From Ramlibacter aurantiacus (lineage in GTDB: Bacteria; Pseudomonadota; Gammaproteobacteria; Burkholderiales; Burkholderiaceae_C), in NCBI RefSeq assembly GCF_016722895.1, contig NZ_JAEQNA010000005.1, forward strand, positions 62,001 through 126,000: a stretch of DNA of 64,000 nt, given 5' to 3'. The position numbers were made by a program, and so were the translations under genes. Below the pieces are notes generated by a model. It had not been told where the DNA came from, made no database searches, and saw only the letters and a list, made by a program, of their open reading frames with translations. This document shows positions 1-64,000 of the stretch, piece by piece. The first letter of the stretch is position 1; each line of letters starts with the position of its first letter.

Positions 1-87
1 CTTCACAGCCAGTTGGCGCGGATCGTCCACCTGGCGGGCACGCCAGTCGATCACCTCGTGGTCCTCATTCTGGAAGGGCTCCACCAC
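1..87 (-). CDS. N-terminal fragment of an unrecognised protein, running off the left edge
   Basis: Twenty-nine codons are open from a GTG at 87 (a second GTG lies at 84) to the window edge. An in-frame TGA at 118-120 limits the frame upstream, and AGGA at 91-94 is a plausible ribosome-binding site. The visible peptide is acidic and begins VVEPFQNEDHEVIDW; I do not recognise the family. The gene is divergent from the MarR gene at 233, and the intergenic space contains a PicR-like box at 189-206. It may therefore be a target of that regulator (inference). Confidence 0.45.
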   Translation of the reverse strand, partial: MVEPFQNEDHEVIDWRARQVDDPRQLAVK

Positions 88-188
88 GAGTCCTGTCGGG
101 GGTCCAGGCAGGGCGCCTCACGGGCGTCATGGACCGCACTTCGTGCGCGACCGGGCTCAGGCGTGTCATGGATCGGGGGAATAAAATC

Positions 189-206
189 ATCAGCGGACTG
201 ACGAAT
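189..206. promoter_or_regulatory. Candidate MarR/PicR-type operator between divergent genes
   Basis: The 18-mer ATCAGCGGACTGACGAAT contains TCAG-CGGA-CTGA, which fits the TCAG-N4-CTNN pattern reported for the picolinate regulator PicR. It matches the perfect palindrome near 1013 at 14 of 18 positions. It lies 27 bp upstream of the MarR start at 233 and about 100 bp upstream of the leftward partial gene, a usual position for an autoregulatory site. Binding is not shown by sequence alone. Confidence 0.5.
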
Positions 207-232
207 ATGAGCACTTACGCGGGGGATACCAG

Positions 233-823
233 GTGGTTGAGCGAAACAAGTTGAAGGCCGACCGGTTGGCGAGGCAGAACGCCGCACGCCTGGCGGAAGC
301 GGCCGAGCCGCCGCGGGCCGACGTCGCGCTGGACGTGGAGCCGCCGGTGAGCGCCTCCATGTCGCCGAAGCAGCTTCTCTGGCGCCGGCCAGGCTTCCTG
401 GTGCGCCGGCTGCACCAGATCCATGTGGCGATGTTCCTGGAGGAGTGCTCCAGCCACCCTCTCACCCCGGTGCAGTTCGCAGTCCTGACGGCGCTGGCCG
501 TGCTGCCAGGGCTCGACCAGGTCTCGATCGGGCTGGAAGTCGGCCTGGACCGCACGACGACCGCCGACGTGGTCAAGCGCCTCGAGGAGAACGGCTTCGT
601 CAGGCGCACCGTGCACCCAGCCGACAAGCGTGCGCGCCAGGTATTCCTCACGAAGGCCGGACAGGTCGTCGTCGACGAGATGCACGCGAGCATGACGAGC
701 GCCCAAGAGCGGCTGCTGGCACCACTGACCCCGGCCGAGCGCGGGATGTTCATGCAGTTGCTCTCCAGGCTGGTCGAGGTGAACAACCAGTACGGCAGGA
801 CGACATTGAAGGGCATGGCCTGA
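233..823 (+). CDS. MarR-family transcriptional regulator (PicR-like paralogue 1)
   Basis: The 196-residue protein has a charged N-terminal tail of about 48 residues, then the signature WRRPGFLVRRLHQ, the helix-turn-helix region DRTTTADVVKRLEENGFV and a wing with the PADKRARQ basic loop. This is the usual winged-helix MarR layout with a long leader. The GTG at 233 is the first in-frame start after the upstream stop. Two more genes with the same RPGFL(I/V)RRLHQ block lie at 54701 and 55447 next to the picolinate genes, so the three are paralogues. The PicR-like box at 189-206 suggests autoregulation. It probably represses aromatic or pyridine catabolic genes; the ligand is unknown. Confidence 0.85.
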   Translation: MVERNKLKADRLARQNAARLAEAAEPPRADVALDVEPPVSASMSPKQLLWRRPGFLVRRLHQIHVAMFLEECSSHPLTPVQFAVLTALAVLPGLDQVSIGLEVGLDRTTTADVVKRLEENGFVRRTVHPADKRARQVFLTKAGQVVVDEMHASMTSAQERLLAPLTPAERGMFMQLLSRLVEVNNQYGRTTLKGMA

Positions 824-835
824 GCGTTCAGGCCA
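816..835. terminator. Bidirectional hairpin overlapping two convergent stop codons
   Basis: TGGCCTGA-GCGT-TCAGGCCA is a perfect 8-bp stem with a 4-nt loop. Its arms contain the TGA of the MarR gene (821-823) and, on the other strand, the TGA of the short leftward frame (828-830). There is no U-tract, so termination strength is uncertain. The shared stem supports the leftward frame being the 3' end of a former gene. Confidence 0.5.
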
Positions 836-972
836 GATAGACCGGGTCGTTGGCCACCACGCTGGTGCCGCACGCCACGCGGCGTTCCTTGAGCAAGAGC
901 CGGCCGTCCTCGCCGTGCCCTGGCTTCGCCATCGGCCAGACCGGATGTGCGGGCCACCTGCATCCATGTCAT
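828..972 (-). pseudogene. Decayed Rieske-type ferredoxin gene (ring-hydroxylase component remnant)
   Basis: An ATG at 972 has a good ribosome-binding site (AGGAG, 980-984). It opens with MTWMQVARTSGLADGE, which aligns with the first residues of the intact Rieske ferredoxin at 44190-44507 (MEWIRVASAQELGDDE). The frame is then lost; a second frame ending in VVANDPVYLA reaches the stop at 828. The CxH/CxxH cluster region is absent, so this is a frameshifted, internally deleted remnant of about 48 codons. A perfect operator palindrome lies 41 bp upstream, as for the intact gene. The N-terminal match is clear; the identity of the C-terminal part is not. Confidence 0.42.
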
Positions 973-1010
973 TTTCGAACTCCTGCTGCTGTTCGCTCTG
1001 GAAGCCAATC

Positions 1011-1030
1011 ATGTCAGTGCACTGACTAAT
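1011..1030. promoter_or_regulatory. Perfect palindromic MarR/PicR-type operator
   Basis: GTCAGTGCACTGAC at 1013-1026 is a perfect 14-bp palindrome followed by TAAT. It contains TCAG-TGCA-CTGA, an ideal case of TCAG-N4-CTNN. The ferredoxin remnant starts 41 bp away on the minus strand. The same TCAGT(G/A)CAC core occurs at 44543 and 44765 in the divergent picolinate promoter region. It looks like a binding site left in place after its target gene decayed. Confidence 0.6.
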
Positions 1031-1195
1031 ACGCAAGGCGGCCGCGTACGACGGGACGCTAGGGAAACTGCGGATTGCCCCGTCTTTTGCCGCAGTGTGA
1101 AAGGGGCTTTTTGCTTTGTAACAAGCTGCGCCTCGAGGCCTGTCCTTGGGCCGACATAAAGATCAGCATACAAACCAACGCGTTGCCCGATTAGG

Positions 1196-1876
1196 ATGCC
1201 AGGCCGCACCTCCATGCCCCTGTACCAAGCCACCCTCTTCGACTGCGATGGCGTTCTCGTGGACAGCGAGGGCATCACTCATGCCGTGCTGTCGGAACTG
1301 ATGGCCGAGCTCGACTGGTGCGTCTCACCCGAAGAGTGCGCCAGGATTTTTGGCGGCAAGGGGGTCGTCGAGGAGCGGGTACTGATCGAGACCCGCACCG
1401 GCCGCCCATTGCCGCCGGAGTGGGTCGCGCAGTTCCGCTCCAGGCGTGATGCCGAACTCAGGAGGAGCCTACGGCCGATTCCTCACGCCCTCGAAGCCGT
1501 CGCGCGGGCGCATGCCGCATACGGCGAACGCATGGCGGTCGCCTCCGGCGCCTACCGCAGCAAAGTGGAGATGCAGTTGCGTCTGTGTGGCTTGTCGGGC
1601 TATTTCGAAGGTCGGGTGTTCAGCGGCCAGGAGCAGGCTCGTTCCAAGCCGCATCCCGACGTGTACCTCGCCGCTGCCGCTGCGCTCGGGGTGGACCCGC
1701 GAGCTTGTGTCGTCATCGAAGACACGGTGACCGGCGTGGCTGCCGGCGTGGCTGCCGGGGCGACGGTCCTGGGCTACTGCCCACGCACCGCCGCCATCAG
1801 CGACGCGGGGGCGCTGGTGGCCGCCGGAGCGGCCCGCGTGATCGCGGACCTGCGCGAGCTCGACGCACTGATCTGA
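1196..1876 (+). CDS. HAD-superfamily hydrolase (subfamily IA, phosphatase/phosphoglucomutase-like)
   Basis: The 226-residue protein has motif I FDCDGVLVDSE near residues 15-25 (nucleophile DxD), a helical cap, motif II VASGAYR, motif III lysine in the SKPHPD stretch and motif IV VIEDTVTG. This order is typical of YieH/Gph-type phosphatases. The substrate cannot be deduced. Starts at 1196 and 1214 are both possible; the second gives a more usual N-terminus. It stands alone between the MarR locus and a convergent DUF3422 gene. Confidence 0.85.
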   Translation: MPGRTSMPLYQATLFDCDGVLVDSEGITHAVLSELMAELDWCVSPEECARIFGGKGVVEERVLIETRTGRPLPPEWVAQFRSRRDAELRRSLRPIPHALEAVARAHAAYGERMAVASGAYRSKVEMQLRLCGLSGYFEGRVFSGQEQARSKPHPDVYLAAAAALGVDPRACVVIEDTVTGVAAGVAAGATVLGYCPRTAAISDAGALVAAGAARVIADLRELDALI

Positions 1877-1930
1877 ACGCCCGCCTTCCGTCGGCAGCCC
1901 GGGCCGCACGATGGCCAAGCCGGCAGCCTA

Positions 1931-3226
1931 CTACGCCCCCTTGACCCGCTCGTGCAGCCGCCGCAAAGAGCCCCACACCGCGACGGCCACGATCGGGATC
2001 GCCACCGCCGCCGTCGATTCGGGCGTGAACGGCCAGCCCAGGGCTTGCGCGCCCTTGGCCAGGTACGTCACCAGGCCGACGATGTAGTAGGTGATGGCGG
2101 CCACCGAGAGGCCTTCCACCGTGGACTGCAGCTTCAGCTGCACGGCCTGGCGGCGGTTCATGGTCGCCAGCAGCTGCTGGCTGCTCTCCTGCTGCTCGAT
2201 CTCCACGCGGGTGCGCAGCAGGTTGCTGGCCCGCGACACCCGCTGCGACAGCGCGTCCTGCCGGCGCGCCGCCCATTCGCAGGTGCTGCGCGCGGGCGAC
2301 AGGCGCCGCTGGATGAAGTCGCCCAGCGTCTGCAGGCCCGGCAGTCGCGCCTCGCCGATGTCCGCCACGCGCCGGTCCACCAGCTGGAAATAGGCACTGC
2401 TGGCCGAGAAGCGCGAGTGGCTGGCGGCGTACTGGCTCTCGATCTCGCCGGCCAGCAGCGTCAATCGATCGAGCAACTGCGGCTCTTCATGCCGCGCGGC
2501 GTCCCGGATGGCGGCCGCCAGTGCGGCCAGTTCGTGTTCGGCCCGCCCCAGTGCCGCGAACGCGCGCCGCGCCACGGGCAACGCCAGCAGGGCCATCATG
2601 CGGTAGCTGTCGATCTCGATCAGCTGCTGCACCAGGCGACCCAGGCCACGCGCCGGCATGTCACCGGAGAGCAGCACCATGCGCGTGAAGCCGTCGGCGT
2701 GCAGTGCGAAGTCGGCGTAGACCTCGGCCCGCCCCCCGTCCAGCACCGAGCCGACCAGCGTGTCCTCCCGCAGCACCGTCCCAAGCTGCGGTGCGCAACC
2801 CGTGGGCGCCGCGCGCAGCACCCACAGGTGCAGACCGGCCAGCAGGCGGCCGGGCAAGCCGGCCAGCCAGGCCTGGGGCAGGTGGCGCAGCACGGTCTCG
2901 GGTTCGCGCTCGCCGAGGCCCGCCGGGTCGAGCGGGCACGAGAACGACCAGCTCACGAACTCGGTGTGCAGCTCCCACCGCAGGTGAAAGCCGGCCACGT
3001 CGACCCGCAGGTGCGTGCAGTCGCGGTCCGGAACCGGCAGGTGGTGGTCGCGCAGCAGCGAGGCCAGGTGCGCCCGGCTCGCCTCGCGCTGGTCGGCATC
3101 GCACAACAGCACCACATGGCTGATGGCCAGCGGCGCCGCCAGCGCCTCGGGCGGGCGGGCGTGGATCTCGTTGTGCAGGGCGGTGCGCTGCGGATGCGGC
3201 GCTGGCAGGTGGTGCGACAGGCTCAT
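1931..3226 (-). CDS. DUF3422 family protein with C-terminal membrane anchor
   Basis: The 431-residue protein opens with the family signature LHNEIHARPPE near residues 17-27. A long soluble region with coiled-coil-like helices follows (about 225-360). The C-terminus has two hydrophobic segments, around residues 370-390 and 400-420. This matches DUF3422 proteins, a common proteobacterial family of unknown function that looks like an inner-membrane-anchored cytoplasmic protein. It is convergent with the HAD gene and followed by the P450 gene on the same strand after a 177-bp gap without a recognised gene. Confidence 0.85.
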   Translation of the reverse strand: MSLSHHLPAPHPQRTALHNEIHARPPEALAAPLAISHVVLLCDADQREASRAHLASLLRDHHLPVPDRDCTHLRVDVAGFHLRWELHTEFVSWSFSCPLDPAGLGEREPETVLRHLPQAWLAGLPGRLLAGLHLWVLRAAPTGCAPQLGTVLREDTLVGSVLDGGRAEVYADFALHADGFTRMVLLSGDMPARGLGRLVQQLIEIDSYRMMALLALPVARRAFAALGRAEHELAALAAAIRDAARHEEPQLLDRLTLLAGEIESQYAASHSRFSASSAYFQLVDRRVADIGEARLPGLQTLGDFIQRRLSPARSTCEWAARRQDALSQRVSRASNLLRTRVEIEQQESSQQLLATMNRRQAVQLKLQSTVEGLSVAAITYYIVGLVTYLAKGAQALGWPFTPESTAAVAIPIVAVAVWGSLRRLHERVKGA

Positions 3227-3403
3227 CGGTCCTCCGGATGCCGATGCTAGTCCACTGAAACACTGCGACGAGGCGGTGCCGTGCGGCCCCTCACCACCCC
3301 TTCCAATGGTTCAGCCGACCGTGCGGCGATCCAGGCGCGTGGGGCCGCCGGGCGTGGTGAGCCACGAGCCGGATGCGCCAGATCGCACGGCGCTGCGGCT
3401 GCA

Positions 3404-5746
3404 TCAGAGCGCCAGGATGATCTTCTGGCCGGCGGCCCGCGAGCAGCAGGCGAGCATGCGCTGGTTGGCGGCGCGCTCCGACTTGGTCAGCACCTTGTCG
3501 CGGTGGTCGACCTCCCCCTCCACCACCGCCACCTCGCAGGTGCCGCACAGGCCCTCGTTGCAGTCGCAGGGCACGTCGAATCCGGCCGACTGCAGGGCCT
3601 GCAGCAGGGTCTTGTCGGGAGGCACCAGCACATCGACGTCGGAGTCCTTCAGGTGCGCGACGAAGGCATGCTCCCGGGCCGGATCGAGCGCCGAGCCGTC
3701 GGCGCTGAAGTGCTCGAAGTGCAGCACGCCTTCGGGCCAGCGCTCGCTCAGGTTCTCGAGTTCGTCGATGAGGCGGTCCGGGCCGCAGGCGTAGACCCGG
3801 GTGGCGCCATCCACGTGCGCCAGGACGGTGGGCAGGTCCATGCGCCGGCCCTCGGCCTTGACGTACAGCGTGAGGTGCCCGCCATGTTCGCGCTCCAGGC
3901 GATCGAGCAGGGCCATCTGCCGACGCGAGCGGCCGGCGTAATGGATTTCGTACGCCTTGCCGATGCGCTTGAGGCGGTCGGCCATGGCCATCACCGGCGT
4001 GATGCCGATGCCGGCGGCGATGAGCACGAAGCGCCGTGCCGATTCGTCGAGCTTGAACAGGTTCTTGGGGCCCGAGAGCTGCAGCGCCTGGCCCACCTCG
4101 AGCGTGTCGCAGAAGTGGCGCGATCCGCCCCGGCCATCGCCCTCGCGCTGCACCACCACCTGCAGCAGGCTGCGGTCATCGGCTGGCCCGCATAGCGAGT
4201 ACTTGCGGCGGAAGCCGCCGGCGATCAGGTCCACGTGCGCGCCGGCGCTCCAGGCCGGCAGCGGCCCGCCCCGGGGATCGGCCAGCTCGATGCGGCACAG
4301 GCCCTCGCCTTCCTCGTGCTTGCCGCGGACGACCACCGTGCGCGCGATGCTGTCCTTGGCCGGCGGGCCGATGTAGAACGGCTCGGCGCTGGCCGCCGTG
4401 GGGGAGCCGCTGCGCCCGGGGTTGAGCGCGGGGTCCCACTCCACCCACAGCTCCGAGGGGCCGCGGAACGAGGTGTTGGACAGGTAATCGATCTGCTGGC
4501 CTGCGACCAGTCGGATGTGCGGCAGGCGGCGCACGAACTCCTCGAGGAACACCCGCATCTGCATGCGGCCGATGTTCTTGCCCATGCACTGGTGCGCGCC
4601 GTAGCCGAAGGTGAGGTGTTCCACCGCGCCCTCGCGGTAGACGTCCACTTCATCGGGGTTCTCGAAGTGGCGCGGATCGAAGTTGGCCGAGGCCATCACG
4701 ACCAGCAGCTTGCCGCCCTTGGGGATGCGCACGCCGCCCACCACGGCGTCGTCGGTGGCGATGCGGCGCCAGGCGATGATGGATCCGGCCACGCGCAGGC
4801 ATTCCTCCACCGCATTGGGAATGAGGGCCGGGTTGGCGCAGATGTCCTCCCAGGCCTTGCGCTGCGTGAGCAGCGTGAGGAAGGCGTTGGCCGTGGCGTT
4901 GGAGGTGGTCTCGTGCGCCGCCGCCAGGATGGCCATCATCATCGAGCGCATGTACGACTCGGGCACCACGTCCGGGTGCGCCAGGTGCTGGCGGATGGTC
5001 TCGTACATCCAGCCCTCGCCATCGGGCCTGGCCCGCATGTCGTCCAGGATCTGCTGCGCGGTCTGCCAGAAGCGGCCCACGTTGTGGGCGATCTCCAGCT
5101 GCTCCTGCGGCGAGGGGCGGCCCCAGGTGTTGAGCGTGTGCGCCACGGCGAACTGGCGCAGCTGCTCGGCGCCCTCGTCGGGCACGCCCAGGAACTTCAG
5201 CGCGATGTTCAGCGGGATCTCGTAGAACATCTCGCGCACCAGGTCGGCGCGGCCCTTGTCCACGAAACGGTCCATGTACTGGCGCGCCAGCGATCGCACC
5301 ATGGGCTCGAAGGTGGAGAGCCGCTCGGGCAGAAAGGCGTCCATCAGCAGGCGCCGGCGCTCCATGTGGTCGGGCTCGTCCTCGTTGACCATGGTGCGGT
5401 TCATCGCGAAGCCGTACGACTGCAGGATCTCCATCACCTGCGGCGGGGCCGGCGTGATCTTCTCCAGCGCGATGGCCGGCGAGAACAGGATGTTGTCGCG
5501 GAACACCGCCTTGACGTCCTCATAGCGGGTCACCACCCAGTAGCCCAGCTGCGGGCTCCAGAACACCGGCTCCTGCTCGCGCGCCCAGCGCAGGTAGTCG
5601 CCAGGGGACTGCATGTAGGCCGGCTCGAACGGGTTGAAGGCGGCCGCGTTGGCGCTGACCGGGCAGCCGTTGGGCGCCAGCTGCCGCTGCAGCGCCTGGT
5701 GATCGATGGGACAGCGGCCGAGCGCCGCGGAGGAAGGGCTGTTCAT
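3404..5746 (-). CDS. Self-sufficient cytochrome P450 fused to a phthalate-dioxygenase-type reductase (CYP116B-like)
   Basis: The 780-residue fusion needs no separate redox partner. The heme domain (about 1-440) has the I-helix AHETT at 277-281, ExxR at 314-318 and the heme loop FGYGAHQCMG at 380-389 with ligand Cys387. The reductase domain has the flavin motif RKYS at 514-517 and the nucleotide loop AAGIGITPV at 577-585. A plant-type ferredoxin domain follows, with Cys729, Cys734, Cys737 and a last ligand near Cys767. Length and order match P450RhF-type CYP116B enzymes, which hydroxylate or dealkylate aromatic substrates with NADPH. A perfect palindrome at 5779-5795 lies just upstream, next to an IclR gene, so substrate-responsive control is likely. 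The substrate is unknown. Confidence 0.93.
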   Translation of the reverse strand: MNSPSSAALGRCPIDHQALQRQLAPNGCPVSANAAAFNPFEPAYMQSPGDYLRWAREQEPVFWSPQLGYWVVTRYEDVKAVFRDNILFSPAIALEKITPAPPQVMEILQSYGFAMNRTMVNEDEPDHMERRRLLMDAFLPERLSTFEPMVRSLARQYMDRFVDKGRADLVREMFYEIPLNIALKFLGVPDEGAEQLRQFAVAHTLNTWGRPSPQEQLEIAHNVGRFWQTAQQILDDMRARPDGEGWMYETIRQHLAHPDVVPESYMRSMMMAILAAAHETTSNATANAFLTLLTQRKAWEDICANPALIPNAVEECLRVAGSIIAWRRIATDDAVVGGVRIPKGGKLLVVMASANFDPRHFENPDEVDVYREGAVEHLTFGYGAHQCMGKNIGRMQMRVFLEEFVRRLPHIRLVAGQQIDYLSNTSFRGPSELWVEWDPALNPGRSGSPTAASAEPFYIGPPAKDSIARTVVVRGKHEEGEGLCRIELADPRGGPLPAWSAGAHVDLIAGGFRRKYSLCGPADDRSLLQVVVQREGDGRGGSRHFCDTLEVGQALQLSGPKNLFKLDESARRFVLIAAGIGITPVMAMADRLKRIGKAYEIHYAGRSRRQMALLDRLEREHGGHLTLYVKAEGRRMDLPTVLAHVDGATRVYACGPDRLIDELENLSERWPEGVLHFEHFSADGSALDPAREHAFVAHLKDSDVDVLVPPDKTLLQALQSAGFDVPCDCNEGLCGTCEVAVVEGEVDHRDKVLTKSERAANQRMLACCSRAAGQKIILAL

Positions 5747-5778
5747 GGCAGTCGCTCGAAAAGGAATTGCGGAAGTGT

Positions 5779-5795
5779 TTTACGCAAAGCGTAAA
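5779..5795. promoter_or_regulatory. IclR-type operator palindrome upstream of the P450 gene
   Basis: TTTACGC-AAA-GCGTAAA is a perfect inverted repeat with 7-bp arms, 33-49 bp upstream of the P450 start and 20 bp beyond the IclR stop. A near-identical 15-bp copy lies at 6671-6685. Two copies flanking one IclR gene suggest a shared regulator site (inference). Confidence 0.65.
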
Positions 5796-5814
5796 TTCGC
5801 CACAGGGTTTACCC

Positions 5815-6648
5815 CTAAACCATGGCCTGGTCGCCGCCGAACCCCATGGTGGCGCTGATGCCGCGGGCCTCTTCCACCACCTGGGGGCAGACCCGGCCGC
5901 CCGGACGGGTATCGAAGCCGTTGCTCGCCCCCAGGGCGGTGAGGACCGCGCAGACATGCCCGCGCGCATCGAAGATGGGCGCCGACACCGCGCTGATGCC
6001 CGCCAGCAGGGTGTCGTTGACGATGGCGCAGCCCTGTTCACGCACCTGCCTGCAGAGCCTGGCCACCGGCTCCGGCCCGGACAACATCGAGCGCTGCTCG
6101 GGCGTGGCCGCGTCGAATTCCGACTCGGCCTTCCGGCGCAGCTCGGCGTCGCCTGAGTAGGCCAGGAAGACCTGCCCCGTGGCCGACCAGAGCAAGGGCA
6201 TGACCGAGCCGGCGCGGATGTTCACCGTCACCGGCAGCGAGGGTTCCTCGATCCGCAGCACGGTCGGGCCGAGGTTGCCCATGACGGCGATGAAGCAGGT
6301 GACCTGCAGCGCTTCGCGCAGGTCCAGCAGCGCGCTCTCACCCAGGCGCACCGGATCGCATTGGCGCAGGGCCGCCAGGCCGATGCGGATGGATTCCGGG
6401 CCCAGCCGGTAGTGCTGCGTGGACGGGTCTTGCGCCACCAGCCCCTCCTGGATGAGGCTGACCAGGTAGCGGTGGACCTTGGACGCGCTTTCCTGCACAT
6501 CGGCGGCGATGGCGGTCAGGCTGGCGGATCCTCCCAGCCGCGCCAGCGCCTTGAGGATGGACATGCCGGTTTCCGCGGATTGAACGCGCTGGCGACGGTC
6601 GGTGAGGGAGGTGGCTGGCATGGGCGGGATCGAAGGAGTGGGTCGCAT
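5815..6648 (-). CDS. IclR-family transcriptional regulator
   Basis: The 277-residue protein has an N-terminal winged helix (about 25-90; QSAETGMSILKAL, then the recognition-helix region VQESASKVHRYL). The IclR effector domain follows (about 100-270). The ATG at 6648 is chosen; ATG 6621 is a shorter alternative and TTG 6678 a longer one lying inside the operator. It sits between the leftward P450 gene and the rightward Bug-receptor/CoA-transferase genes. TTACGC(A)AWGCGTAA palindromes on both sides suggest that it controls both units and possibly itself. IclR proteins of this type usually sense the aromatic substrate or a metabolite of it. Confidence 0.88.
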   Translation of the reverse strand: MRPTPSIPPMPATSLTDRRQRVQSAETGMSILKALARLGGSASLTAIAADVQESASKVHRYLVSLIQEGLVAQDPSTQHYRLGPESIRIGLAALRQCDPVRLGESALLDLREALQVTCFIAVMGNLGPTVLRIEEPSLPVTVNIRAGSVMPLLWSATGQVFLAYSGDAELRRKAESEFDAATPEQRSMLSGPEPVARLCRQVREQGCAIVNDTLLAGISAVSAPIFDARGHVCAVLTALGASNGFDTRPGGRVCPQVVEEARGISATMGFGGDQAMV

Positions 6649-6670
6649 CAGGGTAATCACCGTCCAGCTT

Positions 6671-6698
6671 TTACGCAATGCGTAATACCCTTGCGCAA
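6671..6698. promoter_or_regulatory. Second IclR-type operator palindrome, between the regulator and the Bug gene
   Basis: TTACGC-AAT-GCGTAA (6671-6685) repeats the palindrome at 5779-5795 with one spacer change. A further 8-bp palindrome, TTGCGCAA, follows at 6691-6698. The pair lies 23 bp above the IclR start and about 27-54 bp above the Bug start, so it can serve both divergent promoters. Confidence 0.62.
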
Positions 6699-6724
6699 TT
6701 CATTCATCCGTTCAAGGAGATCCC

Positions 6725-7702
6725 ATGTTGAACCGGCGTCACGCCACCGGACTGATCGCGGCACTGGCCGTCCTGGCAGGCAGCGGCCTGGCCCATGCCC
6801 AGAACTTCCCCGGCAAGCCCATCCGCTGGGTCGTGCCCTACCCGGCCGGCGGCGGCTCGGACTTTCTGGCGCGCACCATCGGCCAGCAACTGTCGACCCA
6901 GATCGGACAGCCGGTCCTGATCGAGAACAAGCCCGGCGGCAACACGGCCATCGCCGCGTCCGACGTGGCGCGCGCGGCGCCCGACGGCTACACCATCCTG
7001 TCCGCCGACAACGGCACCATGGTGTTCAACACGGCGCTGTACTCCAAGCTCTCCTACCACCCCGAGAAGAACCTGGTCCCGGTCACCTTGATGGGCAAGT
7101 TCCCCATGATCCTGGTGGTGGGGCCGAATTCAGAGTTCAAGGACGCGAAGGACTTCATCGCCAAGGCCAAGGCCGCGCCTGGCCGCATCAGCTACGGCTC
7201 GGCCGGCGCGGGCAGCCCGCACCACCTGGCCATGGAACTGCTGAAGGTCGACGCGGGCCTGCACATGGTGCACATCCCCTACCGCGGCGCCGCCCCGGCG
7301 CTCACGGACCTGGCCGGCGGGCAGGTCGCCGCGATGATGGTCGACCTGGCGGCCGGCGCCGGCTTCCTCAAGGGCGGCAAGGTGCGCCCGCTGGCCGTGG
7401 CCAACCCGACTCGCCTGCCCCAGCTGCCCGACGTGCCCACCTTCGCCGAGCTGGGCTTCAAGGGTGTCGAGGCCGCCGCCCAGGTGGGCGTGGTCGCCCC
7501 GGCCGGCACGCCCGCCGATGTGGTGGGCGCCCTGCAAAAGCAGATCGCCGCCGCCATCCAGACGCCGGCCATCCGCCAGAAGCTGATCGATTTCGGCATC
7601 GAGCCCGTGGGCAGCACGCCCCAGCAGTACGCGGACCTCAATCGCGCCGAGGTCCAGCGCTGGCACAAGCTGATTCGCGAGCAGAAGATCTCGCTGGATT
7701 GA
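6725..7702 (+). CDS. Bug-family periplasmic substrate-binding protein (tripartite tricarboxylate transporter receptor)
   Basis: The 325-residue protein has a Sec signal peptide (about 1-25, ending AHA-QN), the family motif YPAGGGSD (39-46) and the two-lobe Bug fold pattern, including PGG(N/A)..IA and a conserved Asp-rich stretch. Bug receptors bind carboxylates such as organic acids or aromatic acids in the periplasm. AAGGAG precedes the ATG. No TctA/TctB membrane partner is in the window. It is co-directional with the CaiB gene at 7941 and probably under the adjacent IclR regulator. The ligand may be the P450-pathway substrate (inference). Confidence 0.88.
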   Translation: MLNRRHATGLIAALAVLAGSGLAHAQNFPGKPIRWVVPYPAGGGSDFLARTIGQQLSTQIGQPVLIENKPGGNTAIAASDVARAAPDGYTILSADNGTMVFNTALYSKLSYHPEKNLVPVTLMGKFPMILVVGPNSEFKDAKDFIAKAKAAPGRISYGSAGAGSPHHLAMELLKVDAGLHMVHIPYRGAAPALTDLAGGQVAAMMVDLAAGAGFLKGGKVRPLAVANPTRLPQLPDVPTFAELGFKGVEAAAQVGVVAPAGTPADVVGALQKQIAAAIQTPAIRQKLIDFGIEPVGSTPQQYADLNRAEVQRWHKLIREQKISLD

Positions 7703-7940
7703 GGGTTGCGTCTCGGGGTGTCCACCGCGGGCGGCGCCGGGCGGGCCGCGCGACGGCCCCTTCGCGGCGGGCGCCAGTGGCAAGATCGTGAGCGACGACC
7801 CGGTCTTCATGCTCGAGTCGATGGGCCTTCGCACCGGCCCCGACCGGGCCAAGCTGATCGGGGCGAGCTGCCGGCTGCCCGAAGAGCCGCTCCCACGGCA
7901 TGGCGGCCGGTGCCGGCGTGCCCCTGAACGACCCCACACG

Positions 7941-9143
7941 ATGACGTCCAACGCAGCCCTTCCCCTCCACGGCATCCGCGTCGTGGAGTTCACCCACATG
8001 GTCATGGGCCCGAGCATGGGGCTGATCCTGGCGGACCTGGGCGCCGACGTGGTCAAGGTGGAGCCGCTGGACGGCGACAACACCCGGCGCCTCACCGGCG
8101 CGGGCGCCGGCTACTTCGCCATGTACAACCGCAACAAGAGCAGCCTGGCCATCGACCTCAAGAGCCAGGCCGGCCACGAGGCGGTGCTGCGCCTGGTCGA
8201 CCAGGCCGACGTGGTGATCGAGAACTTCCGGCCCGGCGCCATGGACGCGCGGGGCCTGGGCGCCGACGCGATCCGGGCGCGCAACCCCGGGGCCATCTAC
8301 TGCTCGGGCAAGGGCTTCCTGAGCGGCCCCTACGCGCACCGCACGGCCCTGGACGAGGTGGCGCAGATGATGGGCGGCCTGGCCTACATGACCGGCCTTC
8401 CCGACAGGCCCATGCGCGCCGGCGCGTCGGTGATCGACGTGACGGGCGCCCTGTTCGGCGTCATCGGCATCCTGGCGGCGCTGGTGCGGCGCCAGGCCAC
8501 CGGCCGCGGCGAGCAGATCGCAACGGCCCTGTACGAGACCACGGCCTTCCTGGTGGGCCAGCACATCGCGCAGTTCGCGGTGACCGGCACCGCGCCGCCG
8601 CCGATGTCGCAGCGCCAGTCGGCCTGGGCGGTGTACGACATCTTCGAGTCGCGCGAAGGGGAGCGGGTGTTCGTGGCCGTCGTCACCGACACGCAATGGC
8701 GGCGCTTCTGCGAAGCCTTCGGCCTGGAACGCTTCGTCGACGATCCGCAGCTGGCGAGCAACAACGATCGCGTGATGCAGCGCGAGCGCGTGATCCCGGT
8801 GGTCACCGAAGCGTTGCGCACTTTCTCCAAGGTCGACCTCATGGCCCGCCTCGAGGACATCGGCCTGCCCTTCGCCCCGGTGGCGCGCCCGCAGGACCTG
8901 GTGGACGACCCGCACCTGAACGCCGGCGGCCTGCTGGAGGTATCCGTCGCGGGTGGCACGGTGGCCAAGCTGCCCGCGCTGCCCATCGAGATGGGTGGAC
9001 ACCGCTTCGGCCTGCGCTCGGGCATGCCCGAGGTCGGCGACGGTGGCGCCGAGGCGCTGCGCGCGGCCGGCTATTCGGCGCAGCAGATCGAGGCCCTCGC
9101 GCGCGAAGGCGTGGTCCGCCTCGGCACGGCCGCCGACTCATGA
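7941..9143 (+). CDS. CaiB/BaiF family acyl-CoA transferase
   Basis: The 400-residue protein has family-typical length. It shows the N-terminal block LHGIRVVEFTHMVMGP, ADLGADVVKVEP, the nucleotide-binding-like region NRNKSSLAIDLKS and the catalytic-Asp region within VIENFRPGAMDARGLG. Family III CoA-transferases move CoA between carboxylic acids, often to activate an aromatic or branched acid. The ATG at 7941 fits the family N-terminus. The same frame is open back to 7788 without obvious homology, so I treat that stretch as non-coding. It likely forms a unit with the Bug gene 238 bp upstream and would activate the acid that Bug binds (inference). Confidence 0.9.
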   Translation: MTSNAALPLHGIRVVEFTHMVMGPSMGLILADLGADVVKVEPLDGDNTRRLTGAGAGYFAMYNRNKSSLAIDLKSQAGHEAVLRLVDQADVVIENFRPGAMDARGLGADAIRARNPGAIYCSGKGFLSGPYAHRTALDEVAQMMGGLAYMTGLPDRPMRAGASVIDVTGALFGVIGILAALVRRQATGRGEQIATALYETTAFLVGQHIAQFAVTGTAPPPMSQRQSAWAVYDIFESREGERVFVAVVTDTQWRRFCEAFGLERFVDDPQLASNNDRVMQRERVIPVVTEALRTFSKVDLMARLEDIGLPFAPVARPQDLVDDPHLNAGGLLEVSVAGGTVAKLPALPIEMGGHRFGLRSGMPEVGDGGAEALRAAGYSAQQIEALAREGVVRLGTAADS

Positions 9144-9292
9144 CCGCGGGAACAGACCCACCGGGCGGCGCTGGAGGACATGGCCAGCATCGCCGAGTGA
9201 GCAGTTGCGAGGCGTTGGTCGAGAGGCTGGCGAAGGGTTGAAGCGGCACCGGTGCGTCGGCTCCGGTGCGCCGGCCTCGCCGCCTGCGCCGG

Positions 9293-10273
9293 TCACTCCA
9301 GCTTGAGGTCGAACTGCGCCTTCATCTGCCGGAACTGCTCCAGGTTGGAGGCGACGCGCTGCGCGAGCTGCTGGGAGCGCAGCAGTTGCGGCGACATCTG
9401 CCGGTCGATGTAGGCCTTCTGAATGTCCTTGTCGCCCAACGCCGTGGCGATGTGCCGCTCCAGCTGGGACACGATGGCCGGCGGCGTGCCCTTTGGCGCG
9501 AAGAAGGCGAACCACACCTCGGCATCGAAGTCCTTCAGCCCGAGCGCTTCGCCGAAGGTGGGTACGTCAGGCGCGCCCGGGAAACGCTCCTGTCCGCCCA
9601 CCGCCAGCAGCCGCAGCTTGCCCGCCTTGACCTGGGCATCGGCGTTCTGCACCGTCGTGAACAGCACCGGCACGGCATTGCTCACGCCATCCATGATGGC
9701 AGGGGCGCAGCCCTTGTAGGGCACGTGGATCATCGAGAGCTTCAGGGCCTGGGCGAAACGCAGGCCGATCAGGTGCTGCGGCGAGCCGTTGCCGCAGGAG
9801 GACCAGGCGACCTTGCCCTGGTTCTCGCGGGCGTGCGCGACCAGGTCCTGCAAGCTCTTGAACGGCAGCTGCGAATTGACGGCCAGGGCGACCGGGACGG
9901 ACGCGACACCCGCGATCGGGACCAGGTCGCGTTGGACCTCGAAACGCTGCGGACCGCCCAATGCTTCGTTGATGACGAGCGTGCTGTTGTTGACCAGCAG
10001 GGTATGGCCGTCCGGGTTGGCCCGGGCCACCATCTCCGAGCCGATACCGCCACTGGCGCCGGGCTTGCTGTCCACGACCACCGGCTCGCCCAGGAGCTGC
10101 GCCAGGCGGTTCTGCAGGACGCGGGCCACGAGGTCGGAGCCGCCCCCCGCCGGGTAGGGGTTGATCACCGTGACAGGTCGGCTGGGGTACTTGGCGGGCT
10201 GCGCGAAGGCGGCACCGACGGATGCGAGCACGGCCCCTGCGAACAGGGCACGGCAAAGAAGGTTGCGAATCAT
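9293..10273 (-). CDS. Bug-family periplasmic substrate-binding protein
   Basis: The 326-residue protein has a signal peptide (about 1-24, ending AFA-QP), then the motif YPAGGGSDLVA (40-50) and full-length Bug lobes. A strong ribosome-binding site, GAGGAG, precedes the ATG; the leader GGAGACAAGATGAT is shared with the Bug gene at 31819-32802. It is an orphan receptor with no membrane components nearby. The gene is convergent with the CoA-transferase, and the 149-bp gap between them contains nothing I can name. The ligand is unknown, presumably a carboxylate. Confidence 0.87.
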   Translation of the reverse strand: MIRNLLCRALFAGAVLASVGAAFAQPAKYPSRPVTVINPYPAGGGSDLVARVLQNRLAQLLGEPVVVDSKPGASGGIGSEMVARANPDGHTLLVNNSTLVINEALGGPQRFEVQRDLVPIAGVASVPVALAVNSQLPFKSLQDLVAHARENQGKVAWSSCGNGSPQHLIGLRFAQALKLSMIHVPYKGCAPAIMDGVSNAVPVLFTTVQNADAQVKAGKLRLLAVGGQERFPGAPDVPTFGEALGLKDFDAEVWFAFFAPKGTPPAIVSQLERHIATALGDKDIQKAYIDRQMSPQLLRSQQLAQRVASNLEQFRQMKAQFDLKLE

Positions 10274-10642
10274 CTTGTCTCCTCGTGGTGGTGATGAATT
10301 TCCGGTCGTCGCGTCTGGTTCGTCTCGGACGCTGGCCGAAGAGGCGGCGCACCGAGCAGGGCGCAGGCGCCAGGCGAGCCCGGACGGACGAAGGAACGCG
10401 AATCATGCCTGCTGTCTTCGTTCATCCCTGGCGCAGGCGATTGTGAAAGCTCGGTTGGCGCGTGGCTTGTGAACTTCTCATGGGGTGAGACACGTGCCGG
10501 CAGTCGGCGTTCGCGGGTACCCCGCCGAGGATCTGCTCCGGGATCGGGTGAAGAACCGTGGCGTACGCACTCAGCCCCCGACCCACCGGGAGCCTGTGCC
10601 GCGTCGCTCGGCATTCCCCGCGGGGCCGGCGCAGGCGCGCCC
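10274..10642. other. Intergenic stretch without a recognised gene
   Basis: This stretch of 369 bp separates a Bug gene from a patatin gene, both leftward. It must hold the Bug promoter. Open frames here have no plausible ribosome-binding site or recognisable family features, and I see no clear palindrome or terminator. Confidence 0.5.
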
Positions 10643-11710
10643 TTAATCAGCCCCCTCCACCGCACAGGCACCATCCAGCCCCGCCAGGCCCGCCAGCTTC
10701 TGCAGGCGCGAGCGCTGCTCCAGGCAGGCCTGGTGCTGCGCCTGCGCCGCCTTCTGCTGCGCGAGTCGGGTGGCTTGTTCGCGCGCCGCCTGCAGCTGCG
10801 CGATGCGCTCGCGGATCTGGGGCATGGCGGCCAGCGCCGCCCTCTCGCCTTCCAGGATGGCGCCGGCACGCTTGGAGAAGTCGGTGCCGCCGATGTCGAG
10901 GACCTGCGGCCGCACGATGACGTCGGCGCGGGACAGCTCGGCCTGGCCGAGCTTCTGTCCCATGATGGCGATGGACTGGCCGATGGTCCCCAGCATGCCG
11001 GTGGGCGTCTGGCCGCGAGCCTTGTTCGAGATGTCCACCGCGATGACCACATCGGCGCCCAGTTCGCGCGCGGCATCGACAGGCACGGGGCTGACCACGC
11101 CGCCATCGACGAAATGGAACTTGCCGATGGCCACCGGCTGGAACACGCCGGGAACGCTGCTGGAGGCCCGCACGGCCTGGCCGGTGTTGCCCCGGACGAA
11201 CACCGTGCGCTCGCCGTCCTCCAGGCGGGTGGCCACCGCGGCGAAGGGCTTGGCAAGGCGCTCCATCGATTGGCGCCGCACCTGCTCGTTCACGTAGTCT
11301 TCGAGCTTCTGCCCCAGCAACAGTCCGCCCGAGGACAGCTGCAGGTCACGGATCCTGGACTCGTCGAGCCCCACGGCCTGCTCCTGAAGCTCGAACGCGT
11401 TCATGCCACTGGCATAGAGAGCGCCCACCACGCTGCCCGCGCTGGTCCCGGCCACCACGGCGGGCGCGAGGCCGTTGGCCTCCAGCATCTTGATGACGCC
11501 GATGTGGGCGAAACCCTTGGCCGCGCCCCCGCCGAGGGCAATGCCCACCTTGATGGCCGGCGTCGCAGGGGACGGCGACACGGCCCGTGCGGATGCCGCG
11601 CCTGCGGCCGTGCTGGCGGGTGGGGTGCTGGAACAGGCCGCGGCAGCGGCAGCGGCCAGGGCGATGGCCAGCGGACGAAGCCGGGCTGCGAGGGTGGCTG
11701 AGCGCGACAT
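10643..11710 (-). CDS. Patatin-like phospholipase, predicted lipoprotein (RssA-like)
   Basis: The 355-residue form starts at ATG 11710 (MSRSATLAARL) and has a lipoprotein signal ending in an Ala-rich lipobox before Cys (AAAACSS). The patatin domain shows the oxyanion loop GGGAAKG, the nucleophile elbow GTSAGS and the catalytic Asp in FVDGG, which together form the Ser-Asp dyad. A C-terminal helical, Gln/Ala-rich tail follows. These enzymes hydrolyse acyl esters of lipids. The gene is divergent from the MFS exporter at 11842. An in-frame upstream extension to 11830 is unlikely because it would bury the signal peptide. Confidence 0.88.
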   Translation of the reverse strand: MSRSATLAARLRPLAIALAAAAAAACSSTPPASTAAGAASARAVSPSPATPAIKVGIALGGGAAKGFAHIGVIKMLEANGLAPAVVAGTSAGSVVGALYASGMNAFELQEQAVGLDESRIRDLQLSSGGLLLGQKLEDYVNEQVRRQSMERLAKPFAAVATRLEDGERTVFVRGNTGQAVRASSSVPGVFQPVAIGKFHFVDGGVVSPVPVDAARELGADVVIAVDISNKARGQTPTGMLGTIGQSIAIMGQKLGQAELSRADVIVRPQVLDIGGTDFSKRAGAILEGERAALAAMPQIRERIAQLQAAREQATRLAQQKAAQAQHQACLEQRSRLQKLAGLAGLDGACAVEGAD

Positions 11711-11841
11711 GGCGTTCAGGCGCACGCGGGAAGGGAAGGAAGCTGGGGGCACACGCATGAGTTTAGATGCCGGCCCCGGGCGCGGCTGCCGCGCGCCAGG
11801 CGCGCAGGTCGACGCCGCAGCCTCCCTCACAATCCCACCCG

Positions 11842-13050
11842 ATGCAGAGATCCTTTTTCGGGCTGGCGCTGGTGCTGGGCCTCGTATCGGCCGTGGGCCC
11901 CTTCGCCATCGACATGTACCTGCCGGCGCTGCCGACCATCGGCCGCTCCCTGCAGGCGTCGCCGGCCACGGTGCAGGCCAGCCTGATCGTCTTCTTCCTG
12001 GCGCTGGGCATGGCCCAGGTGATCTACGGCCCGGTGTCGGACATGCTGGGTCGCAAGCGGCCGCTGTACTTCGGCCTGGCGCTGTTCTCGCTCGGCAGCA
12101 TCGGCTGCGCGCTGGCCCCGGACGCGGGCACGCTGGTGGCGATGCGCTTCGTGCAAGGCCTGGGCGCCTGCGCCGGCATGGTGATCCCGCGCGCGGTGGT
12201 GCGCGACCTGCACACCGGCACCGAGGCGGCGCGCCTGATGTCCATGCTGATGCTGGTCTTCAGCGTCTCGCCCATCCTCGCCCCGCTCACCGGCAGCCTG
12301 CTGATCGAGGCCTTCGGCTGGCGCGCGGTGTTCTGGGCGGTGGTGGGGGCAGCCGCGCTGGCGGCCGCCCTGGTGCACAACTTCCTGCCCGAGACGCGGC
12401 CGCTCGAGGAGCGCGCCAGCAGCAGTCTCCGAAGTGCCTTGCGTTCGTATGCCGTGCTGCTGCGCGACGGGCATTTCATGGGCCTGTCGCTGATCGGCGG
12501 CTTCGGCGTGGCGAGCTTCTTCGCCTACCTGGCCACCTCGTCGTTCGTGCTGATCGACCACTACGGGCTGAGTCCGCGTGAGTACAGCGTGGCCTTCGCG
12601 GCCAACGCCGCGGCGTTCATCGGCGCCTCGCAACTGACGGCGCGCCTGGGCCGGCGCTTCGGGCTCGCGCCCATGGTCAAGGTGGCGGTCACCGTGTACG
12701 CGGCCATCATGGTCGCGACGCTGGTGGTCCACGGACTGGGCGCGGACAGCCTGTGGGTCATGCTGCCCATGCTGTTCGCCGGCTACGGCGCGCTGGGCCT
12801 GGTGGTGCCGACGAGCATGGTGCTGGCGCTGGAGGCGCACGGCCCCATCGCCGGCGCGGCGTCGGCCCTGGCCGGCACCATGCACTTCGTCTGCGGCATC
12901 CTCGTGATGGGCACGGTGAGCGTCTTCGCCCATGGCGATCCGATGCCGATGCTCTCCGCCATCGCGGCCCCTGCCGTGGCCGCCTGCGCCTTCGCCTGGG
13001 GCACCTTGCGCCCACCCATGAGGGGCGCTTCGGCCGGTGCCGCCCGCTGA
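11842..13050 (+). CDS. Bcr/CflA-family multidrug efflux MFS transporter
   Basis: The 402-residue inner-membrane protein has about 12 hydrophobic segments. It carries the family signature FAIDMYLPALPTI in helix 1, the MFS motif A region GPVSDMLGRKRPL between helices 2 and 3, and VQGLGACAG in helix 4. Bcr/CflA proteins export drugs such as bicyclomycin or chloramphenicol, or small metabolites, by proton antiport. The ATG at 11842 places helix 1 at the N-terminus as in the family. A hairpin at 13064-13079 follows. Confidence 0.9.
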   Translation: MQRSFFGLALVLGLVSAVGPFAIDMYLPALPTIGRSLQASPATVQASLIVFFLALGMAQVIYGPVSDMLGRKRPLYFGLALFSLGSIGCALAPDAGTLVAMRFVQGLGACAGMVIPRAVVRDLHTGTEAARLMSMLMLVFSVSPILAPLTGSLLIEAFGWRAVFWAVVGAAALAAALVHNFLPETRPLEERASSSLRSALRSYAVLLRDGHFMGLSLIGGFGVASFFAYLATSSFVLIDHYGLSPREYSVAFAANAAAFIGASQLTARLGRRFGLAPMVKVAVTVYAAIMVATLVVHGLGADSLWVMLPMLFAGYGALGLVVPTSMVLALEAHGPIAGAASALAGTMHFVCGILVMGTVSVFAHGDPMPMLSAIAAPAVAACAFAWGTLRPPMRGASAGAAR

Positions 13051-13063
13051 GCCTGGGCTGTCA

Positions 13064-13079
13064 CCGGACGGGTGTCCGG
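13064..13079 (+). terminator. Short hairpin after the MFS gene
   Basis: CCGGAC-GGGT-GTCCGG forms a perfect 6-bp stem with a 4-nt loop, 13 bp after the MFS stop and 52 bp before the symporter start. No U-tract follows, so it may be a weak or Rho-assisted terminator. Confidence 0.35.
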
Positions 13080-13131
13080 CTGCCCGTGCGAGCGGGGCCA
13101 GATCGTGTTCACCGGGCCTAGACTCACCGGC

Positions 13132-15012
13132 ATGCTGGACCTCCTCATCCTCGGAGCCTTCGTCCTGTACAGCATCGGATCGGGGCTGCACGCGCGAGGC
13201 CAGGCCTCGCATGGGCTGGACGAGTACTTCCTCGCGGGCCGCCGCCTGCCGGGCTGGCAGGCGGGAACGTCGATGGCGGCGACCCAGTTCGCCGCCGACA
13301 CGCCCTTGCTGGTGACCGGGCTGGTGGCCACGGCCGGCGTGTTTTCGCTGTGGCGCCTGTGGATCTATGCGCTGGCCTTCCTGGCGATGGCCTTCGTGTT
13401 TTCGGCTGGGTGGCGCCGGGCGGGCGTGCTGACCGATGCCGAACTCGCCGAGGTTCGGTACAGCGGCCGTGGTGTCGTCGCACTGCGACTGCTCAAGGCC
13501 ATCTACTACGGCACGGTGATCAACTGCGTCGTGCTGGCCATGGTCCTGGTGGCGGCGATCCGCATCGCCGAGGTGTTCATGCCGTGGCACGAGTGGTTGC
13601 CGCCTTCCGTCTACCTGCCGCTGCAGGGCCTGGTGGTCGCCAGTGGCTTCGCCGTGGGCGACAGCATCACCGGCCTGGCGCCCGCGGTGGCCCACACCAA
13701 CAGCCTGGTCTCCATCGTGCTGATCCTCGCATTCACCGCGGCCTACTCGATCACCGGCGGATTGCGTGCCGTCGTCCGCACCGACGTGATGCAGTTCGCG
13801 CTGGCGATGATCGGCACGGCGCTTTATGCGTGGTTCGCGCTGGACGCGGCCGGTGGACTGGCCGGCCTGCCCGACCGGCTGGCCGCCCTCTACGGCAGCG
13901 ACGCGGCCGCGCGCATGCTGTCCTTCACGCCGCCTTCCGGCGGCGAGGTGCTGATGCCCTTCCTCGTGCTGATCGGCCTGCAATGGCTGTTCCAGATGAA
14001 TGCCGACGGCACCGGCTATCTCGCGCAGCGATCCATGGCCTGCCACAGCGACCTGGGCGCGCGGCGTGCCCCCGTGCTCTTCGCGTGGCTGCAGGTTTTC
14101 CTGCGCAGCCTGCTGTGGCTGGCGATCGCGCTGGGCCTGCTGGTGCTGTACCCGTTCTCACCGGCGGACGCCGCGTCGCCGGGGTTCGCGGCGGCGCGTG
14201 AACTCACCTTCGTGCGCGGCATCGACGAGTTGCTGCCGCCCGGCGCGCGTGGGCTGATGCTGGTAGGGCTGCTGGCGGCCCTGGCCTCCACGCTCGACAC
14301 CCACTTGAACTGGGGCGCGTCCTACTGGAGCAATGACGTGTACGCAGGCGTCGTCTGCCGGCGCTGGCTCAAGCGCAGCCCCGGCCCGCGCGAGCTGGTG
14401 CGGGTGGCGCGCCTGTCCAACCTGCTGATCATGGCGTTCGCGCTGGCCGTCGTGGTCCACCTCGGCTCCATCCAGACCGCCTGGTTCATCTCACTGCTCT
14501 TCGGTGCCGGCATGGGCGCCGTGCTGGTGCTGCGCTGGTTGTGGGAGCGCATCAATCTCCAGGCCGAGCTGGCCGCCATGGCCGCCTCGCTCGTCACGGC
14601 GCCCTTGCTGCTGTTCCTGCTGGGCACCGACCCCGAGCGCGAGTGGCTGCGGCTGGCGCTGATGGCGCTGGTCACAACGACCGTGGCCGTGCTCGCGGCG
14701 CTGCTGACGCCGGCCACCGACGACGCGACGCTGGGCGCGTTCTACGCCCGGGTCCGGCCCTATGGCTGGTGGCGGCGCACCGCCCGTCTGTGCGGCGAGG
14801 ACCCACGCGCGCCGCTGCGGGCGCTGGGTCGGCCCCTGATCGCCGTGATCGCCGGTACCCTGTCGCTGTTGGCGATGCTGGCCGGCGCCGGAACGATGCT
14901 GTTCTCGCCGAGCGGCGTGCAATCGCTGGGCAGCTGGCTGCTGGTGGGTGGCGGGCTCGCGCTGGTGCCGCTCTGGCTGGCTCCGCTGCTGGCCTCGCCC
15001 GCCAGGCGCTGA
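13132..15012 (+). CDS. Sodium:solute symporter family transporter
   Basis: The 626-residue polytopic membrane protein has the SSS-family features DEYFLAGRRLPGWQAG early, AYSITGGLRAVVRTDVMQF near residue 205-225 (the family signature region) and about 13 membrane spans, plus a C-terminal hydrophobic extension. It uses the sodium gradient to import a solute that cannot be deduced from sequence. The ATG at 13132 is preferred over a non-ATG start 60 bp upstream because the first helix follows it directly. A PRC-barrel gene follows after 48 bp. Confidence 0.85.
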   Translation: MLDLLILGAFVLYSIGSGLHARGQASHGLDEYFLAGRRLPGWQAGTSMAATQFAADTPLLVTGLVATAGVFSLWRLWIYALAFLAMAFVFSAGWRRAGVLTDAELAEVRYSGRGVVALRLLKAIYYGTVINCVVLAMVLVAAIRIAEVFMPWHEWLPPSVYLPLQGLVVASGFAVGDSITGLAPAVAHTNSLVSIVLILAFTAAYSITGGLRAVVRTDVMQFALAMIGTALYAWFALDAAGGLAGLPDRLAALYGSDAAARMLSFTPPSGGEVLMPFLVLIGLQWLFQMNADGTGYLAQRSMACHSDLGARRAPVLFAWLQVFLRSLLWLAIALGLLVLYPFSPADAASPGFAAARELTFVRGIDELLPPGARGLMLVGLLAALASTLDTHLNWGASYWSNDVYAGVVCRRWLKRSPGPRELVRVARLSNLLIMAFALAVVVHLGSIQTAWFISLLFGAGMGAVLVLRWLWERINLQAELAAMAASLVTAPLLLFLLGTDPEREWLRLALMALVTTTVAVLAALLTPATDDATLGAFYARVRPYGWWRRTARLCGEDPRAPLRALGRPLIAVIAGTLSLLAMLAGAGTMLFSPSGVQSLGSWLLVGGGLALVPLWLAPLLASPARR

Positions 15013-15060
15013 CGACGACCGAGCCGGCCTGAACGTGTTCGTGATGAAAGGAGACTTCCG

Positions 15061-15924
15061 ATGTTTCGATCCAAGCCGATCCATCCACCGCTCGCGGCGG
15101 CCATCGCAGTCGCGGCGCTCGCAGCGGGCCCGTCCTGGGCCGCCGCGCCGTCCGGCGAGGGGGTGACGGCCTCGCATTCGGCCACGGCGCGCGTCGCCGA
15201 ATCGCGCGCGTTGCGGGCCAGCCGTGCCATCGGCATGGAGGTGCGCGGCCGCCAGGGCGAGGTGATCGGCCCGGTGCGCGACGTGCTCGTGAACAACCAG
15301 ACCGGGGTCGTTCGCTACCTGGTGATCGCGTTGGGGCGGGGCACGGCACCGGGCGAGCGCGTCGCCCTGGTGCCCGCCAGCCGCCTGGCGCTCGGGCCCG
15401 CACGGCAGTCGCTGGTCTACGAAGGCCGGCCGCAGACCCTGGAGAAGGTGGCGGTCCCGCAGGCCGACTGGAAGACCATCCTGGGCGACGCCGATCGACT
15501 GGCGCAACTCGACAAATCCTGGAGCCTGCAGCGCCGCACCGCTGCCCGCTTCATGCGGCCGGTCAGCACCTTGATGGGCCAGCGCGTCACGGGCGCGGCG
15601 GGCGCGCCGCTGGGCGAGATCGAAGACCTGGTCCTGAACATCAACCAGGCCAGGCCCAGCTACGCCGTCATCAAGCTCGACCAGCAGGCGTCGGGCGACG
15701 GCAACCGGGTCGCCGTGCCGCTGCGCGCGCTGCAGGCGCCAGCCGGCCAGCCGGCGCTCGCCCTGGACACCGGCCGCACGCGGCTGGATGCGCTGAAGGG
15801 GTTCAGCCGCGAGGCCTACCAGGACCCGAACAACCCAAGCTTCATGGCGCAGGCGAGCCGCCATCTCGGCGCCTTCGGCAGCAGCCCCACGGGCTCCCCA
15901 CCCGCGGGCGGGAAGCCGCAATAA
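15061..15924 (+). CDS. PRC-barrel domain protein, predicted exported
   Basis: The 287-residue protein has a signal peptide (about 1-28, ending SWAAA) and two PRC-barrel-like beta domains: about 55-135 (RQGEVIGPVRDVLVNN) and about 165-235 (GAPLGEIEDLVLN). The C-terminal tail is rich in Gly, Pro and Ser. PRC-barrel domains occur in photosynthetic reaction centre H subunits, RimM and many stress-associated periplasmic proteins. The exported form is common in Burkholderiales and its role is unclear. AAAGGAG precedes the ATG. Confidence 0.82.
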   Translation: MFRSKPIHPPLAAAIAVAALAAGPSWAAAPSGEGVTASHSATARVAESRALRASRAIGMEVRGRQGEVIGPVRDVLVNNQTGVVRYLVIALGRGTAPGERVALVPASRLALGPARQSLVYEGRPQTLEKVAVPQADWKTILGDADRLAQLDKSWSLQRRTAARFMRPVSTLMGQRVTGAAGAPLGEIEDLVLNINQARPSYAVIKLDQQASGDGNRVAVPLRALQAPAGQPALALDTGRTRLDALKGFSREAYQDPNNPSFMAQASRHLGAFGSSPTGSPPAGGKPQ

Positions 15925-16164
15925 GGGCCCGCGCGGGTTCACGGGCGGCCTCCCCAGCGGCGTCGGGTGCACGGCGCGGCCGTGTCCGACAGGGCCGGTG
16001 CGCACCGCCGCCTACGATGGCCCGACGCAGCCTCATGCCGAACAGCGGCACCAAGCACGCCCCACCCATGCGACACCCGGCGATCGACTCCTGCCATCCG
16101 ACAGCGACCACGTGCTGGACCACCGGGCGCGTGCGCCCAGGCGCCTGGCGGCGCCGTTCGACGC

Positions 16165-18645
16165 ATGGCTGAGTCGCAGGCCCGACCGATCGTCCTGATC
16201 ACGGGTGCCGACGGCAACCTGGGTCGCACGCTGGCCCAGGCCCTGGCATCGGACTACCGCATCGTGGGCCTGTCACGCGAGGCGGCCGAGGCGGACTTTC
16301 CCCTGATCGAGTGCGACCTCTCGTCCGACGAGTCGGTGGCGAACGCGATGCGCGAGTTTCGCCACCGCCACGGCACGCGCATCGCCAGCGTCGTGCACCT
16401 GGCCGCCTACTTCGACTTCACCGGCGAGGACAACCCGCTGTATGACACGGTGAACGTGGAGGGCACGCGCCGCCTGGTGGCTGCGCTGCAGCCGTTCGAG
16501 GTGGAGCAGTTCCTGTATGCCAGCACGATGCTGGTGCACGCCCCCTGCCGACCCGGCGAACACATCGACGAGCGGCAGCCGATCGAGCCGCGCTGGGCCT
16601 ATCCCAAGTCCAAGGCGGCGGCCGAAGCCGTGATCCGCGAAGGGCACGGCGACATGCCGTACGTGCTGCTGCGGCTGGCCGGCGTGTACGACGCGCAGTC
16701 CATGGTGCCCACGCTCGCGCAGCAGGTGTCGCGCATCTACGAGCGCGACCTGCAAAGCCACCTGTACTCGGGCGACACCGAGGTCGGGCAGTCGATGCTG
16801 CACCGCGACGACATGCTCGACGCGTTCCGCCGCACCATCGATCGCCGCCACTCGCTGCCGCGCGAGGCCGAGATCCTCATCGGCGAACCCGAGGCGATGG
16901 GTTACGACCGGCTGCAGGACGAGCTGGGCTACCTGATCCATGGCGCCGACGACTGGCCGACCCTGCGCGTGCCCAAGCCGTTGGCCGCGGCGGGTGCCTG
17001 GGCCCAGGCCAAGCTGGAGCCGGTCATCCCCGATGCGATCGACCGCGGCGAGGAGCCCTTCATCAAGCCCTTCATGGTCGCCATGGCCGACGACCACTAC
17101 GCGCTCGACGTGCGCCGCGCGCGCGAGCTGCTCGGCTGGGAGCCGCGCCACCGCCTGAAGAACGAACTGCCGGCGCTGGTGGCCGCGCTGAAGAAGGACC
17201 CGGCCGAGTGGTACCGCCAGAACGGCATCACCCCGCCGGCACGCGTCGCCGAGGCCCAGCAGATCGGCAGCAACGCCGAAGACCTGCGCACCCGGCACGA
17301 GGCCCTGCTGCGGGCGCAGCATGCCGAGAACCGCTGGGCCCACCTGGCGAACATGGCGTTGGGCACCTGGCTGTTCACGCAGCCGCTGCTCATCGCGGTC
17401 GAGTCGCCGCTGCTGCGCTGGAGCGAGATCGTGCTGGGCGTGCTGCTCACGGCCGGCGCGGCCGTGGCGCTGTCCTGGCGGGCCCGGTGGGCGCGCTGGT
17501 TCTGCGCCGGCATCGGCGCGCTGGTGATGGCGGTGCCCTTCCTGTTCTCCACGCCCAACGCCGCGGCCTACCTTTCGGACACGCTGGTCGGGGCCCTGGC
17601 CTTCGCGCTCGCCGTCGGCACCCGGCCAGAGCCCGGACCCTCGGCCATCGCGGCCCTCGCCGGCCCGACGGTTCCACCCGGATGGAGCTACAACCCGTCG
17701 GACTGGACACAGCGGCTGCCGATCATCTGGCTGGCCATCGTGGGCCTGTACGTCTCGCGCTACCTGGCGGCCTACCAGCTCGGCCACATCCCCGACGTGT
17801 GGGACCCGTTCTTCGCCGGATCGGCGGCCGACCCGCAGAACGGCACCGAGGAAATCATCACCTCGTCCATCTCCAAGGCCTGGCCCGTCTCCGACGCCGC
17901 GGTGGGCGGCTACACCTACCTGCTGGAGATCCTCACCGGCATCGTCGGATCGCGCCGGCGCTGGCGCACCATGCCCTGGCTGGTGGTGCTGTTCGGCCTG
18001 ATGATCGCGCCGCTGGGCATCACGTCGATCTTCTTCATCATCATCCAGCCGGTGCTGATCGGCACCTGGAGCACGATCGCGCTGATCGGCGCGGCCGCGG
18101 TGCTGCTGCAGATTCCGTACTCGCTGGACGAACTGCTGGCCACGCTGCAGTTCCTGCGGCGGCGCGTGAAAGCGGGCCAGAGCGCGCTGCGCGTGTTCTT
18201 CGTCGGCGACACCGACGACACCGCCGCGTCCAAGGGCCCGGCGCTGGCCGACGAGTTCGACCGATCGCCCGGTGCGGTGCTCAAGGACATCACCCGCGGT
18301 GGCGTGGGCCTGCCGTGGAACCTGTGGCTGGCCGCGCTCATCGGCCTGTTCCTGCTGTTCACGCGCCCGGTGCTTGGCGTCGATGGCGACCTGGCGAACA
18401 CGCACCACGTGATCGGGTCGCTGGTGCTCACCGTGCTGTCGGTGGCCGCCGCCGAGGTCGCACGCGCCGTACGCTTCCTCATCGTGCCCCTGGGCATTGC
18501 ACTGGCGGCGACCCCGCTGTTCCTCGCCGCCGGTACCACGGTGGCCGCGGTGGGCGTGGTCCTGGGGGTGGCGCTGGTGCTTCTGAGCCTGCGGCGCGGC
18601 CCCATCCGTGAGCGCTACGGCAGCTGGCAGAAGCTGGTCCGCTGA
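16165..18645 (+). CDS. NAD-dependent epimerase/dehydratase fused to a multi-span membrane domain
   Basis: The 826-residue protein has an extended-SDR domain (about 1-330): the Rossmann motif GADGNLG near residue 12-18, STMLV, and YPKSK carrying the YxxxK Tyr-Lys pair. The C-terminal half (about 390-820) has roughly ten hydrophobic segments, including a stretch resembling the SPW-repeat/vitamin-K-epoxide-reductase-associated membrane modules seen in such fusions. Its reaction is unknown; a membrane-bound nucleotide-sugar or lipid-linked substrate is possible (inference). ATG 16165 gives a clean Rossmann N-terminus. The final 16-bp gap precedes a convergent antiporter gene. Confidence 0.78.
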   Translation: MAESQARPIVLITGADGNLGRTLAQALASDYRIVGLSREAAEADFPLIECDLSSDESVANAMREFRHRHGTRIASVVHLAAYFDFTGEDNPLYDTVNVEGTRRLVAALQPFEVEQFLYASTMLVHAPCRPGEHIDERQPIEPRWAYPKSKAAAEAVIREGHGDMPYVLLRLAGVYDAQSMVPTLAQQVSRIYERDLQSHLYSGDTEVGQSMLHRDDMLDAFRRTIDRRHSLPREAEILIGEPEAMGYDRLQDELGYLIHGADDWPTLRVPKPLAAAGAWAQAKLEPVIPDAIDRGEEPFIKPFMVAMADDHYALDVRRARELLGWEPRHRLKNELPALVAALKKDPAEWYRQNGITPPARVAEAQQIGSNAEDLRTRHEALLRAQHAENRWAHLANMALGTWLFTQPLLIAVESPLLRWSEIVLGVLLTAGAAVALSWRARWARWFCAGIGALVMAVPFLFSTPNAAAYLSDTLVGALAFALAVGTRPEPGPSAIAALAGPTVPPGWSYNPSDWTQRLPIIWLAIVGLYVSRYLAAYQLGHIPDVWDPFFAGSAADPQNGTEEIITSSISKAWPVSDAAVGGYTYLLEILTGIVGSRRRWRTMPWLVVLFGLMIAPLGITSIFFIIIQPVLIGTWSTIALIGAAAVLLQIPYSLDELLATLQFLRRRVKAGQSALRVFFVGDTDDTAASKGPALADEFDRSPGAVLKDITRGGVGLPWNLWLAALIGLFLLFTRPVLGVDGDLANTHHVIGSLVLTVLSVAAAEVARAVRFLIVPLGIALAATPLFLAAGTTVAAVGVVLGVALVLLSLRRGPIRERYGSWQKLVR

Positions 18646-18660
18646 ACCGACGGATGTTCT

Positions 18661-19695
18661 TCAGCGCAGCGCGTACAGCACGAACAGCCCGCCGGTGTAG
18701 GCGATCAACGCGAGGATCGAATCGACGCCCAGCCTTCCGACGGTGCGGTCGCGCCGCTCGATCAAGCCGATCAGGAACAGGCCGGTCAGCACCAGCGCCA
18801 GCAGCGCACTGAAACTGGCGAAGCGACCCGTCTCGAGCAGCACGGGTTCGCCGTCGTGCAGGGCATCGACCAGCGCGATGATGGTGACGTTGAAGATGTT
18901 GGTGCCCAGCACATCGGACATCGCCATCTCGTAGCGCTTCATGCGCACCGCGGTGAAGACGGTGCTGGCCTCGGGCAGCGAGGTCGCGAAGGCCAGCACG
19001 ACCACGCCGAAGAAGCTGGTGCCCAGGCCCGTTCCCTCGGCCACCGCCTCGCCCGTGCTGGCGAGCACGAAGCCGGACACCAGCACCCCGGCGCCGGAGG
19101 CGATCGCGCGCATCACCCGTGATCTCAGCCGCCCATCGCGCGAGCCCTCGTCCTCGCGCTGCGTTTTCCGCAACGGCTGCCCGTGGTCCAGCGGCGACCA
19201 GCCGCGCGGCGCCTGCGAGTTCCCCATGAACCAGATCGCACCCGCGAACACGACCAGGCTCACCCAGCTCCAGCGGCCCATTCCCCACAGCAGGGTGTCC
19301 CCGGTGACGGTGGGAGCGACCACGATGGCCATGACGATCACGCCGAGCACGCCGATCAGCAGCACCTTGGGCGAGCCCTGGACCGAAGTCAGGGCGCGGC
19401 CGCGGATCAAGGCGTCTGCGAACACCAGCAGCAGCACGTTGATGGCCGCCGAGCCCAGCAGGTCGTTGATGGTCAGCGCGGGCGAGCCACGGGTGGTGGC
19501 GGTCACGGCCACGGCCAGCTCCGGCAAGGAGGTCACGCCGCCCAGCAGCAGCACGCCTGCGATCTCCTGGCCCATGCCGGTGCGCGCCGCGATCGCCTCC
19601 ACGGCACGCGTCAGCTGGACGGCGGACAGCCAGACCGCTGCGGCGGACGCTGCGAACAGCAGGAGGTTCACCCAAAGCGGCAGCTCTTCGAACAT
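18661..19695 (-). CDS. CaCA-family sodium/calcium exchanger-like membrane protein
   Basis: The 344-residue protein has two inverted halves, each with an alpha-repeat. The first contains GGVTSLPELAVAVTA and GSAAINVLL; the second contains FATSLPEASTVFTA and GTNIFNVTII. A hydrophilic loop (about 160-190) separates them. This is the YrbG/CaCA architecture for Ca2+ exchange with Na+ or H+. ATG 19695 (MFEELPLWVN) places helix 1 at the start. It is convergent with the epimerase fusion; the 102-bp gap upstream carries no gene. Confidence 0.87.
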   Translation of the reverse strand: MFEELPLWVNLLLFAASAAAVWLSAVQLTRAVEAIAARTGMGQEIAGVLLLGGVTSLPELAVAVTATTRGSPALTINDLLGSAAINVLLLVFADALIRGRALTSVQGSPKVLLIGVLGVIVMAIVVAPTVTGDTLLWGMGRWSWVSLVVFAGAIWFMGNSQAPRGWSPLDHGQPLRKTQREDEGSRDGRLRSRVMRAIASGAGVLVSGFVLASTGEAVAEGTGLGTSFFGVVVLAFATSLPEASTVFTAVRMKRYEMAMSDVLGTNIFNVTIIALVDALHDGEPVLLETGRFASFSALLALVLTGLFLIGLIERRDRTVGRLGVDSILALIAYTGGLFVLYALR

Positions 19696-19797
19696 GGGAT
19701 GTCGGCGGCGGGGTCGACGTGGCGGAGAGCGACATGCTGGCACGAGTTCGACCGCCGGGGGCGGGGCGCCCAGCCCGGGCACGAGACCTTCCAGTCG

Positions 19798-22700
19798 TTA
19801 CGTGGTCGTCGGGGCTGCGCTGGCCCGCAGCGCCGCATCGAGCGCGGCCGCCAGCGGCTGGGCGTGTTGCCGCACCAGCGCCAGGTGGGTGCCGGGCAGG
19901 TTGATCTGGCGCAGCCTGCCGCCCGAGACGCGCCGCCACACGGGCATGGGATCGAAGAAGGGGCCGAAGGGCTCGGCGGAGCGGACGAAGACCATGGAGC
20001 CGCCCAGGTAGGGCGCCGGCCGGTACGCCAGCAGGGCCCACCACAGGCTGTCGAAGACGCGCTGGTGCACCGGCGCCATGGCCAGGCCCGCACTGGGCCG
20101 GGGTGGCGGCGCCAGGCCCAGGCGCACCCGCAGCTTGATGCCGGCCTGCCGCACCCGGTCCTGCAGGAAGCGGGGCAGCTCCGACCGGGGCATGCGCCAC
20201 AGCCGGTGCACCAGCCGGGTGAGCTGGTGCCAGAGCCGGGACGGCGCCGAAAGATCCTGCTGCAGGTGCGGATCGATCAGGAACAGCAGTTCGATCTTCT
20301 CTCCCTGCGCGATCAGTTGCTGCGCCATCTCGTAGGCCACCAGGCCACCGAAGGAAAAGCCGGTGAGCGCGTACGGACCCTCGGGCTGGATGCTGCGCAT
20401 CAGCTCGATGTAGGCCTGCGCCATCTCCTCGACCCGCTCGTGCGGCGCCTGCTCGCCGTCCAGGCCGCGAGCCTGGAACGCCCACACCGGACGGCCGGTC
20501 TGCAGGGCGCGCACCAGCGGCCAGCAGTCCATCGTGGTGCCGTTCATGCCATGGGCCATGAAGATCGGCCGGCCCTCGCCTTCGCGCATGCGCACCAGCA
20601 TGGAGGAGGCCGCGGCCGGCGTGTCCTGGGACAGGATGGAAGCCAGCTTGGCCACCGTGGGCGCGCACATCAGCGTCCCCAGGGGCAGCGAGCGACCGGT
20701 CAGCTTCTGGATCTCGCGCATCATGCGCGCCGCCAGCAGCGAGTTGCCGCCCAGCTCGAAGAAGTCGTCCTCCAGGCCGACGTCCATGCCCAGCAGCTGC
20801 CGCCACACGGACTGCAGCTGCGCGAGCAGGTCCTCGCCCTGCGCCAGCTCCGCGGCGGGCGGCGCGTCGCGCAGGCCGGGATGCTCGCGGATGGCCTCCA
20901 GGCACTCGGGGTTGCGCAGGGCCGAGAGGTTCTGCAGCGGCAGCCCGCTGGCCGCGGCGCGGGCGGCGGCTTCGGAGACCTTGCCGTTGTGCGTGACCGG
21001 CAACTGCGGCACGTCGATGATGCGGTCCGGCACGTGCGCGGCCGACAGGCGCGCGGCGATGTCGCGACGGACCTGCGCCTCCAGCGCCCGGTCCAGCACG
21101 GCGCCGGGGCGCAGCACCAGCAGGGCGAGGATCTCGGGGCCGCCGGCCGCCGATGCGTCCGCGGGCCGCCGCTCGACCACCATGGCTTCGCGGATGGCCG
21201 GAATGTCGGCGAGCACGCGGTAGATCTCGGCCGGGGCGAACTTGATGCCCGCCACGTTCAAGAGCCCGTCGCTGCGCCCGTGCAGGCGCGCTCCCCCCTG
21301 CGGCGAGAACTCGATCAGGTCGCCGTGGGTCCACACGCCCGGGTTCTGGCTGAAGTACGCGGCATGGAAGCGGCTTCCATCCGTGTCGCCGTAAAAGCCC
21401 AGCGGGCGCGACGGGAACGGGTTGACGCAGACCAGCTCGCCGACCCCCTCGGCCGGGGCGCCCTCGCGCCACGCCTGCACATCCAGGCCCAGGCTGCGCG
21501 ACTGCGCCTCGCCCGCCACCACGGGCCGATCGGGATGGCCGAGCACGAAGCAGCCGATGATGTCGGTGCCGCCGCTGATGGATTGCACCGGCACGGACTT
21601 GACCTGGCGCGTGACCCAGTCGAACTGCGCGTCGTACAGCACGGCGCCGGTGGACAGCACGGCCCGCAGGGCACCCAGGTCGAATTGCCGCCCCGGCTCC
21701 AGCTGCGCCTCCTGCGACATCTTCAGGTAGGCCGGGCTGGTGCCGAAGACGGTGACGCGCTGCTCGGACACCAGCCGCCACAGGCGGTCCACGCTGGAGA
21801 TGGTGCCGTCGTAGGTCACGATCTCGACGCCGCTGGCCAGGGCCGAGAGTTGCCAGTTCCACATCATCCAGCTGCAGCTGGTGTGGAAATACAGGCGGTC
21901 GCCGGGCTGCAGGTCGGTGTGCAGCCGGTGCTCCTTCACATGCTCGAGCAGGCTGCCGCCGGCCCCGTGCACGATGCACTTGGGCCGCCCGGTGGTGCCC
22001 GACGAGAACATGATGAAGAGCGGGTGGTTGAAGCTGAACCGCGGCCACTCGAAGCTGCCCGAGGCCCGCGCCTGCAGCAGCCCGTCGAGCTGCAACACGC
22101 TGGCGCCGTCCGGCAATGGGCCGCCATCGAGGCTGACCACGCCTTGCAGCGAATCCAGCTGCCGCGCGAGGTCGGCGAGCTTCTCGTCGACCGGCGTGCC
22201 CGTGTCGCCGGGCAGCGGCGCCAGGTGGGCGAAGAGCAGGCGAGGACGCAGCGGGCCGAACCGGTCCAGCAGGGCCTGCACGCTCATCTCCGGCGACGCG
22301 GTCGACAAGGTCGCACCCACCGCCGCGACGGCAAGCCCCGCCATCACGGCGAGCCCGTCGTTGCGCATCACGGCCACCACCCGGTCGCCCTCGCCCACGC
22401 CCATGCCGACCAGCGCGGCGGCGAGGCGGGCCACGCGCTCGCGCAGTTCGCCCCGCGTCCAGGACTCGCTCGAGCCGTCGGCATGGCACTGGGTCAGCGC
22501 CGGTGCGCCGGCCCCGGCCACCTCCAGGTTCAGGAGGCTGTCGGCGTAGTTCAGCTGCAGGCAGGGAAAGAAGGTCGCGTGCTCGCAGTCGTCACCGATG
22601 CAGACCGGTTCCGCGGCGCCGGCGATGCCCAAAGGCTGGCCGCACCATTTGAGGAGGACCTCCCAGAAGGTCCTGAACTCCGCCACCGAGAACGCATGCA

Positions 22701-22893
22701 GCGCGCCGGGGTCGCCGAACGTGCGCCCGGTTCGCGTCTCGAGCAACGCACGGAACGCCGCCAACTGCGAAGAGTGGCCGGCGGCGACCCGTTGATCGCT
22801 CGCTGCAGAACCGCTGGAGCGCGTGGCGCTTTGCTCCGACCTCCCGCCGGGAGGAATGGATGCCGGTGAGACGAGCACTCCCATGCGGGTCAC
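19798..22893 (-). CDS. Adenylation-thiolation-thioesterase protein with an acetoacetyl-CoA-synthetase-like A domain
   Basis: The 1031-residue three-domain enzyme starts with an adenylation domain (about 40-660). It resembles acetoacetyl-CoA synthetases (FWEVLLKWC and SCSWMMWNWQLSAL regions) and has the P-loop SSGTTGRPK at 297-305 and the catalytic Lys638 in NGK. A carrier domain (about 690-755) has the phosphopantetheine site DDFFELGGNSLLA with Ser718. A type I thioesterase (about 775-1025) has GFSFGG with Ser847, Asp874 and His1003. This resembles a stand-alone NRPS-like A-T-TE synthetase that activates a carboxylic acid, possibly a keto acid, loads it on the carrier and releases or condenses it. 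No phosphopantetheinyl transferase or other assembly-line gene is nearby. The substrate is unknown. Confidence 0.88.
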   Translation of the reverse strand: MTRMGVLVSPASIPPGGRSEQSATRSSGSAASDQRVAAGHSSQLAAFRALLETRTGRTFGDPGALHAFSVAEFRTFWEVLLKWCGQPLGIAGAAEPVCIGDDCEHATFFPCLQLNYADSLLNLEVAGAGAPALTQCHADGSSESWTRGELRERVARLAAALVGMGVGEGDRVVAVMRNDGLAVMAGLAVAAVGATLSTASPEMSVQALLDRFGPLRPRLLFAHLAPLPGDTGTPVDEKLADLARQLDSLQGVVSLDGGPLPDGASVLQLDGLLQARASGSFEWPRFSFNHPLFIMFSSGTTGRPKCIVHGAGGSLLEHVKEHRLHTDLQPGDRLYFHTSCSWMMWNWQLSALASGVEIVTYDGTISSVDRLWRLVSEQRVTVFGTSPAYLKMSQEAQLEPGRQFDLGALRAVLSTGAVLYDAQFDWVTRQVKSVPVQSISGGTDIIGCFVLGHPDRPVVAGEAQSRSLGLDVQAWREGAPAEGVGELVCVNPFPSRPLGFYGDTDGSRFHAAYFSQNPGVWTHGDLIEFSPQGGARLHGRSDGLLNVAGIKFAPAEIYRVLADIPAIREAMVVERRPADASAAGGPEILALLVLRPGAVLDRALEAQVRRDIAARLSAAHVPDRIIDVPQLPVTHNGKVSEAAARAAASGLPLQNLSALRNPECLEAIREHPGLRDAPPAAELAQGEDLLAQLQSVWRQLLGMDVGLEDDFFELGGNSLLAARMMREIQKLTGRSLPLGTLMCAPTVAKLASILSQDTPAAASSMLVRMREGEGRPIFMAHGMNGTTMDCWPLVRALQTGRPVWAFQARGLDGEQAPHERVEEMAQAYIELMRSIQPEGPYALTGFSFGGLVAYEMAQQLIAQGEKIELLFLIDPHLQQDLSAPSRLWHQLTRLVHRLWRMPRSELPRFLQDRVRQAGIKLRVRLGLAPPPRPSAGLAMAPVHQRVFDSLWWALLAYRPAPYLGGSMVFVRSAEPFGPFFDPMPVWRRVSGGRLRQINLPGTHLALVRQHAQPLAAALDAALRASAAPTTT

Positions 22894-22934
22894 TGTATGG
22901 CGCAGGTCCGCCCTCGCCTAATAGTCCGATGGAG

Positions 22935-23858
22935 CTACTCCACTGAGGCACCGACTGCCCCCGGGGCGCGCTCCGGTATTCCAGGGCACTCGGGCAAGGC
23001 TTCGATGCCGCGCGGACGCACCGGTGGCGTGGCGGCTGCCTCATCGGCGAGCGCCACCAGCGCGGCGGCCAGTCCTTGCCTGAAGGAAGGAAAGCGGTGC
23101 ACGTCGCCGTGCCCCGCTCCCTCGACGCACAGCAGGTGGCACCCCGGCAGGGCATCGCGGATGGCCACGCTGTGATGCAGTCCGATCAGCTCGTCCCGGT
23201 CCCCATGCACCAGCAACACGGGCCCCCTGACCTGGCAGGCATGGTCGATCGTGGACAGCGGATAGCGCAGGATGCGCGCCGGCACCCAGGGAAAGAGTTC
23301 GTCGGCCAGGGCACGCATGCTGCGGTAGGGCGAGATCAGCAGCGTGAGGTCGGGCACGCAGCCCGCGGCGCACAGTTCGGCCGACAGCGCCGCCGCCAAC
23401 GCGGTCCCCAGTGACTGGCCCGAGACGACAAGGCGCCGGCCTGCATAGTCCCCGGCGATCGCGTTCCACACGGCCCGCACGTCGGCGCGCAACTGCGATT
23501 CACTTTCGATCTGGCCGCTGCTCTTGCCGTAGCCGCGGTAATCCATCATGACCACGTCGAAGTTCATTTCGCGGAACACGTCCAGTTGCACGAACCACTT
23601 CCGCAGGTTGCCCGAGTTGCCGTGCAGGTAGAACACCACCCCACGGGGATCGGGCAGCTTCAGCTGCGCCACGGACAATCGAGCGCCGGGAACGTCGACC
23701 ATGAATTCGCGCACGTCGGCCTCGTCGGAGACGGGCTGGTCCGAGGCGAGCCAGGCGGGCTCGAACAAGAGCCGTTCCTGTCGCATCCACAGCCAGGCCA
23801 GGGCCGCCATGTAGGCCGCGGCGCCGACCGCGGGAAGTGCGATCAGCGGGTGGAGCAT
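22935..23858 (-). CDS. Membrane-anchored alpha/beta hydrolase
   Basis: The 307-residue protein has one N-terminal hydrophobic segment (about 3-22), then an alpha/beta-hydrolase domain. The oxyanion block is YLHGNSGN, the nucleophile elbow GQSLG, the acid HGDRDE and the catalytic His GAGHGD near the end. This matches BEM46/YfhR-type (DUF-like S9) hydrolases found on the inner membrane. The substrate is unknown. It lies on the same strand as the A-T-TE gene, 42 bp upstream of it, so co-transcription is possible. Confidence 0.82.
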   Translation of the reverse strand: MLHPLIALPAVGAAAYMAALAWLWMRQERLLFEPAWLASDQPVSDEADVREFMVDVPGARLSVAQLKLPDPRGVVFYLHGNSGNLRKWFVQLDVFREMNFDVVMMDYRGYGKSSGQIESESQLRADVRAVWNAIAGDYAGRRLVVSGQSLGTALAAALSAELCAAGCVPDLTLLISPYRSMRALADELFPWVPARILRYPLSTIDHACQVRGPVLLVHGDRDELIGLHHSVAIRDALPGCHLLCVEGAGHGDVHRFPSFRQGLAAALVALADEAAATPPVRPRGIEALPECPGIPERAPGAVGASVE

Positions 23859-24106
23859 GGCGAAGCCCCGTGCGCGTGCGAACCCATGGCCGCCTCCCTT
23901 CCCTTGCCGGATGCCTTTTCCGGCTTCTTGGAACACATGGTCGACTGGCGGCGAGTGCGGGCCTGTCGGCGCTTCGTGCGGTCGAGAGTAGGAAACGGTC
24001 GTGCTCGAGTGTCCGCTGGAACACTGGCGCGCCCAGGACCCGCGACCGGGGCCGCTGCGAGTCCAGGGCCCGCAACGCATCACGCGAGAACCGTGTGGAC
24101 AGGCCC

Positions 24107-24457
24107 CTAGTCCTGCTGGAACTGCCGCAGGTCGAGTGGCCAGTCGTTGCCCAGCCAGTAGGCGAAATCGGTGTGGTCCTTGAGGGCGTCTCCGCTCAAG
24201 CCATGCACGAACACGTCCAGCCCGCCGCGGTGCTCGTCGAGCCAGGGCACGACGCGCTCGAAATCCCCTGCCGCGAACGCGAGCTGGCAACTCCAACGCG
24301 GGTGGGGACCGACCCGCTTTTCGTGAACCCGGCCCATCGAGATCCCGAACCGGCGCGCCGCCTCTTCACAGAGGGCGCGGGCCTGGTCGACGGTGTCGGC
24401 GTCGAAGTAGACGTGGGCGTGGTAGGCGCGATGGACATTGACGGGGCGACGCGGCAT
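24107..24457 (-). CDS. DOPA 4,5-dioxygenase family protein
   Basis: The 116-residue protein is of the usual length for the small bacterial DOPA dioxygenase-like family. The conserved start YHAHVYFD contains putative metal-binding His residues, and VHEKRVGPHPRWSCQLAF carries further conserved His and Trp. Members cleave catechols such as L-DOPA in the extradiol manner. It is the third gene of a unit with an SDR and phenylalanine hydroxylase, with a 30-bp gap to the SDR. That context suggests catabolism of an aromatic amino-acid derivative (inference). Confidence 0.85.
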   Translation of the reverse strand: MPRRPVNVHRAYHAHVYFDADTVDQARALCEEAARRFGISMGRVHEKRVGPHPRWSCQLAFAAGDFERVVPWLDEHRGGLDVFVHGLSGDALKDHTDFAYWLGNDWPLDLRQFQQD

Positions 24458-24487
24458 GGCGGCATTGTGGCAAGGGGCGCGCTGGCA

Positions 24488-25192
24488 TCAAACCCGGCCC
24501 GTGACCGGAATCGCCGCGCCATGCAGGGCTCGCGCCGCATCCGAACACAGGAAGACGATCACCGCGGCGAGCGCATCGGGCGCCACCCAGCGTGACGCGT
24601 CGGCGTCGGGCATGGCGGCGCGGTTGTCGGGCGTGTCGATGATGGACGGCAGCACGCAATTGACATTGATGTGGCGGTCCTTCAGCTCGGCCGAGAGGGC
24701 CTCGGTCAGGCGGATCAGCGCGCTCTTCGACGCCGCGTAGGCGCCCATCTGCGCCGCGCCCCTGGCGGCGGCCGCCGCGCCGACGGTGACGATGCGGCCA
24801 CCGCCGTCGGCGATCAGCAGCGGCACCAGCGCCCGGGCCACGTGCACGAGGCTGCGGGCGTTCAGGTCCATCAGGAAGTCCCAGGTGGCCGCCGAGGTCT
24901 CATGCACCGCCTCGCCCATGCGAAAGCCCCCGGCCAGGTGGCACAGCGCGTCGATGCGGCCGAAGCGCGTGCGCGCCTGGTCCACCCCGTGCCGGACCTG
25001 CTCGGCATCGAGCAGGTCCACCGGCAGCAGCAGCGCCTCGGGCAGGTGCCCGCAGGTGCGCTGCAGCGCGTCGGCGGTACGGTCCATCAGCACGAGGCGC
25101 GAGCCCTGCTGCGCGAAGGCCGCCGCGACCGCGCGGCCCAGGTGCCCGGCCGCGCCGGTGACGAGGACGGTGGCCGGCTGGGCGCCCATCAC
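24488..25192 (-). CDS. Short-chain dehydrogenase/reductase
   Basis: The 234-residue classical SDR has the cofactor loop TGAAGHLG near residues 12-19, LAGG, and the catalytic pair Tyr152/Lys156 in YAASK. The position 13 residues before Tyr152, usually the catalytic Ser, reads Ala139, so activity or specificity may differ. The start ATG overlaps the stop of the phenylalanine hydroxylase gene by ATGA, which indicates translational coupling. The substrate is unknown; a pterin or aromatic carbonyl compound is possible from context. Confidence 0.85.
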   Translation of the reverse strand: MMGAQPATVLVTGAAGHLGRAVAAAFAQQGSRLVLMDRTADALQRTCGHLPEALLLPVDLLDAEQVRHGVDQARTRFGRIDALCHLAGGFRMGEAVHETSAATWDFLMDLNARSLVHVARALVPLLIADGGGRIVTVGAAAAARGAAQMGAYAASKSALIRLTEALSAELKDRHINVNCVLPSIIDTPDNRAAMPDADASRWVAPDALAAVIVFLCSDAARALHGAAIPVTGRV

Positions 25193-26088
25193 CGGCCCCC
25201 TGCCCGCTTGGCCGCGTGGTAGCGCCCCGTGCCGCGGGTGATGACCCCGTCGGTGTCGAGCACGTCACCGGGCTCGAGATCGGCAGCCTGCCGCACGCGC
25301 TCGTAGGTCGGCGCGAAGTCGATCTGCGCCAGGCGCAGCAGCTCGTCGAGGTGGCCGATGACGAAATACGTTTCCTGGAAATCGTCGATGCGGTAGCGCG
25401 TGCGCATCACCCGTTCCAGCTCGAAGCGGATGCGGTTGGGCGAGTCGTCCTCGACCGAGAACACCGTCTCGGCGGCCGACGAGGCGATGCCGGCGCCGTA
25501 GATGCGCAGGCCATCGGGCTGGCGCAACAGGCCGAACTCGACCGTGTACCAGTACACCCGGGCCAGCTTGTCGAGCACGCCCAGCCGCTGGGCGCGCAAG
25601 CCGCCTTCGCCATAGGCCTGGATGTAATCGGCGATGGCCGGGTTCATCAACATGGGGACATGGCCGAACACGTCGTGGAACACGTCCGGCTCCTCCAGGT
25701 AATCCAGCTCGTGCGGCTTGCGGATGAACTGCCCGGCGGGGAAACGGCGGTTGGCCAGGTGCTCGAAGAACACGTCGTCGGGCACCAGCCCGGGAACGGC
25801 GACCACCTGCCAGCCGGTGCGCTTGATCAGCAGGTCCGACAGCGCCTCGAAGTTCGGAATCTCGTCGGCCCCGATGGGCAGGTCGTCCATGCCCCGGATG
25901 AACTCGTCGCAGGCGCGGCCCGGCAGCAGCTTGCGCTGGCGCTCGAACAGCGTCCTCCAGACGGCATGCTCCTGCGGCGTGTAGCGGTCCCAGGCCTGCT
26001 CGATGGTCCAGTCGGGACGCTCGGGCCGCTGTTCGGCGCCGGCGGCCAGGCCGTGCTTCACGGTGTCCTTGCTTGGCTGCTGCAGCAT
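25189..26088 (-). CDS. phhA: Phenylalanine 4-monooxygenase
   Basis: The 299-residue protein converts phenylalanine to tyrosine using tetrahydropterin, iron and O2. The 2-His-1-Glu iron site is complete: His138 and His143 in DVFHDVFGHVP, and Glu184 in WYTVEFG, at the same numbering as the well-studied bacterial enzyme. Length matches the single-domain bacterial form without a regulatory ACT domain. The ATG at 26088 has GGAGG just upstream; an in-frame extension to 26157 lacks homology. No pterin carbinolamine dehydratase gene is adjacent. It is the first gene of a phhA-SDR-DOPA-dioxygenase unit. Confidence 0.95.
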   Translation of the reverse strand: MLQQPSKDTVKHGLAAGAEQRPERPDWTIEQAWDRYTPQEHAVWRTLFERQRKLLPGRACDEFIRGMDDLPIGADEIPNFEALSDLLIKRTGWQVVAVPGLVPDDVFFEHLANRRFPAGQFIRKPHELDYLEEPDVFHDVFGHVPMLMNPAIADYIQAYGEGGLRAQRLGVLDKLARVYWYTVEFGLLRQPDGLRIYGAGIASSAAETVFSVEDDSPNRIRFELERVMRTRYRIDDFQETYFVIGHLDELLRLAQIDFAPTYERVRQAADLEPGDVLDTDGVITRGTGRYHAAKRAGGR

Positions 26089-26227
26089 GGTGCCTCCAGT
26101 GGTCAGTGAGCCTGCGTGGAGGCCCGCCCGGCGCTTGCCTCCACCGCTCGACTGCATCAGGAACCGCTTGCCGTGTCCAGAGCTTCTGGATGACGCGGGG
26201 GTGAGCGAAAGGCGGCAGTTGCCCGAT

Positions 26228-26338
26228 TCACATCGCCTTCAGGCCGAACACGTGGCGGGCGTTGCCTTCGAAGATGAGGTGCTTGTCTTCGCGGCTCAGC
26301 CGGCGAGCGCCAGGCCGCCAGGCTTCATCACGACCGCG
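26228..26338 (-). pseudogene. C-terminal remnant of an amidohydrolase (ACMSD/decarboxylase-like family)
   Basis: An open stretch of about 36 codons ends in LSREDKHLIFEGNARHVFGL followed by KAM and stop. This is the typical C-terminal block of amidohydrolase-2 proteins, (I)x(x)GNAxRxFGL; compare VCHGNARRLFKLAGV at the end of the PicC-like protein here. An in-frame stop lies just upstream and no metal-binding motifs remain. It is therefore a 3' fragment of a lost gene between phhA and the meta-cleavage operon. Confidence 0.55.
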
Positions 26339-26394
26339 TCAGCTCCGGCACGACGCTGAACACACGAGGCGCCTACCGAGCTGGCACGCCGGCT

Positions 26395-26459
26395 TTGACA
26401 AGCCGCGCGTGTTCACCGATACTTTCCCATCTTTCGGCCATGTGTCCCATTAAACGGGA
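26395..26459 (+). promoter_or_regulatory. Sigma-70-like promoter and imperfect palindrome ahead of the meta-cleavage operon
   Basis: TTGACA (26395-26400), a 17-bp spacer and GATACT (26418-26423) form a near-consensus promoter. Downstream, TCCCATTAAACGGGA (26445-26459) is an inverted repeat with one mismatched pair, where a repressor could block transcription. The IclR regulator encoded at 30982 is a candidate binder (inference). The first gene starts at 26491 with GAGGAG before it. Confidence 0.6.
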
Positions 26460-26490
26460 ACAACCAACTTTAACTCTTGAGGAGCACGAC

Positions 26491-27477
26491 ATGGGTACCT
26501 TGAACAAGTCGCTGGCCGCGCTGTGGTGTCTGGCTGCAGCCGCGCATGCGTGGGCCGCAGCCGACGACTACCCGACCAAGCCGGTGCGGCTGGTCATTCC
26601 GTTCGCGGCCGGCGGCGGTGCCGACATCACGGCGCGGATCGTCAGCCAGGAAATGGGCGAGGCCCTGGGACAGCGATTCGTGGTCGAGAACCGCCCCGGC
26701 GCCAGCAACGTGATCGCCACGCAGCACGTGGCGCGGGCCGAGCCCGATGGCTACACCCTGCTGTGGATCACCGACGTGCACTCGATCAACGAGGCGCTCA
26801 ACCGCCTGGGCAAGCTCCCGAGCAAGCTGCCCTACCAGTCGCTCAAGGATTTCGAGCCGGTCGGCCAGGTGATCGCGCTGCAGATCGCCCTGATGGCCTC
26901 CAAGAAGAGCGGCATCGCATCGGTGCAGGACCTCACGGCGCGAGCCCGCAGCGGAGGCGTTCCGCTCAATGCCGGCCACAACGGCGACGGCAGCCCGCAC
27001 TACCTGGCCTTCCTGCGCATGCAACAGGTCGGCGGCTACAAGCTCAACGAGATTCCGTATCCCGGTTCCGGCCCCGCCGCGGTGGCCGTGCAGGCCGGCG
27101 AAATCGACCTGGCCTTCGGCACCGTGGGATCGGCGCTGCAGTTGTCCAAGTCCAACCGGGTGAACCTGCTGGCCGTTTCCAGCGCCGAGCGTGACACGCT
27201 GGCCCCGGACGTGCCCACGCTGGCCGAATCGGGCTACAACGGGCTGTCGATCCAGAGCTGGATGGGCGTGCTCGCACCCAAGGGCGTGCCCGCGGACCGC
27301 CTGGCCAAGCTGAATGCCGCGCTGGCCAAGGCGCTCGCCGCGCCGGAGGTCGTCAAGCAGTTGCAGGCCGGCGGCACGACGCCGAAGGCGGGCACGCGCG
27401 AGCAGTTCGGGCAGTTGATCGCCAGGGACGCCGACAAGATCGAAGCGATCTACAAGGGCTCGGCGAAGCAGCCATGA
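26491..27477 (+). CDS. Bug-family periplasmic substrate-binding protein
   Basis: The 328-residue protein has a signal peptide (about 1-23), the family motif IPFAAGGGADITARI and complete lobes. Strong GAGGAG precedes the ATG at 26491. It is the first gene of a four-gene operon, and its stop overlaps the next start by ATGA. Its ligand is probably the aromatic acid catabolised by the downstream genes (inference). No TctAB partner is encoded nearby. Confidence 0.88.
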   Translation: MGTLNKSLAALWCLAAAAHAWAAADDYPTKPVRLVIPFAAGGGADITARIVSQEMGEALGQRFVVENRPGASNVIATQHVARAEPDGYTLLWITDVHSINEALNRLGKLPSKLPYQSLKDFEPVGQVIALQIALMASKKSGIASVQDLTARARSGGVPLNAGHNGDGSPHYLAFLRMQQVGGYKLNEIPYPGSGPAAVAVQAGEIDLAFGTVGSALQLSKSNRVNLLAVSSAERDTLAPDVPTLAESGYNGLSIQSWMGVLAPKGVPADRLAKLNAALAKALAAPEVVKQLQAGGTTPKAGTREQFGQLIARDADKIEAIYKGSAKQP

Positions 27478-28382
27478 CCATCAAGGAACTCGGCTACATC
27501 GTGCTCGATTCGCCGGACCTGGCGCGCTGGGGCACCTACCTGCAGGAGGTGGTCGGCGCCATGGTGTCCGAGGGCCCCGACGGATCGCTGCGGGTGCGGA
27601 TCGACGAGCGCGACTGCCGCCTGCTGCTGCGGGATTCCCCGCAGGAGAAGCTGGCCGCGATGGGCTGGCTGGTGCGGGACGAGGCGGGCCTGCGGCAGGC
27701 GCTTGAGACTGCGCGCGCAGAGGGGTGCGAGCCGCGCATCGGCACCGCCGACGAATGCATCGCGCGGCGCGTCAACGGCTTCTTCGCGATCACCGATCCG
27801 GCGGGCCATTCGCACGAGATCGCGTGGGGCCCGGTCGTGAACTTCAGGCAGCCGTTCCGCTCGCCCGCCGGCGTGCCGGCCTTCATGACCGGCGACCAGG
27901 GCCTGGGGCACCTGGTGATCGGCTGCGAGCCCGCGCAGTTCGAGGCGACGAGCCGCTTCACCACCGGGGTGCTGGGCCTGCAGGTGGCCAACCTGCGCGC
28001 GCAGTCGCTCTCGGGCGAGCCCGTGCCCTTTCCCATCACCTGGTTCCACGCGGACAACCCCCGGCAGCACTCGCTGGGACTCGCCGCCAGCTTCACGCCC
28101 GGCGCGCCGCGCCACGGCTGCCGGCACATCAACCTGGAGGTGCCCGAGATCGACGACGTGGGACGCGCCCTGGACCGCTGCGACCGGCACGGCGTGCGCA
28201 TCGCCCGGTCACTGGGGCGCCATGTGAACGACCGCGCCATCTCGTTCTACATGGCCTCCCCGGGCGGGTTCCTGGTCGAGTACGGCTGCGCCGCCCCCAG
28301 GAAGGACTGGTCGCTGGAGATCGTCTACGACGAGGGCGGTGCCGGCTCCGTCTGGGGCCACAAGCCCAACCCCGCACGGTGA
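27474..28382 (+). CDS. Type I extradiol dioxygenase (BphC-like, two VOC domains)
   Basis: The 302-residue protein has an N-terminal vestigial VOC half and a catalytic C-terminal half. The Fe(II) ligands fit His146 (GLGHLV), His218 (CRHIN) and Glu269 (FLVEYG), the 2-His-1-Glu set of 2,3-dihydroxybiphenyl 1,2-dioxygenase-type enzymes. It would open a catechol ring next to the hydroxyls to give a yellow meta-cleavage acid. It is translationally coupled to the Bug gene and followed by a C-C hydrolase, the expected next enzyme. The natural catechol is not known. Confidence 0.9.
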   Translation: MTIKELGYIVLDSPDLARWGTYLQEVVGAMVSEGPDGSLRVRIDERDCRLLLRDSPQEKLAAMGWLVRDEAGLRQALETARAEGCEPRIGTADECIARRVNGFFAITDPAGHSHEIAWGPVVNFRQPFRSPAGVPAFMTGDQGLGHLVIGCEPAQFEATSRFTTGVLGLQVANLRAQSLSGEPVPFPITWFHADNPRQHSLGLAASFTPGAPRHGCRHINLEVPEIDDVGRALDRCDRHGVRIARSLGRHVNDRAISFYMASPGGFLVEYGCAAPRKDWSLEIVYDEGGAGSVWGHKPNPAR

Positions 28383-28407
28383 TCGACGACCGCATCAAGG
28401 AGCACTC

Positions 28408-29277
28408 ATGCAAACCTACAAGAGCATCTGGAACGCCCTGACGGACGTGGCGTTCGAGCAGGGCTGGATCGATGCCGCAGGCATCCGAACGCGCTACGCG
28501 CACGCCGGCCGGAAGGGCCGGCCCGTGGTGCTGATGCTGCACGGCACGGCCGGCAGCTGGGAAAACTTCGCGGAGAACCTGGGGCCGCTGTCGAAGCACT
28601 TCGACTGCTACGCCATCGACATGGTCGGCTGCGGCTTCAGCGACAAGCCGGACCTGCCGTTCGAGACGCCGGTGTACGCGCGGCACGCCAGGGACTTCCT
28701 CGATGCCATCGGCGCGGACCGAGCCCACGTCATCGGCTGCTCGCTGGGCGGCTGGGTCGGTGCCCGGCTGGCCGTCACGTACCCGGAGCGCGTGGCCAGC
28801 CTGACCATGGTGTCGGCAGCCGGCTACCTGTCGGACGCGTCCAACATGTCGCGCATCAAGAGCCAGCGCACCAAGGCCGTCGACGAGCCGACCTGGGACA
28901 ACGTCAAGCAGATCTTCAACAACCTCATCCACGACGAGAAGAACCGCATCCCGGACATCGTCGCGGTGCGACAGCGCGTCTACCAGTTGCCGGAGATGGC
29001 GCGGGCCATGCACAACATCCTGTGCCTGCAAGACCCGGACGTGCGCGCGCGCAACGTGCTGGGCGATGACGAGTGGGAAAGCATCGAGGCGCCCGCGCTC
29101 GTCATCGGATCGCTGGAGGACAAGGACACCTACCTGGCCACGGCCCGCGCGGTGTCGAAGCTCATGCCCCACGCGCGGTATGCGGAGATGGCGGACGTGG
29201 GCCACTGGCCTCAGTTCGAGGATCCGGCCACCTTCAACCGCCTGTTCCTGCAGTTCATGGGAGAGATCACGCAATGA
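28408..29277 (+). CDS. Alpha/beta hydrolase, probable meta-cleavage-product (C-C) hydrolase
   Basis: The 289-residue protein has the oxyanion region LHGTAGSWENF, the nucleophile elbow GCSLGG with Ser112, and a catalytic His in DVGHWPQFE. This is the MhpC/BphD layout. After extradiol cleavage by the upstream enzyme it would hydrolyse the C-C bond to give a carboxylic acid and 2-hydroxypenta-2,4-dienoate. AAGGAG precedes the ATG at 28408. Its stop overlaps the start of the flavin hydroxylase. Confidence 0.85.
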   Translation: MQTYKSIWNALTDVAFEQGWIDAAGIRTRYAHAGRKGRPVVLMLHGTAGSWENFAENLGPLSKHFDCYAIDMVGCGFSDKPDLPFETPVYARHARDFLDAIGADRAHVIGCSLGGWVGARLAVTYPERVASLTMVSAAGYLSDASNMSRIKSQRTKAVDEPTWDNVKQIFNNLIHDEKNRIPDIVAVRQRVYQLPEMARAMHNILCLQDPDVRARNVLGDDEWESIEAPALVIGSLEDKDTYLATARAVSKLMPHARYAEMADVGHWPQFEDPATFNRLFLQFMGEITQ

Positions 29278-30908
29278 ACACCCTCCAGACCGATGTCGTC
29301 GTGGTCGGCGCCGGCCCCTGCGGGGTCACCCTGGCCAACTATCTGGGCGCCTATGGAGTGCGCGCCGTGCTGGTGGAGCGCGCCGCCGACATCCTCGACT
29401 ACCCGCGCGCGGTGGGCGTGGACGACGAGGCGCTGCGGTCCTGGCAGGGCGTGGGCCTGGCCGACACGCTGCTGCGCGACATGCTGCAGAACGTGCCGGC
29501 GCGCTACCACAACTCCAGGGGCCGGTGCTTCGCGGAGGTGGCGCCCGAAGGCCAACCCTTCGGCTGGCCGCGCAGGAACCTGTTCCTGCAGCCACTGACC
29601 GAAGCCACCCTGCGCAAGGGGCTCGACCGCTACGACTGCGTGCGGGTGGAACTGGGCCTGGAGATCACCGGCCTGGCAAGCGGCGAGCGCATGGTGTCGC
29701 TGCAGGGCCGGCGATCCGACGGCGAGCCCATCGACATCGCGGCCCGCTATGTGGTCGGCGCCGACGGCGGTCGCAGCACCATCCGCAAACTCATCGGCGT
29801 GGAGCTGACGGGCACGACCGACACGCACAAGTGGCTGGTCATCGACGTGACCGACGACACCATGGATGCGCCCTTCACCGGCATCTATTGCGATCCGCAG
29901 CGGCCCAGCTTCTCGATCCACCTGCCGTATGGCTACCGCCGTCTCGAATTCCTGCTCAAGCCCGACGAAACCGAGGAAGAGGTCCTCAAGCCGGAGCGGC
30001 TGGAGGCGCTGATGCGGCTGCACTACGGCGCCACCGGCCCGCTGCCGCCGGTCAAGCGCTCGCGCATCTACCTGCACCACTCGCGCATCGCCGAACGCTT
30101 CAGCGTCGGGCGCGTGTTCCTCGCCGGCGACGCGGCGCACCTGCAGCCGCCGTTCTTCGGCCAGGGCATGAATTCGGGGCTGCGCGACGCGACCAACCTG
30201 GCGTGGAAGCTCGCCTGGGTCCTGAAGGGGCATGCGGACGAAGCGATCCTGCAGACCTACGACACCGAACGGCGCCACCATGCCCTGGCGATGGTGAAGC
30301 TGGCCACCTGGATGGGATCGTTCTACCGGCCCTGGAACCGCTTGACCGAGAGCGCGCGCGACCTGTTCTTCGACGTGATCCGCAAGCTGCCCGGCGCCAA
30401 GGACTACGTGCTGCAGCTGAAATTCAAGCCGATGTCCCGCTACACCCAGGGCGTCGTGCTGTTCGACGAACGCGCGGCGCGGCGCAAGGACTACCCCGTC
30501 GGGCGCATGTTCATGCAGCCCTCGGTTCTGGTGGGGGACAAGGTGTCGAGACTGGACGACGTGATCGGCCCCGGCTTCTGCATCCTTGGCATCCACACGG
30601 ACCCGGCGGAACTGCTCGGCCGCGACACCCTCGAGGACCTGGCCACCATCGGCTGCAGGACCCTGTGGATTCGGCCGTCGCGCTCGGTCGGCCCCGGCAG
30701 GCAGGCCCGCTCACCCTCGCTGGAGGTCGAGGACGTGCATGGCAAATTCCGGGACTGGAAGATGAGGCATCCCGAGTGGCCGTTCATCGTGCTGCGGCCC
30801 GATCGCTACGTGGCAGCCGTCGGCTCGGCCGCGCAGCTGCCGGAGACGGTGCGCAGCCTGGTCACGCTGCTGCGCGCAGAGGCACAGGCGATGCGACTCG
30901 CCGCGTGA
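29274..30908 (+). CDS. FAD-dependent aromatic hydroxylase (MhpA/PheA-like)
   Basis: The 544-residue class A flavin monooxygenase has the FAD motif VVGAGPCGVTLANY near residues 9-22, the DG motif GADGGRSTIRK and the second FAD motif FLAGDAAHLQPPFFGQGMN. A C-terminal thioredoxin-like region is present, as in MhpA. It would hydroxylate a phenol-like acid ortho to its hydroxyl, using NAD(P)H, to make the catechol for the dioxygenase encoded at 27474. The start overlaps the hydrolase stop (ATGA). A hairpin follows at 30918. Substrate preference cannot be read from sequence. Confidence 0.9.
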   Translation: MNTLQTDVVVVGAGPCGVTLANYLGAYGVRAVLVERAADILDYPRAVGVDDEALRSWQGVGLADTLLRDMLQNVPARYHNSRGRCFAEVAPEGQPFGWPRRNLFLQPLTEATLRKGLDRYDCVRVELGLEITGLASGERMVSLQGRRSDGEPIDIAARYVVGADGGRSTIRKLIGVELTGTTDTHKWLVIDVTDDTMDAPFTGIYCDPQRPSFSIHLPYGYRRLEFLLKPDETEEEVLKPERLEALMRLHYGATGPLPPVKRSRIYLHHSRIAERFSVGRVFLAGDAAHLQPPFFGQGMNSGLRDATNLAWKLAWVLKGHADEAILQTYDTERRHHALAMVKLATWMGSFYRPWNRLTESARDLFFDVIRKLPGAKDYVLQLKFKPMSRYTQGVVLFDERAARRKDYPVGRMFMQPSVLVGDKVSRLDDVIGPGFCILGIHTDPAELLGRDTLEDLATIGCRTLWIRPSRSVGPGRQARSPSLEVEDVHGKFRDWKMRHPEWPFIVLRPDRYVAAVGSAAQLPETVRSLVTLLRAEAQAMRLAA

Positions 30909-30917
30909 TGCACGGGC

Positions 30918-30944
30918 GGGCGCTGCAAGCAGCGCCCCTACAAT
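30918..30944 (+). terminator. Hairpin ending the meta-cleavage operon, next to a -10-like box
   Basis: GGGCGCTGC-AA-GCAGCGCCC (30918-30937) is a perfect inverted repeat 10 bp after the hydroxylase stop, folding as a 7-bp stem with a 6-nt loop. There is no U-tract. The next bases contain TACAAT (30939-30944), a possible -10 box for the IclR gene that starts at 30982. Confidence 0.45.
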
Positions 30945-30981
30945 CGCGCGCCGTCCGACCCTCCCGGGCGCCTTGACCACG

Positions 30982-31758
30982 ATGGACCCGAAGACCTCTT
31001 CCGCCGATGAGTCCCTGCTCGGCAACTCCACCGCCGACCGCGTCATCGAGATCCTGCTGCTGTTTACGGATCGGCAGCCGCGCTGGACGGCGCACGAGCT
31101 GTCGGCCCAGATGGGCATGCCCCGCAGCACCATCTACCGATACCTGAACTCACTGAAGAACAGCCGGATGATCGTCGAGCGGGGCGACGGCACCTTCGTG
31201 CTCGGGCCGCGCATCCAGGTGCTCGCCGCCGTGGCGAAAGGGACCAACAACATCGTCTCGGTCGCTCGCGACGAGATGCTCAAGCTGGCCGAGGCCTTCA
31301 ACGAGAACCTGCTGCTCAACGAGATCGCCGACTTCGAGGTGGCGACGCTGGAGCGGATCGAAAGCCGCCATCGCGTGGGCCTGACCTCGGCCCGCGGCGG
31401 CCTGCTGCCGTGGCCGGCCACGGCCAGCTCGAAGCTGTTCCTCGCCTACGCCCCGAAGGAGAAGCTCGCCCGGTTCTGGACCATCGGCAAGCCCACCGCG
31501 TACACCGACAAGACCATCGTCCAGAAACACCGCCTGGAAGCCGAGCTCAGGCAGATCCGCCAGCAGGGCTTCGCCTACTCCGACGAAGAGCGCGACGAAG
31601 GGGTGGTGGGCGTCGCGGTGCCCTTGATGAGCGAGGGCGCGTGCCGATACAGCCTGGCCTTCGTGGCGCCGAAGTTCCGGGCGAACCAGGACGTGCTGGC
31701 CGCCATGAAGCAGGCCCTGCTCGACGCCGCCCGCAGCTTGCAGGTGCACCTGGCCTGA
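30982..31758 (+). CDS. IclR-family transcriptional regulator
   Basis: The 258-residue protein has an N-terminal winged helix (about 15-75, DRVIEILLLF then MPRSTIYRYLNSL) and the IclR ligand domain after it (about 90-255). ATG 30982 is preferred over TTG 30973. It follows the meta-cleavage operon on the same strand after a hairpin and is convergent with a Bug gene. It is the likely regulator of the 26491-30908 operon, whose promoter carries a 15-bp inverted repeat. Activator or repressor mode is unknown. Confidence 0.87.
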   Translation: MDPKTSSADESLLGNSTADRVIEILLLFTDRQPRWTAHELSAQMGMPRSTIYRYLNSLKNSRMIVERGDGTFVLGPRIQVLAAVAKGTNNIVSVARDEMLKLAEAFNENLLLNEIADFEVATLERIESRHRVGLTSARGGLLPWPATASSKLFLAYAPKEKLARFWTIGKPTAYTDKTIVQKHRLEAELRQIRQQGFAYSDEERDEGVVGVAVPLMSEGACRYSLAFVAPKFRANQDVLAAMKQALLDAARSLQVHLA

Positions 31759-31818
31759 GGCGGCGCGCCCGGGCGAGCAGCGCGCTGCCCCTCGCGCGGG
31801 GCGCAGCCGGCGGGCCGG

Positions 31819-32802
31819 CTACTCCACCTTGCCGATCTTCTTGACCACGTCGGCCATGCGGCCGATGTCCTGCTTCACATACCGGTCGAACTCCGGTGCG
31901 TCCATGTACTGGATCGGGCTGCCGGCGCCGAGGATGACCTGCTTGACCTTCGGGTCCGCCGCCGCGGCCTTCGCTGCGGCGCGAACCTTCTGGAGCACGG
32001 GCTCGGGCATGCCGGCCGGGGCGAACAAGCCGGACCATTGCGCGTACTGCGCGTCGTAGCCGGCGTCCTTCAGGGACGGCACGTCGGGCATGCTCTCCAG
32101 CCGGCCCGTGGCCCAGTGGCCCAGCACCTTGACCTTGCCGGCCTTGACGTGCTGCAGGACGGTGGCGGGCCCGGTGGACAGCGCCTGGACCTGGCCGGCC
32201 AGCAAGGCCACCACGGCCGGCCCGGCCCCGGTGAACGGCACGTGCGTGAGCTTGATGCCGGCGTTCTGGGCGAGGATTTCCATGGGCACGTGCATGGTGC
32301 CGTAGTTGCCGGACGAGCCGTAGTTGATCGCGCCGGGCCGCTTCTTCGCGTCTTCCACGAAATCCTTCACCGTGTTCCAGGGCGCGTCGGCCCGCACCGC
32401 CAGCACGGTGGGGTCGGCGGTGAAACGGGCGATGGGCGTCAGCGCATCGAACGCGTACATCGGCGAGCGGCCCAGGAGCTTGTCCGCCTCGGGCAGCACG
32501 CTGTACGAAGACAGGGCCATCAGGAGCGTGTAGCCATCGGGCGCCGACTTGGCCGCCTGGGCCATCCCGATGCCGCCACCGGCCCCACCCCGGTTCTCGA
32601 TCACGACCGGCTGGCCCAGTTCGCGCGACATGGACTCGGCCACCGGCCGCGCCACCGTGTCGGCCAGGCCTCCCGGCGGGAAGGGCACCACGATCTTGAT
32701 GGGACGGTTGGGGTAGTCCGTGGCCTGGGCCTGGACGGACACGGCGCCGGCGCAAAGCAAGGCCGCGACGGCGATTCGAAAGGTGGCACGTACGTTGATC
32801 AT
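31819..32802 (-). CDS. Bug-family periplasmic substrate-binding protein
   Basis: The 327-residue protein has a signal peptide (about 1-26, ending VQA-QA), the motif FPPGGLADTVAR in place of the more common AGGG form, and full-length lobes. AGGAGACAAG precedes the ATG, sharing a leader with the Bug gene at 9293-10273. It lies 37 bp downstream of an FAH-family gene on the same strand, so the two probably form a unit under the GntR regulator at 33842. No membrane subunits are nearby. Confidence 0.87.
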   Translation of the reverse strand: MINVRATFRIAVAALLCAGAVSVQAQATDYPNRPIKIVVPFPPGGLADTVARPVAESMSRELGQPVVIENRGGAGGGIGMAQAAKSAPDGYTLLMALSSYSVLPEADKLLGRSPMYAFDALTPIARFTADPTVLAVRADAPWNTVKDFVEDAKKRPGAINYGSSGNYGTMHVPMEILAQNAGIKLTHVPFTGAGPAVVALLAGQVQALSTGPATVLQHVKAGKVKVLGHWATGRLESMPDVPSLKDAGYDAQYAQWSGLFAPAGMPEPVLQKVRAAAKAAAADPKVKQVILGAGSPIQYMDAPEFDRYVKQDIGRMADVVKKIGKVE

Positions 32803-32839
32803 CTTGTCTCCTAAGTTCGTGGTTCGGGAAAAGCCTCGG

Positions 32840-33709
32840 TTACTGGAAGCGGTTTTCGATCGCGCCGATCCCGTCGACCTCGATGCGCACCACGTCGCCG
32901 GCGCGCAGGTAGCGCGGCGGCTGCAGCCCCATGCCCACGCCGGCCGGGGTGCCGGTGGCGATCACGTCCCCAGGAACGAGGGTGATGCCGCGCGAGACGG
33001 TTTCGATCAAGGTGGGGATGTCGAAGATCATGTTCTCGGTCGGTCCGTCCTGGCGCAATTCGCCGTTGACCCAGCAGCGCACGCGCGTGCGCCGCCCGTC
33101 GAGTTCATCGGCGGTGACGATCCACGGGCCCATGGGGCAGAAGGTGTCGAAGGACTTGCCCATGTCCCATTGCTGGTGCCGCATCTGCACGTCGCGCGCG
33201 GTCACGTCGTTCACGATGGTGTAGCCGTAGATGTGGTCCATGGCGTCGTCCTTGCGGATGTTCTTGCCACCCTTGCCGATCACCACGGCCAGCTCGGCTT
33301 CGTAATCGATCTGCTCCGATACCGCGGCACCGGGCAGCACCACCGGATCGTGCGGGCCGACCACGCACTCGGGCACCTTGGTGAAGACGATCGGCCACTC
33401 CATGACGTTCTCGTTGCTGCCCTTGAAGACCGATGCGGCCAGCTCCTTGGCATGGGCGTGGTAATTGCGGCCGACGCACCAGAGGTTGCGACGGGGCCGC
33501 GGCAAGGGAGCGTCCAGGCGCACGGCCGACAGCGGCAGCGACGGGCCCGAAGCGGGCAGCCGTTCGCCCCGCACGGATGCCTCGACCAGGGCCAGCGCGC
33601 CGTGCTGCGCCTGCTCGGTCGACAGCTGGAATGGCGCGACCTGCTGGCCGTCCGGTGACACGACGCCGACTTGCCGGCGGCCATCATGGGTGAATGTTGC
33701 GATGCGCAC
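32840..33709 (-). CDS. Fumarylacetoacetate-hydrolase family protein (2-keto-4-pentenoate hydratase/isomerase-like)
   Basis: The 289-residue protein has an N-terminal beta domain and a catalytic FAH domain with metal ligands in IDYEAELAVVIG (two Glu) and NDVTARDVQ (Asp), plus the late block PGDVIATGTPAGVG. Such enzymes act on keto-acid products of aromatic ring cleavage. It could complete the neighbouring meta-cleavage pathway or handle a separate acid. The start is GTG 33709 with GAGGAG upstream. The gene is divergent from the GntR regulator across a region of repeated half-sites. Confidence 0.9.
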   Translation of the reverse strand: MRIATFTHDGRRQVGVVSPDGQQVAPFQLSTEQAQHGALALVEASVRGERLPASGPSLPLSAVRLDAPLPRPRRNLWCVGRNYHAHAKELAASVFKGSNENVMEWPIVFTKVPECVVGPHDPVVLPGAAVSEQIDYEAELAVVIGKGGKNIRKDDAMDHIYGYTIVNDVTARDVQMRHQQWDMGKSFDTFCPMGPWIVTADELDGRRTRVRCWVNGELRQDGPTENMIFDIPTLIETVSRGITLVPGDVIATGTPAGVGMGLQPPRYLRAGDVVRIEVDGIGAIENRFQ

Positions 33710-33721
33710 AGGATCTCCTCA

Positions 33722-33839
33722 ATTGGTTGATTGGTGACCATTCATGGACCATTGGCGAGCATGCTACACGAGTCAGTTGCCGAAGAGAACCCATGAATCT
33801 TATGGAATGGAAGATGGGCGATTGGTCTAACATTGGTCC
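33722..33839. promoter_or_regulatory. Cluster of ATTGGTCC-like half-sites between FAH and GntR genes
   Basis: Five related 8-mers occur: ATTGGTTG (33722), ATTGGTGA (33730), an inverted copy GGACCATT (33746-33753), ATTGGTCT (33821) and ATTGGTCC (33832). They lie right above the FAH start and directly before the GntR start. GntR/FCD regulators bind TGGTNNNACCA-like sites, so this is probably the operator array for both divergent genes (inference). Confidence 0.55.
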
Positions 33840-33841
33840 TT

Positions 33842-34510
33842 ATGCAATCGGCTCAAAGCCTTCGCCACTTCATCCTCGACAACCTGCGCGCCGGGCGATG
33901 GCGGGTGGGGGATCGGCTGCCGCCGGAGCGCAGCTTCAGCGACCGATTCGGCCTGAGCCGCGGATCCGTGCGCAAGGTGCTGCAGGACCTGCGTGAACTC
34001 GGGCTGATCGAGCAGACGGTGGGCAGCGGCACCTTCGTGAGGGAAGGCGCCGAAGCGGTCGTCCAGGCACTGCCTGCCGAGCAGGTTTCGCAAAGCAGCC
34101 CGGCCGAGTTGATGGAGGCGCGGATCACGCTGGAGCCGGCGATCCTGGAACTCGTGATCGCCAATGCCACGGCCACGGACTTCCGCCGCATGGACGAGTG
34201 CTGCGAACGTGCCGAGCGCGCGCAATCGCTCATGGAGTTCGAGCACTGGGACGGCATGCTGCACGAGGCGATCGCCCTCGCCGCGCACAACAGCTTCGTG
34301 GCCGGGGTGTTCAGCCACATGAACCAGGTCCGCGCGCAAACCGAATGGGGCGTCCTGAAGCGGCGCAGCGTGACCCCCGAGCGGCGGCTGCTGTACCAGC
34401 GGGAACACCGCGCCCTGGTCAAGGCGATCAAGGCCCGCGACCTCGACCAGGCGCGGTCGGCGGCCCTGCAGCACCTGGTGGGCGTGCGCAGGAATCTGTT
34501 CGGCGGCTGA
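33842..34510 (+). CDS. GntR-family regulator with FCD ligand domain (FadR/VanR type)
   Basis: The 222-residue protein has a GntR winged helix (about 1-70; LPPERSFSDRFGLSRGSVRK) and an all-helical FCD domain (about 80-220) that usually binds an organic acid with a metal. ATG 33842 gives the normal N-terminus; no clear ribosome-binding site precedes it, and the last half-site ends 3 bp before the ATG. It presumably controls the divergent FAH-Bug unit and itself. It is convergent with the VOC gene, 8 bp apart. Confidence 0.88.
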   Translation: MQSAQSLRHFILDNLRAGRWRVGDRLPPERSFSDRFGLSRGSVRKVLQDLRELGLIEQTVGSGTFVREGAEAVVQALPAEQVSQSSPAELMEARITLEPAILELVIANATATDFRRMDECCERAERAQSLMEFEHWDGMLHEAIALAAHNSFVAGVFSHMNQVRAQTEWGVLKRRSVTPERRLLYQREHRALVKAIKARDLDQARSAALQHLVGVRRNLFGG

Positions 34511-34518
34511 GGGCAGGC

Positions 34519-34941
34519 TCAGGCCTGGCCGTCGGCCGGCTCCGGTGGCCCTTTCAGTTCAACCGTATTGCCTTCAGGATCGGTGATGTAGATCGACGGG
34601 CCTCGGCCTTCCGCTCCGAAGCGCTGAGCCACGGGGCCGGGATCCAGGCCGTGGGCGCGCAGGTGCGCGCAGATCGCGTCGGCATCCCAGGGGTCGATGC
34701 GCAGGCAGAAATGATCCATGTTGCGGCCGGGCGTGCCCGCGGCTTCAGCGCCCGCCGCGTCGATGCCGCCCTCGGGCAAGAGAAGGTCGATCAAGCCCCG
34801 CCCCGCACGCAGCTGCACCAGCCGGTTCTTCTCGTCGATGCGGTGCACCGGGCACCCGAGGACGGTGCCGTAGAAGCGGATCATGGCGTCCGGGTTGCGA
34901 ACGCGCAGGACCAGATGATCGATTTCGCGAACCTTCAGCAT
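34519..34941 (-). CDS. VOC/glyoxalase-fold protein
   Basis: The 140-residue single VOC domain pair has HLVLRVRNPDAMIRFY, then NMDHFCLRI and a final DPEGNTVELKG with the usual metal-ligand Glu. The first His (IDHLV) and His in MDHF complete a plausible metal site. These features fit glyoxalase/bleomycin-resistance-like proteins; the substrate is unknown. ATG 34941 (MLKVREIDH) is preferred over a longer frame from 34980. It is the last gene on the leftward strand of the picolinate block, 57 bp after the SDR. Confidence 0.82.
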   Translation of the reverse strand: MLKVREIDHLVLRVRNPDAMIRFYGTVLGCPVHRIDEKNRLVQLRAGRGLIDLLLPEGGIDAAGAEAAGTPGRNMDHFCLRIDPWDADAICAHLRAHGLDPGPVAQRFGAEGRGPSIYITDPEGNTVELKGPPEPADGQA

Positions 34942-34998
34942 CGGATCATTGTGCCTTCGCAAGCCGGGCGCCAGGCTCATCGACCCGCGCCCACCCCC

Positions 34999-35736
34999 TC
35001 AGATCGACTTCACGATGCCGCCATCGACGCGCAGGCTCTGGCCGGTGATGTAGCCGCTGCCGTCGGACAGCAGGAACGCCACGGTCTGGGCGATCTCCTG
35101 CGTGGTTCCGAACCGCTGCATCGGTATCCGGGCGACCACTTCGGGCGTCTCGGGCCAGCTGTCGACGAAGCCCGGAAGAACCGAGTTCATGCGGATCCCG
35201 TCGGGTGCATGGCGCTCGGCGTAGAGGCGGGTGAACGAGCCGAGCGCGGCGCGCAAAACGGACGAGACGGGCATCGACTGCTCAGGCATGGCCGCTGCGT
35301 AGCTGGAGATGTTGACCACCGCACCCCCGCCCTGGCGCTGCATGACCGGCGTGACCTTGCGCATCATGCGGATCACGTTCAGCAGCAGCATCTCCAGGCC
35401 GGCCTGCCAGCTGGCGTCGTCCAGCGCGAGCAGATCGCCCTTGGGCGGATGCCCGGTGTTGTTCACCACCGCGTCGACGCGGCCATACGTGCGCAGCGCC
35501 AGTTCGACGAGCGCGTCGAGGTCTTCCGCGCGAGTCACGGATCCTTGCATCCCGACCCCGCCCAGCTCGCGCGCCACCTCGACGGCTTTGCTCGGCGACA
35601 TGAGCGCGACGCGCCAGCCGCGGCCGGCCAGTTCGCTGGCGATCGCCGCGCCCATCCCGCGACCTGCAGCCGTCACGATGGCCACTTTTCCTGGTGTCAC
35701 TGTCGATCCTTCAGCGTGGGGGCGTGGTTCAGTCAT
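34999..35736 (-). CDS. SDR-fold protein lacking the catalytic Tyr-Lys pair
   Basis: The 245-residue SDR-like protein has the cofactor loop TAAGRGMG (about 22-29), NNTG (92-95) and NISS (142-145), and ends with the typical SGYITGQSLRVDGG. At the active-site position, however, it reads SSVLR, so the expected Tyr is Ser158 and the expected Lys is Arg162. It may be catalytically altered or use another mechanism. Its start overlaps the ABC permease stop by 8 bp, so it belongs to the same leftward transcription unit. The function in the picolinate block is unknown. Confidence 0.82.
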   Translation of the reverse strand: MTEPRPHAEGSTVTPGKVAIVTAAGRGMGAAIASELAGRGWRVALMSPSKAVEVARELGGVGMQGSVTRAEDLDALVELALRTYGRVDAVVNNTGHPPKGDLLALDDASWQAGLEMLLLNVIRMMRKVTPVMQRQGGGAVVNISSYAAAMPEQSMPVSSVLRAALGSFTRLYAERHAPDGIRMNSVLPGFVDSWPETPEVVARIPMQRFGTTQEIAQTVAFLLSDGSGYITGQSLRVDGGIVKSI

Positions 35737-36496
35737 GCGCCACCCGCCAGGGCGTGGCCTTGCGCTCGATCCAGACCACCGCCCCGTACAGGACCATGCC
35801 CATGATCGCGAGCAGGAACACGGCGGCGAACACCCGGGCCGTGTCGAACATGCCTTGTGCGCTCAGGATGACGTAGCCCAGCCCACGCTGCGAGGCCACG
35901 AACTCACCGACGATGGCGCCGACCAGCGACAACGCGATGGCCACCTTCATGCCGGTGAGGATGGAGGGCAGCGCGCAGGGCAGACGCACCTTGAGGAAGA
36001 AGTCGAGCGACGAGCCCTTGAGCACGCGCCCGAGGTCCAGCACGTCCTGGGGGACCGAGCGCAATCCGTGAACCGCATCGACCAGCACCGCGAACACCGC
36101 GATCAGGAAGGCCATGGCGATCTTCGGCTCGTACCCCGTGCCCATCCAGATCACGAACAGCGGTGCGATCGCCACCTTGGGCACGCTGTTCAAGGCGACG
36201 ATCATCGGATAGACCACGTCGGTGAAGTTGCGCGAGGCCACCAGCAGCATGGCCAGGCCGACGCCGACGACCACGGCCAGGGCGAAACCGCCGAGCGTCG
36301 TGATCAGCGTGTAGTAGCAGTGGTCGAGGTACCAGCGCCATTCGCGGGCGAGCTCCAGCAGCACCGTGGACGGAGGTGGCAGCGTGATCGGCCGCGCCTC
36401 GAACACGTGCACGGCCACTTCCCACAGCGCCAGCAGCAGCAAGAGGGCGGCGGCTCCCACCCCGGCGCGGCGGGCGCTGTCCAGGCGGGTGCTCAT
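35729..36496 (-). CDS. ABC transporter permease (SsuC/TauC/ThiX type)
   Basis: The 255-residue inner-membrane protein has about six helices and the permease coupling loop in the EFVASQRGLGYVI region. This is the family that works with SsuB/TauB-type ATPases to import sulfonates, thiamine precursors, pyrimidines or aromatic acids. Start ATG 36496 overlaps the ATPase stop (ATGA). With the ATPase and the NMT1/THI5-type receptor it forms a complete importer embedded next to picF and picD, so import of a pyridine carboxylate is a reasonable inference. Confidence 0.87.
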   Translation of the reverse strand: MSTRLDSARRAGVGAAALLLLLALWEVAVHVFEARPITLPPPSTVLLELAREWRWYLDHCYYTLITTLGGFALAVVVGVGLAMLLVASRNFTDVVYPMIVALNSVPKVAIAPLFVIWMGTGYEPKIAMAFLIAVFAVLVDAVHGLRSVPQDVLDLGRVLKGSSLDFFLKVRLPCALPSILTGMKVAIALSLVGAIVGEFVASQRGLGYVILSAQGMFDTARVFAAVFLLAIMGMVLYGAVVWIERKATPWRVAHD

Positions 36497-37299
36497 GCTG
36501 CGTTGACCTCGCCTGCGGTCGCGGGTGGCTCCTTGATGAGGCCCATGTCGTTGAACAGGCGGCGGATGCGCGCGGTATAGGTGCCGAACTTGTCCGACTC
36601 GCGGTCGCCCAGGCGGCGCGGTCGTGCCAGATCGACCTCGATGATGTCGGCGACGCGGCCGGGTCGCGGCGACAGGACCACCACGCGGTCCGCCAGGAAC
36701 ACGGCCTCGGCGATGCCGTGGGTGACGAAGACCACCGTGTTGCGCGTCTCCAGCCAAATGCGTTGCAGCTCGATGTTCATCTGGTCACGTGTCAGGGCGT
36801 CCAGGGCGCCGAAGGGCTCGTCCATCAACAGCAGGCGCGGATCGTCGACCAGGGCGCGGCAGATCGCGGCGCGCTGGCGCATGCCGCCGGACAACTCGCG
36901 GGGATAGCGGTCGGCGAAATCGCTCAGGCCGGTGAGCGCCAGCAGCCCGGCGACGCGCTTGCGGTAGTCCTGCACCGGCTTGCGAGCAAACTCCACCGGG
37001 AGCAGGATGTTGCGTTCGATGTTGCGCCACTCGAGCAGGGCGTCGCGCTGGAACACCATGCCGATGTGGTCGGGCGGCCCGTCGACGGTTTGTCCGTCGA
37101 CCTGCAGTTCACCACCCGTGACGCGCTCGAGCCCCGCGATGCAGCGCAGGAAGGTGCTCTTGCCGCAGCCGCTGGGGCCCAGGATGCTCACGAACTCGCC
37201 GGGCTTGACGTCCAGCGACACCTGCTCGAGCGCCGTGAGCGCGCGCTCGCCCGGGTAGACCTTGCTGACGCCGCGCGCCTGGATCGAGCTGGCGCTCAC
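36493..37299 (-). CDS. ABC transporter ATP-binding protein (SsuB/TauB type)
   Basis: The 268-residue protein has Walker A GPSGCGKST, the Q-loop region GMVFQRD, the signature LSGGMRQR, Walker B LLLMDEPFGALD and the switch His in FVTHG. It energises the adjacent permease. The start is GTG 37299, overlapping the receptor stop (GTGA), and the end overlaps the permease start. The tight coupling shows that the importer is made as a unit. Confidence 0.92.
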   Translation of the reverse strand: MSASSIQARGVSKVYPGERALTALEQVSLDVKPGEFVSILGPSGCGKSTFLRCIAGLERVTGGELQVDGQTVDGPPDHIGMVFQRDALLEWRNIERNILLPVEFARKPVQDYRKRVAGLLALTGLSDFADRYPRELSGGMRQRAAICRALVDDPRLLLMDEPFGALDALTRDQMNIELQRIWLETRNTVVFVTHGIAEAVFLADRVVVLSPRPGRVADIIEVDLARPRRLGDRESDKFGTYTARIRRLFNDMGLIKEPPATAGEVNAA

Positions 37300-38321
37300 T
37301 TGGCCCCGCTGATCGCCGGCATCGGGCGGACCATGTTGGGTGCGACGAAATCACTGCCGTTGCGGCTAGCCTTGATCAGGCTGGCGTCCGTGAGCGTCTT
37401 GACCGCGTCGGTCCAGTCGGCCGCGACCGGCGCGCCCAGCGTCTGGCCGGCGGCCACGGGCAACTTGAAGAATTTGCGCAGCGAATCAACCTGGCCGCGC
37501 AGGATCTTCTTGTCCAGCTTGGCTTGGGGCCGCTGGGCAACGATGGCGTCGACCGCCTCGTCCTCATGGCCGTTGTAGACGTACTGCCAGGACGCCGCGG
37601 TGACGCTGGCGAACTTCGAGATGGCTTCGCGCTTGCTGGCCAGCTTGCTTTCCGAGCTGAACAGCCCGAAGCTGGGCATGGGCAGCTTGTAGTCGGCGAA
37701 GAGGATGCTGTTGGACGGCCGCGGCTGGGCCACGATGGCCTCGAAGAACGGGATGGTCGAGAAGACGGCGTCAGTGCGCCCGGAGACGTAGGTGCCGGCC
37801 TTGGCGGCGGCATCCACGTTCACCAATTCCAGGTCGCCGCGCTTGAGGCCGCCGGCGGCCAGGAAGGCGTCGATGAAAGGTGCTTCGAGCGATCCGGCGG
37901 TATAGGCCACCTTCTTGCCCTTGAGGTCCGCCGGGCCCTTGATCCCCGAGTCGGCGGGCACCAGCATGCCCAGGTCGCTGGTGCGCGCGAACACCGCCAC
38001 CGCCTTCACCGGCAGGCCCTTGTCACGGGCGATCATCATCGGGCCCAGCGCCGCGTGGCCCAGGTCGAACTGGTCGCTGCTGCCGACGATCTGCACGGTG
38101 GTCACCGAGCCGTTGCCATCCTCGATCTCGACGTCGAGCCCGGCCGCCTTGTACCAACCCTTCTGCTGGGCCAGGTGCATGGCGGCGTGGGCGCCCCAGG
38201 GCGTCCAGTCCAGGCGCACCTTGATCTTCTCGGGCGCCTGCGCAGATGCGGCGGCGGCGAAAGCCAGCGCGGCGCAAGAGGCGAATACGCGGACAACGAA
38301 TCTGCTGAGGGAAAAGGTCAT
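37296..38321 (-). CDS. ABC transporter substrate-binding protein (NMT1/THI5-like)
   Basis: The 341-residue protein from ATG 38321 has a signal peptide (about 1-27, ending ASA-QA). The NMT1/THI5 fold starts KVRLDWTPWGAHAAM, a family motif that binds pyrimidine- or pyridine-like and sulfonate ligands. GGAG precedes the start. It lies 43 bp downstream of picF on the same strand. The context suggests picolinate or a related heteroaromatic acid as ligand (inference). Confidence 0.87.
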   Translation of the reverse strand: MTFSLSRFVVRVFASCAALAFAAAASAQAPEKIKVRLDWTPWGAHAAMHLAQQKGWYKAAGLDVEIEDGNGSVTTVQIVGSSDQFDLGHAALGPMMIARDKGLPVKAVAVFARTSDLGMLVPADSGIKGPADLKGKKVAYTAGSLEAPFIDAFLAAGGLKRGDLELVNVDAAAKAGTYVSGRTDAVFSTIPFFEAIVAQPRPSNSILFADYKLPMPSFGLFSSESKLASKREAISKFASVTAASWQYVYNGHEDEAVDAIVAQRPQAKLDKKILRGQVDSLRKFFKLPVAAGQTLGAPVAADWTDAVKTLTDASLIKASRNGSDFVAPNMVRPMPAISGAK

Positions 38322-38364
38322 GTCGGTCTCCAGGAGGGCGGGGTTGAAGGAAGCGACGTGCGGG

Positions 38365-39006
38365 TCAGGCGCCCACCGCACGCGCGCCGGCAGCGGTGGC
38401 TTCCAGGGCGGCGTCGCGGGTCATCAGGGTGGCGTATTTCTGGTCCATGTCGAACAGGTTGGCTTCGTGGGCCTGCAGCGAGCGATCGCCCACGCAGTCG
38501 GTGACGACCAGCGGGCGGAAGCCGTGGCACATGGCATCGACCACGCTGGCCCGCACACAGCCGCTGGTGGTGCAGCCGGCGATCAGCAGGGTCTGCACGC
38601 CGCGGTTGGCGAGCCAGCTTGCAAGGGGCGTGCCAAAGAAGCCCGACGGGTTGGTCTTGCGCACCACCAGTTCACCGGCCACGGGCTGCAACTGCGACAC
38701 GATCTGGCTGCCCGGGCTGTCCTCGTGCAGGGCCAGGAGGGTCGGCACCTTGAGGGTGAAGACGTTGGCGTCGGCGCCGTCGTCCTGGTAGACGATGCGG
38801 GTGTGCGCGATCGGCCACTGGCGCGTGCGCGCCTGGGCGAGCAGCGTGCGCGTGCACTCGATGGCCGGGCCGATGTTGCCGCCGCCAAAGGCCGCCGGGT
38901 CGGCGAAGCCGTTGACGAAGTCGACGATGAGCAAGCCATAAGGCGGCTTGGGCTCCATCGTGGCGCCGAAGCCCTGGTTGCGGTAGGTGGCTTCGTCGCT
39001 TCTCAC
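38365..39006 (-). CDS. picF: Maleamate amidase (cysteine hydrolase, isochorismatase fold)
   Basis: The 213-residue protein hydrolyses maleamate to maleate and ammonia in the 2,5-dihydroxypyridine lower pathway. The cysteine-hydrolase triad is present: Asp29 in LLIVDFVN, Lys117 in VVRKTNPSG and Cys150 in the AGCTTSGC loop. The family also includes N-carbamoylsarcosine amidases, but the neighbour picD strongly favours maleamate amidase (NicF/PicF). The start is GTG 39006, overlapping the picD stop as GTGA, so the two are translationally coupled. Confidence 0.9.
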   Translation of the reverse strand: MRSDEATYRNQGFGATMEPKPPYGLLIVDFVNGFADPAAFGGGNIGPAIECTRTLLAQARTRQWPIAHTRIVYQDDGADANVFTLKVPTLLALHEDSPGSQIVSQLQPVAGELVVRKTNPSGFFGTPLASWLANRGVQTLLIAGCTTSGCVRASVVDAMCHGFRPLVVTDCVGDRSLQAHEANLFDMDQKYATLMTRDAALEATAAGARAVGA

Positions 39007-40046
39007 TGGAACGCCTCGTCGATCACCTTGCCATCACGCACCACGATGGTGTCGTCCACCCGCACCGTGCAGTTGCGCAGCGGGATGTCCAGGTGGCAGG
39101 CCGTCTTGCGCTTTCCGCCGGCCTCGTTGTTGGGCCCGAGCGAGAACAGGAAGTTGCCCTCGAAGGCGCGCGCATCCATCGCGATGGTTCGCTCGCGGTC
39201 GTACAGCGACAGCGTGTGCCAGTAGCACCGCGGCTGCATGCCCCAGCCGATGTGCGACATGGCATAGGCCTCGGGGTCCTTGTAGGCCGCCATGAACTCA
39301 CGCAGGAGGTCGGCATCGATGCCGCCCTCGATGCTGCGCACGAAGCCTTCGCTGACCTTCAAGGTGACCTTGTCCGAGACATAGTTCTTCTGCGGCAGCA
39401 GGATGTCGCCGCGGTCGATCACGATGGTGCCGTCGCTGCCGCCCTCGTTGGCGAAGGTGAAGAGGAAGCCGCTGGGCCAGTGGTCCCACCGCCCGGGCTC
39501 CTCGACGAATCCGTATTCGCAGATGGTGGGGAATTCCCCGATCTTGAAGGTGACATCGGTGCCGGCGGGCGACGTCACGTGCATGGTCCTGGCCCGCTTG
39601 AGCAATCGCGAGGCGGCCAGCACGCGCTGCCGGTCCGCCTCGGTGGGCACCGTGCGCACGAGCACCTCCGGCGGCTCGACCGCCAGGAGGATCTTGGTTC
39701 CCGAGTCCAGGATGTCCATCTGCTCGGGCGAGAACAGCAGCAGCATCAGGTCCAGCACGATGTCGCTGTTCTTCAGCGCCGAGATCGCCGCCGTGTTGCC
39801 GGTCAGGGGGGTCTCCCCGAGGTAGTTCAGCAGGTCGCGGCTGGTGGCCTTCTCGGCATTGATCGGCGGCAGCTCGATCTTGGTGACGATGGCCCCGGCC
39901 CGCTGCGCCGAGATGGTGGCCGCACGTAGCGTCAACGGATCCGTGTGCGGTCCGCAAAGAATGGAGACGGTCTGGCCCGCCTGCACCTGGCTGAGCCTGA
40001 GCACTTCGTCCCAGGCGCTGATCATCTGGTGGTCACTGACCGGCAT
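39003..40046 (-). CDS. picD: 2,5-Dihydroxypyridine 5,6-dioxygenase
   Basis: The 347-residue iron dioxygenase has the leucine-aminopeptidase-M29-like fold and opens the ring of 2,5-dihydroxypyridine to N-formylmaleamate. His265 (MSHIG), His318 and Asp320 (CHLD) fall at the same positions as the metal ligands of NicX from Pseudomonas putida, strong support for the assignment. AAAGGATG precedes the ATG. It lies 49 bp downstream of picC, with a rho-independent terminator in between. picF follows with coupled translation. Confidence 0.94.
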   Translation of the reverse strand: MPVSDHQMISAWDEVLRLSQVQAGQTVSILCGPHTDPLTLRAATISAQRAGAIVTKIELPPINAEKATSRDLLNYLGETPLTGNTAAISALKNSDIVLDLMLLLFSPEQMDILDSGTKILLAVEPPEVLVRTVPTEADRQRVLAASRLLKRARTMHVTSPAGTDVTFKIGEFPTICEYGFVEEPGRWDHWPSGFLFTFANEGGSDGTIVIDRGDILLPQKNYVSDKVTLKVSEGFVRSIEGGIDADLLREFMAAYKDPEAYAMSHIGWGMQPRCYWHTLSLYDRERTIAMDARAFEGNFLFSLGPNNEAGGKRKTACHLDIPLRNCTVRVDDTIVVRDGKVIDEAFQ

Positions 40047-40069
40047 GGTTCATCCTTTCTGCGTGGTAG

Positions 40070-40108
40070 ACCAGGGAAAAAGAAACCGGCCGGCGCTAGA
40101 CGCCGGCC
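40070..40108 (-). terminator. Rho-independent terminator between picC and picD
   Basis: Read on the minus strand, GGCCGGCG-TCTAG-CGCCGGCC is a perfect 8-bp GC-rich stem with a 5-nt loop, followed by GGTTTCTTTTT. The loop contains the TAG stop of picC. This is a textbook terminator placed inside a run of pathway genes, 24 bp before picD. It should lower picDF and ABC-importer expression relative to picC and the oxygenase genes, or be controlled by readthrough (inference). Confidence 0.8.
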
Positions 40109-41067
40109 AGCTTGAAGAGCCGGCGCGCGTTGCCGTGGCAAACGAGCGCGCGCGTGCGGTCGTCCAGCGGCGCCTGCTCGATGAACGCGCAGGCCTCGGC
40201 GGTCGACTCATAGGGATAGTCCACCGAGAACAGCACGCCTTCGGCGCCCATTTCGCCGATCGCCCCGACCAGTGACGGCGCCGAGCACACGCCCGAGGTC
40301 GTGATCAGGATGTTGCGGCCGAAGTATTCGCTGGGCTTGCGCGCCAGCTCGATGCCCATGGGATAAGCGGCGAAGCGGCTGTCCAGGCGCCAGCGCTGGA
40401 ACGGGAGGAACTCGCCCATGTGGCCCAGCAGCAGCGTCAGCCGGGGGAAGCGGTCGAAGACCCCCCCGAAGAGCAGGCGCAGCGCGTGGCCGGCGGTCTC
40501 GACGCCCCAACCCCAGGTGGCGCCGTGCAGCACGGGCATGCCGTCGAGCAGGGCAGGCACCTGGCTGAAGCTGGCCGGGTGCAGGTAGATCGGCACATCG
40601 AGCGCCTGTGCGCGCTCCCAGAACACGTCGAACGCCGCGCCCTCGTAGTAGCGACCGAGGGTGTGGCCGTTGACCATAGCTCCCTTGAAGCCGAGCTGGC
40701 CGACGGTGCGCTCGAGCTCGTCGGCGGCCGCCTGCGGGTCCTGCAGCGCGACGTGGGCGAATGCGCCGTAGCGCGTCGGATGCCGCGAGACGCGCTCGGC
40801 CAGGAACTCGTTGTTCTCGCGCGCACGGCGGATCGCCAGCGCCGCATCGGGCTCGGCCTGCACACCCGGGGCCGTCTGCGAGAGCACCACGTATTCGATG
40901 CTGCCGGCGTCCATTTCCTCGATGCGGCGCGAATCGAAGTCGGTGAGGCGCGCGCCGAGGTCGGCGCGCACGTCGGGGGCGAGCAGCTGGGTGAAGCCCT
41001 TGGAGTACTCGGCGAAGCCGGGCGCCGAGAAGTGCTCCTCGAGCGCGATCTTGGGAATGCGGTTCAT
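40096..41067 (-). CDS. picC: Amidohydrolase-family decarboxylase, probable 3,6-dihydroxypicolinate decarboxylase
   Basis: The 323-residue amidohydrolase-2 protein has the N-terminal metal motif KIALEEHF (Glu10, His12), a metal His in YLHPASF, GHMGEFLPF, the late catalytic Asp in SVDYPYES and the end block GNARRLFKL. It resembles gamma-resorcylate and 2,3-dihydroxybenzoate decarboxylases, which remove a ring carboxylate non-oxidatively. In the pic pathway PicC gives 2,5-dihydroxypyridine, the substrate of the next gene product. It starts 20 bp after the Rieske small subunit gene on the same strand. Confidence 0.87.
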   Translation of the reverse strand: MNRIPKIALEEHFSAPGFAEYSKGFTQLLAPDVRADLGARLTDFDSRRIEEMDAGSIEYVVLSQTAPGVQAEPDAALAIRRARENNEFLAERVSRHPTRYGAFAHVALQDPQAAADELERTVGQLGFKGAMVNGHTLGRYYEGAAFDVFWERAQALDVPIYLHPASFSQVPALLDGMPVLHGATWGWGVETAGHALRLLFGGVFDRFPRLTLLLGHMGEFLPFQRWRLDSRFAAYPMGIELARKPSEYFGRNILITTSGVCSAPSLVGAIGEMGAEGVLFSVDYPYESTAEACAFIEQAPLDDRTRALVCHGNARRLFKLAGV

Positions 41068-41087
41068 GCTCGGTTCTCTCGATTCGC

Positions 41088-41603
41088 TCAGACGGGGTAG
41101 GCCAGCGCAGTCGCCAGCACCTCGGTGTCGTGGACCACCTGCCGGTCCGCGAGCAGCAGCTGCTCGCCGCGGCGCACGAAGCGGTCATAGTAGGTGCCGG
41201 CCAGGTGCACGGTGGACGGCCCCTCGATGAGGGTTTGCACGAGGATGAACGGCGTCTGGGCCTCGACCGCCCCATCGGTCTCGTCGACCACCCGGGTGAC
41301 ACCCAGCAGGTGCAGCATGTGCCGCGGGGCGAACATCTGCGAGTGCGCCACCGCCAGCGCGCGGTCCCGGATCATGTCCGCGCCCTCGCAGTACACGAGC
41401 CCGACCGGCAGATCCAGCAGCGCGTTCTCGCGCGAGGTGACGCGGTAGGTAGCCTCCTCGGCGAAGAAGTCGGGCCAGCGCTCGACGTCGTTGGCATCCA
41501 GGGCCGCGCAGTACTCGGCGTTGAAGGTCTCGATCTCGGCGCGCAACTGGGCGGCGCGCTGGGGACCGACGGTAGCGGGGCGGTAGGCGAGTCTTTCCTT
41601 CAT
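41088..41603 (-). CDS. Ring-hydroxylating oxygenase small (beta) subunit
   Basis: The 171-residue SnoaL/NTF2-fold protein is typical of aromatic-ring hydroxylating dioxygenase beta subunits, with FNAEYCAALDANDVERWPDFF and MLHLLGVTRV regions. It stabilises the alpha subunit and has no cofactor. Its ATG 41603 overlaps the large-subunit stop (ATGA). It is one of four components of the proposed 6-hydroxypicolinate monooxygenase (PicB). Which picB number applies is not assigned here. Confidence 0.9.
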   Translation of the reverse strand: MKERLAYRPATVGPQRAAQLRAEIETFNAEYCAALDANDVERWPDFFAEEATYRVTSRENALLDLPVGLVYCEGADMIRDRALAVAHSQMFAPRHMLHLLGVTRVVDETDGAVEAQTPFILVQTLIEGPSTVHLAGTYYDRFVRRGEQLLLADRQVVHDTEVLATALAYPV

Positions 41604-42910
41604 TGCGCGGCTCCTGCGACGGGAATACCCATGACCCCGCGGTAATACTCGTAAAGCGAGCGGATGCACGATTCGGAAATCAGCCCGTTGGACGTGCCGA
41701 CGGTGCCGGAATCGAGCTTGAGGACGTTCACGTCCGTGCTGGAACGGCGCAGTCCTTCCTGGACGAACTTCATGGCTTCGTTGTCCTCCAGGCCCAGGAA
41801 GCCGGCCGGTCCCATCAGGTTCCCCTGGCGCAGCCGGTGGCGGGTCATCTCGGGGGTGTCGTCTTCGTAGCCGAACATCGTCCACTGCATGATCATGCTG
41901 TGCGGGCCGTTCGGGATGATCTGCCGCACGCCCAGCGTGTTCATCTCGCGCTGCACCACCAGGTTGGGCCAGACCGTCATCATGGTCACCGACCAGGGCG
42001 AGTCGAACTCGCGCACGAACTCCAGGAAGCGCTCGTCGCGCAGGCGCAGCTTCTCGTGGAACGAGCGCATCTCGGCCTTGGTCTCGGCCGACACCTTCGC
42101 GTACTTGTCCTCCTCCTTCGCGGATCCCATGTAGGCATGGCGGCCGTGCGCCTTGTCGGCGAGCATGATCGACTTGTTCCCGGCCACCAGCAGGCCGAAC
42201 ACCACGAGGAACGAGTGCAGCAGGGTCGCGTGGTACGGATCCTTGAGGTTCTCGTGGTACATCTTCCAGTTGCACGGAAGCTCGTTGCGGTAGTAGCCGA
42301 GGATCTTCAGCTTCTTGCCCGTGAACGTGACGTCGAACTCGTCGACCATCTCCTGCGTGAGGTACTCCTCCAGCGGCGGCGTCTGGTCCGAATAGGTGGC
42401 GAACACCACCCCGTGGCGCGTGGTCACGCGCAGCTGGCGGGCGCCGTGGTCGGCGTTCTGGAAATCCTTGGGCATGCCGCCCTGCTTGTTGACTCCGCGC
42501 TTGAAGGGCACCCCCTGCAGGTTGCCCTTGAGGTCGTAGGACCACTGGTGGTAGGGGCAGACGAACTCCTTGGCGTTGCCCTGGTTGTTGCGGCAGAACT
42601 CCGCCCCCCGGTGGGCACAGCGGTTCTCGAAGACCGAGATGCTGTGGTCTTCGGCGCGGGCGACCACCACCGGCACCGAGCCGACGTAGCCGCGCTTGTA
42701 GTCACCCGGGTTGGGGATTTCGGCCTCCAGCGCAACGAAGTTCCAGGTGTCGCCGCGGAAGATGCGGTCCATCTCGCGGTCGTACAGGTCCTGGCTGGTA
42801 TAGACCCAGTCGGGGATGGTGTGGAGCGCATCGGCCGGCCAGATGCATTGCTCGAACGGCGGGTTCTTCGCGGCATCGGTCACGCCGATGACGGACTGCG
42901 ATTGGTACAT
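41600..42910 (-). CDS. Rieske non-heme iron oxygenase large (alpha) subunit
   Basis: The 436-residue protein has an N-terminal Rieske domain with CAH and CPYH cluster motifs (ligands in RCAHRGAEFC and FVCPYHQWS). The catalytic domain has the mononuclear-iron region NLKDPYHATLLH carrying the two His ligands. Architecture and size match salicylate/anthranilate-type hydroxylase alpha subunits. With the beta subunit, reductase and ferredoxin encoded alongside, it fits the four-component PicB enzyme that 3-hydroxylates 6-hydroxypicolinate. A benzoate-type substrate cannot be excluded from sequence alone. It lies 26 bp after the reductase gene. Confidence 0.9.
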   Translation of the reverse strand: MYQSQSVIGVTDAAKNPPFEQCIWPADALHTIPDWVYTSQDLYDREMDRIFRGDTWNFVALEAEIPNPGDYKRGYVGSVPVVVARAEDHSISVFENRCAHRGAEFCRNNQGNAKEFVCPYHQWSYDLKGNLQGVPFKRGVNKQGGMPKDFQNADHGARQLRVTTRHGVVFATYSDQTPPLEEYLTQEMVDEFDVTFTGKKLKILGYYRNELPCNWKMYHENLKDPYHATLLHSFLVVFGLLVAGNKSIMLADKAHGRHAYMGSAKEEDKYAKVSAETKAEMRSFHEKLRLRDERFLEFVREFDSPWSVTMMTVWPNLVVQREMNTLGVRQIIPNGPHSMIMQWTMFGYEDDTPEMTRHRLRQGNLMGPAGFLGLEDNEAMKFVQEGLRRSSTDVNVLKLDSGTVGTSNGLISESCIRSLYEYYRGVMGIPVAGAAQ

Positions 42911-42936
42911 GGATGCTCCAGGGAGTCGCGGTGAGG

Positions 42937-44193
42937 TTAAAGGGTGGCCGCGGGCTCGGCAAGCAACTGCTTGGCCCAGGCACGCAGATTGAGGTGGTCC
43001 TGTGCGAACTCGTGCATGGGCACCGGCCGGGCGCGGTCGAACAGCGGCCGCAGGGCGCGCAGCTCACCGCCGGCGTTGAGCGCGACACCCTGCATGGGCA
43101 CGCCGCCCCGATGCCCGATCCACAGGGCCTTGCCGCTGGCGGGGTCGCCTCGGCGCACGTAGTCGAGGCCGGCGGCAGGCAGGCCCAGCATCTGGATGTT
43201 GTGCCGGCCCTGCTCGGTCCAGAACCAGGGAAACGGCGGCACCGGTGGCGCCGAGCCGAGCATGGCGGCAGCCGCGATACGCGCCTGCTCGTTCGCGTTC
43301 TGCCAGGACTCCAGGCGCGTGGGCTGCTGCTGGCCCGGCCTCTGCTGGCTGGCGCAGTCGCCGCAGGCATAGACGTTCGGGTCGCTGGTGCGGCAGGACG
43401 CGTCGACCAGCACGCCTGCTCCGGGCGCGATGGCCAGGCCGGCCTCCCGGGCCAGGGCATCGTTCGGGGACATGCCGACACACACCAGCAGCTCATCGAC
43501 CTCGAGGCGCTCGCCGTCGCCGGTCACCAGCAGCAAAGGCCTGTCGCCCATCGGTTCGACGCGGGTCACCGACGTGCCCAGCCGCAGATGCGCGCCTTCG
43601 CTGCGCAACGTGGCTTCGAGCCAGCCCGATACCTCCGCCGGCAGGAAGCGCGTCAGCAGCGCCGGTGCGCTCTCGATGACCGTCACCACGGCGCCGGCAG
43701 CCAGGGCCGAATGCGCCACCTCGAGCCCGAGGAAGCCGCCACCCAGGATGGCGATGCGGGGTCGTGCCCGCAGCGATGCGCGCAACCGGCGCGCGTCGTC
43801 CACCGTTCGCAGGTAATGGATACGCTCGCCGCCGCACGGCGCCCAGGGCAGCAAGCGGGGCTCGCCGCCGGTCGCCAGCAGGCACTTGTCGTAATCGATG
43901 GTCCGGCCGCCCGCGAGGTGCAGCCGCCGCTGCGCGGGATCCAGTCGCACGGCCTCGATGCCGCTGAGCAGGTCCACGTTGCAGCGCAACCAGTCATCGT
44001 CGGCCAGGACATCCAGGCGGGGCTCCTCGGCCCCGACCAGCACGGCCTTGGACAAGGGCGGTCGCTCGTACGGACGATGCGGCTCGCGCCCCACCATCAC
44101 GATGGCACCGTCATGGCCGCCATCGCGCAAGGCATGCGCCGCCACGGCCGCGGACTGCCCGGCACCCACGATGACGATGCACCCGGTGGTCAC
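42937..44193 (-). CDS. FAD-dependent ferredoxin reductase of the Rieske oxygenase
   Basis: The 418-residue protein is of the glutathione-reductase-like ferredoxin reductase family: an N-terminal FAD motif (IVIVGAGQSAAV), the NAD motif ILGGGFLGLEVA and the second FAD motif VYACGDCAS. It passes electrons from NAD(P)H to the adjacent Rieske ferredoxin. The start is GTG 44193, overlapping the ferredoxin stop (GTGA); a longer in-frame extension lacks homology. It is the second gene of the leftward pic operon. Confidence 0.9.
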   Translation of the reverse strand: MTTGCIVIVGAGQSAAVAAHALRDGGHDGAIVMVGREPHRPYERPPLSKAVLVGAEEPRLDVLADDDWLRCNVDLLSGIEAVRLDPAQRRLHLAGGRTIDYDKCLLATGGEPRLLPWAPCGGERIHYLRTVDDARRLRASLRARPRIAILGGGFLGLEVAHSALAAGAVVTVIESAPALLTRFLPAEVSGWLEATLRSEGAHLRLGTSVTRVEPMGDRPLLLVTGDGERLEVDELLVCVGMSPNDALAREAGLAIAPGAGVLVDASCRTSDPNVYACGDCASQQRPGQQQPTRLESWQNANEQARIAAAAMLGSAPPVPPFPWFWTEQGRHNIQMLGLPAAGLDYVRRGDPASGKALWIGHRGGVPMQGVALNAGGELRALRPLFDRARPVPMHEFAQDHLNLRAWAKQLLAEPAATL

Positions 44194-44507
44194 TGGCTCG
44201 CGGGCGATCGGACGTAGACGTCGTCGCCTTCCTGTTTGACGGCGTGCGTGCGCACATCGACGGTGACCGGCGCGCACATCGCCTTGCCGGTGCGCAGGTC
44301 GAACCGCCCCTGGTGCAGCGGACACTCGATGCAGCCGTCTTCGACGTAGCCATCCGAGAGCAGCGCTTCAGCGTGCGTGCACATGTTGTCCGTGGCGAAG
44401 AACTCGCCGGCGGAGCGATACAGCGCGATGCGGTATCCCGCCACGTTGACCGCCTTGACTTCGTCATCGCCGAGCTCTTGCGCGGACGCAACCCTGATCC
44501 ATTCCAT
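44190..44507 (-). CDS. Rieske-type [2Fe-2S] ferredoxin of the oxygenase system
   Basis: The 105-residue protein has cluster motifs CTHAE and CPLH (CxH and CxxH) in the middle, as in three-component dioxygenase ferredoxins. It carries electrons from the reductase to the oxygenase. It is the first gene of the leftward pic operon. Its promoter (TTGAAC-18 bp-TAATAT) and an operator lie at 44543-44590. A degraded relative with the same N-terminus sits at 828-972. Confidence 0.92.
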   Translation of the reverse strand: MEWIRVASAQELGDDEVKAVNVAGYRIALYRSAGEFFATDNMCTHAEALLSDGYVEDGCIECPLHQGRFDLRTGKAMCAPVTVDVRTHAVKQEGDDVYVRSPASQ

Positions 44508-44542
44508 CGGCTCATCCAGTCGCGGCGTCGCCGCGCAAATAA

Positions 44543-44590
44543 ATTAGTCAGTACACGTCCATATTAGCGCCAGATCGGGCGGACGTTCAA
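44543..44590 (-). promoter_or_regulatory. Promoter and PicR-like operator of the leftward pic operon
   Basis: On the minus strand, TTGAAC (44585-44590), an 18-bp spacer and TAATAT (44561-44566) form a good sigma-70 promoter. Just downstream is GTGTACTGACTAAT (44543-44556), which shares the CTGACTAAT half with the perfect palindrome at 1013. It deviates by one conserved base from TCAG-N4-CTNN. The position at the transcription start suits repression. Confidence 0.65.
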
Positions 44591-44757
44591 GGGGTTATCT
44601 CTGCCCCCCGGGGTTTTTTAGGGCCCGGCGCGGTCCGGTTGCGCAGGCACCAATCCGATGACCGTGGCACCAATAGAGGGACTGCGGATGCACCGACCTT
44701 TGCGGACTTCGGGTTTGTCCTAGCCGAGGGGGACTTCCGGTCGCCGACGGCTCCTTC

Positions 44758-44780
44758 CATAATCGATCAGTACACTGCTC
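44758..44780 (+). promoter_or_regulatory. PicR-type operator and -10-like box for the rightward pic operon
   Basis: CATAAT (44758-44763) is followed at once by GATCAGTACACTGCTC (44765-44780), which contains TCAG-TACA-CTGC and fits TCAG-N4-CTNN exactly. The first gene starts at 44905, so the leader is about 130 nt. No strong -35 box is seen. Together with the site at 44543 this gives two boxes in the divergent region, as described for the pic cluster of Alcaligenes faecalis JQ135. The rest of 44508-44904 holds no gene; it includes a CCCCGGGG-T6 stretch near 44604-44617 of unclear meaning. Confidence 0.65.
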
Positions 44781-44904
44781 AATCGCGCTGCCAGGCACCG
44801 TTTCGACCGGAAGAAAGGTTGGCATCGAAGTTGCGATCGGGGCGGCTTGTGCGGCCGGCGCTTCCAAGCCGGATCACGTTCTTCACCAAGCAAAGGAGCT
44901 TTCA

Positions 44905-46008
44905 ATGCGACGTCGCGGATTCCTGGACAAGATGGCTGTTGCTGGAGGGGTGGGCGTCGCGGCGCTTGCTGCGCCGGCGGTTCATGCACAAGCGCAGACG
45001 ACCGTTCGCTGGCGCATGGCCACGGCCTGGCCGAAGAGCCTGGACAACATGTACGGCTCGGCCGAAAACCTGTGCAAGCGCGTGGGCGAGCTCACCGGCG
45101 GCCGCTTCGAGATCCGGGCGTTTCCCAACGGGGAGATCGTGCCGGCGCCCCAGCTGATGGACGCGGTGAGCAACGGCACGGTGGAATGCAACCACGTGCT
45201 GAGTTCGTTCTTCATCGGCAAGAACAGCGCGGTGGCGTTCGACGCCGGCCTGGCATTCGGCCTGAACGCCCGCCAGCACAACGCCTGGCTCTACAGCGGC
45301 GGCGGCATGGAGCACCTGCGCAAGCTCTACAAGAAGTACAACATCGTCAACTTCCAGGTCGGCAACGTCGGCGTGCAGATGGGCGGCTTCTTCCGCAAGG
45401 AGATCAAGTCGGTGAAGGACCTGCAGGGCCTGAAGATGCGCATCGGCGGCATCGGCGGCATGGTCCTGGCGAAGCTCGGCGCCCAGCCGCAGCAGATCCC
45501 GCCCGGCGACATCTACCCCGCGCTGGAGAAAGGTGCACTCGACGCCGCCGAGTGGATCGGCCCCTACGATGACCAGAAGCTCGGCCTGAACAAGGTGGCG
45601 CCCTACTACTACGCCCCCGGCTGGTGGGAAGGCAGCGCCTCGGTGTCCAGCCACGTGAACGAAACCGCCTGGAACGCGTTGCCGCCGGAGTTCAAGGCCG
45701 CGTTCGAGACCGCGGCCAACGAGCAGAGCATGCTGATGCTGGCCCGCTACGACGCCACCAACCCCGCCGCCCTTCGCCAGCTGATCGCCAGCGGCGCGAA
45801 GGTGTCGTACTTCCCGCGCGACGTGATGGACGCGGCTTACAAGGCCTCGCAGCAGCTGTGGGTCGAGTTGAGCGAGAAGAACCCCGACTTCGCAGCGATC
45901 TACAAGGACTGGAAGGCTTTCCAGGCCCAGCAGGTCAGCTGGTTCCGCGTGGCCGAGACGGCCCTCGACGGCTACACCTTCAACGCCGTCCAGGCCGGCA
46001 ACCGGTAA
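44905..46008 (+). CDS. TRAP transporter substrate-binding protein (DctP family)
   Basis: The 367-residue periplasmic receptor has a twin-arginine-like signal (RRRGFLDK, hydrophobic core, end near VHAQA), suggesting Tat export. The DctP fold shows WRMATAWP, a ligand-Arg region GLKMRIGG and EWIGPYDD. AAAGGAG precedes the ATG. It works with the DctQ and DctM subunits encoded at 50681 and 51316, separated from it by the molybdenum hydroxylase genes. The likely cargo is picolinate (inference from position in the pic operon, as picT1). Confidence 0.9.
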   Translation: MRRRGFLDKMAVAGGVGVAALAAPAVHAQAQTTVRWRMATAWPKSLDNMYGSAENLCKRVGELTGGRFEIRAFPNGEIVPAPQLMDAVSNGTVECNHVLSSFFIGKNSAVAFDAGLAFGLNARQHNAWLYSGGGMEHLRKLYKKYNIVNFQVGNVGVQMGGFFRKEIKSVKDLQGLKMRIGGIGGMVLAKLGAQPQQIPPGDIYPALEKGALDAAEWIGPYDDQKLGLNKVAPYYYAPGWWEGSASVSSHVNETAWNALPPEFKAAFETAANEQSMLMLARYDATNPAALRQLIASGAKVSYFPRDVMDAAYKASQQLWVELSEKNPDFAAIYKDWKAFQAQQVSWFRVAETALDGYTFNAVQAGNR

Positions 46009-46030
46009 CGCCAACGAGGCAGGCAGAAGC

Positions 46031-48412
46031 ATGGATCAGGCTGAAACCCCGGCACGGCTGCTGAAGCCGGAGGGCATCGGGGCCCGGGTGCCGCGCAAGG
46101 AAGACGCGCGGCACCTGGCCGGAAAGGGAAACTTCGTCGGCGACATGGTGATGCCGGGCCTGCAGGAAGTCGCCTTCCTGCGCAGCCCGTTGGCGCATGC
46201 GCGCATCACCGGTGTCGAGATTCCCGAGGAACTCGCCGCACGTGTGTTCGTGCGCCAGATGATGGGCGACGCGGCCGACATCCTAGCGCCGTCCTCCCTG
46301 CCCACCTACCAGACCTCGGCGCAACCGCCGCTCGCGAGCGACAAGGTGCGCTTCGTCGGCGAGGCGGTCGCCATGGCCTTCGCGCCCACGCGGGCCATCG
46401 CCGAAGACCTGCTGGAGCAGGTCCAGGTGTCCTTCGACGAGTTGCCGGTCTTCCACGACTCATGGTCGGCCCTGGCGGCTCAAGGCGAGCTCCTTCACCC
46501 GGGGTGGAAAGACAACCTGTTCATGACCTTGCGGGCCGATCGCGACTTCGACCAGCTGGCCGCGCAGGCCGAGGTCCGGGTGACGCGCACGATCGAGCTC
46601 TCGCGCCAGTGCATGGTGCCGATGGAAGGCAAGGCCGTGATGGCCTACTGGGACTTCCAGGCGAACCAGCTGGTCGTCGTCAGCGCCACGCAGGTACCCC
46701 ACCTGCTGCGCGCCGGCATCGCCCAGCACCTGGGAATGGGCGAGGAGAGCGTCCGCGTCGTCTCGCCCGACGTCGGCGGCGCCTTCGGCTACAAGTGCGT
46801 CATGCACCCCGAGGAGCTGTGCATCGCGTGGCTGGCCAAGACCTACAAGCGCCCGTTCCGCTACCTGGAAGATCGGCGCGAGCACCTGATCGTCGGCGCC
46901 AACACGCGCCAGCACCACTACCAGCTCACCGCCTACGCCGATCGCACCGGCAAGCTGCTGGCGCTGGACGCCGTGATCACCATCGACGGCGGCGCGTATT
47001 CGTGCTGGCCTTTCAACATCGGGCTCGAGCCGGGGCAGGCGGTGGGCAACCTGCCCGGTCCGTACGCGTTCCGCGGCTATCGCTGCGAGACGCGCTGCGT
47101 CGGCACCAACAAGCCCGGCTTCATGCCCTACCGGGGCGTCGCGCGAACCGGTGTGTGCTTCGCCATGGAACTGCTGATGGACGCACTCGCCCGCGAGGTC
47201 GGCCGGGAGCCCTGGCAGGTCCGCCTGGACAACCTGGTGCAGGGTGAGCAGATGCCCTACGTCAACGTCGTCAACAAGCATTTCGACAGCGGCGACTTCC
47301 CGGCCAGCCTCAAGCGGGCGGTCCAGATGATCGGCCTGGAGGCCGTGCGCGAGCGCCAGGCCCGCGGCGAGCCCGACGGCCGGCGCATCGGCGTCGGCAC
47401 CGCCACCTATACCGAGCAGTCGGCCCACGGCACGTCGGTGTTCGCCACCTGGGGGCTGCCGGTCGTGCCCGGCTACGACCAGGCCATGGTCAAGCTCACC
47501 GCCGACGGCGGGCTGGAGGTCCGCGTCGGCGTGCACTCGCACGGACAAGGCATGGAGACCAGCTTCGCGCAGATCGCGCACGACGTGCTGGGCGTGCCCG
47601 TGAACCGCATCCGCGTGATCCACGGCGACACGGGCCAGACACCGTTCTCCACGGGCACCTACGCATCGCGTGCCACGGTCATGTCGGGCGGCGCGATCGC
47701 GGTGGCCTGCAAGGAGCTGCTGCCCCGCGTGCAGGCCATCGCGGCCCACCTGATGGGCGTGGAGCCGCAGGCCGTCGCACTGCTTGAAGGACGCGCCTGG
47801 GCCGGCGAGAAGTCGGTGGCCTTGTCCGACGTCGGGCGCGCCTGGTACCTCACCCCCCAGGAGCTGCCGGACAACGTCAACCTCGGCGGACTCGAGGTGT
47901 CGCGGGCCTACAAGCCCAAGGTCGATACCGGCGCCTTCACCTATGCGAGCCAGGCGGCGGTGGTCGCGGTCGATACCGAGACCGGCGAAGTCGAGATCCT
48001 CGACTACGTGGTGGTCGAGGACTGCGGCACCATCGTCAACCCCATGATCGTCGAGGGCCAGACCATCGGCGGCATCGCGCAGGGCATCGGCACCGCGATG
48101 TACGAAGAGACGCCTTACGACGAACAGGGCCAGCCCCTGGCCTCCACGCTGGCCGACTACATCCTGCCGGGTGCCACGGAGGTACCGCGCATCCGCATCG
48201 AGCATTTCGAGACGCCCTCGCCCAACACCGAGTTCGGCGCCAAGGGCATGGGGGAAGGCGGCGCCATCGCCCCGCCGGCCGTGATCTTCAACGCGGTGAA
48301 CGACGCGCTTCGCGGCACCGGTGCCGCCGAGGTGCTCCTCACGCCACTGACGCCGCGGCGCCTGCTCAAGGCGCTGGAGAGTGCCACCTCGCCAGAGGAA
48401 GTCGCCAAGTGA
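46031..48412 (+). CDS. Molybdenum hydroxylase large subunit (xanthine-dehydrogenase family; PicA component)
   Basis: The 793-residue molybdopterin-binding subunit has VGGAFGYK, MPYRGVARTG, GQGMETSFAQI and the catalytic Glu742 in KGMGEGG. These enzymes insert water-derived oxygen next to the ring nitrogen of N-heterocycles. With the FAD and [2Fe-2S] subunits encoded next, it fits picolinate dehydrogenase, which gives 6-hydroxypicolinate, the first pathway step. Nicotinate-type substrates are the main alternative. Its end overlaps the FAD-subunit start (GTGA). Confidence 0.9.
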   Translation: MDQAETPARLLKPEGIGARVPRKEDARHLAGKGNFVGDMVMPGLQEVAFLRSPLAHARITGVEIPEELAARVFVRQMMGDAADILAPSSLPTYQTSAQPPLASDKVRFVGEAVAMAFAPTRAIAEDLLEQVQVSFDELPVFHDSWSALAAQGELLHPGWKDNLFMTLRADRDFDQLAAQAEVRVTRTIELSRQCMVPMEGKAVMAYWDFQANQLVVVSATQVPHLLRAGIAQHLGMGEESVRVVSPDVGGAFGYKCVMHPEELCIAWLAKTYKRPFRYLEDRREHLIVGANTRQHHYQLTAYADRTGKLLALDAVITIDGGAYSCWPFNIGLEPGQAVGNLPGPYAFRGYRCETRCVGTNKPGFMPYRGVARTGVCFAMELLMDALAREVGREPWQVRLDNLVQGEQMPYVNVVNKHFDSGDFPASLKRAVQMIGLEAVRERQARGEPDGRRIGVGTATYTEQSAHGTSVFATWGLPVVPGYDQAMVKLTADGGLEVRVGVHSHGQGMETSFAQIAHDVLGVPVNRIRVIHGDTGQTPFSTGTYASRATVMSGGAIAVACKELLPRVQAIAAHLMGVEPQAVALLEGRAWAGEKSVALSDVGRAWYLTPQELPDNVNLGGLEVSRAYKPKVDTGAFTYASQAAVVAVDTETGEVEILDYVVVEDCGTIVNPMIVEGQTIGGIAQGIGTAMYEETPYDEQGQPLASTLADYILPGATEVPRIRIEHFETPSPNTEFGAKGMGEGGAIAPPAVIFNAVNDALRGTGAAEVLLTPLTPRRLLKALESATSPEEVAK

Positions 48413-49269
48413 AGGCTGCAAGCTTCGGATACATGAGCGTCCTGGAACTGGACGAGGCGCTGCAGGCGCTGGCGCGCGGCGAGGGGGCGGCCAAGGCCAT
48501 GAGCGGCGGACAGTCGCTGGGCCCCATGCTGAACCTGCGCCTTGCGCGGCCGCAGCAGGTGATCGACATCGCGGGCCTGCCGATGCTGCGGCAGGTCAAG
48601 GCCGGGCCGGACGACATCGAGATCGGCGCCGGCGTCACGCATTCCGAGATCGAGGACGGACGGCACGCGCCCCTGGTCGGCCATCCCATGCAGGGGGTGG
48701 CGGCCGGGATCGCGTACCGCGCCGTGCGCAATCGCGGCACCGTCGGCGGCAGCCTGGCCCACGCCGACCCGGCGGCCGACTGGGTGGTGGTGCTGCCCGC
48801 GCTCGGCGCCCGCATCAAGCTGCGCTCGCCACGCGGGGAACGCACGGTGGAGGCTGCCGGGTTCATGCTCGGCGCCTACACCACGGTGCTCGAGCCCGAC
48901 GAGCTCGTCACCGCCGTGGTCGTGCCGCGTCACTCGCCCACCACCCGCTGGGGTTACCACAAGCTGTGCCGCAAGCCGGGTGAGTTCGCCGAGGCCAGCG
49001 CGGCCATCTACCTCGACGAGGCCGCGAGTGCCTCGCGCATCGTGCTCGGTGCAGTGGACGGCCCGCCGCTGCTGCTAAACCAGCTTGCCACGGCCGTGGC
49101 CCGCGATGGCGCCTCGGCGGCCTCGCGTCCGCAGCTGCGCGCGGCGGTCGCCGCCGCGCTGCCCGATCGCGACCCCATCGACCTCAAGATGTTCACGGCG
49201 TGCCTGGAGCGCGCGCTGGAGCAGGCGGGCGTGATCGCCCGCGCACAAGCCACCGGAGCCCCGAGTTGA
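48409..49269 (+). CDS. Molybdenum hydroxylase FAD-binding (medium) subunit
   Basis: The 286-residue CoxM/XdhB-type subunit has the FAD motifs MSGGQSLGPML near residue 27-37 and TVGGSLAHADPAAD near 108-121. It relays electrons between the iron-sulfur subunit and the external acceptor. The GTG start overlaps the large-subunit stop (GTGA); the end overlaps the next start as TTGA. It is part of the proposed PicA complex. Confidence 0.92.
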   Translation: MKAASFGYMSVLELDEALQALARGEGAAKAMSGGQSLGPMLNLRLARPQQVIDIAGLPMLRQVKAGPDDIEIGAGVTHSEIEDGRHAPLVGHPMQGVAAGIAYRAVRNRGTVGGSLAHADPAADWVVVLPALGARIKLRSPRGERTVEAAGFMLGAYTTVLEPDELVTAVVVPRHSPTTRWGYHKLCRKPGEFAEASAAIYLDEAASASRIVLGAVDGPPLLLNQLATAVARDGASAASRPQLRAAVAAALPDRDPIDLKMFTACLERALEQAGVIARAQATGAPS

Positions 49270-50537
49270 ATACTGTCCGCCTGCACGTCAACGGCCGCGA
49301 GATCAGCGCCGAAGCGGAGCCGAGAACCCACCTGGGCGACTTCCTGCGCGACGAGCTGCGCCTGACCGGCACGCACCTGGGTTGCGAACATGGGGTGTGC
49401 GGCGCCTGCACGGTCCTCATCGACGGCCAGCCGGTTCGCTCCTGCATCACGTTCGCCGTCGCCTGCGAGGGCCGCGACGTCACCACCGTCGAGGGCTATG
49501 ACGACGACCGGCTGATGCAGTTGCTGCGCGCGGCCTTCACGCGCCACCATGCCCTGCAGTGCGGCTTCTGCACCCCCGGCATGCTCGCCACCGCGCGCGA
49601 CATCGTGCTGCGCCTGCCGCAGGCCGACGAGGCGCGCGTGCGGCTGGAGCTGGCCGGCAACCTGTGCCGCTGCACCGGCTACCAGGGCATCGTGAACGCC
49701 GTGCTCGACGTCCTGCAGCAGCAGCGCGACGAGCCGGACGCCGAGGTGCTTCGGCTGCGCGAGAACCTCCGATCGGCCCCCGAGGCGGGTCCACGCCCCC
49801 GCGTGGTGGCCCGGGCCGAGGCGGCCGACGCCGTCGCTTCGGCGCAGGTCCAGGCGCCGTCGGCGTCCGTCGGCATCCCGGTCACCACGTCCGCCATCGG
49901 CGCTGCGCACCAGATGGTCGGCCAGGCCCCGGCCAGCGCTCCCGCGGCCTCTCCAAGCGCGGGCGCGAGTGCGGGCGCGAAGCCCAAGGGCAACCAGATC
50001 GAGGCCGCCTTCGACGTGCCGTTCCCGCTGGACGACGTGTGGCGTTTCATGGGCGACCTGCCCGCCGTCGCCTCGTGCCTGCCGGGTGCGTCGATCGAAT
50101 CGCAGGAAGGCGACAAGGTGAAGGGGCGCATCGCGGTCAAGTTCGGCCCGATGGCCGCGGCCTTCGCCGGGGCGGCCCGCCTCGAACGCAACGATGCGAC
50201 CAAGGAGGCCGTCCTGCGGGGGGCGGGACAGGACACGCTCAGCCAGTCACGCGCCCAGGGCGACATCGCCTACCGCCTCGAAGGCATCTCGGCCGACAAC
50301 ACCCGCGTCCACGTGGACATGGTGTATTCGCTGCAAGGTCCGCTGGCGCAGTTCTCCCGCTCGGGGCTGGTGAAGGATTTCGTCCGCCGCATGGTGGCCG
50401 ACTTCGGCCGGCAAGTGACGGTGCGGATGCGCGGCGGCGACGGCGCCACCGAACCGCCGCGACCGATTCCGATGGCGCGCATGGTCTGGGAGCTGCTGTG
50501 GGGGCGGCTGCGGTCCCTGTTCGGCGCCCGCCGCTAG
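49266..50537 (+). CDS. Molybdenum hydroxylase [2Fe-2S] subunit fused to a CoxG/SRPBCC domain
   Basis: The 423-residue fusion has an N-terminal part (about 1-165) with two cluster sites: GCEHGVCGACTVLIDG with a later Cys, and CGFCTPGM plus NLCRCTGY. A low-complexity Ala/Ser/Gly linker (about 195-240) leads to a CoxG-like SRPBCC domain (about 240-400; FDVPFPLDDVWRFMGDLP, CLPGASI, KVKGRIAVKFGP). CoxG domains are normally separate and are linked to membrane association or maturation of carbon-monoxide-dehydrogenase-type enzymes. The start is TTG 49266, overlapping the previous stop. The fusion may tether the complex at the membrane near the TRAP importer (inference). Confidence 0.9.
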   Translation: MNTVRLHVNGREISAEAEPRTHLGDFLRDELRLTGTHLGCEHGVCGACTVLIDGQPVRSCITFAVACEGRDVTTVEGYDDDRLMQLLRAAFTRHHALQCGFCTPGMLATARDIVLRLPQADEARVRLELAGNLCRCTGYQGIVNAVLDVLQQQRDEPDAEVLRLRENLRSAPEAGPRPRVVARAEAADAVASAQVQAPSASVGIPVTTSAIGAAHQMVGQAPASAPAASPSAGASAGAKPKGNQIEAAFDVPFPLDDVWRFMGDLPAVASCLPGASIESQEGDKVKGRIAVKFGPMAAAFAGAARLERNDATKEAVLRGAGQDTLSQSRAQGDIAYRLEGISADNTRVHVDMVYSLQGPLAQFSRSGLVKDFVRRMVADFGRQVTVRMRGGDGATEPPRPIPMARMVWELLWGRLRSLFGARR

Positions 50538-50680
50538 CGCCCTGCCTTCGAGCCGACACCCGTGCCGCCCCCTGCCCGATCCTTCGGCACATGCCCGCCC
50601 GGGTGGGCAAGGAGCGGGGGGACCGCCCTTCCTGCGCACGCCTTCAGCCACGACCGTCCAGCCCAGCTGCCAGATCGACG

Positions 50681-51316
50681 ATGCAATTCCTACTGAAGCT
50701 TTCAAGACTCATCGACCGCGTGAACCAGCGCATCGGCCGATGGGTGGCCTGGGCCATCCTGGCGGCCGTGATCGTGAGCGCCGGCAATGCCATCGCGCGC
50801 AAGTTCTTCGGCAGCGGCTCCAACGCCTGGCTCGAACTGCAGTGGTACCTGTTCGGCGCGATCTTCCTGCTCTCGTCGGGCTACACCCTGCTGAACAACG
50901 GCCATGTGCGCGTCGATGTGCTGGCCACCAAGCTGACCCGGCGCACGCAGGTCGGCATCGAGGTCTTCGGCACGCTGTTTTTCCTGCTGCCAGCCGCGGT
51001 GTTGATCATGGTGCTGGGCTGGCCCATGTTCTGGGAATCATTCACCTCGCAGGAGGTCTCGTCGAACTCCGGTGGCCTGATCCGCTGGCCGGCGAAGTTG
51101 CTGGTGCCGATCGGGTTTTGCCTGCTGATCGCCGCGGCGTTGTCGCACCTGGTCAAGTGCATCGCCTTCCTGCGCGGGCAGGGTCCGGACCCGGTGCCTG
51201 GCCATGCCGCCACGAGCGCGGAGGAACAACTCGCGGCTGAATTGCGCGCGCGTGCCGAGGCCGAAACGGCCAAGGTCGCCCGCACGCCGCTCACCGACAA
51301 AGGGGAGCGTTCCTGA
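50681..51316 (+). CDS. TRAP transporter small membrane subunit (DctQ)
   Basis: The 211-residue inner-membrane protein has four predicted helices and the conserved WLELQWYLFGAIFLLSSGY region. The hydrophilic C-terminal tail is rich in Ala and Glu. It pairs with the large subunit encoded at 51316, whose ATG overlaps its stop by one base (TGATG). It completes the receptor-DctQ-DctM importer of the pic operon. The 143-bp gap upstream carries no gene. Confidence 0.9.
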   Translation: MQFLLKLSRLIDRVNQRIGRWVAWAILAAVIVSAGNAIARKFFGSGSNAWLELQWYLFGAIFLLSSGYTLLNNGHVRVDVLATKLTRRTQVGIEVFGTLFFLLPAAVLIMVLGWPMFWESFTSQEVSSNSGGLIRWPAKLLVPIGFCLLIAAALSHLVKCIAFLRGQGPDPVPGHAATSAEEQLAAELRARAEAETAKVARTPLTDKGERS

Positions 51317-53082
51317 TGGAATTCCTGGCGCAAAACCTCGCCCCGGTGATGTTCGCGACGCTGATCGCGATGCTGCTCCTCGGCTATCCGGTCGCCTTCG
51401 CCCTGGCTGCGAACGGCATCTTGTTCGCCCTCATCGGCATGCAGCTCGACCTGCTGACCCCCGCGCTGTTCCAGGCCTTGCCCCTGCGTGTCTTCGGCAT
51501 CATGACCAACGACACCTTGCTGGCCCTGCCCTTCTTCACCTTCATGGGGCTGATCCTGGAGCGCTCGGGCATGGCGGAGGACCTGCTCGACACGGTGGGC
51601 CAGCTGTTCGGCCCGGTGCGCGGCGGCCTCGCGTTCGCCGTGGTGGGCGTGGGCGCCCTGCTGGCCGCCACCACGGGCGTCGTCTCGGCCTCGGTCATCT
51701 CCATGGGCCTGATCTCGCTGCCCATCATGCTGCGATACGGCTACGACCGGCGCATCGCCACCGGCGTCATCGCGGCATCGGGAACGCTCTCGCAGATCAT
51801 CCCGCCCTCCTTGACGCTGATCATCCTGGCCGACCAGCTCGGACGATCCGTGGGCGACATGTACCGGGGCGCCCTGGTGCCGGGGCTGCTGCTGACGGGC
51901 CTGTACATGCTGTACGTGGCCCTGCTGGCCTGGAGCCGACCCCACCGGCTGCCGGCGCTGCCGCCGGAAGCCCGCCAACTTCGCGAGCCCGACGGCTCCA
52001 GTGGCGTCTCGTCGCTGCTGGTGCTGATGTCGCTCAGCCTGGCGGTCGCGATCGCCACCAACGAGGCCATCGCCGGCAGCCGGGCCGCCGTCGACGAGAA
52101 GTTCGTGGTGGGCATGCTGACCTGGGGGCTGGTGGCCTTCGTCGCGGCGGGCGTGAACCGCGTCTTTCGACTGGGGCTCCTGTCCAAGGCCGCCGAGCGC
52201 GTCACCTTCGTCATGTTCCCGCCCTTGTTCCTGGTCTTCCTGGTGCTGGGGACGATCTTCATCGGCATCGCCACACCGACCGAAGGCGGTGCGATGGGCG
52301 CCGCCGGCGCACTGATCCTGTCGCTGGTGCGCCGGCGCATGAGCCTGAAGCTGCTGCGCCAGGCCATGGAATCGAGCACGCGCCTGACCTGCTTCGCACT
52401 GTTCATCCTGGTCGGATCGACGGTCTTCGCGCTCACCTTCCGCGCCGTCAACGGCGACCTGTGGGTCGAACACCTGCTGTCCAGCCTGCCGGGCGGGCAA
52501 CTCGGCTTCCTGATCTTCGCCAGCATCTTCATCTTCGTCGCCGCCTTCTTCCTCGACTTCTTCGAACTGGCCTTCATCGTGGTGCCGCTGCTCGGGCCCG
52601 TGGCCGACAAGATGGGCATCGACCTCATCTGGTTCGGCATCCTGATCGCCGTGAACATGCAGACCTCGTTCATGCACCCGCCGTTCGGCCTGGCGCTGTT
52701 CTACCTGCGCTCGGTGGCGGCCAACCAGGACTACCGCGACCCGGTCACCCGGCAGATGATTCCCAGGGTGACGACCGGCCAGATCTACTGGGGCTCCATC
52801 CCCTTCATCGTCATCCAGCTGGCGATGGTGATCGTGGTGATGAGCTTTCCCGGGATCGTGCTGCACTACAAGGACGACGGTCCGCAGATCGACCCGTCCA
52901 AGGTACGCATCGAGGTGCAGGGCGGCGGCAACGGCGACCCCTACGGGATCAGCTACCCGGGTGGCCCGGCGCCAAGCGCCCCGCCCAACGACGTGCCGGG
53001 TGGACCGCAGGGCGCACCCGCCGGCGGCAATCCCTACGAGCTGGCGCCGACCTCGCCCGCGGCGCCGGCCCCCACGCGGTAG
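51316..53082 (+). CDS. TRAP transporter large membrane subunit (DctM) with Pro/Gly-rich C-terminal tail
   Basis: The 588-residue protein has about 12-14 hydrophobic segments and the DctM features NGILFALIGMQL, TGVVSASVISMG, SQIIPPSLTLIILADQ and FIGIATPTEGGAMGA. It is the channel subunit that moves the substrate with Na+. Typical DctM proteins are about 430 residues; this belongs to the longer mannitol/dicarboxylate-like class and adds about 70 residues rich in Pro, Gly, Asn and Ala after the last helix. The tail has no known role. Confidence 0.9.
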   Translation: MEFLAQNLAPVMFATLIAMLLLGYPVAFALAANGILFALIGMQLDLLTPALFQALPLRVFGIMTNDTLLALPFFTFMGLILERSGMAEDLLDTVGQLFGPVRGGLAFAVVGVGALLAATTGVVSASVISMGLISLPIMLRYGYDRRIATGVIAASGTLSQIIPPSLTLIILADQLGRSVGDMYRGALVPGLLLTGLYMLYVALLAWSRPHRLPALPPEARQLREPDGSSGVSSLLVLMSLSLAVAIATNEAIAGSRAAVDEKFVVGMLTWGLVAFVAAGVNRVFRLGLLSKAAERVTFVMFPPLFLVFLVLGTIFIGIATPTEGGAMGAAGALILSLVRRRMSLKLLRQAMESSTRLTCFALFILVGSTVFALTFRAVNGDLWVEHLLSSLPGGQLGFLIFASIFIFVAAFFLDFFELAFIVVPLLGPVADKMGIDLIWFGILIAVNMQTSFMHPPFGLALFYLRSVAANQDYRDPVTRQMIPRVTTGQIYWGSIPFIVIQLAMVIVVMSFPGIVLHYKDDGPQIDPSKVRIEVQGGGNGDPYGISYPGGPAPSAPPNDVPGGPQGAPAGGNPYELAPTSPAAPAPTR

Positions 53083-53121
53083 CCGCGTGCCAACCCGTTT
53101 CATTTCAGCAGGAAACCAGAC

Positions 53122-53895
53122 ATGAAGAACTACCGAGTCGGGCAGATCGTGCCCAGTTCCAACACCACCATGGAGACCGAGATCCCGGCGATGCTGCGTG
53201 CGCGCGAGGCGATCGCTCCCGAGCGCTTCAGCTTCCATTCGGCGCGCATGCGGATGAAGCACGTGACCCAGGAAGAACTCGCCAGGATGGACGGCGACTC
53301 CGGCCGCTGCGCGCTGGAGCTGTCGGACGCCAACGTCGACGTGCTGGGCTATGCGTGCCTGGTCGCGATCATGAGCATGGGCCGCGGCTACCACCGCAGC
53401 TCCGAGCAGAAGCTGCACGCGCTCACCGTCGAGAACGGCCACCCGGCCCCCGTCGTCACCAGCGCCGGCGCGCTGATCCAGGGCCTGCAAACCCTGGGCG
53501 CGCGCAAGATCGCGGTGCTCACGCCCTACATGAAGCCGCTGACGGCACTGGTCGTCGACTACATCGAGCACGAAGGCTTCGAAGTGCTCGACGCCGTGTC
53601 GCTGGAGATCGCCGACAACCTGGCCGTCGGAGCGCGCGACCCCCTCGCGCCGATCGAGCTGTCGAAGAAGCTCCATACCGCCAACTGTGACGCCGTGGTG
53701 CTGTCGGCCTGCGTCCAGATGCCCTCGCTGCCCTCGATCCAGCCGGTGCAGGACCGCATCGGCCTGCCGGTCGTGTCGGCCGCCGTCTGCACCGTGCACA
53801 GCATGCTGCGCAGCCTCTCGCTGGACCCCGTCGTGCCGAACGCCGGCGCCCTGCTGTCGGCGCCCTACGCGCGCCCGGGGGCTGCCGCCCGATGA
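53122..53895 (+). CDS. picG: Maleate cis-trans isomerase
   Basis: The 257-residue Asp/Glu-racemase-superfamily protein converts maleate to fumarate. The signature VGQIVPSSNTTMETEIP is typical of maleate isomerases (NicE/MaiA). The two catalytic cysteines fit Cys79 (YACL) and Cys197 (SACVQMPS). It performs the last step of the 2,5-dihydroxypyridine route and feeds the citric acid cycle. GGA precedes the ATG, 40 bp after the DctM stop. Its stop overlaps the picE start (ATGA). Confidence 0.93.
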   Translation: MKNYRVGQIVPSSNTTMETEIPAMLRAREAIAPERFSFHSARMRMKHVTQEELARMDGDSGRCALELSDANVDVLGYACLVAIMSMGRGYHRSSEQKLHALTVENGHPAPVVTSAGALIQGLQTLGARKIAVLTPYMKPLTALVVDYIEHEGFEVLDAVSLEIADNLAVGARDPLAPIELSKKLHTANCDAVVLSACVQMPSLPSIQPVQDRIGLPVVSAAVCTVHSMLRSLSLDPVVPNAGALLSAPYARPGAAAR

Positions 53896-54704
53896 GCGCG
53901 CCCTTGTACGGCTACCACGTTCGCGCCAATGGCGTGCGGCTCCACCTTCTGCGCTACGGCGGCAGCGGGCCGACGATGCTCCTGCTGCCTGGGATCACCA
54001 GCCCGGCGATCACCTGGGGATTCGTGGCGCAGCGGCTGGCGCGCCACTACGACGTGCACGTCCTCGACTTCCGGGGACGCGGACTGTCGCAGTCGGGGCC
54101 CGGCCTCGACGCCAGCCTGGACGCCATGGCCGCCGACGTGATCGCCTTGCTGGAGGCGCAGGGCTGGCAGGACACCTGGGTGCTCGGCCACTCCATGGGC
54201 GCCCGCGTGGCCATCCGGGCCGCGGCGCGCCAGGCGCAGCGCATCGCACGGCTGCTGCTGATCGACCCGCCGGTCACCGGTCCCGGGCGGCGCAGCTATC
54301 CGGCCCCCCTGTCCTGGTATGTCGATTCGATCCGGCTGGCGACCCAGGGGACCGACGCCGAGGGCTTGCGCGCCTTCTCGCCGACCTGGACCGAGGAGCA
54401 GCTGCGGCTGCGTGCCGAATGGCTGCACACCTGCGACGAGGCGGCCATCGTGCAGGCCTACGACGGCTTCCACGAGGATGACATCCATGCCGACCTCGCC
54501 CGCCTGGACACGCCGGGGCTGCTGATGGCCGCCGGCCGCGGCGGCGTGATCCTGCCCGAAGACCTCGCCGAGATCGCGCGGCTCGCCCCCGGCCTCGTGC
54601 AGTGCACGGCCGACCATGCCGGACACATGGTCCCGTGGGACGACGAAGAGGGCTTCTTCGCGTTGCTCGGGCGATACCTCGGCTGCAGCTTCCCCGCTGC
54701 ATGA
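53892..54704 (+). CDS. picE: N-formylmaleamate deformylase
   Basis: The 270-residue alpha/beta hydrolase splits N-formylmaleamate into formate and maleamate. The catalytic triad is Ser101 in GHSMG, Asp125 in LLIDPP and His245 in AGHMVPW, the same positions as in NicD of Pseudomonas putida. The stretches GITSPAITWGF and RAEWLHTC are characteristic of this family. The start overlaps the picG stop and the stop overlaps the MarR start, both as ATGA. Confidence 0.93.
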   Translation: MSAPLYGYHVRANGVRLHLLRYGGSGPTMLLLPGITSPAITWGFVAQRLARHYDVHVLDFRGRGLSQSGPGLDASLDAMAADVIALLEAQGWQDTWVLGHSMGARVAIRAAARQAQRIARLLLIDPPVTGPGRRSYPAPLSWYVDSIRLATQGTDAEGLRAFSPTWTEEQLRLRAEWLHTCDEAAIVQAYDGFHEDDIHADLARLDTPGLLMAAGRGGVILPEDLAEIARLAPGLVQCTADHAGHMVPWDDEEGFFALLGRYLGCSFPAA

Positions 54705-55369
54705 ACGCACCGGGCAAGGTCAAGGCGGGAGCAAAGGTGGCCCAAGCCAGGACGAAGTCGACCGAGGCACCTGCGGCATCGCGCCGAAAGGCGGCGCCAC
54801 GGCCCGCCAGCGCCGGTGCGGCCGGCGAGCCGCAGGCGACATCGGCGGCCGCGGCGGCCCGAACCCGCACCCGCGCGGCATCGCGCAACGTCAACGGTTC
54901 GGCGCGCGGCGGCTTCAATCCCCTCAAGCAGGTGCTCTGGGCGCGGCCGGGCTTCCTGATCCGGCGCCTGCACCAGGTCCACGACGCGCTGTTCTTCCGC
55001 GAATGCCAGACCCGCAACATCACGCCGGTGCAGTACGGCATCCTCACCGCGCTGTCGATGAACCCGTGGCTGGACCAGAAGGCGATCGGCCAGGAACTGG
55101 CGCTGGACCGCACCACCACGGCCGACGTGCTGAAGCGCCTGGAAGAAAAAGGCCTCATCGAACGACGCGTCAACCCGGACGATCGCCGCTCCCGCTTGTC
55201 GGTCATCACCAAGGCCGGCCTGAAGACGCTGGAGAACCTGGGCCAGGGCATGCAGACGGCGCAGGAGGACCTGCTCGCACCCCTGTCCGAACTGAACCGC
55301 CTCGCCTTCTCGAAACTGCTCGGGCTGCTGGTCGAAGCCCACGAAAACGTCGACGCGGACGAAGCCTGA
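54701..55369 (+). CDS. MarR-family regulator (PicR-like paralogue 2)
   Basis: The 222-residue protein has a long Ala/Lys/Arg-rich N-terminal tail (about 1-75), then WARPGFLIRRLHQ, the recognition helix in DRTTTADVLKRLEEKGLI and the basic wing NPDDRRSRLSV. It overlaps picE by ATGA, so it is co-transcribed with the operon it probably represses. The known PicR of the picolinate pathway is a MarR repressor relieved by 6-hydroxypicolinate; whether this or a paralogue plays that part here cannot be decided by reading. Confidence 0.88.
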   Translation: MNAPGKVKAGAKVAQARTKSTEAPAASRRKAAPRPASAGAAGEPQATSAAAAARTRTRAASRNVNGSARGGFNPLKQVLWARPGFLIRRLHQVHDALFFRECQTRNITPVQYGILTALSMNPWLDQKAIGQELALDRTTTADVLKRLEEKGLIERRVNPDDRRSRLSVITKAGLKTLENLGQGMQTAQEDLLAPLSELNRLAFSKLLGLLVEAHENVDADEA

Positions 55370-55446
55370 GCTGCCGGGCGGCCTGCCGCCGTGTCGGTGA
55401 AGCGGCCGGTACACTGCGCGGCGCCGCCACGACGATCCTGCAGAAA

Positions 55447-55971
55447 TTGACCACCAAGCGCGCCCCAGCGACCAAGAAACCGTCCGCACCAGCTCCCAGA
55501 TCGTCGCCACCCGAGGCGCTCGGTTCGCTGCGGCAGGTGATGTGGTCACGTCCGGGGTTCCTGATCAGGCGGCTGCATCAGATCGCGGACTCGTTGTTCT
55601 TCGAAGCATGCCGGACGAAGAGCATCACCCCCGTGCAGTTCGGCATCCTCACCGCGCTGTCGACCAACCCCTGGCTCGACCAGAAGGCGCTCGGGCGTGA
55701 GCTGGCCCTGGACCGCACCACCACCGCCCAGGTGCTGAGGCGGCTGGTCGAAAAGGGGCTGGTGGAGGTGCGCGTCAACCCGGATGACCGGCGTTCACGC
55801 CTGTCGGTCATCACCAAGGCGGGGTTGAACGTCATGCGCGGCCTGCAAGACAGCATGTGGGACTCGCAAGCCCGGTTGTTGGAGCCCCTGTCCGAAGCTG
55901 ATCAGAAGAAGTTCATGAACCTCGCGGCGAGCATCGTGCAAGCCCATGAGGACATGGACCGGGAGAGTTGA
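55447..55971 (+). CDS. MarR-family regulator (PicR-like paralogue 3)
   Basis: The 174-residue protein from a proposed TTG at 55447 has a short Lys/Ala/Pro tail, then WSRPGFLIRRLHQ, DRTTTAQVLRRLVEKGLV and NPDDRRSRLSVITKAGLN. It is nearly identical to paralogue 2 in the DNA-binding wing, which suggests a tandem duplication. The start is uncertain because no ATG is available before the conserved core and the ribosome-binding site is weak. GGTACACTGC at 55408-55417 keeps the right half of a PicR-like box. Confidence 0.82.
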   Translation: MTTKRAPATKKPSAPAPRSSPPEALGSLRQVMWSRPGFLIRRLHQIADSLFFEACRTKSITPVQFGILTALSTNPWLDQKALGRELALDRTTTAQVLRRLVEKGLVEVRVNPDDRRSRLSVITKAGLNVMRGLQDSMWDSQARLLEPLSEADQKKFMNLAASIVQAHEDMDRES

Positions 55972-56134
55972 AGGCGGGGTTCGCATCGCGGCCAGTCACA
56001 CGAGGCGGAACGAACCCGATCTCGGCGAAGTCTCTGGCGGACAGCACCGCTTGCATCCAGCGCCACAGAAAGCGGCGCAGGCGCACGGCCAGCGACGAGT
56101 CCAGCACTTCTAAACGCCGTTACTCATCGTCCAT

Positions 56135-56158
56135 GCCAGATCTCCCTTCCAATCTGGC
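56135..56158. terminator. Hairpin between convergent MarR and lipoprotein genes
   Basis: GCCAGAT, a 10-nt loop and ATCTGGC form a perfect 7-bp stem, 18 bp beyond the stop of the leftward lipoprotein gene and 163 bp beyond the MarR stop. No U-tract is present. It could end transcription from the right. Confidence 0.35.
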
Positions 56159-56175
56159 TTGCGCAGCGTGCCCGC

Positions 56176-57201
56176 TCAGCGGCGTGTGCGCAGGGCCGCC
56201 TCGTAGAAGCTGCCGTCGTAGTAAGCGGCCGCGGGCTTCAAGGTGACGCCAGGGGAGGCGAACTTCTGGCGAAGCTTGACGACCGTCTCGGCGCCACGGA
56301 TGTCGAGACGCGCCCGGCGCTGGAAGCCGTCGCCGTCTGTCAGCAGGACCCGGTAGGCAGTTTCCGCAGATTGCTGGCTGGTATTGGGCGGCATGTTGGC
56401 AAGGTAGATGCGGATCGCTTCGGCCTTGTTGGCTGGGTCGTGGATCCATTCCACGGCATCAGCGTAGGCCCGGATGTAGCCCTGAAGTCGGGGCGCGTTG
56501 GATCGGGCCCAGCCTTGCCGGACCGCCGCGACATACCCCTGGTAGCTCCCGAGTGCCTGGGTGGCGTTGGCCAGCACACGGAAGCCCTGGGCCTGCGCGG
56601 CGATGTCCAGCGGCGAAATCAGCATGGTTCCAGCGTGTTTGCGCTCCATCAGTGCGTTGAACCGCTGCATGCCACCGCCAGCGCGTTCGGTCTTGTAGTC
56701 CCGGTCCAACACCAGGCCATTGCGCTCCAGCATCTCGCGAAGCACGAACGCGTAGCCGGTGGTCAGGGCATCGACCGACAAGGTCTTGCCGCGCAAGTCC
56801 GCCGGACTGCGAATTTCAGGGGCTGCCACCAGCCGCAGGAATCCGTTGTCGCCCCCCATGACCACCACAAGATCAGGCCCGTCGATGCCGGCTTCTCCCT
56901 GGCCTTCACGATAGGCAATCACGTTGTCCATGGCGGTCATCGCAAGGTCGAATTCCCCCTGGATCAGACCTTTCATCTGGAAGGTCGAATTCGGAGTCGG
57001 AGTGACTTTCACGGCAAGGCCTTCGCGGGCGAACAGGCCCTTGGCCTCCGCCACCCACAGCGGCCAGTTCCAGCCGCCCGGGAAGACGATCACGCTCAGG
57101 GGCTGCGGCGTTGGTGGCGAAGCCGTGGATGCCGTGGGGGACGCGGCGCAGCCGGCCAGCAAGGCTGCCATGGCCAGGACAAAAACCGATCTTCTAAGCA
57201 A
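56176..57201 (-). CDS. ABC-type substrate-binding lipoprotein (NMT1/SsuA-like)
   Basis: The 341-residue protein starts at TTG 57201 with GAGGAGA upstream. It has a lipoprotein signal MLRRSVFVLAMAALLAGC with lipidated Cys18. A Ser/Thr/Pro linker leads to a two-lobe periplasmic binding fold starting SVIVFPGGWNWPLWVAEAKG. It resembles receptors for sulfonates, nitrate or pyrimidine-like ligands. No permease or ATPase gene is adjacent, so it is an orphan receptor. The ligand is unknown. Confidence 0.82.
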   Translation of the reverse strand: MLRRSVFVLAMAALLAGCAASPTASTASPPTPQPLSVIVFPGGWNWPLWVAEAKGLFAREGLAVKVTPTPNSTFQMKGLIQGEFDLAMTAMDNVIAYREGQGEAGIDGPDLVVVMGGDNGFLRLVAAPEIRSPADLRGKTLSVDALTTGYAFVLREMLERNGLVLDRDYKTERAGGGMQRFNALMERKHAGTMLISPLDIAAQAQGFRVLANATQALGSYQGYVAAVRQGWARSNAPRLQGYIRAYADAVEWIHDPANKAEAIRIYLANMPPNTSQQSAETAYRVLLTDGDGFQRRARLDIRGAETVVKLRQKFASPGVTLKPAAAYYDGSFYEAALRTRR

Positions 57202-57630
57202 TGTTGTCTCCTCGTCGGTGTATCGGGATCACCATTTCCATCCGCATCAGTCGACCGACATGCCTTGGCGGCTTTGCAACGTCGACTGCCGGCCCGCCCT
57301 TTGCGGGGATGCGGAACTCGCGGGATTATTCGTCCCGCTGCGCGACGCCTTGCATCAAAAAACGCAATTGCCGGCATTCAGCACAGTGATGCGGACACGA
57401 GGATCACGCGATTCCCACGGCACTACCGTGCAGCGAGTCACGGCCCCCTTTGGCCCGCCATCAGCTCAGGCACGCCCTGCCTGAACAGGTGTCCGCAGGG
57501 GCCGTTCCCACGGCCCGTCGGCGGCCCGCCAGGCGTAGCAGGTCAGGAAGGCTGGAAGCCACCCGGTTCGTTCGGCACTGTGGGCCCACACGCGCCCATT
57601 CCGGGTGAACCACCTACTGAGACATCACAA
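57202..57630. other. Intergenic stretch without a recognised gene
   Basis: This stretch of 429 bp lies between the lipoprotein gene, whose promoter must be here, and a truncated aldolase gene. No open frame has both a ribosome-binding site and family features. I see no clear operator, terminator or repeat. Confidence 0.5.
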
Positions 57631-58024
57631 CTAGTCCAGCAGATCCGGCTGCTCGGCAATGACCTTGTCGACCAACGGCTGCAGGCCAAACCAACCCGCC
57701 TTGGGCGAGCCGACCTGCTTGACGGTCATCTGTGCGGTGGCCGGGTCGACTTCGATCGGGTTGCCTGCCATCCATGCGGTCAGCGTCTGTTCGAATGCCC
57801 GCTCCATTCGCAGGAACCAGAACACGGCTTCCTCGACGGTGCGGCCCACGGTGAAGTGGCCATGGTTGCGGCAGATGACCGCCTTGCGCGGACCCAGCGC
57901 ATTGGCGATCGCTTCCCCTTCAGATAACTCGCTCGCGATGCCGTTGTAGGCCTGCATGACCGCGTGGTCGTTGTAGAAAGCGCGGGCCGAGCTCAGTCCG
58001 GAGTGTGTGCCGACACGGGCAGGC
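57631..58024 (-). pseudogene. 5'-truncated class II aldolase/adducin family gene
   Basis: The remaining 130 or so residues match the C-terminal half of class II aldolases: ICRNHGHFTVGRTVEEAVFW contains the late metal His, followed by ERAFEQTLTAWMAGN. The N-terminal half with the first metal-binding His pair and the catalytic residue is missing. The frame meets an unrelated antiporter fragment at about 58030-58050. It is best read as a gene remnant cut at a recombination junction. Confidence 0.7.
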
Positions 58025-58049
58025 ACATGCCGGCCAACTAATCGCGCCG

Positions 58050-58502
58050 ATGGAATTCGCCATCTGGTCCACGCTCGTAGGCGTGTTGCTGATCCTGATG
58101 GCGCTCAGCGCCACCGTGCTGGCGCGCTCGCCGCTCTCGACGGCACTGCTCGATCTACTAGTAGGCGTGGCTGTAGGCCCGATCGGCTTCGGCCTGACCC
58201 TCAGTCGGAGGTTAAGCGACCGCAGTTGGCTGCTTCCGCTTCGGCCTGCCGTTTCCTCGATGGTGATCACCGTGGCTAGCGTGGGCATGTTGGTCATCTG
58301 CCAAGCATTGCCCCCGCCGTCAAGGCGTGGCGCCATGCGGATCTGCAGCAATGGCACGCAGCCTCTAGCGCGTCGACCTGCCCTAACCAGGATCGTCCTC
58401 CAAGAGCAGGTGAGCGGCAGTGACATTACCATCGAGAAAGGGAGCGGTATGCGTAAGGTGAGTCACTTTTGCGAGCACGGCGATGGGATTGGTGCCCGTT
58501 AA
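58050..58502 (+). pseudogene. N-terminal fragment of a cation/proton antiporter, then unrelated sequence
   Basis: From ATG 58050 the first 50 or so residues (EFAIWSTLVGVLLILMALSA, then LLVGVAVGPIGFGLT) match the first two helices of CPA-type Na+/H+ antiporters. After about 58203 the frame continues without membrane character and stops at 58502, where a normal antiporter would run more than 350 residues further. No ribosome-binding site is seen. It is a 5' gene fragment joined to other sequence. Confidence 0.6.
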
Positions 58503-58530
58503 GTGCAACCCCAGGTAAACCAGCGACACC
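58383..58530 (-). pseudogene. C-terminal fragment of an unidentified protein
   Basis: A leftward frame ending at 58383 gives a protein-like stretch including LTGTNPIAVLAKVTHLTHTA and the end AAHLLLEDDPG. It lies opposite the tail of the antiporter fragment and abuts the LysR start. I do not recognise the family. Its composition looks coding, but no start or N-terminal part is present. Confidence 0.25.
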
Positions 58531-58540
58531 CTCCTAGACC

Positions 58541-59479
58541 ATGAAACTGAACCAGCTCCAGATGGTCCTCGCGATCGCGAGCAAGGGCAGCCTGCGCGCA
58601 GCGGCCCGCGAACTCGGCGTCCCTCAACCTTCACTCACCCGCAGCATCGGCGAACTGGAGCGCGAACTCGGCGGCACGCTGTTCGAGCGGTGTGCGCGCG
58701 GAATGGTGCCCACTCCGGTGGGGAGAATCTTCCTGCGCCGGGCAGCGGTGATCGACAGCGAAGCGCGCCGCGCCCGCGAGGAGGTGTCGCAGTTCCTGGG
58801 GACAGACGAAGGTGAGGTGGTGATCTGTCTATCGGTGGTGGCCCATCTCGCGCTGCTGCCGATGGCGCTGCCACTGTTTCGCAAGCGCTTTCCCGGCGTG
58901 CGACTGCGTATCGTCGAAGGTGCCTTTCCCGCGGTGGAGCCCCGGCTGCGCGACGGCGGCATGGACTTCTATATCGGTCCTGCCCCGGAACCGACCCCTA
59001 CCAGCGAGTTCTTGGTGGAAAAGCTGATGGACAACACGCGTGCCGTCTTCGCGCGGCGTGATCACCCGCTGGCGCAGGCCCAGTCTTTGTCCGAATTGAA
59101 GGACGCCAACTGGATTACCACCGGGATCACCGACAAGGCCGAAGCTGAGCTGCGAGAGCTGTTTGCGACGCATGGGTTGCCACCCCCAAAGGCAATTGTG
59201 CAAGCCGAGTCGATGCTCACGATGCTCACGATCCTGATGTCATCGGACACGCTGGCGATCACGGCGCGGCAGTATGAGGAGTCCCCATTGACGCGCAATG
59301 CGCTGCAGCGCGTCAATGTGCGTGAACGACTCGAGGCTCCGCCGATCGTGCTCGTCCGGCGCGTCGCGTTGCCGCTTGCGCCGGCGGCAGACTATTTCAG
59401 CGACATGTTCCGGCGGGCGACGTTGGCGTACCGGGGGCGCGTTGCGGCACCAACGCACAGTGACAGTGAACGTTTCTGA
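58541..59479 (+). CDS. LysR-family transcriptional regulator
   Basis: The 312-residue protein has an N-terminal helix-turn-helix (about 1-60: LQMVLAIASKGSLRAAAREL, then QPSLTRSIGELE) and a two-lobe effector domain (about 90-300). Length is standard. It is surrounded by gene fragments on the left and a convergent SnoaL-like gene on the right. Its likely targets are the leftward SnoaL-Bug unit or the decayed catabolic genes (inference). Confidence 0.9.
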   Translation: MKLNQLQMVLAIASKGSLRAAARELGVPQPSLTRSIGELERELGGTLFERCARGMVPTPVGRIFLRRAAVIDSEARRAREEVSQFLGTDEGEVVICLSVVAHLALLPMALPLFRKRFPGVRLRIVEGAFPAVEPRLRDGGMDFYIGPAPEPTPTSEFLVEKLMDNTRAVFARRDHPLAQAQSLSELKDANWITTGITDKAEAELRELFATHGLPPPKAIVQAESMLTMLTILMSSDTLAITARQYEESPLTRNALQRVNVRERLEAPPIVLVRRVALPLAPAADYFSDMFRRATLAYRGRVAAPTHSDSERF

Positions 59480-59502
59480 CGCATGGGGCGTCCAGAGCTC
59501 GT

Positions 59503-59656
59503 TCAGACCTCCAGCTTGGTGGTGAACGCCGCGAAGTGATCCAAGTCGTCAGGCGCGATCGCCTGGGCTGGCGTCCGGTTGATCGACTCGCGCCGCAGAC
59601 TCCCCTGCCCCCCACCATGCCCGCGACATCGTAACGGGACATCCTTGACCAGGCGC
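59503..59656 (-). other. Possible 3' gene fragment
   Basis: A leftward frame ends at 59503 with the protein-like tail RTPAQAIAPDDLDHFAAFTT-KLEV. It has no independent start and overlaps the SnoaL-like gene when extended, so it may be the end of a lost gene. No family is recognised. Confidence 0.2.
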
Positions 59657-60298
59657 TCAGCCTTCTTGCGCCAGCCAAGCGGCGCTAGCGGCTTCGAGAT
59701 GGACCAATGCGGTGCTGTCGGGTGTCGGCAGGCCGGGCGTGATGGCGGCACCGACTTGCGACTGCAGGTAGGCCAGGTGACGATAGCCCACAGGGTTGCG
59801 GGCCAGCAGGTCAGGATCAAGGTGCAGCGTGGCTGCGGGATTTACCGGGTCGAGCCGATCCTTCTCGTACACCGGCACGCGCTGCTTGATGCGCCACACC
59901 CCGGCGTCGCGCACGAAGCGGTCGTGAAAGCGCCCCCAGCAAGTGGCGTCCACCTCCTCGCCGGCCAGCATTGCCCGCAACATGAGGATCATGCGCGTCT
60001 CCACGACCGCCTTGTTCCCACGCAGTGTGATGGTGGCGGCTCCAATGAAGTGCTGCGACCGCACCCCGGCCAGCGCGGCCTGGATGGACCGTTCGACGAA
60101 CTCGGCGGCACTTCCGACGAACCAGGTGGTGTGCATGGTGGCATCGGCTGTGAAGCAGGCACGCAGCTGGCTCCAACGACCGGCGTCGCGCGCAAGGCCC
60201 CAGTCCTGCACCACCCGGGTAATGGCCGCCCGGTCCAGCAGCTCCTGCAGTGCGGCGGCCTGGGTCGCACCCACCCCGTCCGAAAGTAACGTGCTCAT
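59657..60298 (-). CDS. SnoaL/NTF2-fold protein (ring-hydroxylase beta-subunit-like superfamily)
   Basis: The 213-residue protein has an NTF2-like domain (about 12-145): LLDRAAITRVVQDWGLARD, then CFTADATMHTTWFVG and RFHDRFVRDAGVWRI. Such proteins are isomerases, dehydratases or dioxygenase beta subunits; no oxygenase alpha gene is nearby. ATG 60298 is chosen. It starts 3 bp after the Bug gene stop on the same strand, so the two are one unit. The function is unknown. Confidence 0.8.
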   Translation of the reverse strand: MSTLLSDGVGATQAAALQELLDRAAITRVVQDWGLARDAGRWSQLRACFTADATMHTTWFVGSAAEFVERSIQAALAGVRSQHFIGAATITLRGNKAVVETRMILMLRAMLAGEEVDATCWGRFHDRFVRDAGVWRIKQRVPVYEKDRLDPVNPAATLHLDPDLLARNPVGYRHLAYLQSQVGAAITPGLPTPDSTALVHLEAASAAWLAQEG

Positions 60299-60300
60299 GT

Positions 60301-61278
60301 TCAGTCCATCTTGATGCCGAGTCTGCGGATCTCCGGCGGCCACTTCTCAAGTTCGGCCTTGATGAACCGGTCGGTCTCGGCGCCGCTCATGACCATCGGC
60401 CGGGTGCCGGACGCTTCGAGGCGTTGGCTCACATCCGGGTTGCGCACGACCTTTTCCATCGCCATCCTCAGCCGCTCGATCGCGGCGTCAGGCGTCTTGG
60501 CCGGTGCGAACACGCCGATCCACGTTTCCAGCACCAGCGCCGGCACGCCGGCTTCCTGCGCAGTCGGCACCGTCGGCAGCATCGGCTCGCGCTTGGAGCT
60601 GGAGATCGCCAGGGCCTTCACTCGGTCACTGTCCACGAGCGGCCGCACCGTGGACGTCGCGTCGAAGAACAGGTCGATGCGCCCGCCGAACAGGTCGCTG
60701 TACGCGGGCTGGGCGCCCTTGTAGGGCACGACCACCAGGTCGATGCCGGCCTGCTTCATCAGCATCGCGGCCGCAATGTGCTGGCCGGAGCCGGGACCGG
60801 CCGTCGCCACCGCCAGCTTGCCGGGATTGGCGCGGGCGAAAGCCACCACCTCATTCAGGCTGGACTGCGCCAGGTCCTTGCGCGCGACCAGGGTGTAGGA
60901 GAACACTCCGACCAGGGCAACCGGGCGGAAGTCGGTGGCCGGGTCGTACGGCAACTTGCTGTATAGCCCGGGGTTGAAGGCCATGTTGGCCATGCCGCCC
61001 ATGACCAACGTGTAGCCGTCCGGCGCCGCGTTGGCTACCAGCTGGGTTCCGACGACGCTACCGGCGCCGGTGCGGTTCTCGACCATCACGCTCTGGCCCA
61101 GTTCGGCGCTGAGCTTCTCCGCCACCAAGCGGCCGACCGTGTCGTAGCCGCCGCCGGCCGCGCTGGGCACGATCAGACGAATCGGCCGCGACGGATAGGT
61201 CTGGGCGTGGGCCGGAACGGCGGCCACGATCGCAGCTAGTAGTGCCGCGCCGAAAAAAGCAGAGGCGAGGAATTTCAC
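60301..61278 (-). CDS. Bug-family periplasmic substrate-binding protein
   Basis: The 325-residue protein from GTG 61278 has a signal peptide (about 1-25, ending AHA-QT), the motif PSAAGGGYDTVGR and complete lobes. AAGAGACAAC precedes the start, similar to the GGAGACAA leader of three other receptor genes here. A longer frame to 61347 would mask the signal peptide. It is co-directional with the SnoaL-like gene. The ligand is unknown and no membrane subunits are nearby. Confidence 0.86.
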   Translation of the reverse strand: MKFLASAFFGAALLAAIVAAVPAHAQTYPSRPIRLIVPSAAGGGYDTVGRLVAEKLSAELGQSVMVENRTGAGSVVGTQLVANAAPDGYTLVMGGMANMAFNPGLYSKLPYDPATDFRPVALVGVFSYTLVARKDLAQSSLNEVVAFARANPGKLAVATAGPGSGQHIAAAMLMKQAGIDLVVVPYKGAQPAYSDLFGGRIDLFFDATSTVRPLVDSDRVKALAISSSKREPMLPTVPTAQEAGVPALVLETWIGVFAPAKTPDAAIERLRMAMEKVVRNPDVSQRLEASGTRPMVMSGAETDRFIKAELEKWPPEIRRLGIKMD

Positions 61279-61416
61279 GTTGTCTCTTCCGTGGGTTTGA
61301 ACGAGCATGCACTGTAGAAAGAAGGTGGCCCGAAACGAAGATGGCAAGTGCGCACCAGCGATAGCGTGCGCTGATCACATGCAAGCCGCGCACGCAGCGA
61401 GTTCACTGTCGCAGTG

Positions 61417-61931
61417 CTACAGCAGGCGGACCTGGTCGCGACCTTTTAGCCCGAGCATTGCCCGCGCTTCAGCCGGCGATGCGATATCGAACCCGAGCGA
61501 CTCGAGCACGGCGCGGATCGTGCGCACCTGTTCGGCGTTGGAGGTCGCGAGACGCCCGCGGCCAAGCGAAAGCGCATCCTCGAGGCCGACGCGCACGTTG
61601 CCGCCCATCAGCGCGGCTTGCGTCACCAGCGGCATCTGATGGCGTCCCGCGCCCAGCACCGACCACTAATAGCTGCTCCCGAACAGCTTGTCGGCGATCC
61701 GCTTCATGTGCATCAAGTTCTCCGGATCAGCGCCGATGCCACCCAGGATGCCCAGAACGAACTGCAGAAAAATCGGGCCGTTCACCAGGCCGCGCTCGAC
61801 GAAGTGCTTTAAGTTGTACAGGTGGCCCACGTCATAGCACTCGAATTCAAACCGGGTGCCTATTCGGACATGCTCGGCGTGTGCACCAAACCTGTCACCG
61901 CGCAGGTGATGATGACTTTGCGTGCTGGCAT
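61417..61931 (-). pseudogene. Internally deleted beta-keto-acid cleavage enzyme (BKACE, DUF849) gene
   Basis: ATG 61931 opens MPARKVIITCAVTGLVHTPS, a classic BKACE N-terminus, but the frame hits a stop eight codons after the VTG motif. In another frame the C-terminal half resumes with TRFEFECYDVGHLYNLKHF, GGIGADPENLMHMKR and, after an in-frame TAG, WSVLGAGRHQMPLV and GGNVRVGLED. About 100 residues between the N-terminal and middle blocks are missing. The gene thus carries a large deletion with frameshift plus a nonsense codon. Intact BKACE enzymes cleave beta-keto acids with acetyl-CoA. Confidence 0.8.
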
Positions 61932-61935
61932 GGCT

Positions 61936-62211
61936 TCAGACGGTTTCGGCGACGACGGGGTTCTCGATGTGGCCGATATTGGCGATCCCGACGCACACGT
62001 TCAGGAACTGCGGCGGCTGCCTCGCGGCAACCAACGCCAGGGGCATGCTGGTGGCGATTCGGCCGCCCGGCTCCAGCGTCATCACCGTGGGCTGGTAGGC
62101 GATCTGGTCCCAAAGGTTGTAGATCATGAGGTTGGAGTCGACCTGCTGGCGCACCTCACCGTTGACCTGCGGATCTCCAGCATCGGTCGCGCACTCGTCG
62201 TTGGGTCTCAT
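61936..62211 (-). pseudogene. C-terminal fragment of an FAH-family hydrolase gene
   Basis: About 90 codons match the C-terminal end of fumarylacetoacetate-hydrolase proteins: VNGEVRQQ, IYNLWDQIAYQ, VMTLEPGGRIATS, a degenerate version of the usual PGDLIATGTPAG, and GHIENPVV. The N-terminal catalytic metal ligands are absent, and the intact counterpart in this window is at 32840-33709. Its stop lies 5 bp before the BKACE remnant start, so both decayed within a former operon. Confidence 0.6.
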
Positions 62212-62224
62212 CGATCGGCGTCTG

Positions 62225-63193
62225 CTAGAAATTCGCGCCCGGCCAGTCCAGGATCGCGGATCGCAACGGCGGCAAGGATCTGACGCGCTCGGCGAAGCTG
62301 GCGACGGCGGGGCGTTTGCCATTTGTCCAGAAGCTTTGCGCTCCCAAGTTCTGCATCCGTAGCAATTCGATGGCCCAGTACAGGTCGGCCATGGTGAAAC
62401 GGTCGTCGAGCAGCCATTCCGTCGACCGTCCGCGCAACAGCTGTTCCAGGTCGGCGCACGCTGACTCGGCCTTGTCGTATGCGGCGCGCATCGCGTCGAC
62501 ACCGAACAGCCGTTCGGCTGCGGTCAACTCCTTGGCCCGTTTGGCCGAATAAGCGCGCACCATCGTCGGGTCGTCCGGATACTCGGCCAAATACCGTTCA
62601 CAGCGTGCAACCTTGCCGCGCGCCAACTCGATGCCGGTCTTGCCATGCTGTGACGCAGGCCGGGTGTCTATTCCCGGCGGCTTACCGCCCAGCATCTGGT
62701 AGTTGGGCAGGTTGTCGACAATGCCCAGTTGTGCGTCTATCAGGTCCTCCAGGTGACGCGGGCGCAATTGCCGACTTGGTTCGATTTCGGCGTCGAGGTA
62801 TAGGCAGATGCGTTTCGAATCCACGATCACCTGGCGGGTTTGCCAGTCGACCAATGTGGGTACCACGGCGGGGTCGCAACCGCCGTGCGATACGGATGTG
62901 CTACCGGTGTGGACCTCCATCAAGGGTCCGCCCAAAGAGTCGCAACCATGCATGCGCAAACGCACGTATGGGGGAAGATACGTCTGCCCAGCAAACATGT
63001 CCATCGAATGGCTGAGGTACGGAATCTGGTGCTGCGCCAGCACCGCTCGTACCTTTTGCGAACAGATCGAATTGGGGCCGTTGAAGAGCTCGAAGCGCGG
63101 TGCCGCGTCGGTTCTAGGCCCGATGCGATCCGCTGGGGTACCCAGTGCATTGCGGGCATCGGCAACGAGTGATTCAAGAGATGGCGCTGTCAT
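62225..63193 (-). CDS. Glutathione S-transferase family protein, LinD-like
   Basis: The 322-residue protein has a thioredoxin-like N-terminal domain with FELFNGPNSICSQKVRAVL (Cys44), then YLPPYVRLRM, VVPTLVDWQTRQVIVDSKRI and a helical C-terminal domain ending with RFTMADLYWAIELLR. The long inserts and these blocks resemble the LinD/LigF-type transferases, including reductive dehalogenases of chlorinated hydroquinones and beta-etherases, rather than the usual 200-residue GSTs. The ATG overlaps the stop of a 56-residue gene upstream (ATGA). A role in aromatic thioether or halide removal is possible (inference). Confidence 0.82.
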   Translation of the reverse strand: MTAPSLESLVADARNALGTPADRIGPRTDAAPRFELFNGPNSICSQKVRAVLAQHQIPYLSHSMDMFAGQTYLPPYVRLRMHGCDSLGGPLMEVHTGSTSVSHGGCDPAVVPTLVDWQTRQVIVDSKRICLYLDAEIEPSRQLRPRHLEDLIDAQLGIVDNLPNYQMLGGKPPGIDTRPASQHGKTGIELARGKVARCERYLAEYPDDPTMVRAYSAKRAKELTAAERLFGVDAMRAAYDKAESACADLEQLLRGRSTEWLLDDRFTMADLYWAIELLRMQNLGAQSFWTNGKRPAVASFAERVRSLPPLRSAILDWPGANF

Positions 63194-63360
63194 GCTGTAC
63201 CTGTGTTCAACGTAAGCGGTGTACGCAAGCAGCTTGCCGCCCGCTCCAGTTGCTTGACAAGATTCGGGCACCGGCTGCCTTTCGAAACTGCGGCTTGCTG
63301 GCCGTCGGTGCAAACGTCACCCCAGCGACAAAATCGACAATTGGCCGCGTATGGGTACAT
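63190..63360 (-). CDS. Small cysteine-containing protein (56 aa), translationally coupled to the LinD-like transferase
   Basis: The 56-residue frame has five cysteines (8, 11, 17, 31 and 44), including CRFC and CRWGDVC in the N-terminal part, and a basic helix QLERAASCLR. A near-perfect ribosome-binding site AAGGAGG lies 4 bp before the ATG at 63360, and the TGA overlaps the transferase start as ATGA. Both are strong signs of a real gene. I do not recognise the family. A metal-binding or redox helper for the transferase is conceivable (inference). Confidence 0.68.
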   Translation of the reverse strand: MYPYAANCRFCRWGDVCTDGQQAAVSKGSRCPNLVKQLERAASCLRTPLTLNTGTA

Positions 63361-64000
63361 GAGTCCTCCTTGTTCGGGCGTCGTCCCGGATCGGCACGAG
63401 CGCCGAGTGGGTTGGGATCGTAGAGACGCGTTTCTGATGTGGGGAGATGGCAGAGTCCATTGACCGATACCGTAATCGCATCGCGTTCTTTTCATGGACC
63501 CACTCGGCCGCCGCGAGTCGTTCGGGCATGCGGGCCGTGCGTGTCATTCAGGCCACCTTGGGCGGTTTCAGTGACGGTTCCCCCGCTGGCACTCGTTCGA
63601 GGTCGCGAGGGAGGCGGGTGCGTTTCAGCGGGTTGGCACGTGCAAACGTGCCGATGCATCCGATGAGCTCTGCCATGCCGAGCCCCGGGGGGGTCGATGT
63701 GGGGCGAAGTCCAGGAACGCGTCAATCAGGTATGAGACGCCGGTCACGTGTGACCACGACACATCCAAGTATCTCGTGGGTATGAAGAATGGGACGCGAA
63801 CAGCCGAGGCGGCTCCGCCTGCATCCACAACCATTTGCCGGATTCAAGCGGCCTCGCCGGTCAACGACTTGGATTGGTACCTTGCATGGTGGTCCACGAG
63901 ACGGGCAGGAGCCGGTACTGTGGTTTCGAGCCAGACGCCGCCTGGCCCTATGCTTCGGCTGCGCCGCAGCGCAAGACCACCTGCTTTCTTGCTACGAGCG
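63361..64000. other. Right-end stretch with no gene that can be supported
   Basis: This stretch of 640 bp contains the upstream region of the small cysteine-containing gene and several overlapping frames of low coding quality. A rightward frame from ATG 63782 stays open to the edge (73 codons), and a leftward one ends at about 63847, but neither has a ribosome-binding site or family match. Either could be the edge of a gene outside the window. Confidence 0.4.

Follow-up and report, generated by a model that had tools for sequence, protein, structure and literature searches.

Boxes of inverted-repeat sequence mark promoters at two places in a 64,000-nucleotide stretch of DNA (the window) from the soil bacterium Ramlibacter aurantiacus and just beyond its left end; they are real, and as promoter elements they are not due to chance. 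In our preferred reading, to which we give a probability of roughly 0.6, they would be operators for PicR-type MarR repressors, linking two catabolic branches, separated by some 44 kb, of which the left feeds the right. The odds also lean, a little less firmly, towards a fuller proposal: a six-gene operon lying immediately beyond the window would be the gene set for quinolinate to 6-hydroxypicolinate, placed in the PicR operator network and run by a PicR paralogue orphaned through deletion of its oxygenase, in a split regulon that relies on a pic cluster at a distance of 44 kb. We computed box conservation, gene content, synteny, the gene remnant and MarR kinship; from these we infer DNA binding, repression, ligand, substrate and cross-control.

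Boxes in the window and in the promoters of other genomes

At the left end of the window, box TCAGCGGACTGA (190-201) lies 31 bp before the GTG start codon (233) of a MarR gene, and TCAGTGCACTGA (1014-1025), a perfect palindrome, lies 42 bp before the start of a remnant ferredoxin gene. The divergent promoter of the intact pic cluster holds two more: the degraded TCAGTACACGTC (44548-44559), 41 bp before the ferredoxin start, and TCAGTACACTGC (44767-44778), between the divergent operons and about 138 bp before DctP. In Ramlibacter rhizophilus all 12 bases of the 44548 box are identical, and the 44767 box is likewise unchanged. Three of these boxes have exactly the sequence and position given in the initial annotation; the fourth does exist, but three bases further right than the 44545-44556 given there. 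On the minus strand, the palindrome at 190 can also be read as a hairpin resembling a terminator (0.6 such expected). A search around the boxes found no consensus sigma-70 promoters. The third MarR gene (55540) has nothing more upstream than CCGGTACACTGC, near 55408, which we left out of the box count.

The same type of box emerged from other genomes. In 39 deduplicated picB and picC promoters (53 regions minus 14 near-duplicates, with the window and R. rhizophilus excluded), TCAGT-N2-ACTGA ranked first among 9,216 inverted repeats, being perfect in 14 of the 39 and present with at most one mismatch in 25. In many genomes, boxes of this kind are kept before the picB ferredoxin gene and picC where a PicR-type MarR gene is close by, as expected of a PicR-type operator and in support of the initial annotation; TCAGCATACTGA, for instance, stands before picC in A. 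faecalis AU14 and in two further Alcaligenes. The box at 44548 matches the conserved palindrome only in part. We built a matrix solely from the picC and picB-ferredoxin promoters of other genomes, adding 4 bases of flank on each side (50 sites, some of them possibly chance matches), and among the approximately 64,000 positions of the window it placed 1014, 44767, 190 and 44548 at ranks 1, 2, 3 and 5 (rank 4 is position 1163). With the 12-base core matrix alone, 1014 comes first, 44767 second and 190 fourth, while 44548 drops to 25th. In a matrix scan of 84 kb, the top four are 1014, C24:61617, 44767 and 190. Three positions score at least 11.7 in 54 kb of other DNA from the same genome, and a coding-region site elsewhere reaches 20.8, equal to the real boxes.

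The bare pattern TCAG-N4-CTNN, by which the boxes were originally recognized, has no predictive value alone: its loose core TCAGN4CT occurs at background in the window, with 16 matches versus 23.6 in shuffles. For TCAGTRCACTGA, allowing up to two mismatches, there are 11 matches versus 4.7 (4 of 100 shuffles reach 11), and TCAGYNNRCTGA has 22 distinct sites genome-wide versus 8 for the reversed pattern. The left locus holds three of those 22 in a span of 1.41 kb, two of them inside the window and one just outside; about 0.003 such non-coding sites would be expected from base composition, although we settled on the pattern when the sites were already known. Coding ORFs with good scores contain 11 of the 15 TCAGYNNRCTGA sites with loci, and the non-coding ones are the three at the left locus plus C1:933426. 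Three sites were ruled out as members of the regulon: TCAGTTCACTGA at C24:126928, in an ORF that by eye reads like a short-chain dehydrogenase; C1:879597, within a coding ORF; and C1:1392711, inside a gene that by eye reads like a phosphate transporter.

Three MarR proteins and an intact pic cluster

The window encodes three MarR proteins on the plus strand (233-823, the left one; 54701-55369; and 55540-55971), all of which pass the Pfam MarR cut-off. In a tree of 49 rows they group with regulators encoded beside pic genes, which makes them PicR-type; the left protein forms a separate PicR lineage there, on a long branch with support 91/88. This grouping, together with identities of 44 and 47% to the two pic MarRs, marks the left gene as a PicR-type paralogue. 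The recognition-helix segments of the three proteins are nearly identical. Across 60 genus genomes, no relative above 56% identity to the left MarR was found outside its own genome, and among the matches listed for window positions 1-1200 there were only MarR-gene or short-piece matches. That the three would act as one regulon, through shared operators and a common response to 6-hydroxypicolinate, is what we infer.

The right branch is an intact and complete cluster for the breakdown of picolinate (pic), with a hydroxylase, a ring oxygenase, a PicC-like decarboxylase and lower-pathway genes together. Its left-going operon (38365-44507, minus strand; identified by domains and gene order) encodes an isochorismatase, a PicD-like protein, a PicC-like amidohydrolase, and PicB-like beta, alpha (41600-42910), reductase and ferredoxin proteins. 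The right-going operon (44905-54704, plus strand) encodes DctP, a three-subunit molybdenum hydroxylase (PicA-like), DctQ, DctM, and PicG-like and PicE-like proteins. PicD-like and some of the other pic gene names were assigned partly from gene order and are putative.

Remains of a picB operon at the left locus

Two minus-strand remnants follow the left MarR gene: a strong match to the part of a PicB beta-subunit gene that encodes the C terminus (828-911; 0 of 300 shuffled peptides reach its score) and a weaker, probable match to the start of a PicB ferredoxin gene (919-972; 1 of 300). The left locus keeps the ends of a picB operon, with a box where one would be expected; what the initial annotation took for a ferredoxin remnant is two pieces, a beta tail and a probable ferredoxin head. 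Its partly decayed left branch also stands in so far as only the ends of the picB operon remain, yet the branch is not merely decayed, as an intact boxed operon lies just outside the window.

For comparison, a relative of the left MarR adjoins an intact picB operon in 9 of 11 Cupriavidus-type loci, and TCAGTACACTGA lies 53-62 bp before the ferredoxin gene in all nine of those (the comparison covered the best 80 of 291 MarR loci, and plasmid search matches were excluded from the counts). The left branch probably once owned a picB operon of its own, with the MarR gene pointing right towards left-pointing beta, alpha, reductase and ferredoxin genes. Nearly all of that operon would have gone in an internal deletion of roughly 3.3 kb that left the MarR gene and the boxes in place, presumably since picB in the right branch made the left copy redundant.

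A six-gene operon beyond the left end of the window

A perfect box, TCAGCATGCTGA, lies 384 bp left of the window's first base (G000:C24:61617-61628), before an operon (C24:54960-61487) divergent from the left MarR gene. Its six genes encode TctC, a 4,5-dihydroxyphthalate-decarboxylase-like enzyme, a three-subunit molybdenum hydroxylase and CoxG; all six, like the left MarR gene, are open frames, and the decarboxylase matches a solved 4,5-dihydroxyphthalate decarboxylase with an E value of 6e-102. The same gene order is found in all five fetched genomes with a close decarboxylase (77-86%), namely three Alcaligenes, Polaromonas and a Comamonadaceae MAG, and all five have PicR-type loci. The operon sits inside the pic cluster in two of them and in or near pic genes in four. 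Perfect boxes precede TctC in four; none was found there in the fifth (L274, the Comamonadaceae MAG). A close decarboxylase is absent from 28 of the 33 genomes searched via MarR loci (picked from the best 80 of 291), which suggests that the operon is an optional add-on.

A molybdenum hydroxylase and a phthalate-decarboxylase-like enzyme in one operon are what a UK21-type pathway calls for, and most likely the left operon converts quinolinate to 6-hydroxypicolinate, probably by C6 hydroxylation and C3 decarboxylation. Published enzymology of a route through 6-hydroxyquinolinate fits this gene content: according to a review (PMC6644310), the UK21 Alcaligenes enzyme, which resembles phthalate decarboxylases to some extent, converts 6-hydroxyquinolinate to 6-hydroxypicolinic acid, and according to PMC10142695, 6-hydroxypicolinate is the substrate on which PicB acts. 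Our literature search, with most subscription journals outside it and hence not proof of absence, found no gene assignment for the quinolinate to 6-hydroxypicolinate enzymes. The box-linked operon, with its conserved gene order, is a directly testable candidate.

Discussion

As we picture it, a MarR dimer on a box close to a transcription start would block transcription, and 6-hydroxypicolinate would release it, opening both branches; the left operon would then supply 6-hydroxypicolinate as PicB substrate in the right branch. It is possible, though doubtful, that the operon acts on another acid, such as a phthalate or pyridine-2,4- or 2,5-dicarboxylate. Among solved structures, the best relative of its decarboxylase belongs to a phthalate pathway and, by chemical reasoning, the 2,4- or 2,5-diacid, once hydroxylated and decarboxylated, might likewise yield 6-hydroxypicolinate; the UK21 enzymology, as given in PMC6644310, nevertheless concerns quinolinate, and the operon is present in Alcaligenes and lies in or near pic genes in four of the five genomes. 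Rather unlikely, in our estimate, is a pair of regulons that use the same operators without cross-talk, the left MarR serving only its own operon and boxes and the right MarRs only pic: the separate lineage and modest identity of the left protein would suit this, as would the local position of its nearest box and genes, whereas the near-identity of the recognition-helix segments and the fit of one matrix to both places favour joint control.

We think it quite improbable that the left boxes are dead relics, irrelevant along with their MarR since the picB deletion. Although picB there is destroyed, and the boxes at 190 and C24:61617 differ from the commonest, TCAGTATACTGA-like form, the MarR gene and its six operon neighbours remain open and a perfect palindrome precedes the operon. 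Chance palindromes of a GC-rich genome would account for the background frequency of TCAGN4CT and for the many TCAGYNNRCTGA sites in coding ORFs, but hardly for the top ranks from an independent matrix, the left-locus cluster (even allowing for the pattern's later choice) or the conservation of box positions across genomes, and we give this explanation almost no weight. Under the favoured reading of operators joining two branches, the locus would illustrate the pruning of a catabolic regulon, with regulator and operators retained and enzyme genes gone. Quinolinate serves as a precursor of NAD and, as a metabolite of tryptophan, is neuroactive.

Xu and colleagues reportedly described, in 2022, the PicR regulon of the pic cluster of Alcaligenes faecalis JQ135. 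The present system shares with it MarR-type regulators, pic genes and TCAG...CTGA-like boxes, and differs in having three MarR paralogues in one genome, branches that lie 44 kb from each other, a second picB that has decayed, and an additional operon. The enzymes of UK21 that turn quinolinate into 6-hydroxypicolinate are said to have been described by Uchida and colleagues in 2003; here too, a hydroxylase and a phthalate-decarboxylase-like enzyme are predicted to give 6-hydroxypicolinate, and Alcaligenes genomes carry a homologous operon. More distant relatives of the left MarR are the BpsR/NicR-type regulators and PcaV (PDB 4fht), which also control ring-acid catabolism; they serve other clusters, and their similarity is low (E about 1e-13 for 6pco/6pcp and 3e-19 for PcaV). 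BpsR, according to PMC6837509, is released by 6-hydroxynicotinate.

Operator-like boxes in the window and in other pic promoters

The initial annotation had read four PicR-type boxes in the window. Three are borne out by the sequence where they had been placed (190-201, 1014-1025 and 44767-44778), and the fourth is also present, although its coordinates, 44548-44559, are shifted rightward by three bases from those first assigned to it. The loose core TCAGN4CT carries no signal of its own, being at background level in the window (16 found versus 23.6 expected). TCAGTRCACTGA with at most two mismatches is mildly enriched there (11 versus 4.7, with 11 reached in 4 of 100 shuffles), and pattern counts alone cannot settle whether the boxes are real.

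Promoters from other genomes provided an independent test. Loci were fetched around relatives of the three window MarR proteins (the best 80 of 291 confirmed) and their pic genes were marked; with six more loci, and with the window and R. rhizophilus left out, these gave 53 picB-ferredoxin or picC promoters, or 39 once near-duplicates were removed. Among 9,216 inverted 5-mer repeats tested, with spacers of 0-8, the commonest in the 39 promoters was TCAGT-N2-ACTGA, perfect in 14 and with at most one mismatch in 25, versus a mean of 0.47 across all 1,024 half-sites at the same spacing with one mismatch allowed.

A position-weight matrix was built from 50 such sites plus four flanking bases per side, and its top three positions in the window are boxes 1014, 44767 and 190, in that order, with 44548 in fifth place. 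Scoring the 12-base core by itself moves 190 to fourth place, behind a site at 57378, and 44548 down to twenty-fifth; the evidence for 44548 thus lies in its flanks and its conservation. Elsewhere in the genome the matrix gives 20.8 to one coding-region site and 17.6 to another, and a separate 54 kb of R. aurantiacus DNA holds three positions scoring at least 11.7 (top, 15.3); the argument for the boxes relies partly on their location next to relevant genes. The fourth-ranked window site, 1163-1174 (TCAGCATACAAA), is a half-like box immediately upstream of a HAD-like hydrolase gene (1196).

Across the 5.1 Mb genome, TCAGYNNRCTGA occurs at 22 distinct sites, versus 8 for the pattern read backwards and about 11 expected from base composition. 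Fifteen of these came with loci: 11 lie inside well-scoring ORFs, and the other four are the three left-locus sites and one on another contig (C1:933426). One of the seven without a locus, C24:126928 on the window's own contig, falls in an ORF.

The pic cluster and a decayed picB operon

The complete pic set spans 38365-55971. Its minus-strand genes encode an isochorismatase, a PicD-like protein (without a domain match), a PicC-like amidohydrolase, and PicB-like beta, alpha, reductase and ferredoxin components; its plus-strand genes encode DctP, a three-part molybdenum hydroxylase (PicA-like), DctQ, DctM, PicG-like and PicE-like proteins and two MarR proteins. These pic names are predictions from domains and gene order. 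The pathway and cluster organisation follow PMC10142695. The same cluster is found in R. rhizophilus (protein identity 80-95%), where both divergent-promoter boxes, 44548 and 44767, are identical, including the degraded arm of the former. A further site in the gap that separates the second MarR gene from the third, 55408-55419 (CCGGTACACTGC), differs from the 44767 box at two positions. Beyond the cluster, a short ORF at 57631-58026 matches just the final part of the class II aldolase family and is possibly a gene fragment.

In 9 of 11 Cupriavidus-type loci (L083-L092 and L109), a MarR gene is followed by a convergent beta, alpha, reductase, ferredoxin operon; L085 has no visible picB and L089 ends at a contig edge. 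All nine intact operons carry TCAGTACACTGA 53-62 bp upstream of ferredoxin. The left locus of the window retains just the two ends of such an operon: a PicB beta-subunit tail of ~25 residues (828-911; score matched by none of 300 shuffled peptides) and what is probably the start of ferredoxin (919-972; score matched by 1 of 300). Beta stop and ferredoxin start are ~145 bp apart here versus ~3.4 kb in L083, implying that ~3.3 kb has been lost. The 1014 box starts 42 bp ahead of the remnant ferredoxin start, and the 44548 box 41 bp ahead of the intact one.

A six-gene operon beyond the left end

Reading the genome 20 kb further left (L212), we found a perfect box, TCAGCATGCTGA, at C24:61617-61628, 384 bp left of the window's first base and second by matrix score across 84 kb. 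It sits 130 bp upstream of a minus-strand operon (L212:12959-19486) encoding TctC, a decarboxylase-like protein (330 residues), FAD, iron-sulphur and molybdenum subunits, and CoxG. The sole solved match of the decarboxylase-like protein at E<=0.01 is 4,5-dihydroxyphthalate decarboxylase (E 6e-102); its Pfam match is sub-threshold and NCBIfam gave none. Among the matches listed from 399 family genomes, R. aurantiacus included, no other match exceeded 53%. Relatives of 77-86% occur in 5 of 33 genomes reached via the MarR loci, and all five preserve the six-gene order.

Two of the five, a Comamonadaceae MAG (L274) and A. pakistanensis (L278), carry the operon within their pic cluster; A. faecalis AU14 and Alcaligenes sp. 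SORT26 have it ~17 and 20 kb from PicR-type and pic genes (L105, L107). In Polaromonas sp. OV174, the 20 kb fetched around the operon contain no pic gene, and the pic genes (L096) are on a different contig. A perfect box precedes TctC in four of the five genomes, the MAG having none upstream of that gene. The window itself holds five TctC-like binding-protein genes (6725-7702, 9293-10273, 26491-27477, 31819-32802 and 60301-61227), their products each ~30-34% identical to the operon's TctC.

MarR proteins and proposed regulation at the boxes

The left MarR (233-823) shares 44 and 47% identity with the two pic MarRs, and no other relative above 56% was found in 60 genus genomes. In a 49-row tree it clusters, on a long branch with support of 91/88 (below the program's strict mark), with MarRs from Cupriavidus, Variovorax, Polaromonas and Pseudomonas loci; the two pic MarRs cluster with R. 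rhizophilus, Variovorax sp. E3 and the genome G177. The recognition-helix segments are nearly identical across all three, which makes common operators plausible at the sequence level. The first helix of the third MarR (55540-55971) reads QIA, versus QIH or QVH in the other two and in Alcaligenes PicR-type proteins, and its ligand binding may differ. In AU14 and SORT26 the six-gene operon adjoins a PicR paralogue of its own (L276:3778-4224 and L277:16492-16938), close in the tree to other Alcaligenes PicR-type proteins; judged from these sequences, this is a separate, parallel pairing of regulator and operon.

By sequence, the left MarR is distantly related to PcaV (4fht, 3e-19) and to 6pco/6pcp (~1e-13), the latter presumably BpsR structures. 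A search for a consensus sigma-70 promoter at the boxes found none, and the palindrome at 190 doubles as a weak terminator-like hairpin. MarR repressors usually bind promoter-overlapping palindromes and are released by ligand (PMC12016517), and BpsR is released by 6-hydroxynicotinate (PMC6837509).

Proposed function of the left operon

A decarboxylase of Alcaligenes sp. UK21, reportedly described by Uchida et al. 2003, offers a comparison. According to a review, this enzyme converts 6-hydroxyquinolinate to 6-hydroxypicolinic acid and is somewhat similar to phthalate decarboxylases, a group that the review assigns to the UbiD family (PMC6644310); 6-hydroxypicolinate is the PicB substrate (PMC10142695). 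The left operon pairs a hydroxylase with a phthalate-decarboxylase-like enzyme, a combination that would fit the UK21 chemistry. We infer that the left branch would supply the right branch and that its own picB could have become dispensable.
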